Assembly (NCBI RefSeq): GCF_026151205.1
Contig: NW_026971773.1
Span: forward strand, 1 to 64,000
Direction: 5' to 3'
Origin: Bolinopsis microptera
Lineage: Eukaryota > Ctenophora > Tentaculata > Lobata > Bolinopsidae
DNA: 64,000 bases
Shown here one piece after another: positions 1-64,000 of this stretch (positions are counted from its first letter, which is position 1; every line of letters starts with the position of its first letter). The position numbers and the translations under genes are program-made. Below the pieces are notes generated by a model. That model saw only the letters and a list, made by a program, of their open reading frames with translations. It had not been told where the DNA came from and made no database searches.

Positions 1-2811
1 ACAGCTTAAAAAGTTTAACCGGGTCAATCCTACCGGGGAACTTTACTTACCAAGCTTCTGACGCCCCAAGAATTTTAACAGGCGGTCAATCCCCACTCAG
101 GGAATTTAACTTCCAAGCTTTAGACAGCCTTAAGAATTTTAACACTGGTAAACCTCCATGGGGGAAACTTACAAAACAAGCTTTAGAATCTAAAAAGTTT
201 AACAGCGGGTCAATCCCCATCGGGGAACTTTAATTTTCCCAATTTCTAGAAGTCCTTAAAAAGTTTAAAGGCTGTCCATCCCCCACTCGGAACAAAATTC
301 CCAACTTCTGACAGTCCCTAAAAGTTTAACGCTGGTCAATCCTCCACTCGGGGAATTTTATTACCAGCTTCTAGCAGTCCTTAAGAAGTTTAAACTGGTA
401 AATCCCCACTCGGGGAAACTTTATTACCAATTTAACAGTCCTTAAAAATTTAACAGCGGTCAATCCCCACCAGGGAACAAAACTTACAACTTCTGACAGC
501 CCCTTAAAAAGTTTAACAGCGCAACCCTCCCTCAGGAATTTTACTTACCAACTTTAACAGCCCTTTTAAGAATTTTAAAGGGCGGGCATATCCAGCCACT
601 CAGGGAACTTTACTTACCAAGCTTCTAGAGAGGCCTTAAGAGTTTATACAGGCTGGTCAATCCTCCACTCAGGAAACTTTTCTTACCAAGCATCTAGACA
701 GTCCTTAAGAAGTTTAACAGGCATGGTCTATCCTCCACTCAGAGAACTTTATTAACAAGCTGTCTAGACAGTCCTTAAGAAGTTTACGGGGGCTGGTCAT
801 CCGCCACTTAGGGAACTTTACTTACCAAGCTTCTAGACAGTCCTTAAGAAGTTAACAGGCTGGTCAATCTCCACTCAGGGATTTTACGTACTCATAGCTT
901 CTAGACAGTAGCCAGTCCTTAAGAAGTTTTAACAGGCTGGTCTATCCTCCACTCAGAGACTTTACTTACCAAGCTTCTAGACAGTAGTCCTTAACGAAGT
1001 TTAACTGGCTGGTCAATCCTCTCAGGGACTTTACTTACCAAGCTTCTTGACAGTCTTAAGAAGTTGAACAGGCCTGGTCAATTCCTACCACTCAGGGAAC
1101 TTTACTTACCAAGCTTCTAGACAGTCCTTAAGAAGTTTAACAGGCTGGTCAATCCTCCACTCAGGGAACTTTACTTACCAAGCTTCTAGACAGTCCTTAA
1201 GAAGTTTAACAGGCTGGTCAATCCTCCACTCAGAGAACTTTACTTACCAAGCTTCTAGACAGTCCTTAAGAAGTTTAACAGGCTGGTCAATCCTCCACTC
1301 AGGGAACTTTACTTACCAAGCTTCTAGACAGTCCTTAAGAAGTTTAACAGGCTGGTCAATCCTCCACTCAGGGAACTTTACTTACCAAGCTTCTAGACAG
1401 TCCTTAAGAAGTTTAACAGGCTGGTCAATCCTCCACTCAGGGAACTTTACTTACCAAGCTTCTAGACAGTCCTTAAGAAGTTTAACAGGCTGGTCAATCC
1501 TCCACTTTACTTACCAAGCTTCTAGACAGTCCTTAAGAAGTTTAACAGGCTGGTCAATCCTCCACTTTACTTACCAAGCTTCTAGACAGTCCTTAAGAAG
1601 TTTAACAGGCTGGTCAATCCTCCACTCAGGGAACTTTACTTACCAAGCTTCTAGACAGTCCTTAAGAAGTTTAACAGGCTGGTCAATCCTCCACTCAGGG
1701 AACTTTACTTACCAAGCTTCTAGACAGTCCTTAAGAAGTTTAACAGGCTGGTCAATCCTCCACTAGAACTTACTACCAAGCTTCTAGACAGTCCTTAAGA
1801 AGTTTAACAGGCTGGTCAATCCTCCACTCAGGGAACTTTACTTACCAAGCTTCTAGACAGTCCTTAAGAAGTTTAACAGGCTGGTCAATCCTCCACTCAG
1901 GGAACTTTACTTACCAAGCTTCTAGACAGTCCTTAAGAAGTTTAACAGGCTGGTCAATCCTCCACTCAGGGAACTTTACTTACCAAGCTTCTAGACAGTC
2001 CTTAAGAAGTTTAACAGGCTGGTCAATCCTCCACTCAGGGAACTTTACTTACCAAGCTTCTAGACAGTCCTTAAGAAGTTTAACAGGCTGGTCAATCCTC
2101 CACTCAGGGAACTTTACTTACCAAGCTTCTAGACAGTCCTTAAGAAGTTTAACAGGCTGGTCAATCCTCCACTCAGGGAACTTTACTTACCAAGCTTCTA
2201 GACAGTCCTTAAGAAGTTTAACAGGCTGGTCAATCCTCCACTCAGGGAACTTTACTTACCAAGCTTCTAGACAGTCCTTAAGAAGTTTAACAGGCTGGTC
2301 AATCCTCCACTCAGGGAACTTTACTTACCAAGCTTCTAGGCAGTCCTTAAGAAGTTTAACAGGCTGGTCAATCCTCCACTCAGGGAACTTTACTTACCAA
2401 GCTTCTAGACAGTCCTTAAGAAGTTTAACAGGCTGGTCAATCCTCCACTCAGGGAACTTTACTTACCAAGCTTCTAGGCAGTCCTTAAGAAGTTTAACAG
2501 GCTGGTCAATCCTCCACTCAGGGAACTTTACTTACCAAGCTTCTAGACAGTCCTTAAGAAGTTTAACAGGCTGGTCAATCCTCCACTCAGAGAACTTTAC
2601 TTACCAAGCTTCTAGACAGTCCTTAAGAAGTTTAACAGGCTGGTCAATCCTCCACTCAGGGAACTTTACTTACCAAGCTTCTAGACAGTCCTTAAGAAGT
2701 TTAACAGGCTGGTCAATCCTCCACTCAGGGAACTTTACTTACCAAGCTTCTAGACAGTCCTTAAGAAGTTTAACAGGCTGGTCAATCCTCCACTCAGAGA
2801 ACTTTACTTAC
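1..2811 (-). repeat. 69-bp minisatellite built from the 3' end and donor of exon 2812-2963
   Basis: About 40 copies. The minus-strand unit is TTCCCTGAGTGGAGGATTG, ACCAGCCTGTTAAACTTC, TTAAGGACTGTCTAGAAGC, TTG|GTAAGTAAAG: about 55 nt of exon plus the full consensus donor and the first intron bases. Copies from 1100 to 2811 are almost identical, with a few short units (about 1503-1560) and GAGAG variants. Copies from 1 to about 1100 are increasingly full of small indels, probably unpolished consensus. Confidence 0.95.
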
Positions 2812-2963
2812 CAAGCTTCTAGACAGTCCTTAAGAAGTTTAACAGGCTGGTCAATCCTCCACTCAGGGAACTTTACTTCGTTACACAGATTACGGAGATA
2901 GTAGATAGAACAGAACAACTCTCTCTCAAGGGGCTCGTACCCGATAGGGGGGATAGGCATGTA
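2812..2963 (-). CDS. DNAJC13: DNAJC13 exon ([12 protein letters not shown]), origin of the 69-bp array
   Basis: The exon is 152 bp, phase 0 to 2, encoding [51 protein letters not shown] (human [51 protein letters not shown], recalled). The acceptor is CCCCCTCAG|TAC and the donor GAAGCTTG|GTAAGT. Its last 55 nt or so are the unit of the adjacent array. Confidence 0.96.
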
Positions 2964-5900
2964 CTGAGGGGGGAGATTACGTGTCAACTGTACAATCATA
3001 TAACTGACACGTGCGCGCGCGCCATCAAAATGATCACGGGAAATAATCACGTGACCTGACAGCGTGAGAAACTCAACATATTTAATAATAAATAAGTATG
3101 TATTTATATACATATATATATATATATTGATTATAATATAAGTATGTATATTGAAGAGACCTGATAAAGTGCGCGAGTATTGCACATGAGCCTTGGTTTG
3201 AAGTCTCCTAAGTGAACAGCTATCTTCTGTATCATAGTCCGTCTCATCTCACTCATCCAGATAGCTTCAGGCGTGTCAAACTCCCCCAGGTAGATTTCAC
3301 TGAACTTAGCAGGACCGTGGTTCTCTAGGAAGTAGATCATCGCCTGAAGAAACATATTGTGTGATTATAGTGTGAGACATATTGTGTGATTATATTTATA
3401 GTTGTAGCATCCTGCATAACTCTTGTAATCTAGCCTAAGATAGGTTCTAGCTGAAAACATTAGAAAGGTATTTATCTAGATATCTCATAGATTTTCAAAG
3501 TACATAGTTATGTGTGAACAACATTGAAACAGAATAATGTGCTTATATTGCAGCAACCCTAACTAACTCACACCGGGAAGAGAGAGCCCCCAACTTCCTT
3601 ATATGGGCATCACGTGGTTAATTATTACCTTATATGGTAATGTAACTATAGCAACAATACCTTATGGTAGTGTTCCTATGGCAATTAAACTCACGCTAGG
3701 CAGCAGAGGAGAGAGAATACTGTTGATGGCAGTGTCAGCACTGTCACCCTGTCTGAAAGCTTGTCTCAAGTGCGTGTTCTGAAGGAACGTTGCTATAGGC
3801 TTCACGTTGCTTCCTGCGGATAAACACGTAGTTTTTAAGGAGTTTTTTTGGTTCGTCGACACTTTTGGATACAGGATCTTTATAAACAAAACATAAAGTA
3901 CACAAGACTTTTGAAACAGCCTAGCCTGTATGTTTAAAAATTAATCTTACCTGTGTACATGAGGATGAAATAGAACACTCCAGTCTGATAAAGTCGCGGG
4001 AGAGCTGGGTTATCTGCCATTATGTTATCTAGCAGTATTGCCACCTGGTGACATTTATGTTATCTAGCAGTATTGCCACCTGGTTACATTTATGTTATCT
4101 AGCGGTATTGGCACCTGGTTACATTTATGTTAACTAGCGGTATTGGCACCTGGTTACATCTATGTTATCTAGCAGTATTGCCACCTGATTACATTTATTT
4201 TATCTAGCAGTATTGCCGCCTGGTGACATTTATGTTATCTAGCAGTATTGACACCTGATTACATTTATGTTATCTAGCAGTATTGCCACTTGGTTACATT
4301 TATGTTATCTAGCCGTATTGGCAAGTTAGTCAAGAAAAGCAGCAAGCTAGACGATAATAACTGGGCAGTTAGAGTAGCTACTGATCTTGAGGAAGCAGCG
4401 AGCAAAGGTCAGCAGCGTGAGGTATGGGCAAAGATCAAGAAGATCTCTGGTAAGAACAAGAAGCCTCAAGCATATTGTGTCCGGGAAAAGGACGGTAGGA
4501 AGATCACGGATCCCCAACAGCAGAGGGATAGGTGGAAGGAGCACTTTACTGAACTTCTGAACCCTCCATTATCAAGTGTCAACCTTGCCGACCTTGATAC
4601 AGTACCACCCCAACCCCACTTTAACTCTCTCTCTTGTTCGGATGGACCACCCACCAGAGACGAGATTAGTTATTCCCTGACAAAGCTTAAGAACAACAAA
4701 AGCCCAGGAGTGGACGGGATAACTAACGAGCAACTGAAGTATGGTGCGAGTGCTCTAGTTGATCAACTAGAGTGTCTATTCAAGAAAGTGTGGGAAGAAG
4801 AGACTGTTCCTGAAGATTGGTTAAAGGGTGTGATCATTGTTATTGGGAAGAAAGGAGACACTTCAGTCTGCGGGAACAACAGAGGGATCACCTTAAGGTC
4901 TACAGCATCTAAGCTTTTTCAGATGATTCTTCTTAAGCGGTTACATGCTGGTATGGAGTGTCTTCTCAGGGAGAATCAGTGCGGATTTAGACAGAACCGC
5001 TCATGTATTGATCAGATTTATTCTCTCCGAACTATTATTCATAACTGTCTTGAGTTTAACATTCCTCTTTACATTAATTTTGTCGATTTCAAGGCAGCGT
5101 TTGATTCTATCAGAAGGACTTTATTTGGTGCAGTATGAGACACTATGGGCTGCCTGAAAAATATGTCAGAATATTTCAGTCATTTTTTGGGGGTACCATG
5201 AGTGCCGTGAGGGTTAATGGGGAGCTGACAGACTGGTTTGATGTTAACTCAGGCACAGGTCAGGGTGACATTCAAGCACCTCCTGTCTTTAATTTCTGCC
5301 TAAACTTTTCTGCATTTCTGGCTGAGACCAACAAGATCATCAGTCAAGGCGCAGTGCTGCAGAAAGAGATGAAGACGGTCGAGGAAAAGGTCATTCTGGA
5401 CACCGATTATGCTGATGACATGGCTATTATGGACAACTCAGGGGAAGGCCTACAGGAGTAAACTGACCTATTAGTTCATTACAGCTCCTACGCTGGGCTC
5501 AGAATAAATGCAAAGAAGACCCAATGCATGGCTGTAAGCAAGTGCGCCTCCCAGCGACCTTTCATCAAGGATGATTGTATTGAGCTGTCGGTTGAGGGTG
5601 AACCCGTCGAGCAGGTTAGCAACTTTGTCTACCTGGGTGCAACTATCAGTGGGGATGGGACAATCAACAGAGACCTGGATGTCCGTATCCAGAAGGCTAA
5701 TGGCGCCTTTCATCAGCTCTGGAACATTTGGAATAGCAGAACTATAAAGACTCCAACCAAGATCAGATTTATATATTGATTTTGCATTTGTTGCGTTTTT
5801 GTTACTCCCTTATCAGCAAATTCCATTTGAGATAAGACGTACAACTCATCACAGTGTGTGTAGTGTATACTGGGCAGCTTTCGGATACTATACATTGTAC

Positions 5901-8900
5901 ATGCACAATTATGATTGAAAACTTTGATGAAAAGGTTCGGTTGGTCATTGGTGGTCTCATGGCGAATCCAAAAGCAGATGCACTTATGAAGTCTGTTCTC
6001 ACGGCCTATGATCCATCTAAGGACCGATCCAATAACAGAACTGTTCTTGGTGGTTCCAGATTTCAAGTACCAACACTTGACGCCTGTGCAAGCTTCTTTA
6101 AGATTGCGACAATTGATGATAATAGTCGAATCTACAGTAATAAGCTAGCTCTTGCTATGCGCATTATTCTTGAAATTGAAACCCTTTTTCCTACCATCTG
6201 TGGGCAGTGTGATGAAGAATATTGCAATAAGTTTGAGTCTCCAACTTCTCCTGTATTGCGTTGTTTCTTGTGCTTTCAAGGCTCTCACAGTTGCGAACAA
6301 ACCACTCAAGCTGCAGCTAATCTCCACAAGTCACCAACAGCGCTACCTCATGGTACTGTGTGGCTCTGCAAACTGTGCTTAACGCAAAATAATCCTGTGC
6401 CCAGCAAGCGTTCCAAATCAAATCGCCACCGATATCCTTCAACTGTTAGTGTAGCGGTTTCAACCCATCCTTCACAGACGGCAACTCTTAATGAAAATAA
6501 ACAGCCGGATATCGACGCAGATGAACTATCTAAGAAACTGGATGCAGTTCACCAGCAGCAGCAACAACCAACGGCTATCAAACCGAGTGAGGATGATACA
6601 ATCTGTGTTGACTACACAATGGGGAAATGCCCTCACGGAATAAGTGGACGGACTCTCCACCAGGGTAAAACTACATGCAGCAAGCTTCATCCTAAGCGCT
6701 GTAAAAAGTTTACACGTTTCGGCACTGATTCTAATGGGGGATGTAGTTTAGGTTCAGAGTGTCAGCTCTACCACCCAAAGCACTGCAAAAACTCGGTTCA
6801 ACACAAGCAGTGTTTTAAAGAACAATGCACTCTAGTTCATCTGGTGGGAACTAAGCGTGTGAAACCCTCCAAAGATAAAGATACTCGGAAGAAGGACGGC
6901 AAACATCCAGGTGGTGAGAGCCGTCCAGATCGGGGATCTTACAGGCGCACTGAGAGTACTTCTGCTGCCAACGAGCCTTCGGAAAAAACGACCGGCAACT
7001 CTCAACATTCAACCTCTTTTTTAGAGATACAGAACCTACTCAAAGTGATGCAGGCAAACTTTCAGTCGGAAATAATTTCCCTGAAGAATCAAATAGCAGG
7101 TCAAGAGTCGAAATTCAGCAGCTTCTTCCCAACTGCGAACCAGACGCCTCATGCTCAAATGTTCCCGCATCCGTTTCCAACTGTAAGCCAGATGACTCAC
7201 ACTCCAACTTTTCCACATCTGCCTCCAGCCCTGCAGCATCTGAATCCAACACCAGTTCCTCAATGGGCTCGATTTCATCAGCACTCTTGCTGAATGTGCA
7301 ATCCATTAAGGCCAGAGGGGGGGGGTAAAATTGGTTTTTCCGGTTTTCACATATTTGATCAGAGCTGCTGAAGACGAACAAGAAGAAAAAAACCGGACCG
7401 GAATCTGACCTTGCGTTTTTAAGATATCGCGCGCCAAATATTGAGGTTTACATGTAATTACATGTAAAACTTAAACTTAAACTGTAAAAAGTTAAAAGTC
7501 CCTTAGTTGAGAATACTGGCCACACCCAGAAGCTGAAACTTGGCACAGTTGTTCCTTGGGCTGTCACCCACAATTCTATTGTACAAAATTTTGATATTTG
7601 CCTCTGTTCTCGAAATATGAGGTTAACTTTACCCCAAATTCGACAATTTTTCGAAAAGTGTCGAATTTGGGGTAAAGTTAACCTCATATTTCGAGAACAG
7701 AGGCAAATATCAAAATTTTGTACAATAGAATTGTGGGTGACAGCCCAAGGAACAACTGTGCCAAGTTTCAGCTTCTGGGTGTGGCCAGTATTCTCAACTA
7801 AGGGACTTTTAACTTTTTACAGTTTAAGTTTAAGTTTTACATGTAATTACATGTAAACCTCAATATTTGGCGCGCGATATCTTAAAAACGCAAGGTCAGA
7901 TTTCGGTCCGGTTTTTTTCTTCTTGTTTGTCTTCAGCAGCTCTGATCAAATATGTGAAAACCGGAAAAACCAATTTTACCCCCCCCCCCCCCCTCTGGCC
8001 TTAACCCTAGTGCTCGCAGCTCAACCAGATGGAAAATCCCATACATCCGGAATAAAGTAGAGCAGAAATCTAAACATATTTCTGTTCCATTTATTGCCCT
8101 TACTGAAACATGGTTGAAACCTTATATCCACGATTCACAGTTAGATATTGAACATTATAATATCTCTAGATGTGATCGAAGTACTAGGGTAGGTGGTGGG
8201 GTCCTCCTTTATTCTCACGAAAGCCTCCCCATCACCAGCTCTCAGACATTTGATGATAAGATCTGTCAAGCATTACTTTGTAAATGTGAAACAGCAAAAA
8301 TGATCATATGTGTCCTTTATCGTCCTCCTGATGCCCCAATGGCCAGTTTCAAAGCATGTTTAGAGTATATGGCTGATTATATATCTGGACATGAATCATA
8401 TGAGACATGCCTCTTAGGAGACTACAACTTCCCTATGATTGATTGGAAATCCGGTGCAATTCTGTCTGGTGCATCGTCTGCTACAAATCAGTCGGCAGTT
8501 CTTCTCTTTGACTTCATGGCAGACAACTTCCTCAGTCAGTATATTCTGGAACCTACTAGGCTGAACAACTGCCTTGATCTTTTTCTCTCCAATGCTCCTA
8601 ATCTTGTGACACACGTTTCGGTGACTGATACACCTTTGTCTGACCACAAGCTTCTTGAGATCTTTCTGTCACATAATCCATGTCGGTCAGATCCTTCCGT
8701 ACCCCCAGATTTCAGTGTTCCTTCGTTTCGGTCACTGGACTTCTACAAAGCAGATTATGACAAAATCAATCATCTCCTTGATTCTGTTAACTGGAGTGAA
8801 CTATGGGAACTTTGTGATCCTGAAGAATTTCCTGAACTGTTGAACCTTGTCCTTCTTCAGATATGTGAGATGGGGTGCCCAAGGAAAAAGGCATCTAGCA

Positions 8901-11900
8901 AAAGGCGAGGTTCACCGGTTAATACATTGTCTCGCAAGAAACGCAAATTAAAACTTCGGTTGCATTTGGCTGAACAAAATCCAGTCGCTACAACAGCTCA
9001 CTTGGAGTCACTTAGAAACCAGATTTCGAGTGTGTACGCTGACATGCGAGACGCTATAAACCACGACCTTAACTACCGTGAACAACAGGCGGTAGATAAA
9101 GTGCACAGCAATCCAAAATATTTCTACAGCTATGCTAAAAAGTTCTCTAAGCAGAAACGCAGTATTCCAATGCTTTTCAATGAAGCCAAGAGAACTTGCA
9201 CCAATCCTGAAGAGATTGCTAACATCCTCCAGCGTCAATTCAGCAGTGTATTCAGTGACCCTTCAGCCACCAACATCAATGATGCATTATTTCAGTCACC
9301 TTCTCTACAGAAGCCATTCATTGATGACATGTTGGCATTCTCGGTTGCTGATATAATGGAGGCTATTGATGAAATTAAGCCGGGTGCCGCTGCTGGGCCT
9401 GATGATCTTCCAGTCCTGCTTCTGAAGAAGTGCAAAGAAGCACTCTCCAAACCTATACACATGATTTGGCAGCATTCTATGTCTACAGGCACAGTGCCGA
9501 AGTTCTACAAGACATCAAACATTGCTCCACTTCACAAGAAAGGCAGTCGTGCTATTGCGGGAAACTACAGACCTGTGTCGTTAACTTCTCATGTCATTAA
9601 GATCTATGAGCGAGTTCTACGAAAACAGATGGTGGCCCACCTCGAAGAAAACAACCTTCTCAATAGCAAACAGCATGGCTTCCGATCGGGGAAAAGTTGT
9701 CTCACTCAGCTGCTTCATCATTTTGATGACATCATCGAGGCGTTATCAAATGGTGACGACATGGACGCTATATACTTGGATTATGCCAAGGCCTTTGATA
9801 AAGTAGATCATCAACTTCTTATCAAAAAACTGCAGCTATATGGTTTTCATCCCAAAATCATCATCTGGATCGAGTCATTTCTTACAAATAGAACTCAACA
9901 AGTTGTTGTAGATGGTCACATGTCTATCATTGCTCTTATTATGAGTGGTGTCCCCCAAGGAACAGTTTTAGGTCCCATACTGTTTTTAATATTCATTAAT
10001 GACATTGCTAGCTGCGTGTTGCATTCAACGTTAAGATGTTTCGCTGACGACACAAGAATTTGCAGATCCATCAGTGATTCACATAATGTTACTGAGCTTC
10101 AGTCTGATCTTGACAAAGTCACTGAGTGGTCATCAAGAAACAACATGGCACTACATGAGGATAAGTTTGAGTACATATGCCATCTTGCCAACAAACGTAA
10201 TCCTCTCTATGAGCTTCCTTTTGTCCATGAACAGTTCCAATACAGAACATCAACTGGTACTATACTCAGTCCTGTGGATCAGCTCCGTGATCTCGGTATA
10301 ACAGTATCCAGTGATACGTCCTGGACATCACACATACGATCTAGTTGTGATAAAGCGAGGAAGATGGCAGCATGGGTATTCAGTGTCTTCCACTCTCGCA
10401 ATACTGGTGTTATGTTAACACTATACAAGTCACTAGTCCGTAGCCACTTAGAGTATTGCTCTCCTCTGTGGAATCCGGCGAAAGTGTATGAAATTCAGGA
10501 GCTTGAAAGTGTACAAAGAACTTTCACTTCAAAGATCCATGGTTTACAGCATCTCCATTATTGGGATCGCCTAAAAACCCTGTCCCTCATGTCACTTCAG
10601 AGGCGCAGAGAACGTTACATTGTCATGCACATGTGGAAAATCCTACATGGTTTCACATCCAACGACCTTGAAGTACAGTTCACAGTAAATCCACGATTGG
10701 GTACCCTTGCTAAGGTTCCAGCTGTCCGTACAAAAAGCTCAGCTGCTCACCAGACTCTATATGAAACATCATTTGGTGTAATGGGTCCCAGACTCTGGAA
10801 CTGTATACCTTCGCACATACGTGCAGTCTCCAAACATGATGGCTTCAAGCATCATATGACGGCATTCATGCTTTCCTTGCCGGATAAACCGCCAATCCGG
10901 GGCTTCACATCACCGAACTCCAATTCTATACTGGACTGGCGTAACGATCGAGAGGCATCTTCTCTCTGGGGTGGTCAGCAACTCTGATGGCCTGTCGAGT
11001 TTCGACGAAGCAGATCAAAGGTATCAAAGGTAAGGTAGGATCTATAGGGCTGCTGTCCTCACCATCTTGTTGTATGGAGCTGAAGTCTGGAACACCACCA
11101 AAAAGCAGATGAAACGCTTCGAGGTTTTCCATCAAACCTCCTTGAGAAGGATCCTTAGGATTAAATGGTTCTTTCATGTGACCAACGACGAAGTTCTTAG
11201 GAGGGCTGGTATCAAATCTGTTGAGACTTTCATCAGTGCTGCCAGGCTACGTTGGTATGGACATGTAGTTAGAATGCCAGACTCTAGACTACCGAGGTTT
11301 CTGTTGAACTGGAAGCCAAATTATGGAAAGAGGTCAAGGGGCAGACCCCGTAAGAACTGGAAGTCCTGCGTACTCGAAGATGCTGCTAAGTTTACAGGTG
11401 TTGAAAACATCGACAACAACACGACAGAAACTTTGGCTACCAACCGAATACAGTGGAGACATATGTTACGCCGCCAACGCGATGTGTGTGATGCAGGCCA
11501 CTCCAACGACTAGGAGGAGACCTTACCATGTAACATGTAACATGTATGTATTGGCACCTGGTTACATTTATGTTATCTAGCGGTATTGCCACCTGGTTAC
11601 ATTTATGTTATCTAGCGGTATTGGCACCTGGTTACATTTATGTTATCTAGCAGTATTGACACCTGATTACATTTATGTTATCTAGCAGTATTGCCACCTG
11701 GTTATATTTATGTTATCTAGCAGTATTGACACCTGATTACATTTATGTTATCTAGCAGTATTGCCACCTGGTTACATTTATGTTATCTAGCAGTATTGAC
11801 ACCTGATTACATTTATGTTATCTAGCAGTATTGCCACCTGGTGACATTTATGTTAATTAGCGGTATTGGCACCTGGTTACATTTATATTATTTAGCAGTA

Positions 11901-14900
11901 TTGCCACCTGGTGACCTGGTTACATTTATGAGTTTATGTTAACTAGCAGTATTGACACCTGGTTACATTTATATTATCTAGCAGTATTACATTTATGTTA
12001 TCTAGCAGTATTACATTTATGTTATCTAGCGGTATTGCCACCTGGTTACATTTATGTTATCTAGCAGTATTGACACCTGATTACATTTATGTTATCTAGC
12101 AGTATTGCCACCTGGTTACATTTATGTTATCTAGCAGTATTGCCACCTGATTACATTTATTTTATCTAGCAGTATTGCCGCCTGGTTACATTTATGTTAT
12201 CTAGCAGTATTGACACCTGATTACATTTATGTTATCTAGCAGTATTGCCACCTGGTTACATCTATGTTATCTAGCAGTATTGCCACCTGATTACATTTAT
12301 TTTATCTAGCAGTATTGCCGCCTGGTTACATTTATGTTATCTAGCAGTATTGACACCTGATTACATTTATGTTATCTAGCAGTATTGCCACCTGGTGACA
12401 TTTATGTTATCTAGCAGTATTGACACCTGATTACATTTATGTTATCTAGCAGTATTGACACCTGATTACATTTATGTTATCTAGCAGTATTGACACCTGG
12501 TTACATTTATGTTATCTAGCAGTATTGCCACCTGGTTACATTTATGTTATCTAGCAGTATTGACACCTGATTACATTTATGTTATCTAGCAGTATTGCCA
12601 CCTGGTGACATTTATGTTATCTAGCAGTATTGCCACCTGGTTACATTTATGTTATCTAGCAGTATTGCCACCTGGTTACATTTATGTTATCTAGCAGTAT
12701 TGACACCTGATTACATTTATGTTATCTAGCAGTATTGCCACCTGGTGACATTTATGTTATCTAGCAGTATTGCCACCTGGTTACATTTATGTTATCTAGC
12801 AGTATTGACACCTGATTACATTTATGTTATCTAGCAGTATTGCCACCTGGTGACATTTATGTTATCTAGCAGTATTGCCACCTGGTTACATTTATGTTAT
12901 CTAGCAGTATTGCCACCTGGTTACATTTATGTTATCTAGCAGTATTGACACCTGATTACATTTATGTTATCTAGCAGTATTGCCACCTGGTGACATTTAT
13001 GTTATCTAGCAGTATTGCCACCTGGTTACATTTATGTTATCTAGCAGTATTGCCACCTGGTTACATTTATGTTATCTAGCAGTATTGACACCTGGTTACA
13101 TTTATGTTATCTAGCAGTATTGCCACCTGGTTACATTTATGTTATCTAGCAGTATTGACACCTGATTACATTTATGTTATCTAGCAGTATTGCCACCTGG
13201 TGACATTTATGTTAATTAGCGGTATTGGCACCTGGTTACATTTATATTATCTAGCAGTATTGCCACCTGGTGACCTGGTTACATTTATGTTATCTAGCAG
13301 TATTGACACCTGATTACATTTATGTTATCTAGCAGTATTGCCACCTGGTTACATTTATGTTAATTAGCAGTATTGACACCTGGTTACATTTATGTTATCT
13401 AGCAGTATTGACACCTGATTACATTTATGTTATCTAGCAGTATTGACACCTGATTACATTTATGTTATCTAGCAGTATTGCCACCTGCACTGGTTACATT
13501 TATGTTATCTAGCAGTATTGACACCTGGTTACATTTATGAGTTTATGTTAACTAGCAGTATTGCCACCTGGTTACATTTATGTTATCTAGCAGTATTGCC
13601 ACCTGGTTACATTTATGTTATCTAGCAGTATTGTCACCTGATTAGGAAAACAAAAAATTAAGAGTGGTAATTCATAATTTTTGAACACACTAAAATGTAA
13701 TTGTTATAAAAAGATAACCTTCTCGACGATAACAGGCTCGAATGTCAGGAGGAGCTGTACTAAGTGAGGCAAACAGTTCTCAGATAGGATCCTCTTCGCT
13801 CGAGGGATGGGTCGGATAATACCTGGGGAGTTATTTAAATTATGCAATTGGTGACAATGTTTAAAATTATTACAATGACTACAATGATAATCACAATGGT
13901 TACTATGAATTATGATGGTTACTATGGTTACTATGAAGGTTACTATGATGGTTACTATGGTTACTATGATGGTTACACTTCAACTCACCTCCGTCCTCCT
14001 CCCGGCTAGGATAGAAGCTACAGATGTCAATGAGCATGTTCAGAATGAGGGTGGACAGCTCGGTTCCGTTCAGCAGGGCTACTCCAGTGCTACAAGGTAG
14101 CGTCCACTTTAACTGTGCTACTGACCTGAGGGAGGCACCAGGTTTAGTTAACTTTATATGGTTACTATGGTTACTATGTGGTTACTATGTGGTTACTATG
14201 GTTACTATGTGCTACAAGGTTACAAGGTAGCGTCCACTTTAACTGTGCTACTGACCTGAGGGAGGCACCAGGTTTAGTTAACTTTATGTGGTTACTATGG
14301 TTACTATGTGGTTCCTATGGTTACTATGTGCTACAAGGTAGCGTCCACTTTAACTGTGCTACTGACCTGAGGGAGGCACCAGGTTTAGTTAACTTTATAT
14401 GGTTACTATGGTTACTATGTGGTTACTATGTGGTTACTATGGTTACTATGTGCTACAAGGTTACAAGGTAGCGTCCACTTTAACTGTGCTACTGACCTGA
14501 GGGAGGCACCAGGTTTAGTTAACTTTATGTGGTTACTATGGTTACTATGTGGTTCCTATGGTTACTATGTGCTACAAGGTAGCGTCCACTTTAACTGTGC
14601 TACTGACCTGATGGAGGCACCAGGTTTAGTTAACTTACTTGTAGCATTAGTGAGCTTACTTAGCACTTTTAGCATTGGTGAGCTTACTAAGCACAGTTAA
14701 GTAACTGCAGCTCGCTTATAATCACTTAGTAAATAGTTCCCATATTGTTCTGTCAACTTTTCAAAATTTGTATTTATTTCAAAACTGGACACAATTTGCA
14801 GATGAAAAACCTGAGAGGTCTCCACCCGTCCAGACCTCGCAGCATCACAATTGTTACTATGGTTACTATGATGGTTACTATGATGGTTACTATGGTTACT

Positions 14901-17900
14901 ATGGTTACTATGGTGGCGGATGACAAACCTGAGAGGTCTCCACCCGTCCAGACCTCGCAGCATCACAATTGTTATTATGGTTACTATGATGGTTACTATG
15001 ATGGTTATTATGATGGTTACTATGATGGTTACTATGGTTACTATGATGGGTACTATGACGGTTATTATGATGGTTACTATGATGGTTACTATGATGGTTA
15101 CTATGGTTACTATGGTGGCGGATAACAAACCTGAGAGGTCTCCACCCGTCCAGACCTCGCAGCATCACAATTGTTACTATGGTTACTATGATGGTTACTA
15201 TGATGGTTACTATGGTTACTATGGTTACTATGGTGGCGGATGACAAACCTGAGAGGTCTCCACCCGTCCAGACCTTGTGCCCAACACTTGGTTCGTTCAG
15301 AGAGCACTCCTTCCTCCCAAAACTCGGCTATCTGCAGCGGAAATTGTTTTAGAGATTTATAAATAGTTGGAAGGGTTTATGTATGGGTGGGGGTTACGAA
15401 CAGTTGAAACAGTACCTCTCGTACTGTGGTTACTATGTGGTTACTATGGTTACTATTTTGTTAATATGTGGTTACTATGGTTACTATGTGGTTACTATGA
15501 ACAGTTGAAACAGTACCTCTCGTACTGTGGTTACTAGGTGGTTACTATGGTTACTATGTGGTTACTATGAACAGTTGAAACAGTGGAGAGGTGGAGTTAG
15601 TTGTTGAATCGTGGAGTAGAGTAGAGTGTAGAGTGTGAGTCACCTTTAAATCCGGTAGAGCATCGCTCCTGATGCCTAGATTTGCCTTTAGTCGACTTTT
15701 AATATTCTTGTGCCAATAAGGTTTAATCTAGATGTTTTTTTTTTACTTCACATATGTATTTTATGTCAACTTGAGGTGACTTCATTTTATTATTTTGAGT
15801 AGAGATTACATGACGTAGCAATTTTTATCCAGTAGAGATTCACTCCTGATGCCTTTTTGGGTAGGACGTGATGAGAGTGTTATTCCTTTGCCGTGTCTTA
15901 CCCGGGAGATGTTAAGTTTACTACGCTGTGGCATTTCGCGTACTACTACGTCATGTAATTTTTTTTGTTGATTACAGCTTTATCTGTAACTCTTCTTTAA
16001 TACTTTTACGATTCAGAATGTCATACAGATGTTACATCTGCAAGAGAACAAAGGATGAGGAAGGGCAGCTGCTGGAGGAGGAGCTCTGCAGAAGGTGCCA
16101 GATTGAGGAAAAGGCCCAGAAGAAAAGATTGAGATTTGAGGCAAAGATAGAGAAGGTGAAAGAGAAGAACAAGGGGAGGGTGAAATCTAGAGAAGAAGTG
16201 GAGGGAGAAAAAGAATGGAGGAAGGATGAAGACCCGAGAGAATGGACCTGGAGCGGGGAGTTTGATGAGGCTATGGTTAACGAGAGTGAGGAGATGAGAA
16301 TTAGACAGGGAGTTAAGAGAAATCTAGGAGGGGGGGAAAGTTCCGGAACCTTGCAATATTCAGAGATGGTGAGGAGTGGTAATGGAGTAGAGACCAAGGA
16401 GGAAAAGCTAAGGAAGCAAAAGAAAGAAGTGGAAGAGCTGGAGAAGCTACAGAAGAATTCTAGAGAGGAGCTGGAGAAGCTGGAAAAGACAGAGGAAAGA
16501 CGGAAGAGATTAGAGGAGCTGGAAAGAGAGAAGAAAGAGCAGGAGGATCTGAAGAAGAGGGAGTTGGAGATAAAGCGGCTGAAGCTGGAACAGCTAATTA
16601 AGGAAAATGAGAAAGATGTAAGAGAAATTCTGAAGATAACGAAGAGAGCTTATGAAGCGGAACCGATGGTGGTAGAGGCCCCTGAGGAGACGGAGATGTT
16701 GGTGGAGATCCAAGAAGAGGTGAGTCTGAGTCCTGTGAGAGAAAAAACTAAAGAAGAAGAGAAACAGGAACCAGTGGCAGGGGAACAACAGAGAGGAGAG
16801 AAGAGAAGAGTAATAGTGAGGGAGACCAGAGAGCAGCAGTCACCACAGCGGAGAAGGACCCACCAGTACCATCAGGAACGGCCTCCTCCCCCTCCACCTA
16901 CCCACTATTACAGCAGCAGACAGGTGGAGAAGTTTTGTCTCGACAAATACGATGACAAGCTGTCTAAGACGGAGAAGGCTGCTAACGAAAGCATCAGGAG
17001 AGACGTGTTCGAGGACAAAGAGGTGGTGCAACACGGGAGAGACCTGATGACTGTTTCGAAGGGATGGATGGAGAAGAAGATGAGGGAAGCGAGAACGCGG
17101 GAGGACGTTATTGCTATAATGAAATCCATCGAGATTCAGATAGGAGGTCAGAGAGCGTACCTAGTGGAGAAGATAAAAGAAGAGTGTGAAAGATTGGTGA
17201 GTGAGGGCGAGATGCCACCAGGAAGAGGCCATGGTCATTACAAGTCGGACATGAGAGGCAATAAGAAGTTCCTGGGATGGTACGTCCAAGAGATCAGAGT
17301 GCTGAGAGAAACAGCGGAGGAGGCAGAGAGGATCCCGCCAGAGATAATGGTAGCAGGAATGCTGGGGCTGACGAGGTTGTGTACCCTCCACAATCGGTTT
17401 GCAGTCTTTAAGTAGGACATTCGTACCTAGGAGTAATGAATGGAGTAGTGTAGGTTATGTTCGTAACTAGGTGTACGGACTTTATTATGTAGGTTATGTT
17501 CGTAACTAGGTGTACGGAAATAATTAGGTAAATTATGTTCGTAACTAGGTGTACGGAAATAATTAGGTAAATTATGTTCGTAACTAGGTGTACGAAAATA
17601 ATTATGTAAGTATGTTCGTAACTAGGTGTACGAAAATAATTATGTAAGTATGTTCGTAACTAGGAGTACGGAAAATAATTATGTAAGTATGTTCGTAACT
17701 AGGAGTACGGAAAATAACTATGTAAGTATGTTCGTAACTAGGAGTACGGAAAAAATTGCGTAAGTATGTTCGTAACTAGGTGTACGAAAATAATTATGTA
17801 AGTATGTTCGTAACTAGGTGTACGGAAAAAATTGTGTAAGTATGTTCGTAACTAGGTGTACGGAAATAATTATATAAGTTATGTTCGTAACTAGGTGTAC

Positions 17901-20900
17901 GAAAACATTGTATTAATTGGGTTCGTGACTAGATGCACGGTACCTTGTTTATGAGTATGGTTGTGGAGGGTGTGCAACAACGGGTATGGGGACGGAGAGA
18001 CGGGGGATGGTGGACTTCAACTTCAAAAGAACAGCAGGGCAGAAGGAGTAAGAAGAGTAGGAGAAGGACAATTAGTAGGGTAGCAAGTTGTATTTATAAA
18101 TTTGTTTTAAATATTTGAATTTTATTACGTGAAGGTTGTCACGAAGTTTTATAAATTTGTTTGTTTGTAAGACGTGAGTTGTTTCACGTAAAGTTTTTAA
18201 TATTCAGAATTGGTACGTGTTGTAACACGTATTTTTATATAGATTTTTAAATTTGTAACACGTGAAATTTTTTATGGGTAGTTGTATCACGGGATTGATG
18301 TTGATATTTTTTACGTAATTTATTTATTTTAATTTATTTAAGTATTGTTATACTTGTAGTTGGACACGTTAGGGTACGTGTAATTTGATTATTTATTGTG
18401 GATATTATTTAGGGTGTTGTTTTAGAGGGAGTTTTAGGATTTATTTAGGATTTAGGAGGTAGGGGGGGATTTGGTCGATTTTGTCAATACCTCCTAGAGA
18501 TATTGACGAAATCGATTAAATTTTCCCGGGGGATATAGTGTAATGTGTGGGCTGGTTGCAGCGATTCTTAAGCAGTTTTAGTAGTCATGTTTTAGTTAGG
18601 ATATTGCAGTTAAGTGTAGAAAAACCGTTAGGATTAGTGTAGATTTAGAGTAGTTAGGTTTAGAGATTTGTGTAAAGTAGGGCACGTGATAGTCGGGCGT
18701 GTAGGTTTTGTTATAGTTTTATGGCTGGGCCGAGCCGCGCGGTACCACGTGGGTGACCACGTGGTATCACGTGGCGCGGGTCGTTAACGCAGTTCTGGAC
18801 ACGTTGGAGTCAGTTCTGGAAAAGCTCTTTAGGTGACGTGTTTAATCAAAGTGTTAACCGCTGATCTAGAACGCCAAACGTGGCCCGTCTTGCCACAGTT
18901 TAAGTTGTGATTGTTGATAATATCTTTATATTCATCATTCGAACGTTATTACTCGATTCAACTGTTTCCTTTGTTCAACTCTAGCTTAGGACCGAATTGT
19001 AGCATTTGAACCGTTTGATTCACAGTACCGCACTTAGTTGCATGTATGTAGTAGTCATATCAGAGTAATTGGCAATACAAGTTATCGTGATTGTCGTATT
19101 AACGTAGAGTTCAATACTTAGTTATTGTGAGTTATTGCAGTTGTCAGTCGCTAAGAACGACTGAGTGAGTAGTGTATATTGTGAGTACACCTTTGTGAGC
19201 AGACACTGTAGACCATCGGTACGCCCTGGGAGGACTGGTCTGGTGCCATCTTATTTTACACTACTCTCGTACTGTGGTTACTATGTGGTTACTATGGTTA
19301 CCTTTGGTTAATATGTGGTTACTATGGTTACTATGTGGTTACTATGAACAGTTGAAACAGTACCTCTCGTACTGTGGTTACTAGGTGGTTACTATGGTTA
19401 CTATGTGGTTACTATGAACAGTTGAAACAGTACCTCTCGTGCTGTGGTTACTATGGTTACTATGTGGTTACTATGTGGTTACTATGTGGTTATTATTTTT
19501 TTACTATGTGGTTACTATGGTTACTATGTGGTTACTATTGTTACTATGTGATAATTATGTGGTCACTATGGTTACTATGTGGTTACTATGTGGTTACTAT
19601 GGTTACTATGTGGTTACTATGGTTATTATGTGGTTACTATGAACAGTTGAAACAGTACCTCTCGCAGACTGTACGGACCGAATCTCTCTTTCTCCTTGTT
19701 GCCATAGTACCATTCTCTTTCCTCGTGCATAGCCCCGCCGGCTTCTATAAACATACTCTGAAAATAAACTGGTTAATATTTTTGTTAAATATATTGACAG
19801 GGAGAAACCGTGTTAAATATATTTCATGTCTTACAACGTGTTCTATACAGAAACAAGGAAATATCTTTAATCCAGAATTTGGAAAAGTTTATGTTTCGTT
19901 TTGTAGTGCTTTCCCTGGGAAACTTCCTCCGGCCGGAATCGAACTTCCAGCACCTAAATTGTGTCTATAATGCCATCCATAGATGACTAATCGGTCACTG
20001 GAAAAAAAAATTCAGTGAAAACTGTAAAATTTCGGTTCTGGAAATTTCGTCTCGAAAATCTGAAAATGGGACATAACAGCAATAACAGCAATTGGGTCGA
20101 TAAGATTTTTTCCATTTTGCAGTTTCTTCTCCGATATTTTGAAGTCCAGAACCACAATTTGGTCTCATGTACGGGTTAGGACTGGAGAACATAGGGTCAA
20201 ATATTATAAACTTTTAAATGGTGATAAGATAGATGAAACAAGTGATGAATATAGTTTGGGTTTACATTTGTTGGATCATGGTTTTAGACAAAGGGAAGAT
20301 TTTAACAACATTTTTAATGTGTCAATTATTGATAATTCTAGTCCTAAAACTTTGGATGTCCGTGAACATAAATATATTCAACTACTCAAGACTTTAAAAC
20401 CTTTGGGAATTAACACTACAAATCCTTTTGGCCTTCCATTACTCCTAACATCTTAATTTTAACTTTATAACCGTTTTAAGAGTGTTCAGATTTTTAAAGG
20501 AATTTTGGGTTTTACTAACTTTTTACAATTTCTAGGGCTTATGTCACTGAAGATGACGCCTTGCAACATGTTTGACGATAGCCTGTAGATTGATAGTTTG
20601 ATCTCAGTATTTACAACAATTCATCTAGTTTTATTGATTCAAAGGGAAACAAATTCCTCTGTTGGTCTCATGTCACCCATAGTCAACTGAAAATGGGACA
20701 GCAATTGGGAGGGGAGGTCATAAACGACCTCCTATATAGATTTTGCTTTAAACAAACTGTTAAATAGGCCCGCTTAAAATGATTTGGTTGAATTGTAATT
20801 TCTGTTTGTTGGACACTGTTTGCGTAACAATACGGTCATCCGTCATTCAAACGATTACTGGCAATACCTTATAGAATATGTTTCGAACAATCATAATTTC

Positions 20901-23900
20901 TATTCAAAATTTAGCACCTCATAAATTATGTATAGTTCATACTTCATAATTAATCATCAACCACACTCAGAAACCACAGCCAGTTGAAGGTATATTGTGG
21001 CGCGGACAAATTGTTCTACTCATGTGTAAATTTGAAGAAAATTAAACCGTTAAATTGTTCAAATAAATTTGAAGGAAAAAATCATCAGCCAAATATTCAT
21101 TCTGAGGCCTATTCAGGAGCTGATTTTGGTGTTTGGTTTCGTGCTTAGAAATGAATAGACCAATTACAAACTGTTTAGATGTTCACGTGACATATTTGGT
21201 GCTCACAATATCTATAGTCGCTATATTTACCCAGGTTGAGATCAGGGGTAGTACGTACCAGGACGGGTATTTCTTTACAGTTTAGAGTTGACGAACTTAA
21301 CTGAGGTGCGCTCAGTCGGTTTTAAACCATCAATCCTCTCAGTTCCACACTATATTTATAAACGAACTTTTGTGAATATTTTACTTTCAACATAATAGTG
21401 AACTTTCACTGACTTAAGTTTCTGTGGTAATCAGAATGACCAAAGAAACATGATCACCTACATAACCAAAACAAACTCGAGCCAACAATTTCAAGATATT
21501 TCCTCTGAAATTCTCAGCCTACTAGGACCAATTAAACACTCCTACGGGTGTATGCCCCACAGATGCAAGGTGCCCCACAGATGAACGGGTTTTATAAAAG
21601 TATGTCCTGTGATTCCAAATTTTGAAAATGTTGTTAGATCTTTTCAATTTATTTGAAAAAATATAAGTCCTACACTTCCTGTTATTTGAAATAGTGGCAT
21701 TTAATTTGATATGGATTTAGATCGCTGTTTTATTTCAAAAGTCAACATTATAAAATCCTAGTCAGCACTATAAAGTAAAAATATTTTGATGAAATTTTGT
21801 AAATCGCATGCATGCATAAAGTTATTAATGTAACAGCCAGTTTCACTGGATTATTTAATCAAAAACTTTCATTTTGAAGAATAAAATGTGAAAAAACTCA
21901 CACGCCCCACAGGAGTCAGGTCATATGCCCCACAGATGAAAGGTTTCTCATTTTTCACTAATTGGGAGTTAATGTTTGTCTGTGAGATTTGTTTTAATAG
22001 TCTAAACATATATAAAGTACAAGTGAGATACTATGAGAGTATGAGCAACATTTGACCAATATTATGGGAAATAAATATTATAATTAGTGAAAAATGAGAA
22101 ACCTTTCATCTGTGGGGCATATGACCTGACTCCTGTGGGGCGTGTGAGTTTTTTCACATTTTATTCTTCAAAATGAAAGTTTTTGATTAAATAATCCAGT
22201 GAAACTGGCTGTTACATTAATAACTTTATGCATGCATGCGATTCACAAAATCTCATTAAAATATTTTTGTTTTATATTGCTGACTAGGATTTCATAATGT
22301 TGACTTTTGAACTAAAACAGCGATCTAAATCCATATCAAATTAAATGCCACTATTTCAAATAACAGGAAGTGTAGGACTTATATTTTTTCAAATAAATTG
22401 AAAAGATCTAACAATATTTTCAAAATTTGGAATCACAGGACATATTTTTATAAAAACCTTGCATCTAAAAAACAAACTTTACAATTAAAATAAAAACGTA
22501 AAGTTTATATTGCTTTCTTCTTGTTACATTTGTAGCAGACACTTCCAGTCTCCTCGTTTACACAGAAAGGACTCTCCTTTTTCTTTGCCTGCATTACACC
22601 TTTTACAACACAGGTACGTCAGGCGTGGCATTATTGTGCCACAGCCACATTTCCAAGCTCTATCTTGCGAATTCATAACTTAATGACGTATAATTACTAT
22701 TAAAGGTTTTTAAATTAGAAGTATATCAATAAGGTTTATCATTTATAAGTTGGTCTACATGATGCCTGAAAGAATTCATGTTAATATACAAAGCTATAAA
22801 ATGCCCCACAGATGCAAGGTATAAAATATTTTGATTTACTACTTATTAAATTATTCAAATGACATATTAAGTTCTAGTATAATCATGAAAAAACACTGAT
22901 TATTAGTAGTGGACACTTTGAAACGATTGAAATGTAACATTTCAGGAAAATATTCCTACTTTTCTACTCCCAACCTGTCATCTGTGGGGCATGGTTGAGA
23001 AAAAAACGATTTTTTATGGTTGTATAAATCTATAAAATCTATATAAGCTGGCTATTATTATGTAATATATATCTGACAATAATACTCCAGATAAAAATAC
23101 AGTATAGTTAGTACCGTTTCAGTTTTTTAAGAGAATCTTTAAACCATGCACCTGTGGGGCATAGTCAAAACAAGGATGATTTTTGGGAAACTTTTTCGAG
23201 CACAAATTTTTGAAATTTTAAAATTTTAATTGCCGGGAAGAAAATTTTAGACTATTTTTGATAAATTTGCAACAATATTGTGTAAAATGAGTTCTATTTC
23301 TAATTTTGAGAGAAGTTTGAAAAACCACCATTCATCTGTGGGACATACACCCGTATTAGTTCAAGTGACAAATTTGGTGCTTAGAATACTCATGGCATTC
23401 AACATGGTACAGTAACATATGGTTAAATCAGGGCTAGCACACCAGAACGCGTATTTATTTTGAGATAACAAATTTAGCTGAAGTGTGTACAGTCAGTCTA
23501 AGATCAGTAATAATTTCAGTTCCACGTAGTCATAAACGAAAGGTCATAAACTACCTCTTATATAGATTTTACTTTAAACAAAACTTTAACTATTAAATAG
23601 GACCGCTAAAAATGATATCGCTTGTAATTTCTGTTAGTTGGACACCGTTTGCATAACAATCCTGTCATCCGTCATTCAAACGATTACAGGCAATACTTTA
23701 TACAATATGTTTCGAACAATCATAATTTCTATTCAAAATTTAGCACCTCATAAATTATGTATAGTTCATACTTCATAATTAATCATCAACCACACTCAGA
23801 AACCACGGCTAGTTGAAGGTACATTTTGGCGCGGAGAATTGGTTCTACTCATGTGTAAATTTGAAGAAAATTACACCGTTATATTGTTCAAATTAATTTG

Positions 23901-26900
23901 AAGGAAAAAATCATTTATTCTGAGGCCTACTCAGGAGCTGATTTTGGTGTTTGGTTTCGTGCTTAGAAATAAATAGACCAATTACAAACTGTTTAGATGT
24001 TCACGTGACATATTTGACGCTCACAATACCTATAGTCGCTATATTTACCCAGGGTGAGATCAGGGCCGGGGTAGTACGTACCAGGACGGGTATTTCTTTA
24101 CACTTTAGAGTTGACGAACTTAACTGATTTGTGCTCAGTCGGTTTTAAACCATCAATCCTCTCAGTTCCACACTATATTTATAAACGAACTTCTGTGATT
24201 ATTTTACTTTCAACATAATAGTGAACTTTTACTGTGAATAGGCCTTATGATGTACCATTTCGCTTTTAATTACTTTTTGCTTGTTTATTTGGGCCATTTT
24301 TAATCGTTTAAAACGATTATTAGCACTAATTAATAAAAATATCAGCCCCTCATTCAAATTATTCGACGTTAATTATTCATAATGACCAGACTGTTGACTG
24401 TTGAGTGATAGATTATCAGCTGTTTTGTACCTAACAGTATTTTATTCTCCTTTTTTTATCTTTCATATACCCATTTTGACTTTGGAAATTATTAAATTAC
24501 TTTAAATAAAATGTTCATGTTGTACTTAATTAATTCAAGGATTCAATTAGCCAAATTCTAAAGATCTCGAATCAAGAAATCAAGTAGAACGAGAATGGGG
24601 ATCAAACTTTCGATCGCATTACTGATCGTCTTAGTTCAGGGCATTTTCTGTCAAGGTAAGAAATTTGAAATTTTTTAAGGACACGTTCATTGAAGTTTGA
24701 TGATATTGGTAAATTTTTTTCCCTGCTCTTGCCGAAGGCAAAAAGATCGTAGGGAATAAGTAATCGGGTTTGGATATATGAGGTGGCCCGACGGTCCTGC
24801 GATGTCGACAAAAGTCTGCTCCTTCGCAATATAGACCCCTCCCCTACAATTATGAGTATAGGAAGCGTCTGTTATGCTGCGCGCGACGCTCGGCATGTGT
24901 TAGTTAATTGCAGTATCCAACGCGAATTTCAATTGTCAAATGACGCGCCGTTCAAATTAAATTAGCCCATAATTTGTGCGCGGCGTACTAAATATTCGAT
25001 TACATGAATCCTGCACGCGCGAAATGACAAATCACGATGAAAATATTGCAACTTTTTAACAACAAAATAATCCAATATCTAATTTTTATTAATCGATAAA
25101 ATTAACTTTTTGTTGCAACTATTAACGGTTTAAGCAGGGAAAATTAATCGTGCGTGGTGTAACTGCGGCGAAATTCTTGTTAAAATAGCGTTTTTATCGA
25201 CCGGTTATAAGCCAATATTTCGTCAAATTTGTCACACTATAAATATGATACCTTATCGGACCTTATTTGGATGGACATTAAATGAACAGACATAATTATA
25301 AACGGACATTAATATGAACGCTAGAAGGCATTCAAAACCATCAAAAATCCGAATTTTCTCATTTTTTTGACGTTTTTTTATTTCTGCAAATGATTTTTAA
25401 AACCATTTTTTATACAGTAAGCAAGAAAAGCAGTCTTCAATCAGTAAACATGGTAAAATATGTGTACATGATTATGGTCTAATATCAAATATCATATTCA
25501 TGGGTACTTTTTTGTGAAACTTGATTTCGAGATAGTAGTTGACCAACAAACTAGGACGAGTGACCGAACTTTTGAGGGGGTCCCGGACCCGAACCGCCAA
25601 ACGGTGCCCGCGGGGCAGCCACGCCCATATTTGGTCCAAATTAGGCCCAATTTAGCCAAATACCCTGAACATGCCCAAAACCCAGGTTTAAGGTGCTCTA
25701 CTTGTAGCTAGTGGTCTCCTGAACTCGTATATGAAATTTCATCAAGATTGGACAAAAAATGACTGAGTTATGAGCAAAAAACCATATACCCATATTTGGG
25801 CATACGCATCAAATTTGGTAGATTTCGTCCCATAAATTGGTCAAATATCAATATTTTTGAATGAGACTTACTTAATATGAAAGGTAAGCCTAAACTACAT
25901 ATTCTCTGTAAGTTATTGCTTTACATCTGTTTAAATGTGGACACTAAGGCGAAAATACCCCAAAAAATGAACAAAATTGCCGGTATCTAAAAATTTGGCG
26001 GCCAAATTCGAAATTTGCCTGGCAAAATTCAGAATTTGGCCGCCAAATTTTTTGGAGGCCTAAATCAAAAATCGGCTTCCTAGAATAAGGTGGAAATGCG
26101 ATTTAGAGTCGATTCCGAAAATTTCATGCAAAAATTTTGAAAACTGATTGAGTTATTTTCAAATTAATGAAATCAATTCCGCGAATATCGCGAACGAAGA
26201 TACGGGCAATTTTGTTCATTTTTTGGGGTATTTTCGCCTTAGTGTCCACATTTAAACAGATGTAAAGCAATAACTTACAGAGAATATGTAGTTTAGGCTT
26301 ACCTTTCATATAAAGTAAGTCTCATTCAAAAATATTGATATTTGACCAATTTATGGGACGAAATCTACCAAATTTGATGCATATGCCCAAATATGGGCAT
26401 ATGGGGGGGGGTGTAACCCAAAAAAACCCAAAAAAACCCAATCCCAGTATGACCTTTTTCAAGGTAGGAGTTGGGTTTTTTTGGGTTTTTTACAAATTTT
26501 TCATTTGAAGGAAATAAAATCATGTAGGCACCTAGCAAAACAATTATCAGTACAACATCACTGTTGTGGTTCATCACTACAACATCACAATAGATATAAT
26601 CGCTTAAATATCACCCAAAAGCAGTATTTTATTCACTGATGTGCTCAGAAGAAGTTGGCCATCCAGATATGATATCAGCCATATGTAATGCTCACTTCGA
26701 TGGCCATGGCAAATTGAGTTAGTAGGGACGCAACTCACTGATGACCCCAACCCTGACCGCAACCGGTACGAGAGGAATAAAACCTTTCTTCTCACCTTCA
26801 CGATCTCTGTTTCCGTTTTCCTGATCATCCGCTTAACGAGAAACCATGCTCTATCTCCAACTGAAAGAATCTTGCAGTTACCATCAGCTGCATGATCACA

Positions 26901-29900
26901 TGTGATATTAAGTGATATCTTCGCTTGTTTATGGCCCTGGAGTCGCTAAAATCTTGACTGGGATGGCATTCGATCTCGCCCTCCATTGAGGCAAACCTCA
27001 ACAGCCGTATCATGATGCAGAGCATCACCATACACAGTTACTATTTTCGCCCATTCCTCTGATGAGTCAGTATCCTCCACTTCCTCTTCTTCATCATCTG
27101 TTTCCGCTTCGTCACTCTCTGCTCCGTCAGAAGATGGTTGGAAAGCCTCTCCTTCAAAGCTATAGTGTTCTTGAAGGAGTTCTCTACCCCTTGAGACTCC
27201 CTTCTTCATAGCTTGTAAGGGTTAAAGCCCCTTATTTTTCTAGTGAAAGTGGTTGCCGGGTTAATTATTAATTACACTGCTATTACAGAAACTGATGACT
27301 CGGTCTCTACAACACGACAACCTATTTCTACAGAAAGTCAAACAAGAAAACATCAAAAAAACATGAACATCAATTGCATTGTATCATGTAAAAGGGCTGC
27401 TCAGGTTGGCACGTTTAACAATAGAACAGCCAGAGAACAGCACAAACGCATCGAACTTGAAGAACTATTTTCTCGAAGCAAGCTGCACAATGCGCACATC
27501 CTTGCCCTGTAAGAATCGAACATCGGGTAGTGCATGCTGATTGCTGAGAATACCAGAATAGAAAAGATGAACAAAGGGATTCATCCAGTGATCTCATCTG
27601 CGTGGAGAAACGCAGCTGGCGCTTCTCCACGCAGAGAAGATGATTCCTACTGGGAGAGTAGGAATCATCTTGACGAGGACAGCATATGAGGCTATAAATC
27701 TTAGTTATAAAATCTTACAGCGCAAGGATCCTCACCATGTCTCTTAATGGAAAGCCCAGGCTCACTGTCATCACATGCTACAGTCCTACAGAAGCCTCAT
27801 CTGATGAGGACAATAATTTCTAAGGACGGACATGCCTTAGAAGAAGTTGAGGATTTTAGTACAACGGAGCACGACTTTAGGTTACGCAAGGCCAAGGCAT
27901 GGGCTGCCTACCACAAAATGTAGGCTATATGGAGGTCCAATTTGCGCCGAGATTTAAAGATCCGTCTGTTCAAGCTACGGTTGAATCAATCTTCCTGTAT
28001 GGAACGAAAACGTGGACAATAACAGAATCTTTGAAGAAAAGAATAGACGGATGTTACAGTAGAATGCTTCGGATGGCCCTAAACGTGGACTGGAGAGGAC
28101 ATCGCACCAACAAGGAGGTCTCGGATCACTCCCAAGAGTTATTTCGAAGATACAGGTCAGAAGAATGAGGTTGGCTGGGCACATCCAGCGACATGATGAC
28201 CTGGCAGCACACCAACTTCTCCTTTGGGAACCTAGGGAGGGGTAGACCACCGCTCACCTTCGTCGATAAACTAATAAGTGACACTGGACTCAAGAACACT
28301 GGGGAGAGTAAGGAGCTTATGGCGGACAGAAAGCTTTGGAGACACATCATCGAGACTCGGACTCTGAAGCCGCCTTAAGTCAAGTAATTTAAGTCATGTG
28401 CTTTGACTTGCCCTTGACCTTCGTCATAGCCTCCTTTCATGACAGGAGAACACATTTGCCACATTTGGCACATTTCCACTTTGTGCATTCATATGGATTA
28501 TATCTCGATGAACGAGACATCCTGTTTGCTATCGTGATAACATACTATCAATATAAACACACTTATAATATACTATGTAAACTATCTATTAAGTTAAGAC
28601 ATGAGAACAACACGTAGGTAAGACTCAGTGGGAAATAATTCACATTCAATGCAATTAATGAAATGGCTAGAATTTTGTTTAAATTTTGTTTAAAAACCCA
28701 AAAAAACCCAATCCCAGTATTACCTTTTCTTGGGTAGGAGTTGGGTTTTTTTGGGTTACACCCCCCCCCCCCCCCCCGGCATATGGTTTTTTGCTCATAA
28801 CTCAGTCATTTTTTGTCCAATCTTGATGAAATTTCATATAAACGAGTTCAGGAGACCACTAGCTACAAGTAGAGCACCTTAAACCTGGGTTTTGGGCATG
28901 TTCAGGGTATTTGGCTAAATTGGGCCTAATTTGGACCAAATATGGGCGTGGCTGCCCCGCGGGCACCGTTTGGCGGTTCGGGTCCGGGACTCCCTCAAAA
29001 GTTCGGTCACTCGTCCTAGTTTGTTGGTCAACTACTATCTCGAAATCAAGTTTCACAAAAAAATACCCATTGCCCCCCCCCCCCCCCCCCCTCAATGATC
29101 AGTGAGTTTTGCCTAAGTACCATATTTGAACAAAAGTAGGTGTAGAAGACACGTAATTTGACGAAATTTGTCAATGGCGCACCACCTACTATAACTGATA
29201 ACAACGTCGGACAATGTCCTTGGCAACACGATTTACCGTAATATCTAGAGGCTGGAACAAGTTTGTCATCTTGGCGGGGACTAGCTCATTACATGAACTA
29301 TGTTGTTGAGTGCCATAATTTCGTTGACTTTTTCCGCCAAGTGACCCTTGAAAACATCATGTAATACTATTAGAACTTTCTGTGCCTCCGGCAGACCAAG
29401 GAGAACCTTTCCGTCGTTAACTTACGGCACAATAAAGTTCTCATAGTTGTCATATTCTGGACAAAAAGTTCTAAGTGGAAAAATTGTTGAAGAACATTCA
29501 ACGGACTTTAAGTTGGACGGACCTTAAATGGACGGACTTTATTTGCACGGACATTAAGATGAACGTTAGGGCCTCCAGCGTTCAATTAATGTCCGTCCAA
29601 ATAAGGTCCAATAAGGTACTTCTTTTCTACTGTGAGTTGTTCTCAAAACCCTTTGAACTCATTATTTGATGGTTCTTCTACCGATCATAGCCCTAAAATA
29701 TGTTGTTTTTTAAAGTTAGCTAATACAAGCACTTGGTTATTGGGAAATGAGGTAAATTCGGTCACATTATATTAGCTAGCCGTCTATGTTACTGAAGGAA
29801 GTTGGGACAAACTCTAAAGAGGAACTGCGGGGGATATATGGAGGGGGTTATCTGGCGTAGATCGGACTTAGCTCCGACATAGTAGTAGTAGTAGTATATT

Positions 29901-32900
29901 ATGGAATTTGAAATTTTCGGTGAAATCATTGCCAAAATCACTTATATCTGATTTTTTATTGAAAAGCGGGAAAACACTAATAGAAGGACGATACAGTTGA
30001 TTCAAGTTAAGAGGGGGGGTTCACCCTGATTTTTCTGTTATCTCGAAACAAAGTTTCACAAAATTATATGAAATCGTTAAGGCCAGAGTAAATATTATTT
30101 TCTGAATCAATTTAATTTTTGATGTCAAAAACATTGCTGCTATTTACATATTTGTAGCTGCTTAACTTTTTTTTATAATTGAGGTTAACCGATCACAAAA
30201 TTGACTATACAACATTGAGGTTAATAAAATTAAGGTTAATATTTTATTACACTCCATAATTTGTTGTTATTTCGGTCAGCAAATGTAAACAAATTTTAGG
30301 TTCATAATTATCAGAAAAAGAAATATCCAAACGTAATTAAATGAGGGTAACCTCTTAATTTAGGTATATATCGAAAATATATTAGATGATAGAGTTGTTA
30401 TTTTTATCGTGAGATTACGACAAACAAATTTCTAAACAGATGTAGTGCTGATTTACTTCATTTTATCTCGAGAAAGTGTTGAAAATGAGGTTAACCAACA
30501 CATTTGATACTTTAAGAATTATTTACACAAGATTCTTAATTTTTTTATGTACCACAATATCACAGTGAGGTATCTATTTGTATTCCAACTGTATAAAACT
30601 GTCGAATTTCGGGTAAAGTTAACCTCATATTTCGAGAACAGAGGCAAATATCAAAATTCTGTACAATAGAATTGTGGGTGACAGCCCAAGGAACACCTGT
30701 GCCAAGTTTCAGCTTCTGGGTGTGGCCAGTCTTCTCAACTTAGGGCGTTTTAACTTTTTACAGTTTAAGTTTAAGTTTTACATGTAATTACATACTACAT
30801 AGTTACATGTAAACCTCAATATTTGGTGCGCGACATCTTAAAAACGCAAGGTCAGATTTCGGTCCGTATTTTTTCTTCTTGTTCGTCTCCAGCAGCTCTG
30901 ATCAAATATGTAAAAACTGGAAAATCTATTTTTATCCCCCCCCCCCCCCCTCTGGCCTTAATAGGTTAAATTTCGAAACAATGATAACCATATCTTGATA
31001 AGAATTCAAGATTCTTCTTAACAATGTTGAGGTTAATTTTGCTAAATTACCGCTTGGTAGCCACTCTTAATTTGATTGGCTACTAGCATTTCTAGTAGTC
31101 CAAAAGTTACCACCTAGTGTGTAGTGGGCAGTCACTAACCACATGCCTGTGACATGGTTATGAGTAACCGGCTATTAAGTGATCACTTTTTAGTTGTACA
31201 ATGGTTATGACATGGACATGACGCCTGTCTAACATGGTTATGACATGGTTATGACATGGTTAAGTTGTAAAATGGTCATGCTGTCGGGATTCTAGTCTAT
31301 GACCTAAAGTTTTAGGGGCCCAAAGCTATCACATTTTGTTTGTGTTTCAAAATATGGGCATATAGTTTTTGGCTCAAAACAAGGCCATCGTTGTCCAAAC
31401 TGGATTTAAATTCGTGTATGATTTCATGGGACTAACAACTGGCTTATTTTGTAAATCTTAACGAAGAATATAAATCTACTAATTGTAGATATATTAGAGT
31501 ATATTAAAATACAGGTTTTTTCAGAGGATCCTGCTCCCGAAGAAGATCCTGCTCCCGAAGAAGATCCTGCTCCCGAAGAAGATCCTGCTCCGGAAGAAGA
31601 AGCTGATCACGAAGAAGAAGCTGATCACGAAGAAGATCCTGCTCCCGAAGAAGATCCTGCTCCCGAAGAAGAAGCTGATCCCGAAGAAGAAGCTGCTCCC
31701 GAAGAAAATCTTGCTCCCGAAGAAGATCCTGCTCCCGAAGAAGATCCTGCTCCCGAAGAAGATCCTGCTCCGGAAGAAGAAGCTGCTCCCGAAGAAGATC
31801 CTGCTCCCGAAGAAGAAGCTGTCGGCGGTAAGTTAAGGAATGACTTTGGTTCATTTCCCTCGTATAAATTTCTTAAATGTGTGACGGAATTGACCAGGTG
31901 GTACCTTTTAACGAAAAAAGTCGCTAAATATGTAGATAATTGTCATATGGAACTATTCTATGAACTGGAAATTCAAAAATGTTGTCAAACACGGCAGCAA
32001 GGGGCCGATGTTAACTCTGTCACGTTTTTATAGTGTGACAATGTCGGAATCTCACTGCCGGCCGAATTTAAGCGATATCTTATCATCTGATAAAGATATC
32101 GTTATGTGACCAAGTTTGCCTAGAGGATGAAACGATTGTCCTAACCATGGATGGTTTATATACCATATAGTTTCATAGTGTGACAAATTTTACCTCATCG
32201 ACCATCGCGCTATTTAATAGGGCTACCAATATCCTCAAACGTCAATGAACGTGTCCTTAAATAAAATTTACCTTATCTGTCTTACAAGTATCTGACTGAA
32301 AAGCCGCACAATGTTTTGAGTATACGAGGTTTGTGATGTTATTTGGGTTTATTGGGGTCTATAGATCAAAAAAAATTTGGGTAGACAAAAAGTTATGTGT
32401 CCACCAGGTCTGTGGCCACGCCCTTTTATATGATCGTGGGAAAATCTTACCTTTTCCTAATATAAATTCATATTTGCTCAATCAAAGCAAGTAGGGTATC
32501 AAATCTAATGTTTTTTTACCCAAGAAATCGATTGGTGACATCTATTTGACTTTCAGACCACTCCCAGATAAGATAACCACGCCCATATTTACAATTGAGC
32601 ATCAAAATTCCCAAAAATGTAAGCAATTTTTTTGGGCAAGTTGGGTGTTGAGACCTATGTTTTTTGACCCAAGAAATCGATTGGTGATATCTATTTGACA
32701 TTCAGACCACTCCCAGATAAGATAACCACGCCCATATTTACAATCGAGCGCCAAGAATTCCCAAATACTCATATGGATCTGAAGACATTCCCGTCTATAT
32801 AACTTCCGGCCCAGGGTTTGAGACTTGGAATAGCTCAAGTGACCCATCAGAAACAAATTTGGCCTGGGTAGAAATTGTTACTATGGTGCAGTTTTGCGCA

Positions 32901-35900
32901 ATTGACCACGCCCTTTTTTTAGCACTTTTGCGACTTTAAAATCAAAATAACTCCGCTTCTAATTGGAATTAAAAGCTCAACTTGGCTTTACAGTTGTTCA
33001 GAATCATCACATTTAGGGGGGTAGAGCATATTTCTAAAGTCACTAGACATCAGGTTGTTGAGTTATATGACCACACCCTTTTTTAGGCGGGGTGCAACAC
33101 CTAACCCCGTCAATCCCGCTAATCCCGCCAATTCCCGCGTAATCCTGCCAAATCCCGCGTAATCCCGCCTAATTCCGCGTAATCCCGCCTAATTCCGCGT
33201 AATCCCGCCTAATTCCGCGTAATCCCGCCTAATTCCGCAAGTGCGGGGTTAGACGGAAATTGGCGGGGTTATGTGCAACATCTAACCCCACCAATCCCGC
33301 CTAATCCCGCCAAATCCCGCGTGATCCCGCCAAATCCCGCCTAATTCCGCAAGTGCGGGGTTAGACGGAAATTGGCGGGGTTATGTGTTGCACCCCGCCT
33401 TTTTTTCTCTCGCGAGTCATCATTTGCACACTAAATACAAGATATCTCGGCTTCTGATTGAGCTAGGTGCTTATCCGGGGCATTAACTTGTTCAAAATCA
33501 TCAGTTTAAGTAGAGCATAATTTCAAAGTCCTCAAAGATCAGGTTGTTGAGTTATATGGCCAAAACCTATTTTTACGCTCTTGCAAGTAGCAATTGCAGC
33601 GCTTAAAATTAAAATTACTCAGCTTCTGATTGGAGTTAGGAGCTAAACTCGGGCATCAAAATGGTAAGAATTATCATATGGAGTGGGGTAGAACGTGGTT
33701 TCAGTCCTCAGACATCAGGTTGTTGAGGTATTAGGCCAAAACCTATTTTAACGCTCTCGCCAGTAGCAATTATAGCACTTAAAATCAATATAACTCGGTT
33801 TCTGATTGGAGTAAAGAGCTAAACTCTTAAATGGTCAGAATTATCATATTAAGTGGGGTTAAGCATAATTTAAAAGTCCTCAAACATCAGGTTGCTGAGG
33901 TATTAGGCCAAAACCTATTTTAACGCTCTCGCCAGTAGCAATTATAGCACTTAAAATCAATATAACTCGGTTTCTGATTGGAGTAAAGAGCTAAACTCTT
34001 AAATGGTCAGAATTATCATATTAAGTAGGGTAGAGCATAATTTCAAAGTCCTCAAAGATCAGGTTGTTGAGTTTTTTGGCCAAAATCTATTTTTACGCTC
34101 TTGCAAGTAGCAATTGCAGCGCTTAAAATTAAAATTACTCAGCTTCTGATTGGAGTTAGGAGCTAAACTCGGGCATCAAAATGGTAAGAATTATCATATG
34201 GAGTGGGGTAGAACGTGGTTTCAGTCCTCAGACATCAGGTTGTTGAGGTAATAGGCCAAAACCTATTTTAACGCTCTCGCCAGTAGCAATTATAGCACTT
34301 AAAATCAATATAACTCGGTTTCTGATTGGAGTAAAGAGCTAAACTCTTAAATGGTCAGAATTATCATATTAAGTGGGGTTAAGCATAATTTAAAAGTCCT
34401 CAAACATCAGGTTGCTGAGGTTTTTGGCCAAAACCTATTTTTACGCTCTTGCGAGTAGCAATTGCAGCGCTTAAAATTAAAATTACTCAGCCTCTGATTG
34501 GAGTTAGGAGCTAAACTCGGGCAGTAAAATGGTCAGAATTATCACATTAAGTTGGGTTTCAAAGTCCTCAGACATCAGGTTGTTAAGTTGTTAGGCAACA
34601 CCATATTTCTAAGCACTTACGGGCATATTTCAAAACTATAGAATGTTACGGTGTGACAATTTTACCGATTTTTTCCGAAAAATGTCCAAGAAAACAGGTT
34701 CATTATTGGTTAAATTATGTTTCTAAGGCTTTTCAAACCTATGATTTACATATCTGCCAAAGAAAATAGTGAGAAATCAATCCGTTTTTGAGTAATTAAA
34801 AGTCGAAATTTCGTTACGGAGTGACTAGATAAATTTTAAGATTTTGGTACACCCATATTCTGACCTAATTTTTATCTCAGATATTCTTGAAAGTTGCATT
34901 TTGACGGCTTCCAGGCACTTTTCAGACATTTTCCTTCAATAATTAATCAAGAAAAAGTGTGTATTGCCTAAGGAATAAAAAATTTGAGGCTTCAAAAATG
35001 TTGGGGATTGTTACAGAGTGACTTTTACGGAGTGACGCATCAAACAGTCTCTCATTCCACTCGAATTTTTCATCATTTTTCATCCTGTTCCTGGCTCTAA
35101 ATAGTAGAATTCTTTTCAAAATTAGATAGATAACACTTAAACAAGGTAGACACACAAATTTATTGATGTGAAATAAATCAAATCTGGTACAATTCATATA
35201 AGTCTTGATCACAATTATGAATAAAAATACGATCATGTGATAAAAATCAACCCTGGAGCTTACAACTCTGTAAATTTCCCTTAAAATACAGCACATTTAA
35301 ATCACTGTTTGAAAAATATAAACAACTGCATAAAAATCAGTCTCATTGGTTTAACTTTCTACAAATATTACTCGGTTAAGAATCTGTTACAGAGTGACAT
35401 ATCATAATGAAATGTTTAAAAATCTGGGCTTATTTGTTTAAAGTTATAAACTGTACAATGTACACAGATTAACGAAAATTTAAACCTTTACACCCCACTT
35501 ATAAGCAAGTTCAGGTACTTCAAACTCTATTCTCCTCCCTGTTCCCGGCAAAAGCTTCGGCATACCAATAGCTCCTTTCACGTCACTAAGTTCGTAATCA
35601 TGGACGTCCTCTTTGTCAGGCCATTTCCAGATTGATCCAGGTTTTCCAGCTGGTACAAGGCACTTAACGGTAAGGTTACTGCTGTCTGGCTTGCCAATAA
35701 CTTTTCCTGGGTAAAGTTCACCCTCCTGGGTAAAGTTCACCCTCCCAGTTAACAATCACGAATTGATCAATGTTGTAAGTTTCACAGCTGTTAGAAGATG
35801 ATGGTGTTTCCTCCTCTCCAATAACTGTTGTTGAAGTCGTCTGAGCAGATGATTCATCGGCAAACTCTTCTTTATCAAAGATCCATCAACTGACGTGTCC

Positions 35901-38900
35901 CTAAAGGTAAGGATGCAGCTGTTATCTTTGAAAGAACGGACAATGTGGTGCACTTTCAAGGTTCCTGGAACTGGTCTTGCTTTCCTTCTGCACTCCTCTT
36001 CCATACCTGAGGCTAGATCTCCAACATACACGACATTGATTGACTTGAGAAGACTGTCAGCATAGGTTGCAAACTCCTTTGGTGTATTTATGACAATAAA
36101 AAAATTCGTTACGGAGTGACAATGTCCCTTGAATTTGTCACTCCGTAACACAGCGTTACGGAGTGACCAAAGTTTGGCTCATCATATCTCCTCTTAAATT
36201 ATAATGTTATCAATCGAAAATGTTGGAAAATCTTAGTGTAAGGTCACTGAGATACTTCAGAAAATATGGAATGGAATAGGCGTGTAGTTAAGAGAATAGA
36301 TAACTTTTTTACACTTTTTTGTTACGGAGTGACAAAATTTTTAAAACCACATTTTCCCCATGTTAGCTCTTTCTCCTTGATTGGGCTTTATATCAGTCTG
36401 TAAAAATGAAATCTCATATACTAACACACAAAATTTGGGTTTAGTTCAAGCAAAGGCCTAATCTAGAGACGTTATGAAGTAGAGCACACTTTTGAGGATT
36501 GTTTTAGTGTCGATGATAGAATGAGCTATTTTTGCATGATAGAGTAGATTGATGTCTCCAATATTGCAGATTTTCAAAGTATAAAGTTCAAACATTCTAA
36601 AATTTCCAAAATTGGATTGATAAAAGCATTTTTAAAATTTCCTCCAAGTGGAACCAGTTTTGAAATATGCCCTTACTTGCAATAATTACAACACTCAATT
36701 AAAGATATCTCGGCTTCTGATCGGAGTTCGGTGCTTAGCCTGGGCATGAAGATATTTAGAATTAGAGCAGTACTAAGGGGAGTAGAGGTTCTACCTGATG
36801 TCTGAGTACTCTATTCAATGCGAAGCTTTGATCATTTTAATGTCCAAGATTAACACTCAACTCCAACCAGAAGCGGAAATATCTTAGTATTTCATTATGA
36901 AATGCTGTTATCACGAATGCATAAACTACTAATACTACTACTACTATGTCAGAACTAAGTCCGATCTACGCCAGATAACCCCCTCCATATATCCCTGTCC
37001 CGCATCAGGGTTCGCAGTTCCTCTTTAGAGTTTGTCCCAACTACCTTCAGTAACATAGACAAGTAGCTTTGTCTTGGTCACGTAAAGGTTATGGTCTATT
37101 AACTCATCAACCTGATACCAGAGGACTTTGAGATCACTACTCAATGTGATAGTTCTGAACATAATAAGCATGTTAATGGCCAAATTCAGCTTCGAACAAG
37201 GCCTGACCGAGGCCGAGGAAAAATCGCTATTCCTCGGTAAAACCGAGGCCAAAAACTCGGTCGACCCTTCGCTTCGAACTCCGATCAGAAACCGAGTTAT
37301 ATTGATTTTAAGTGCTATAATTGCTACTGGCGAGAGCGTTAAAATAGGTTTTGGCCTAATACCTCAACAACCTGATGTCTGGGGACTGAAACCACGTTCT
37401 ACCCCACTCCATATGATAATTCTTACCATTTTGATGCCCGAGTTTAGCTCCTAACTCCAATCAGAAGCTGAGTAATTTTAATTTTAAGCGCTGCAATTGC
37501 TACTTGCAAGAGCGTAAAAATAGGTTTTGGCCAAAAAACTCAACAACCTGATCTTTGAGGACTTTGAAATTATGCTCTACTTAAACTGATGATTTTGAAC
37601 AAGTTAATGCCCCGGATAAGCACCTAGCTCAATCAGAAGCCGAGATATCTTGTATTTAGTGTGCAAATTATGACTCGCGAGAGAAAAAAGGGTGTGGTCA
37701 TATAACTCAACAACCTGATGTCTAGTGACTTTAGAAATATGCTCTACCCCCCTAAATGTGATAATTCTGAACAACTGTAAAGCCAAGTTGAGCTTTTAAT
37801 TCCAATTAGAAGCGGAGTTATTTTGATTTTAAAGTCGCAAAAGTGCCAAAAAAGGGCGTGGTCAATTGCGCAAAACTGCACCATAGTAACAATTTCTACC
37901 CAGGCCAAATTTGTTTCTGATGGGTCACTTGAGCTATTCCATGTCTCAAACCCTGGGCCGGAAGTTATATAGACGGGAATGTCTTCAGATCCATATGAGT
38001 ATTTGGGAATTCTTGGCGCTCGATTGTAAATATGGGCGTGGTTATCTTATCTGGGAGTGGTCTGAATGTCAAATAGATATCACCAATCGATTTCTTGGGT
38101 CAAAAAACATAGGTCTCAACACCCAACTTGCCCAAAAAAATTGCTTACATTTTTGGGAATTTTGATGCTCGATTGTAAATATTGGCGTGGTTATCTTATC
38201 TGGGAGTGGTCTGAATGTCAAATAGATATCACCAATCGATTTCTTGGGTCAAAAAACATTAGTTTTGATACCCTACTTGCTTTGATTGAGCAAATATGAA
38301 TTTATATTAGGAAAAGGTAAGATTTTCCCACGATCATATAAAAGGGCGTGGCCACAGACATGGTGGACACATAACTTTTTGTCTACCCACATTTTTTTTG
38401 ATCTATAGACCCCAATAAACCCAAATAACATCACAAACCTCGTATACTCAAAACATTGTGCGGCTTTTCAGTCAGATACAGGATTCATTATTTGTTAGAA
38501 ACAGCTGAGGCATGAAAATATTTAACAAATTTAACCGTGCAAAATTTTAAACGTACAAGTGCGTACGTTTATTGCTTCTATGAGTACAATTTTATTGCCT
38601 TTATTAAATATAGGACAGTGGAATTATACATGAATTGATGTTAACATTATAAACTATTCATGCAACACTCAGTAGTACAATACTTTACTCCATCAGGAGG
38701 TAAGATAAAGTGGAGATCTGACGGTAGATGTGGTATATACTATCCCCTCCCTGATAACAGTCTTGCTGAGTGTGACCCTGATGGGGAGAACCCGTGTTGT
38801 AGTTACGAGTATTATGGTAGGTGTGGTAACTCGGCTGAGTACTGCTCTTGTCCTGACTGTGTAGACTACAGAGTTATATATAGGGACTGGAGAGAATCAG

Positions 38901-41900
38901 GAGGTAAGAGAAAGTGGAGGTATGACGGTGGATGTGGTAGTGATTATCAACTCCCTGATAACAGTCCTGCTGAGTGTGACCCTGATGGGGAGAACCCGTG
39001 TTGTAATGACTGGTATGGTGTGTGTGGTAACACGGCTGGGCACTGCTCTTGTTCTGATTGTGTAAACTACACCTTTGTAAGGGAGTGGAGAGAATCAGGT
39101 GGTAAGATAAAGTGGAGGTATGACGGTAGATGTGGTAGTGATTATCAACTCCCTGATAACAGTCTTGCTGAGTGTGACCCTGATGGGGAGAACCCGTGTT
39201 GTGGTGGCGTTTGGGGTAATGTGTGTGGTAACACGGCTGATCACTGCTCTTGTTCTGATTGTGTAAACTACACCTTTGTAAGGGAGTGGAGAGAATCAGG
39301 TGGTAAGATAAAGTGGAGGTATGACGGTAGATGTGGTAGTTGGGATCCCCTCCCTGATGGCAGTCCTGCTGAGTGTGACCCTGATGGGGAGAACCCGTGT
39401 TGTAATGGCTGGTGGTGTGGTAACACAGCTGGGCACTGCTCTTGTTCTGACTGCGTTGACTACAGAGTTATATATAGGGACTGGAGAGAATCAGGAGGTA
39501 AGAGAAAGTGGAGGTATGACGGTAGATGTGGTAGTAGGCATCGCCTCCCTGATAACAGTCCTGCTGAGTGTGACCCTGATGGGGAGAACCCGTGTTGTGG
39601 CTATTATGATGATGTGTGTGGTAACACGGCTAAGTACTGCTCTTGTCGTCGCTGTGTAGACTACAGTGTCATATATAGGGACTGGAGAGAATCAGGAGGT
39701 AAGAGAAAGTGGAGATATGACGGTGGATGTGGTAGTGATTATCCCCTCCCTGATAACAGTCCTGGTGAGTGTAACCCTGACGGGGAGGACCCGTGTTGTG
39801 GTGATAATGGATGGTGTGGTAACACGGCTTATTACTGTTCTTGTCCTGACTGTGTAGACTACAGTATAGTAAGCGAACTGAGAAAATCAGGAGAAAATTG
39901 TACAGTAGCAAAAGTAGGCGGGTTTCTGAAAAATGCGTGTTTCAATGATAACAAGAAACGACACTATTTCAAGTGTACCCACTCTGATGACGTGTACTTT
40001 AGACAGAATAGTGGGATGCTTTGGAAGCAGCTTGAGAGTGTTTCTACAGTGTGTGAGAAAGATCCCCACATGTATCAGGCATGTGGGTTAAACACAGAAA
40101 TAACAAACACAGATGTGCTGTGTGGAGGCTTGTTTTGCGATAACAATTATACCAGATGTGATGAGAACTGCAGTGTAGATAAGGATTGTCCCGTATCACA
40201 AATCAATAGCACGCCTGACCCACAAGAGTACACTGTAACTAGTCAAGCTCCTTATTATGATAAATATATTAGTACTGGATTGTACCAAACAACAGAGCTG
40301 ATCTGTAATGATAAATGTGACTCTAGAACCAAGTGTATAGATGAAAGTGATTGTAACGGGTATAAATACGGAGTTAACTGCACAATTACTCACAGATATA
40401 ATGGGAGGAACAAGTATCTTCCTGTACAGAATATATGTGACGGAGGCAGATACTGTGATAAAGGAGAGGATGAACAGGACTGTAATGTAACTGAAACTAC
40501 CCCACACACGTGTACACATTACGGCATTAAAGTGTGGAATAACAAGATTAAAACAGTACCTATATTGAAATATACTAGGTGCTCAGTATTTGATATAAAG
40601 GAGGACATCTATCCATACTGTTTCATCTATTTAGATCAGACTAACTGTTCTGATAGTGAGCGAGTAGGAGGGTATTGTGATATTAATGGGTATAACTCGA
40701 GTGTTTCTAAGTACATGTTGTGTTATGAAAAGGATGAGAAGACTAGTTTACCAGTAAAGTTATGTGACGATAACCTTCAAAACAGCTGTATATCACCGTC
40801 TACTTCCACTGATTGTAGAGTACACAAACACAGGATGTGTGACGGAGTGTGGGATTGTACTGATGGAAGTGACGAACTAAATGACATGTGTGAATACATG
40901 ACGAAGAGATTTCAATGTGTCCGTAGGTTTAACTTTGAAATAAGTATGCATGTCGGAATACCAGTTTCTTGGATAATGGACAATGAGACGGATTGTATGG
41001 ATGGAATGGATGAACAGGTTGAGCTTGGGGGCTTAAGTTTCTGTGGCAATCACGATGACAAAACCTATCGTTTTAAAGAAAGTGATGAAACTTGCAAAAA
41101 CGTCTATCTGTGTCCGAAAGGTGATAAACCATACGTTCAATTCGAACAACTCTGTGATGGAGTGGAGACGTGTGGTGACGGTGCAGAGAATGAGGTTTGT
41201 AGGATCGCTAGAGATTTGCCAACGATCAATAAGACCGCTCTTTATCACAGATCAAGTCGAGATTTATGCGAGGACACTAACTGTGAAGTGAAAGAATTCA
41301 TACGACCCTGGATTGATGTATTCGGAATAACAAAGTCAGAGTTAATCGTTCCGACCTCTAAGGTTAATTGCAGCTATTTGTTTGGTGAATATTACCTGTT
41401 TCTCAGTTGCATGGAGCTATGTCTAGATGCCCCATGTCTTCTAAATAAAAACAGAACATTGTTATACAATTCATGTCCTGGACAATATCCTGATCGAGTA
41501 TATACACTTGCTAACAACTCTTTTCTAACGTTTGTTGAGAACTCAACGAAAGGCCAATATCACCAGGACTATTTTCAATGCAATAACAGTATATGTGTGG
41601 AATACAAGCAAGTGTGTGATCTCATAGATGACTGTGGGGACATGAGTGACGAGTTGAATTGTGCAAATCACATGATTTGTGAAGACACTTTGAACTCAAC
41701 TAAACATCAGTTTATTTCCTTATCGCAGAGATGTGATGGCATATACGATTGCTTTGACCTTTCAGACGAATGCAATACCGATTGTGAGAAAAGAATACTT
41801 GGAAACTGGATACTGCAGGTATTATGCTGGGTCATGGGTGTACTAGCATTGATCTTCAACTCATACACCGTATTCCGTGGGTTGATAACTCTTCATCATA

Positions 41901-44900
41901 GTAGGACTGGAAGTATGTTAACTAATAAGGCAATGGTCAGTCTTATCGGAATAGGGGATCTATTTATCGGATTATACTTAATTATGTTGTCTTTCTATGA
42001 TAGTTTTGTACATGGGAACGGGTTTTGCAGGAATCAAGCCGAATGGTACACCGGAACAGCATGCTCCATATTAGGGGTCATCAGCACAGTTGGATCACAA
42101 GTGTCCCTTTTCGCAATGACAGCTTTAAGTATCATCAGAATGTATAAGCTCACTTTTAAGAAAATGAGTATTCCAGGCCCTGCAAACAGAAGTACTACTA
42201 TCAAACTCGCTTCCCTAGTCACCGGAATTATCGCTGCTTCAATAGCTATAGCTGTTACACCATTGATACCTTCATTAGAGGAATATTTTGTACAAGGAAT
42301 GTACTATGATCCCATCTACAAAGTGTTCATAGGCTTCCCCAACAAAGAGAAACATGTCAATGTTCTTCAAGCTCATTATAATACCACTAACATAACTACG
42401 GATTTAACCTGGAAACAAATCGGTGATAAGGTGGACGGTATGTTCACTCAGGAACATGGACTTTTGAGTAGACGTCCAGTTCATTTTTATGGTAACGACG
42501 GTGTCTGCTTATTCAAGTACTTTGTTCGGAGTGACGATGCAAGAAGAATCAGACAATCGATAGAAAGTAGAGCAGACTTAACTGATCATAAAGGAGATCC
42601 AGTAGTTTGGCTTATGCTTGGTGTCAACTTAGTTTGCTTCATCATCATCACTTTTTGCTACATAGTTATCAATATCCAGACAAGGATTTCTTCACGGAGA
42701 TCAGGACAGCATCATACCCCAGAAAGAGTGAGGGACAATAGGGCTCTACAGAATAAAATTACTCTCATTGTTGCGACTGATTTCCTTTGCTGGGTACCAT
42801 TTATTGTTATAAGCGGTTTGCATAATCTTGGCGTTTTTGATGCAACTAAATGGTATGTTACGTATGCGATGATAGTTCTTCCTCTTAATTCTGTTATCAA
42901 CCCGCTGATATACGAAAAAACTTTAACAGAGTTCCTAGGCAGAAAGTTGGGAGATGTAAAGAGACTTATCAGGCTAAGTATCTCCGCAGTCGTATATTCT
43001 ATTACAAGATTCATTTCGACGATGACTGAAGACATACAGAGCGGGAACAATGATCTGGATGTCATACAGATGGAACATATAAGAGTACAAGAGGATCAGG
43101 AACTTTCAGATCAAGTATTAGCTGAGACAGAAAATCTGTAAGGTGTTTATTGTATGATACTTGCTACTTATATTTTACAGTTCTGACTTCATAGTTCGTG
43201 TATATATGTAACATTTGTATTTAAAATTTAATTGTAATCGATTAATTCAGTTTGCTGCTACCGCGTAGTAAGCCTTTGCGTGTGTATACTTGTACATTAC
43301 TATACAATGTACACCACGGAGGATGATTCACATTTGACCCGATCTCAGAAGAAACTCAAGGATTTCAACTATGAAGAAAAGGAAGATGTAGAGGGCTGTG
43401 CTGATAGATGGTTCACTTCGATGGCAAGACAACTGAAATTAGAAAACTTCGAAATTCGTGGAGATATGGACCAAGAAATACTCATGTCTCCGTCTATCTA
43501 TAAAAGGTATATGGCAAACTGGGTTATGGAAGCAGCAGACCTCGTACGACGGCAGAGTAGTCAGATGAGCGCTATGATGGAAATCGTTGAGTGCCTCAAG
43601 ACGGAAGCACTAGCAGACAAGGAAAAGATGGTCAGGTTGCAGGACCAGTTGCTAGTGCAGAAGGACGAACAACTACAGTTGTTTAAGACGTCAGTTGAAG
43701 AGACAGTACAAACAACGGTGGAGACAGGGATTAAGAGCTACAGTGCCGCTGTACAGAAGAACAGCACAAATGGCGCGGTCTGCAACAGTAAAATTCTGAA
43801 GAATGTAATGAAGAGTGTGGCTGCAGAGGAGGACAGGAGCAAGAATCTGATAGTGTTTGGACTGAAAGAAGAGGATGGAGAACAGCTTCCAGCTCTGGTA
43901 ACCGCAGTATTGGAGGAGATCGGGGAGAAACCTCATTTTGAAGCGACTAGAGTCGGCTGGAAGAGGCCAGGTATCACGGCTATCCGACCAGTCAAGATCA
44001 CCGTCCCAAGCTCAACAGCAGTTCATCAGATTCTGATGAAAACAGGGAGACTGAGGATGGCTGATGCACACAAAGATGTATGGATCTGTCCTGATAGATC
44101 CAGTGAAGAGCGTGCAGCAAGGAAGAACGTGGTAACTGACCTGAAGAAGAAGAGGGCTGAACAGACTCATCTCGACCACTACATCCGTAACGGGAAGGTC
44201 TGTAGCCGGGTTAAGAAGGCACCATGATGACGTAATTCATGTTTCTCGGACACTGATCAGTAGAATATGTACTTGTAGGAGTATTTTAAGAGTTTACGGA
44301 CGTTATCTGTATTTGAGAGACAATTATATTATATAAATACATTATTATTTGATTGTTTCACACTTTTCACGTTTCATAATTTTATTACTAGGTGGAGGTG
44401 ATGTTATTGAGACTTTGGGCGGCCAAAAAACTCCTGTTCTGAAAGTTGTCCTCTGTACTTGTTTCACTGACCCACGCTTTTTAGCATTTATACATTTCGG
44501 CCCATTTTATATGTTTGTTCGAATTGCTGTACATTTGTATACTTGCTATTTTGTAAAAGTTTCAAATCAAATCAATTAATTCTATCTTAAAATATTATGA
44601 TTGTATCTATAGTTTACTCCTCAGCAATGTCTAATACTTACAGAATTACATCCTGATTCGTTTAATCTTTCAAATAACGAATCTAACAGTTGTACATAAT
44701 AATATTGTGAGCGATGTTCAATTTTATACCTGGAATCTGAATTCTGATTTCTTATTTTCAAAGATTTCATTTTCAATTGTACTAATGCGCTAATGATTAG
44801 TTAAAACTATCTAAATTAAATGTCTTAATAGTAACGTTTTACATTAACTTCCTCAATATGATTAAGAAAGTACGACCGAAAATCTAAGGCTAAGACGACA

Positions 44901-47900
44901 CATAGATCACCAGGCCAGATGTCTCACTATCCCACAAACATCGATTGCAATAATTGGTAATAGTAACCATGCAATGCAATGGTAACTTGCAGTAATTGGT
45001 AATACTTTAATAGCATCCGCTGGAGGGGGGGTGAGGCTATGGTTTAAAATGGCATCGATTTGGTCTAACGTCACCCATAGTCAACTGACTAATTGGTTAC
45101 TGGACCAAAATCTGTGAAATTTCGGTTCTAGAAATATCATATTTAAAAATGGGACAGCATTTGGAAATTTTGATGTTTCGTTTTGTAGCGCTTTCCCTGG
45201 GAAGCTTCCTCCGCGCCGGCCGGAATCAAACTTCCAGTACCTCAATTTGGTTTCATGCCAACCATAGTCAACTAACTAAAAACTGTTATTATAATCTATA
45301 ATTCTATAACCTGGAAGAGGGTAGTAGCCTTACTATGTGGTTACTATGTGGTTACTATGTGGTAACTATACGGTTACTATGTGGTAACTATATGGTTACT
45401 ATGTGGTAACTATATGGTTACTATGTGGTTACTATGTGGTCACCATGTGGTTACTATGTGGTTACTATGTGGTTATTAGGTGGTTACTATGTGGTTACTA
45501 TGTGGTTACTATGTGATTATTAGGTGGTTACTATTTGGTTACTATGTGGTAACTATATGGTTACTATGTGGTTACTATGTGGTAACTATATGGTTACTAT
45601 GTGGTAACTATGAACAGTTGAAACAGTACCTCTCGTACTGTGGTTACTATGTGGTTACTATGTGGTAACTATATGGTTACTAGGTGGTTACTATGTGGTT
45701 ACTAGGTGGTTACTATGTCGTTACTATGTGGTTACTAGGTGGTTACTTTGTGGTTACTATGTGGTTATTATGTGGTTACTAGGTGGTTATTATGTGGTTA
45801 CTATGTGGTTATTAGGTGGTTACTATGTGGTTACTATGTGGTTACTAAGTGGTTACTAGGTGGTTACTATGTGGTTACTAGGTGGTTACTATGTGGTTAC
45901 TAGGTGGTTACTATGTCGTTACTATGTGTTTACTATGTGGTTACCATGTGGTTACTATGTGGTTACTATGTGGTTACTATGTGGTTACTATGTGGTTACT
46001 ATGTGGTTACTATGTGGTTACTATGTGGTTACTATGTGGTTACTATGTGGTTACTATGTGGTTACTATGTAGTTACTATGTGGTTACTATGTGGTTACTA
46101 TGTGGTTACTATGTGGTTACTATGTGGTTACTATGTGGTTACTATGTGGTTACTATGTGGTTATTATGTGGTTACTAGGTGGTTATTATGTGGTTACTAT
46201 GTGGTTATTAGGTGGTTACTATGTGGTTACTATGTGGTTACTAAGTGGTTACTAGGTGGTTACTATGTGGTTACTAGGTGGTTACTATGTCGTTACTATG
46301 TGTTTACTATGTGGTTACCATGTGGTTACTATGTGGTTACTATGTGGTTACTATGTGGTTATTATGTGGTTACTAGGTGGTTATTATGTGGTTACTATGT
46401 GGTTACTATGTGGTTACTATGTGGTTACTATGTGGTTACTATGTGGTTACTATGTGGTTACTATGTGGTTAATATGTGGTTACTATGTGGTTACTATGTG
46501 GTTATTATGTGGTTACTAGGTGGTTATTATGTGGTTACTATGTGGTTATTAGGTGGTTACTATGTGGTTACTATGTGGTTACTAAGTGGTTACTAGGTGG
46601 TTACTAGGTGGTTACTATGTCGTTACTATGTGGTTACTATGTGGTTACTAAGTGGTTACTAGGTGGTTACTAGGTGGTTACTATGTGGTTACTATGTTGT
46701 TATTATGTGGTTACTATGTGGTTACTATGTGGTTACTATGTGGTTACCTGGAAGGGGGTAGTAGCCCGCGATGTGTGGAGATGTGCTAGTGAGACCAGGT
46801 CTATCAATATCTTTATACCCCCCGCATCTAGCAACAGCTTCACGTTCTTCTTCGTCTTCAGAAGAGAGTGCATGAATTGCAGAGTCCTGTCTCGCTCCTG
46901 AATAATATGATAAATATAATGAATGAATACTCTATATAAGGTACAGATTTCAATAATTACCAATTGAATGGTATAAATATAATTAAATAAATTGGTGCAG
47001 TACTACTACAGTCTACACCTACTATAATATGTAATGAGTACCTGTCTACAGGTTACCATGGTTACAGTACCTGTCTACAGGTTACCATGGTTACAGTACC
47101 TGTCTACAGGTTACCATGGTTACAGTACCTGTCTACAGGTTACCATGGTTACAGTACCTGTCTACAGGTTACCATGGTTACAGTACCTGTCTACAGGTTA
47201 CCATGGTTACAGTACCTGTCTACAGGTTACCATGGTTACAGTACCTGTCTACAGGTTACCATGGTTACAGTACCTGTCTATCAGAACACTTGTCTAACAT
47301 GTGGACCAGGTAGCGCGTGTCATTGAACGTTCCTATCTCTTCGTAATATCTCTTATAGACCACACCCATCGCCTGTAGTGGTCATGGTTACCAATTACAG
47401 TAGTCATGGTTACCAATTACAGTAGTCATGGTTACCAATTACAGTAGTCATGGTTACCAATTACAGTAGTCATGGTTACCAATTACAGTAGTCATGGTTA
47501 CCAATTACAGTAGTCATGGTTACTAATTACAGTAGTCATGGTTACCAATTACAGTAGTCATGGTTACCAATTACAGTAGTCATGGTTACAAATTACAGTA
47601 GTCATGGTTACCAGTTACAATAGTTACCATCAGTGATTTGAATACTAAAACTGTTAACTACAACAATATACAGTCTTCTATTTGAATATTATAACTATTG
47701 AATACTATTGTAAGCATTAACTAACTAACCTGAAGGCACGTAGTCGTGGTTACTAATAACAGTAGTCGTGGTTACTAACCTGGAGACACATACACCTCAT
47801 CTGTACAGTAGTAGTCAGTAGAAACCGGTGGTAAATGTCGTTGAAGAACTCGTAGGGTTTGTGAATCTTGGAGACCTTATCGTCCTCTTCTAACAGTAGT

Positions 47901-50900
47901 CTTAGGTAGTAATCCCCTATCTTTACCTCACTAAGCAAACTATCGTAGTGTACCTGATAACGGTTTAAACGCAATTAGAGCCCGCTGATTAAACGCAATT
48001 AGAGCCCGCTGTTTAAACGCAATTAGAGCCCGCTGATTAAACGCAATTAGAGCCCGCTGTTTAAACGCAATTAGAGCCCGCTGTTTAAACGCAATTAGAG
48101 CCCGCTGTTTAAACGCAATTAGAGCCCGCTGTTTAAACGCAATTAGAGCCCGCTGTTTAAACGCAATTAGAGCCCGCTGTTTAAACGCAATTAGAGCCCG
48201 CTGTTTAAACGCAATTAGAGCCCGCTGTTTAAACGCAATTAGAGCCCGCTGTTTAAACGCAATTAGAGCCCGCTGTTTAAACGCAATTAGAGCCCGCTGT
48301 TTAAACGCAATTAGAGCCCGCTGTTTAAACGCAATTAGAGCCCGCTGTTTAAACGCAATTAGAGCCCGCTGTTTAAACGCAATTAGAGCCCGCTGTTTAA
48401 ACGCAATTAGAGCCCGCTGTTTATACGCAATTAAAGCCCGCTGTTTAAACGCAATTAGAGCCCGCTGATTAAACGCAATTAGAGCCCGCTGTTTAAACGC
48501 AATCAGAGCCCGCTGTTTAAACGCAATTAGAGCCCGCTGATTAAACGCAATTAGAGCCCGCTGATTAAACGCAATTAGAGCCCGCTGATTAAACACAATT
48601 AGAGCCCGCTGATTAAACGCAATTAGAGCCCGCTGTTTAAACGCAATTAGAGCCCGCTGTTTAAACGCAATTAGAGCCCGCTGTTTAAACGCAATTAGAG
48701 CCCGCTGTTTAAAGGCAATTAGAGCCCGCTGTTTAAACGCAATTAGAGCCCGCTGTTTAAACGCAATTAGAGCCCGCTGTTTAAAGGCAATTAGAGCCCG
48801 TTGTTTAAACGCAATTAGAGCCCGCTGTTTAAACGCAATTAGAGCCCGCTGTTTAAACGCAATTAGAGCCCGCTGATTAAACGTAATTAGAGCCCGCTGT
48901 TTAAACGCAATTAGAGCCCGCTGTTTAAACGCAATTAGAGCCCGCTGATTAAACGCAATTAGAGCCCGCTGATTAAACGCAATTAGAGCCCGTTGTTTAA
49001 ACGCAATTAGAGCCCGCTGTTTAAAGGCAATTAGAGCCCGCTGTTTAAACGCAATTAGAGCCCGCTGGGCCCGCCGGGCTCTAATTACGTTTAAACGTAA
49101 TTAGAGCCCGCTGATTAAACGCAATTAGAGCCCGCTGTTTAAACGCAATTAGAGCCCGCTGTTTAAACGTAATTAGAGCCCGCTGATTAAACGCAATTAG
49201 AGCCCGCTGATTAAACACAATTAGAGCCCGCTGTTTAAACGCAATTAGAGCCCGCTGATTTAACGCAATTAGAGCCCGCTGATTAAACACAATTAGAGCC
49301 CGCTGATTAAACGTAATTAGAGCCCGCTGTTTAAACGTAATTAGAGCCCGCTGATTAAACGCAATTAGAGCCCGCTGTTTAAACGCAATTAGAGCCCGCT
49401 GTTTAAACGCAATTAGAGCCCGCTGTTTAAACGCAATTAGAGCCCGCTGTTTAAACGCAATTAGAGCCCGCTGATTAAACGTAATTAGAGCCCGCTGTTT
49501 AAACACAATTAGAGCCCGCTGTTTAAACGCAATTAGAGCCCGCTGTTTAAACGCAATTAGAGCCCGCTGTTTAAACGCAATTAGAGCCCGCTTTTTAAAC
49601 GCAATTAGAGCCCGCTAATTAAACGCAATTAGAGCCCGCTGTTTAAACGCAATTAGAGCCCGCTGTTTAAACGCAATTAGAGCCCGCTGTTTAAACGCAA
49701 TTAGAGCCCGCTGTTTAAACGCAATTAGAGCCCGCTGTTTAAACGCAATTAGAGCCCGCTGATTAAACGCAATTAGAGCCCGCTGTTTAAACACAATTAG
49801 AGCCCGCTGTTTAAACGCAATTAGAGCCCGCTGTTTAAACGCAATTAGAGCCCGCTGTTTAAACGCAATTAGAGCCCGCTGTTTAAATGCAATTAGAGCC
49901 CGCTGTTTAAACGCAATTAGAGCCCGCTAATTAAACGCAATTAGAGCCCGCTAATTAAACGCAATTAGAGCCCGCTGTTTAAACGCAATTAGAGCCCGCT
50001 GTTTAAACGCAATTAGAGCCCGCTGTTTAAACACAATTAGAGCCCGCTGTTTAAACGCAATTAGAGCCCGCTGTTTAAACGCAATTAGAGCCCGCTGTTT
50101 AAACGCAATTAGAGCCCGCTGATTAAACGCAATTAGAGCCCGCTGTTTAAACGCAATTAGAGCCCGCTGATTAAACGCAATTGGAGCCCGCTGATTAAAC
50201 GCAATTAGAGCCCGCTGTTTAAACGCAATTAGAACCCGCTCCAACTACTAAAACTATACAGTTAATTATCATCTTTAGAGATATTAAACCAGAACACGTG
50301 ACTGTTTAGTGTTTAATATGTAACCTTACAATATTAGGTTTAACTTTAAACTTAATAACTATATTGTGGTCCCAATCTGCAAATTTGATTTTGAGGGACC
50401 AGAAAGAATTATTTTAATTGGGCACTTAGTGACTGAGCTATTTGATTTTGTTCCTAACCTCAAACTCTGTGTGGTTCCAGGAGATGTCGTGTTTCCCTCC
50501 CAACTCTTTGTCCACGTTAATGCACGCAGCTCCGCGTCCAGTGCCTCCTTCAACTCCTCACGTGTTTTATAGTTCCAGATCAGAGCAGCAGTCGCGTGGT
50601 CGTTGTAGAACCTGGTGAAACTCTGTATCAGTAACCATGGTAACTCCATATCAGTAACCATGGGTAACCTCCATATCAGTAACCATGGTAACCTCCATAT
50701 CAGTAACCATGGTAACCTCCAGTATCAGTAACCATGGTAGACCTCCATATCAGAACCATGGTAACCTCATATCATATAGCCCATGGTAACCTCCATATCA
50801 GTTAACCATGGTAACATCCATATCAGTAACCATGGTAACCTCCATATCAGTAACCATGGTAACCCTCCATATCAGTAACCATGGTAACATCCATAACAGT

Positions 50901-53900
50901 AACCATGGTAACCTCCATATCAGTAACCATGGTAACCTCCATATCAGTAACCATGGTAACCTCCATATCAGTAACCATGGTAACCTCCATATCAGTAACC
51001 ATGGTAACCTCCATATCAGTAACCATGGTAACCTCCATATCAGTAACCATGGTAACCTCCATATCAGTAACCATGGTAACCTCCTTTCCGTAACCACAAC
51101 CATGGAACCCCCATACATTTAACCCTTCCAAGAAACAGTTAAAGGGGCCCCCTTTCAAACGCGGGTTTCTGATTTTAGGAAGTATTGTTTGATGATAGAA
51201 AAAGGGGAAATAGAAATTTTACCGGGCGTAGAAGGGGGTTTCCCATTTAAAAACGTTTTTTGCCTGTTCCTTCTTCCCTCAATTTCCCGGGTTTTTATGC
51301 CCCTTTTTAAAAGGGGCCCTTCTCTAACCCCGACACGGTCCCCAAAAGGTAGGGCTTCTCTAGATACGTACGTTATTGAAACTTTTGGGCTCTTCGGGCA
51401 ATCGCCCTTTGGGGTTTCACAAAGGTTTAGCAAATCCCGCCCCTTCATTTTTTCTTTTGGAAAAACGGGTTTAACTGTCTTTACGGGTCACCTTAAAAAT
51501 TATCTGTCACAACCAAAATAAGGGATAAAAAACATCACTCCCCCCAAAAAAGGGAATTGAAACACCCGGGATCCCCCAAAAAAGAGAGGGGAAAAACACC
51601 ACGTGATCCCCCCAAAATAAAGATGAAAAAACACCACGTGTGCCCAAAAAAGGAGAGAAAAACACCCCTATCCCCAAAAAGGAGATGAAAAACCACCACT
51701 GATGCCAAAAAAGGAGATGAAAAAACCACCAGGGTCCCCCAAAAAAGGGAGATTTTAAAACACCACTTTGATCCCCCAAAAAGGAGAGGGAAAAAAACCA
51801 CCACGTGATCCCAAATAAGGGATTAAAACCCACCCGTGATCCCAAAAAAGGGATGTAAAAACCACGTGATGCCCAAAAAAGGGAAATTAAAAACACCACG
51901 TGATCCAAAAAAGGGAGATGAAAAAAACACCACGGATCCCCAAAAAAGGGAGATGTAAAAAACCACGGGGATCCCCAAAATTTAAGGATTTAAACACCAC
52001 GATCCCCCAAAAAAAAGTGTAAAAACACCACGGGATCCCCAAAAAAGGGAGAGGTAAAAACCCCACGGGAGGGCCCAAATAAGGGATGTAAAAAACCACG
52101 TTTCCCAAAAAAGGAAATTTAAAAAAACCCCGTGATGCCAAAAAAGGGGAATTTTAAAAACCCCCTTTGATCCCAAAAAAGGGAGAAAAAACACCACGTG
52201 ATCCCCAAAATAAGGGGGAGTAAAACCCCAAACGTGATGCCCAAAAAAGGGGAGATTTAAAACACCCCGTGATGCCCAAAAAAGGGAAATTTGAAAAACC
52301 CCCCGTGTTCCCAAATAAGGAATTAAAACCCGCGTAAATTGCCCAAAAAAGGGAAATGTAAAAACACCCGGGATCCCCAAAATTTAAGGGATGTAAAAAA
52401 CCACTGTTTCCCCCAAATAAAAGATTTTGGGAACCTCACCTCGCATCTCCGGGAAAGTTAAGCGGGGCCAATGGGGAAATTTTTCCTCCTCAGAAAAGAA
52501 GTAAATCTTTGAGCAGTGTCCACAACCCTAGCAAGGGTCGGGAAGATTGTTCCATAAACCTGAAATTTTTTTAGTCTATTGAATTTATATACTATTTCAA
52601 CTACTACATTTATATCCCAAAAAAAATTAATAAAAAAATTGGAAACTGTGGGGTTGGGGAAGTAAAAAAAAAGGGAAGGGAAATAAGTGGGCCTGCCCTC
52701 TCCCCCAACCCCAAACCCAAAACCACCTAACCTTTTGCTATCTGTTCCGGGGAACCCTCCCCTTTTTTACTATCTTTTGGGGGGGGTTTAATTTCCCGGT
52801 TTATTTCTTTTCCCGGGGGTAAAAAACCTTTTTTCATCTGTTCCGGGGTAACTAACCGTTTACTTTCGGTTCCGGGTTAACCTTTTTCCCTATTTTTTCC
52901 GGGGGTAACAAACCCTTTTTAACATCTTTTGCCGGGTAACTAACCTGTTTACTTTTTTCCGGGGGGGGAACAAACCCGGTTTACACGGGTTCCCGGGGGT
53001 AACAAAACCTTTTTTACTATCTTTCCCGGGGGGAAACTATCCAGTGGGGAATGTCTAAGAAAGGCCCCCCTCATTTACGCAAAAACTCTTGCTTTTAAAA
53101 AGGGCAAATTTTCCGGGGAAACCCCTCCTTTTAAATACCCTTTCACCCCAAAAACCCGCCCTTTGTTAAGGGCCCAACCCGGGGTGGGAACAACTTAAAA
53201 CCAAAACATTTTTCCCCAATCCTGGGGGGTAAAATTGGTACTAGGGTTACTATTAGTTTACTTTTGGGGACTTTTGGTTACTAGGGTGGTTTTTAGGGGG
53301 TTATTTTTCTAGGGTGGTATTGGTTTACGTGGGTTTACATGGGGGGAATCTGGGGGTTTACTTTTGGGGTTCAGGTGGGGTTTATTTTAAGGGTTACAGG
53401 GGTCACTGCCCCCCCCGACATCTTTGGGGTTTTACTAGGGTGACAGGGTTACTAGGGTTTACATGGGGTTACTATTGGTTACGATGGGGGCCTTTGGGGT
53501 TACTATGGGTTACGGGTTCCTTTTGGGGTTTTACGGGGGTTTAAATTTTGGGGTTTACATTGGTTTACTTTTGGGTTTTCTAGGGTTTTCAAGTTCATGT
53601 TCTTTTCCCAGGGGGTTTACTTTTAAACTATGTGGTTACTAGGGGGGGTTACTATTTTGTTACTAATTTTTTACAAAAGGGGGTTCCTTGGGTTTAAACA
53701 GGGGACAATTTTCCCAAAGGTTCTTGGGGTTATTAGGGGGCCCCCCTTGGGGTTACTATGGTTTTGGGGTTTTACTATGGGTTAAAAAAAGGTTACTAGG
53801 TGGTTTTCCATGGAATGGGTTACTAGGTGGTCACAAGGGGGTTACTATGGTTACATGTGGTTTCCCGGGTTTTTACTAGGGTTACAGGGGGGAAAAGGGG

Positions 53901-56900
53901 TTTAAACTCGGGGTTACAAAAGGGGGTTTTCTCCCAGCAACATCTCGAGCAAAAATTTAAAAGGGGCGAGTCATAGTTTCACTGAAAGGGAACCCCAGAG
54001 AGCGTTAGGAAAGAATCGAGCAAACTTTAAAAACCCAGGGGCCCCTGTACCTCTCACCCGGGTGACATTTCCCAACAAGTTTTCCCTTTTTTTCCGGGAA
54101 ACCCTTTTTTTGGAGAGCGGGGAGGCTTTTTGAGCCCCGGTCGGGGGTTGGGTTTGTCGTCATGGGCTGCACAGGGGGGGCCCAAGAGCTACAGCTGCAG
54201 GGGCTCACCCGTCATGGGCCCAAACTTAAAACTTTTTAACACCAAAAAACCCTACCCGTTTGGTTAGAAACAAACATTTTAAAGTAAAACAATTAAAACG
54301 TTTAGTAAATTTAAAAAATTACATTTAGTTTTAGTATAACATACACTTTTATAATAAACATACAGGGTTTAGAAATTAAACAACACGTTTAGAAATAAAA
54401 CAACACGTTTAGAAAAGGGATAACAAAAACCTTTTAGTAAATTTAAAACCATACACGTTTAGAAAAATATAACAAACAGGGTTAGTAAAGTATAACATAC
54501 ACGTTTAGTATAGTATAAGACATACACGTTTAGTATAGTATAACATACACGTTTAGTAAAGTATAACATACACGTTTAGTATAATTTAGCAACTTTTTTT
54601 AAAAGTTTAAAAACATTTTTAAAGAAAAAGTTTAGCTTTCACTTTTTGTATAGTATAACTTACATTTTTAAAATTAACATACAGTTGTAAATTTAAACAA
54701 AACCTTAGAAAAAGTATAACATCCCACTTTTAGAAAGAATAACATACAGTTTATAAAGTTAACAAACTTTAGAAAAAATTAAACTACCTTTTAAATAGGA
54801 AAAAACATACACTTTATTAAATTTAACATACCGTTTGTAAGAATGCTTTACAGGTTAGTAAATATAACATACAGGGTTTAAAGTATACCCTACAGTTTCT
54901 TTATAACAACACTTAGTAAAAGTATAACTTTCATTTTTTTAGTATAGTAAACATACACTTTTTAGTATAGTATAAAAATACCCGTTTAGTAAATTTAAAA
55001 CATACCGTTTGAAAAAAGTATACAACAGGTTTAGTAAAGTAAAAATACCTTTTAAAAAGTAAAATTTACACTTTAGTATATAAAACCATCCCACTTTAGT
55101 AAAGTATAACTTTCCCACGTTAGTAAAGTATAACATCCACGTTTAGTAAAGTATAAAAACATTTTAGTAAAGAAAAAAAACCCGTTTTAATAAAACATAC
55201 ACTTTTATAAAGTTTTAACATCCACGTTTTAGTAAAAAACATACACGTTTTAGTAAAGTATAACATCCCCGGGAAAAAGTAAAACATACACTTTTATAAA
55301 AGGTAACCCACTTTAGAAAAAGTAAAAACCTTCCCCGTTAAAATTAAAATTAACTTTCCACTTTTAAGAAAAGGGTTAAAAAACATACACTTTAGAATTT
55401 AAGAAATCCCGGGTTTAGTATATTTAAACTACACTTTATAAAGTAAAAAAACTTTTTTTATTAAGAAAATTAAAATCCCTTTTAGAAAAGTAAACCAACC
55501 ACGTTTTATAGTAAACCCTTTTCCCCTTTTAAAAAATTTTAAAAACATATACTTTTTAGTATAGATAACTTTAACTTTTTTTAAAAGTAAAAACTTTACT
55601 TTTGGGTATATAAAAACTTTACACTTTATTTAAAAAGAAAACATACACTTTTTAAAGTAAAACATAACGTTTTTTTAAAGTAAACATCCCCGGGTTTAGT
55701 AAAAAAAACATACACGTTTAGAAAAAAATAACCCACGTTTGGTAAGTAAGTTTAATTTAGAAAGTTAACAAACACTTTGAAAAGGGTAAAAATACACTTT
55801 ATATAGTATCCCCAAACGTTTATAAAGATAACATACACTTTAGAAAAGGTTAACAAACACTTTTAAAAGTATAACATACTCTTTTTGTAAAGTAATCAAC
55901 CCCTTTAAAAAGTATAACATACACTTTTATATATTTAAACATTCACGTTTATAAAGTTAACATACATTTTTGGTTAAAATAACATCCCCCCACTTTGTAA
56001 ATATAACATACCCTTTAGTTAGGTTAAAAACATAACTTTAGAAAATTTATACATACAATTTAAAAATATAATATACACGTTTTTTAAAGTAAGCATAAAA
56101 CTTTATATATATAAAAATACCTTTAGAAAGTATAACAAAACTTTTTTTAGTTAGATAACATACACGTTTAGTAAAGTAAACATCCCCCTTTATTTAGTAA
56201 AAATTTACACGTTTTTTAAAAGGTTTTAAATCCCGGGTTTATTTTTGTATAACATACCGTTTAGTAAAGAATAACAAACTTTTATATTATAACATACACT
56301 TTTAGAAAAAGTAAAAAACAGTTTGGTATATTTAAACATACACTTTAGAAATATTTAAACATACTTTTTTTAGAAAAAGTAAAAAACAAAACACTTTATA
56401 TAGTAAAAACCAACCCTTTTTAGAAAATTTATAAATACACGTTTAGAAAATAAAAATACACGTAGTAAAGTATAACAAAACACTTTTAAAAAATATAAAC
56501 AACATTTGGTAAATATAACATACACTTTAGTAAATTTAAAACATACACTTTTTAAAAAAGGTAAACTTCCCAATTTATATATAAAAACATAACATTTTAA
56601 AAAAAGTATAACAAAACATTTTAGTTTTGAACTAAAAACCCTTTTAGAAAAGAAACAAACACGTTTAGAAGTTAACTAACGTTTGTAAAGTATAACATAC
56701 ACGTTAGTAAAGAACAAACCTTTTATAAAGTAAAACAACACGTTTTAGTAAAGAAATTAAACCCCCTTAAATATAATAAACATCACTTTAGAAAAGTAAA
56801 ACCATCCACGTTTCGAAAAGTAAAAACAACACGTTTAGTAAAGAAAAAACATACACGGTGTATAGTAAACCCTACAGGGTTTAGATATTTAAAACCATAC

Positions 56901-59900
56901 ACGTTTAGTAAAAAAAATAAAACACTTTAGAAAAAGTAAAACCATCCCACTTTAGTGTTAACATACACTTTAAAAAGAATGTTTGCACTAAAATTTATAA
57001 AAACATACCGTTTGTAAGTAAACCCATCCCACGTTTAAGTTAGTTTTAACCCATACACTTTTAGAAAAGGGATCCCCTCACTTTTTTATAAAAAAACCCA
57101 ATATTTAAAGTAAAGTTAGCAAACCCTTTAAAATATATAAAAACAATTTTTTAGTATAGTAAAAACAAACACTTTAAAAAGTTTTTAACATCCCCGGGGA
57201 GTTTTTTTTAAACCCTACACTTTTAGAAATAAAACCCAATCCCACTTTAGTATTAAAACTCCCACTTTTAAAGTAATATAACAAATTTTATTTAAAATAA
57301 CATCACTTTATTAATTTAAAAACATACACTTTAGTAAATAAAACCCATAACTTTTAAAAAAGGGTATAAAAATACACTTTGTTTAATAAAAATACACGTT
57401 TAGTAAAGTATAACATACACGTTTAGTAAAGTAACTACCCGTTTAGTAAAGTATAACATACACGTTAGTAAAGTAACAAACACGTTAGTATAGTCATAAC
57501 TACCGTTTAGTAAAGTATAACATACACGTTTAGTAAAGTATAACATACACGTTTAGTAAAGTATAAGCATACCGTTTTAGTATAGGTATAAATACAACGT
57601 TTAGTAAAGTATAACATACACGTTTAGTATAGTATAACATACACGTTTAGTAAAGTATAGCATACACGTTTAGTAAAGTATAACATACACGTTTAGTAAA
57701 GTATAGCATACACGTTTAGAATAGTATACATACACGTTTAGTAAAGTATAACATACACGTTTAGTATAGTATAACATACACGTTTAGTAAAGTATAACAT
57801 ACACGTTTAGTAAAAGTATAACATACACGTATAGTATAGTATAACATACACGTTTAGTAAAGTATAACATACACGTTTAGTAAAGTATAACATACACGTT
57901 TAGTAAAGTATAACATACACGTTTAGTAAAGTATAACATACACGTTTAGTATAGTATAACATACACGTTTAGTAAAGTATAACATACACGTTAGTAAAGT
58001 ATAACATACACGTTTAGTAAAGTATAACATACACGTTTAGTATAGTATAACATACACGTTTAGTAAAGTATAACATACACGTTTAGTATAGTATAACATA
58101 CACGTTTAGTAAAGTATAACATACACGTTTAGTAAAGTATAACATACACGTTTAGTATAGTATAACATACACGTTTAGTAAAGTATAACATACACGTTTA
58201 GTAAAGTATAACATACACGTTTAGTAAAGTATAACATACACGTTTAGTATAGTATAACATACACGTTTAGTATAGTATAACATACACGTTTAGTAAAGTA
58301 TAACATACACGTTTAGTAAGTATAACATACACGTTTAGTAAAGTATAACATACACGTTTAGTAAAGTATAACATACACGTTTAGTATAGTATAACATACA
58401 CGTTTAGTAAAGTATAACATACACGTTTGTATAGTATAACATACACGTTTAGTAAAGTATAGCATACACGTTTAGTATAGTATAACATACACGTTAGTAA
58501 AGTATAACATACACGTTAGTAAAGTAATAACATACACGTTTAGTAAAGTATAGCATACACGTTTAGAATAGTATAACATACACGTTTAGTAAAGTATAAC
58601 ATACACGTTTAGTATAGTATAACATACACGTTTAGTATAGTATACATACACGTTTAGGTAAAGTATAACATACACGTTTAGTATAGTATAACATACACGT
58701 TTTAGTAAAGTATAACATACACGTTTAGTATAGTATAACATACACGTTTAGTAAAGTATACATACACGTTTAGTATAGTATAACATACACGTTTAGTAAA
58801 GTATAACATACACGTTTAGTAAAGTATAACATACACGTTTAGTATAGTATAACATACACGTTTAGTAAAGTATAAGGACACGTTCATAAAAAAGATGAAA
58901 TTCAGCCAAAATTTGTTAACTGTGATTTTTGTGTCTTCTTATCAAAATGAGAAACATGATAATAATCCCATGGTTAAGTTAAACGTTCAAATTTTGCAAT
59001 GCTGAAATCGCCAAATAATTTTTTTCCTTAGTTACGGAGTGATAGTCGTTTAGTTTGGGGCTCTGAAAATAACACAAAAGTCACAAAATTTCTATTTTTG
59101 GTTTAACACAACCTCTATTATGGGGCCTATTTTTCATTTTGTATGGTCAATATTGATAGTACAAGTTCTTATCAGTCATATGATACGATTCTACACGTTT
59201 TTATTCGTTAAGAGGGCCAATTTAGCACAATAATCACATTTCAATGTAAAAAATGGCCGATTTTCAGAGGTGAATTTGAAGTGCTTAATTCACTAATTGG
59301 ATATTAAAATGTTGCTAGATGTCATCGTGTGTGTATACATTCTTGAGTTTCGTGATTCTGCTTGCCAAAGTGGGGCTAAATTCCACACAATAATCACATT
59401 TCTGTGTAGTGTGTTACTAGGCAGTAAATTTGTCAGTACTTCGTGTGTTTGTTTTTGTTTACCGTGTTTTAGGTTTTGAACTGCTGCTATGTATCATGAA
59501 TTTGACTAAACACTTTAAATAGTAATCTGAATTGAAAACTGTAACACCAGGCAAAAACTTAACACGAAAATCACATATTTAAAGTTACTGTGACTATCAA
59601 CTTCCTGTTCAGGCCCATTTATCGTACATTTTTTCATTGCTCTTTGGTCTATATCTCTTATTGAGACCATTTTAGACTTGAAAAGTTGGTTTCAATCGAT
59701 AATCGGTCAATTTTTAGCACAATAATCACACAAGATAAAGTCCTAACTTATTTTCTATTCTTGTAGTTTTCAAGTCAAGTGTGATATTTGAAGCGGAAAT
59801 CGGTTTTGAAGCTATCAAAATCGTTTATAATTGATTAATGAACAATAGTGTCAGGCATGATGACAAAAAAGGCCGACTTTGAACACAAAAATCACGTATA

Positions 59901-62900
59901 AAAGGCGATTGTGACTATCTAATTGCAGTTTCAGCCCATTAACGATTATGTATGCGTTTTCTATGCTATCAAATCTTTTTCTTGAGACAATTTTAGACCT
60001 GAAAAGTTCATTGAAATCGATATTCGGTCAATTATTGGCACAATAATCACACGAAAAAATCTCGACCTATTTGCTGAACCACAGAGTTAATTTTATTCTG
60101 CGTTCTATATCATCAACTTTTATTGTCTCTAGTTAATGAAGGAGTTTCGGCATGTGTGCTGTGTGATATTTGAGTCAACAGTGGCACCAACTTACCAGTT
60201 TTTAACGTTTTTTAACAGCAATTTCAGATCGATTTTATAGTTCTATGATACAACACAGTTGGTCTTTCTCTATCATACATATTGCAATTTATTGGATTTA
60301 ATTTAACCAATTGATGTGATTTTATTGTCTGAAACAAGCCCTATATCACTTGAACATAAGATAGGAGAATCAAACAAGCTAAGATTCATCATTTATATTC
60401 TATTTTAGAAGATAATTAAGTGACGATGGCAAATTTGAGAAATAAACTCAATCTCTCGCATTTCAAACTTTCAAACGTGATAAATGTGTTTTATATGTAG
60501 CCTTACATGCTCAGAACAGTCTAAGATAATTTCAAATGTAGCAAAACAAAATAGTAACAGTCTAAATGTCTAATTATGAGTCTAGAAAATGATTAAAACT
60601 TTGTTTTAAAATTAGATGTGATTTTTGTGTCGATTGTGACCGTTTAACAGAAAATAATTGATTAATTTCTTGCTTGCGCCATATTTTGAGCTGTAAAAAA
60701 TTGTTTCTGAACTTTGATATTGGCTATCTATCGTTAAAAACGTTAATTTCCACAAATTTGGCCATATTGTGATTTTTTTGCTCTATCTCAGCCATTTATA
60801 TGTGACTCTCTGACCCTTTATCGCTTAACTTACCTAAAAGTGTGTATTAAACACCTTCAAGTACGTTGCACAACAATCTGGTTTTAAATGAATGGGTGAG
60901 TGGCTTCCAAAGTCACAAAAGTGAGTTTTGTGTCATAACTTGCCCAAATATCAATATTTGTTAATTATTCTGCCAACATAGCCTTCATTATGTAAAAACA
61001 AGCATATTCTGAAAGTTTGGTTGAAGTTGGTCAATATTAAGGTTCATTTTTGACAAAAAACAAATTTTGGCTAAAAAAATTGAGAGCTGAATTGCACCTT
61101 TTTTATGAACGTGTCCTTAACATACACGTTTAGTAAAGTATAACATACACGTTTAGTAAAGTATAACATACACGTTTAGTAAAGTATAACATACACGTTT
61201 AGTATAGTATAACATACACGTTTAGTAAAGTATAACATACACGTTTAGTATAGTATAACATACACGTTTAGTAAAGTATAACATACACGTTTAGTAAAGT
61301 ATAACATACACGTTTAGTAAAGTATAACATACACGTTTAGTAAAGCATAACATACACGTTTAGTAAAGTATAACATACACGTTTAGTATAGTATAACATA
61401 CACGTTTAGTATAGTATAACATACACGTTTAGTATAGTATAACATACACGTTTAGTAAAGTATAACATACACGTTTAGTATAGTATAACATACACGTTTA
61501 GTATAGTATAACATACACGTTTAGTAAAGTATAACATACACGTTTAGTATAGTATAACATACACGTTTAGTAAAGTATAACATACACGTTTAGTAAAGTA
61601 TAACATACACGTTTAGTATAGTATAACATACACGTTTAGTATAGTATAACATACACGTTTAGTAAAGTATAACATACACGTTTAGTAAAGTATAACATAA
61701 ACGTTTAGTGTAGTATAACATAAACGTTTAGTATAGTATAACATACACGTTTAGTATAGTATATTATATGAGCTTTACGTAAACAATACAAATCTAGTAG
61801 GCTGGGTGGCGGTTACTATGGTTACTATGGTCACTATGGTTACCATGCGGTTACTATAGCTACAAACCTTGAGACCGAGCTTCTCCCTAAACCCAGGAAG
61901 GTTAGTAAAAGCAGCAAAACCAGCTCTGGACGCCACTAGTCTTCTCATGGCGTGGAAATTTGCTTCTGTTTCTTTAACGGTCGGGCACTGGTCGGAGTTA
62001 GTGATAAAACTATAAATTCTGCTATTAACTGGTCGGAGTTAGTGATAAAACTATAAATTCTGCTATTAACTGGTCGGAGTTAGTGATAAAACTATAAATT
62101 CTGCTATTAACTGGTCGGAGTTAGTGATAAAACTATAAATTCTGCTATTAACTGGTCGGAGTTAGTGATAAAACTATAAATTCTGCTATTAACTGGTCGG
62201 AGTTAGTGATAAAACTATAAATTCTGCTATTAACTGGTCGGAGTTAGTGATAAAACTATAAATTCTGCTATTAACTGGTCGGAGTTAGTGATAAAACTAT
62301 AAATTCTGCTATTAACTGGTCGGAGTTAGTGATAAAACTATAAATTCTGCTATTTTACACTGCACGGAGTTAGTGATAAAACTATAAATTCTGCTATTTT
62401 ACACTGCACGGAGTTAGTGATAAAACTATAAATTCTGCTATTTTACACTGGACGTAGTTAGTGATAAAACTATAAATTCTGCTATTAACTGGTCGGAGTT
62501 AGTGATAAAACTATAAATTCTGCTATTTTACACTGGTCGGAGTTAGTGATAAAACTATAAATTCTGCTATTTATAGGTCGGACACTGGATTAGTGATAAA
62601 ACTATAAATTCTGCTATTAACTGGACGTAGTTAGTGATAAAACTATAAATTCTGCTATTAACTGGACGTAGTTAGTGATAAAACTATAAATTCTGCTATT
62701 TTACACTGGACGTAGTTAGTGATAAAACTATAAATTCTGCTATTTTACACTGGACGTAGTTAGTGATAAAACTATAAATTCTGCTATTTTGTGGGATGAT
62801 TTGTTAAAATCTATGAAATAATTAACGTATTAGTTACTAGCTAGTTAAAATACATGAAATAATTAACGTAATAGTAACTAGAATTATTAAACAGATTGCA

Positions 62901-64000: not shown

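Follow-up and report, generated by a model that had tools for sequence, protein, structure and literature searches.

The introns of the DNAJC13/RME-8 homolog encoded on the minus strand of this 64,000-nucleotide stretch of DNA (the window) carry tandem arrays in which, at 7 of 29 splice junctions and in six introns, the repeated copies hold at least 6 nt of the adjoining exon together with its splice site. These are exactly the seven junctions (donors at 2812, 15249, 19659 and 47274; acceptors at 4044, 14125 and 63117) to which an earlier note on this DNA had drawn attention, and the observation of exon-edge arrays is real and confirmed here. We consider it probable that the arrays are minisatellites of the 'mirage' type, that is, the outcome of tolerated tandem duplication at or across splice sites in short introns that already existed. 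They are a striking and unusually rich new example of a known phenomenon and not a new system; the suggestion in the earlier note that no such system had been described cannot be upheld, since passages of two papers on amphioxus already describe mirages (PMC3087553, PMC3902484). What is new here is a GTAACC motif and a 22-mer common to the arrays of two introns.

The gene was recognised by tblastn with human DNAJC13 and by Pfam matches of the joined translations to RME-8_N (E 3.9e-61) and GYF_2 (E 7.4e-16), which bear out its earlier identification as a DNAJC13 homolog. Exons were placed by tblastn with an approximate human DNAJC13 query, after which the splice sites were read from the sequence, giving GT at 15 donors and AG at 14 acceptors. 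The exons, all on the minus strand, lie at 63765–63998 (E1, which may extend beyond the window), 62914–63117 (E2, acceptor 63117), 61868–61987 (E3, acceptor 61987), 50459–50622 (E4, with an apparent 1-nt frameshift), 47780–47953 (E5), 47274–47372 (E6, donor 47274), 46748–46897 (E7), 19659–19757 (E8, donor 19659), 15249–15331 (E9, donor 15249), 13989–14125 (E10, acceptor 14125), 13719–13822 (E11), 3951–4044 (E12, acceptor 4044), 3695–3813 (E13), 3161–3343 (E14) and 2812–2963 (E15, donor 2812), and they cover human residues of about 275–459 and 754–1286. When joined, E5 to E15 form a single open reading frame of 464 amino acids without stops, in which 285 of 463 aligned residues are identical to this approximate human sequence; the corresponding figure for E1 to E3 is 92 of 181 residues. 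Overall identity amounts to 377 of 644 aligned residues, which seems to us low for a lancelet; the host may be more distant. Pfam searches with eight other open reading frames of the window matched three of them, one to 7tm_1 with LDL-receptor class A and two to reverse transcriptase, and gave no Pfam match for the other five.

Each of the 29 junctions was compared, ungapped and across the junction, with its own intron, a match being free to extend to both sides. At a threshold of 14, 12 junctions scored positively, and the seven with exon-edge copies did so with scores of 61 to 1012. Shuffled introns in which 25 bases at each end were kept gave a mean score of 5.8 over 202 junction tests, with a maximum of 14 that was reached three times. 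Comparisons from points in the interior of exons scored at least 14 in 7 of 199 cases (63087, 14095, 14083, 4014, 2873, 2861 and 2849), and every one of these points is within an edge-spanning array or at most 6 bases from one.

Tandem Repeats Finder returned 108 rows over the window. The exon-edge arrays, again all on the minus strand, are built from units of 29, 35, 55, 69, about 70 and 118 bp, and from one of 241 bp at the I9 acceptor. At the I1 acceptor, 11 copies of a 55-bp unit (63090–63710; repeat finder and junction comparison) each join 28 nt of E2 to 27 nt of intron with its AG, and the junction comparison counted 10 copies holding exon. The I6 donor array (47037–47280; both methods) repeats a 29-bp unit 8.4 times with 100% matches, the unit including 7 nt of E6 followed by GTACTG (seven exon-holding copies). 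A unit of about 70 bp at the I8 donor (19258–19665; both methods) contains 6 nt of E8, just at our limit, and likewise GTACTG (four copies); a distal part with the same unit lies at 15420–15593 (repeat finder), beyond an insertion at 15594–19257. The two ends of I9 carry different arrays, with copies of the last 27 nt of E9 and the donor at 14800–15275 (the start approximate and read from the sequence; three copies) and a compound 241-bp unit with sub-periods of 111 and 130 bp, holding 39 nt of E10, at the acceptor (14087–14636; four copies). The I11 acceptor array has a 35-bp unit of 25 nt of E12 and 10 nt of intron with the AG, found 63 times, and is divided between 4020–4320 and 11548–13644 (the latter part from the repeat finder) by a LINE-bearing insertion at about 4324–11547 with an apparent 9-bp target-site duplication, GTATTGGCA, at 4315–4323 and 11548–11556. 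The I15 donor array (22–2878) consists of about 42 copies of a 69-bp unit reaching up to the last 67 nt of E15 together with GTAAGT, and 30 of these copies were recovered without gaps.

At five further junctions only the intron side is copied. The arrays concerned, found on the minus strand by both methods, include that at the I2 acceptor, 61987 (19 copies of a 41-bp unit ending at the AG with 1 nt of exon; 61987–62788), that at the I7 donor, 46748 (128 copies of the 11-bp unit GTAACCACATA, beginning at donor position +1; 45330–46747), and that on the acceptor side of I5, at 47372 (a 22-bp unit whose copies lack the AG; 47377–47624). Weak intron-side copies occur at donor 47780 (I5, score 25) and at acceptor 50622 (I3, score 19), where a 24-bp unit lies 3 bp from the E4 acceptor (50626–51096). 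Other minus-strand arrays identified by the repeat finder come close to a splice site: 95 copies of a 24-bp unit in I4 (47963–50240) stop 9 bp before acceptor 47953, which is not copied and scores only 5, a GTAACCAT array in I10 (13869–13977) lies 11 bp from the E10 donor, and a GTAACCATA array in I3 (61811–61857) lies 10 bp from the E3 donor. The only repeat of I14 is TA-rich and 6 bp from its donor, and the repeat finder gave no arrays in I12 or I13. The same program found a second I2 array at 62803–62881, 32 bp from the I2 donor, and arrays far from junctions in I7, for example at 31523–31816, 33112–34557 and 38692–39864. Altogether, 12 of the 15 intron intervals have an array no more than 11 bp from a splice site and six have one holding a piece of exon, so the earlier claim that nearly every intron carries an array seeded from its own junction holds for closeness to splice sites but overstates the share with exon sequence.

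How such arrays could arise can be pictured as follows. A short segment at or across a splice site would be tandemly duplicated by replication slippage or by microhomology-mediated duplication, and the copies would then multiply through further slippage or unequal exchange. Copies spanning the junction would be tolerated because the outermost one, which stays joined to the intact exon and must serve splicing, retains its own GT or AG; the remaining copies would become intron, and introns of about 80–250 bp would thereby be inflated. In support of this reading we count the copies at seven of the 29 junctions, the single reading frame of E5 to E15 and the outcome of a null model with randomly placed seeds, discussed below. 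The neutrality of the arrays, the mechanism of duplication and correct splicing are what we infer from these observations.

The splice signals within the copies were counted in those at least 70–85% like the functional copy (for I15, within 1100–2880), a choice by similarity that limits the test. With this proviso, intact splice dinucleotides occur in 23 of 23 copies in I15, 64 of 65 in I11, 11 of 11 in I1, 18 of 18 in I2, 8 of 8 in I6, 5 of 5 at the I9 acceptor, 3 of 3 at the I9 donor and 4 of 4 in I8, and in 8 of the 10 arrays examined their conservation equals or exceeds that of other columns. The counted exon-edge copies, selected as they were by similarity, therefore give no sign of selection against decoy splice sites. 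Some observations speak against a neutral reading: in the I7 11-mer, 88% of 126 copies retain the G of GT (and 100% the T), compared with 95% for other columns; in I5 the 11 copies have AA as their consensus where the functional acceptor has AG; and the I4, I10 and I3 23-mer arrays have no splice site in them. In I11, the first copy is preceded by the pyrimidine-rich TTTTTTGTTTTCCTAATCAG, which lies some 9.6 kb away from the exon edge that preserves the reading frame, and use of that first AG would, as read by hand, lead to a stop after 16 codons. We also considered the array units as translated sequence and rejected this, as extra copies from I15 or I11, again read by hand, bring an in-frame stop (the TAA of GTAAGT in the former, a TAG in the second copy in the latter). 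The open reading frame is intact across the affected exons, and the array-bearing introns may be spliced in the regular way.

It may be, though we think it somewhat unlikely, that the arrays are driven by a motif, with dispersed GTAACC/CCATGG sequences, sense-oriented near splice sites, acting as a slippage-prone seed and adjoining exon edges being captured along with it. Of 14 junction arrays, 11 have GTAACC or the complementary sequence in their unit (ten in sense, one in antisense) where 0.29 would be expected from composition, and none of five comparison arrays has it; both sets are our own selection from the repeat-finder rows, and the motif was chosen after the data had been seen. Such a recurrence in one main orientation is not expected from independent random duplications and in this respect counts against the neutral reading. 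The longer GTAACCA is found 243 times in sense and 18 times in antisense within the window (seven and one, respectively, outside the listed arrays) and is mainly in sense in eight of the nine introns having it. In addition, the 22-mer ACTGTAACCATGGTAACCTGTA is present exactly eight times in the I6 array and five times in the I1 array. Given that the motif and the 22-mer are common to different introns, the units are not made only of the local exon edge. GTAACC/CCATGG bears what we take to be a resemblance to RFX X-box palindromes. Against a motif-driven origin, the motif is absent from I2, I4 and I15, GTAACCA is mostly in antisense in I3 (6 sense, 17 antisense), and the position of the motif relative to the splice site varies. 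GTAACC is also found in small arrays of a degraded stretch (for example at 53353–53400 and 53446–53489, which were not among the five comparison arrays), away from any known junction, and a single gene with a motif picked post hoc cannot tell whether the motif is simply common genome-wide. In a wider and more doubtful form, a family of sense-oriented GTAACC sequences at intron ends would seed exon-edge minisatellites across the genome and make intron ends hotspots of slippage, and recursive (ratchet) splicing may, as part of the same proposal, remove the AG|GT-bearing acceptor copies of I9 and I11 stepwise.

Whether exon-intron junctions themselves promote tandem duplication, through U1 or spliceosome-bound nascent RNA, R-loops or nucleosome phasing, and so seed arrays at splice sites, can be weighed against a null model in which one unit is placed uniformly in the ancestral intron. 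The model covers ten arrays in introns of known extent, with ancestral lengths of 81–254 bp calculated from today's introns as present length minus array and insertions plus the intron share of one unit; it excludes the arrays of I3, I7 and I15, whose introns are of unknown length or composite, the second I2 array and the I14 TA-rich repeat, and the far arrays of I7 also lie outside it. Exon overlap of at least 6 nt is seen in 6 of the 10 arrays compared with 4.33 expected (P 0.21). The exon overlap thus does not require a dedicated junction mechanism, because random one-unit duplications in short introns overlap exon edges almost as often; of the mechanism proposed in the earlier note, tandem duplication across exon-intron junctions stands, but the need for machinery acting specifically there does not follow from the overlap. 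Closeness to junctions behaves differently, as all ten arrays lie no more than 11 bp from, or across, a junction compared with 6.13 expected (P 0.004), which counts against the neutral reading and still supports some effect near intron ends, with the 11-bp limit having been chosen after the data were seen. The second I2 array, which was omitted, is evidence against such closeness, as it lies 32 bp from the I2 donor. Among six variants of the model are ones that add I15, I7 and the I3 acceptor (for each of which 150 bp was assumed as the ancestral length), the second I2 array, I14 and the I3 23-mer (300 bp). Over all six, P for exon overlap ranges from 0.016 with ancestral introns twice as long, a mild excess that again speaks against neutrality, to 0.33 with off-junction arrays added (7 of 16 compared with 5.79); P for closeness never exceeds 0.004, and the widest set, with six arrays added of which two are off-junction, has 14 of 16 arrays close to a junction compared with 8.58 expected (P 0.002). 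The need for an intact branch point, acceptor and donor could likewise place tolerated arrays at intron ends and thereby produce this modest excess. With the overlap unremarkable in the base model and the ancestral lengths deduced or assumed, we regard a junction-directed process as quite unlikely.

The arrays enlarged introns that were already there. In I1, I6, I8 and I11 the opposite splice site, compared with its own intron, scores only 5, 4, 7 and 9, respectively, and lies outside the array; since it has no copy, each of these arrays must have grown from one end of an existing intron (the I15 acceptor lies beyond the window and outside this test). Gain of introns by tandem duplication of an exon segment containing AG|GT is reportedly described by Rogers (1989) and Hellsten (2011). 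According to passages of PMC4974935, this model is documented in vertebrate ATP2A1 and in fission yeast genes, with a variant of it in potato, and passages of PMC3087553 put mirages forward as a possible source of introns. AG|GT is indeed present in the units of I6, I8, I9 and I11, but the model needs both splice sites in copies of one duplicated segment, and with the opposite site uncopied in four introns and the donor and acceptor of I9 each having their own array we have rejected it as very improbable.

Parts of the window are of poor quality, with bases 1 to about 1,100 and 51,100–57,400 resembling unpolished consensus. The best edit distance per 69 bases of the 69-mer array is 8–14 in windows up to about 1,100 and 0–1 thereafter, that of the 23-mer array is 12–24 in windows starting at 54,330–57,030, 5 in the next and 1–2 after that, and the density of runs of at least four G or C is 22 per kb in the bin at 51 kb, 28 in that at 52 kb and 40 in that at 53 kb, compared with 0–13 in all others. 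Exons for human residues 460–753 are not readable in I3. When these residues are aligned to the degraded stretch with frameshifts tolerated, the score is 78 and the alignment ends at residue 560 and base 53936; 60 shuffles give a mean of 39.8 (sd 5.0, maximum 54), the opposite strand gives 40 and the protein in reverse 42. Among 70-residue tiles, five of nine beat the best of their own 20 shuffles, clearly for 495–564 (67 vs 42) and narrowly for 460–529, 565–634, 600–669 and 705–774, and four do not. The alignment score above the shuffles indicates that the stretch does contain one or more of the exons missing from I3, in unreadable form, and that I3 is therefore composite and not a single intron. 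No reliance can be placed on copy numbers in the degraded stretch or in the leftmost part of the I15 array. That the arrays or their copy numbers stem from mis-assembled long reads is hardly credible, in spite of these stretches and of the frameshift in E4, for most arrays lie in sequence without signs of low quality, contain distinct variants and have units that differ between introns, and the I11 and I8 arrays are interrupted by insertions which, together with the apparent target-site duplication in I11, suggest that they are real DNA older than the insertions. Copy numbers may well change, but the existence of the arrays should not.

Mirage-type minisatellites, as we read the DNAJC13 arrays, can be set beside several known systems. 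Introner elements are near-identical introns in which both splice sites lie inside a dispersed element. As judged by reading them, the splice-site regions of DNAJC13 differ between introns, with only the short motif and the one 22-mer seen in common. Intronic minisatellites of C. elegans are reportedly the subject of one study. The available passages on earthworm metallothionein introns (PMC12783039) and on Plasmodiophora (PMC6823432) contain no description of exon-edge copies that extend across splice sites. Human internal tandem repeats, in the passages of De Grassi and Ciccarelli 2009 (PMC2812944), likewise have minisatellite units at exon-intron boundaries that alter introns, but they concern recently duplicated primate paralogs, where an alternative transcript often keeps the repeat. 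AG|GT intron gain (Hellsten; potato RdRp, in part of PMC4974935) also duplicates a segment across an intron-exon boundary with its splice site, whereas in DNAJC13 existing introns are lengthened with no sign of one gained.

The closest likeness is with amphioxus, where passages of PMC3087553 describe mirages, with Canestro et al. 2002 as the original report, as minisatellite-like tandem duplications spanning intron-exon boundaries, of which either the 5' or the 3' boundary can be duplicated; part of PMC3902484 adds PGBD5 and TnC to the genes concerned. As in the passages on those genes (Adh3, the globins BflGb6 and BflGb9, TnC and PGBD5), the unit in DNAJC13 spans the boundary, and AG or GT is kept in nearly all counted exon-edge copies, though not in the intron-side array of I5. 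Unit sizes fall within the amphioxus range as given there (10–72 bp in Adh3, about 150–160 bp in the globins), the 241-bp unit of the I9 acceptor being longer if taken whole. Seven junctions of a single gene are affected here, with more than 60 copies in I11, compared with three and six units of 150–160 bp in the BflGb6 alleles. The same sources describe length polymorphism and somatic instability for amphioxus mirages; the DNAJC13 arrays are known from one haplotype, and the intron creation proposed in PMC3087553 is not seen in DNAJC13. Passages of that paper also report that splicing, to judge from Adh3 data and RT-PCR, seems to proceed undisturbed. Among the matches listed in the open-licence literature, we recognised no mirages outside lancelets.

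If the host is not a lancelet, then the DNAJC13 arrays extend mirages beyond the cephalochordates. The mechanism and origin of mirages are called unclear in PMC3087553, as far as its passages go, and the GTAACC motif makes their origin testable genome-wide; further attention is best given to the excess near intron ends and to the oriented motif. If true, ratchet splicing in which each copy re-creates a 5' splice site would explain how the last among dozens of near-identical acceptors is chosen. The case shows short introns growing by kilobases without harm to the reading frame, and this conserved gene represents an extreme natural test of splice-site choice, since beside its true donors or acceptors lie near-perfect copies of them, as many as dozens, which must be passed over.

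Several of the intronic arrays of the DNAJC13 (RME-8) homolog, a minus-strand gene, are themselves interrupted. A LINE-bearing insertion (4324-11547) lies inside the 35-mer array at the acceptor of intron I11, with an apparent 9-bp target-site duplication, GTATTGGCA, on both sides, and it carries an endonuclease/RT element with ORFs at 5836-7293 and 7958-10987. This element appears to be nested within a second RT element (ORF 4278-5138). The 23-mer array of the composite interval I3 is interrupted by an insertion of about 2.2 kb (58876-61117) whose termini, GGACACGTTCATAAAAAA...TTTTTTATGAACGTGTCC, form an inverted repeat, and in which no stop-to-stop ORF of at least 150 aa was found. Within the I8 array sits a 3.7-kb insertion (15594-19257) holding a 465-aa ORF rich in charged residues (16018-17412), for which there was no Pfam match, as well as an internal 39-mer array (17456-17905).

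Array copies diverge abruptly at 51100-57400 and 1-1100, G/C homopolymer runs are plentiful in part of these stretches, and the consensus in both looks unpolished. Within 51100-57400, a DNAJC13 match as far as residue 560 of the human protein, ending near 53936, is seen only if frameshifts are permitted. Exon E4 (50459-50622) has an apparent 1-nt frameshift, which is probably a sequencing error; the remaining mapped exons read through.

The 27-kb intron I7 contains a large inverted repeat (32288-38479) with 632-nt arms that are 99% complementary, and more arms within; the structure resembles an element of the foldback or terminal-inverted-repeat type. On the plus strand, opposite to DNAJC13, the same intron contains an uninterrupted 1498-aa ORF (38645-43141) encoding a 7-transmembrane receptor (Pfam 7tm_1) with an LDL-receptor class A domain; its N-terminal part includes about six copies of a cysteine-rich repeat of about 200 bp.

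The array units of I6 (47047-47271) and I1 (63128-63699) have in common a 22-mer, ACTGTAACCATGGTAACCTGTA, in identical orientation.
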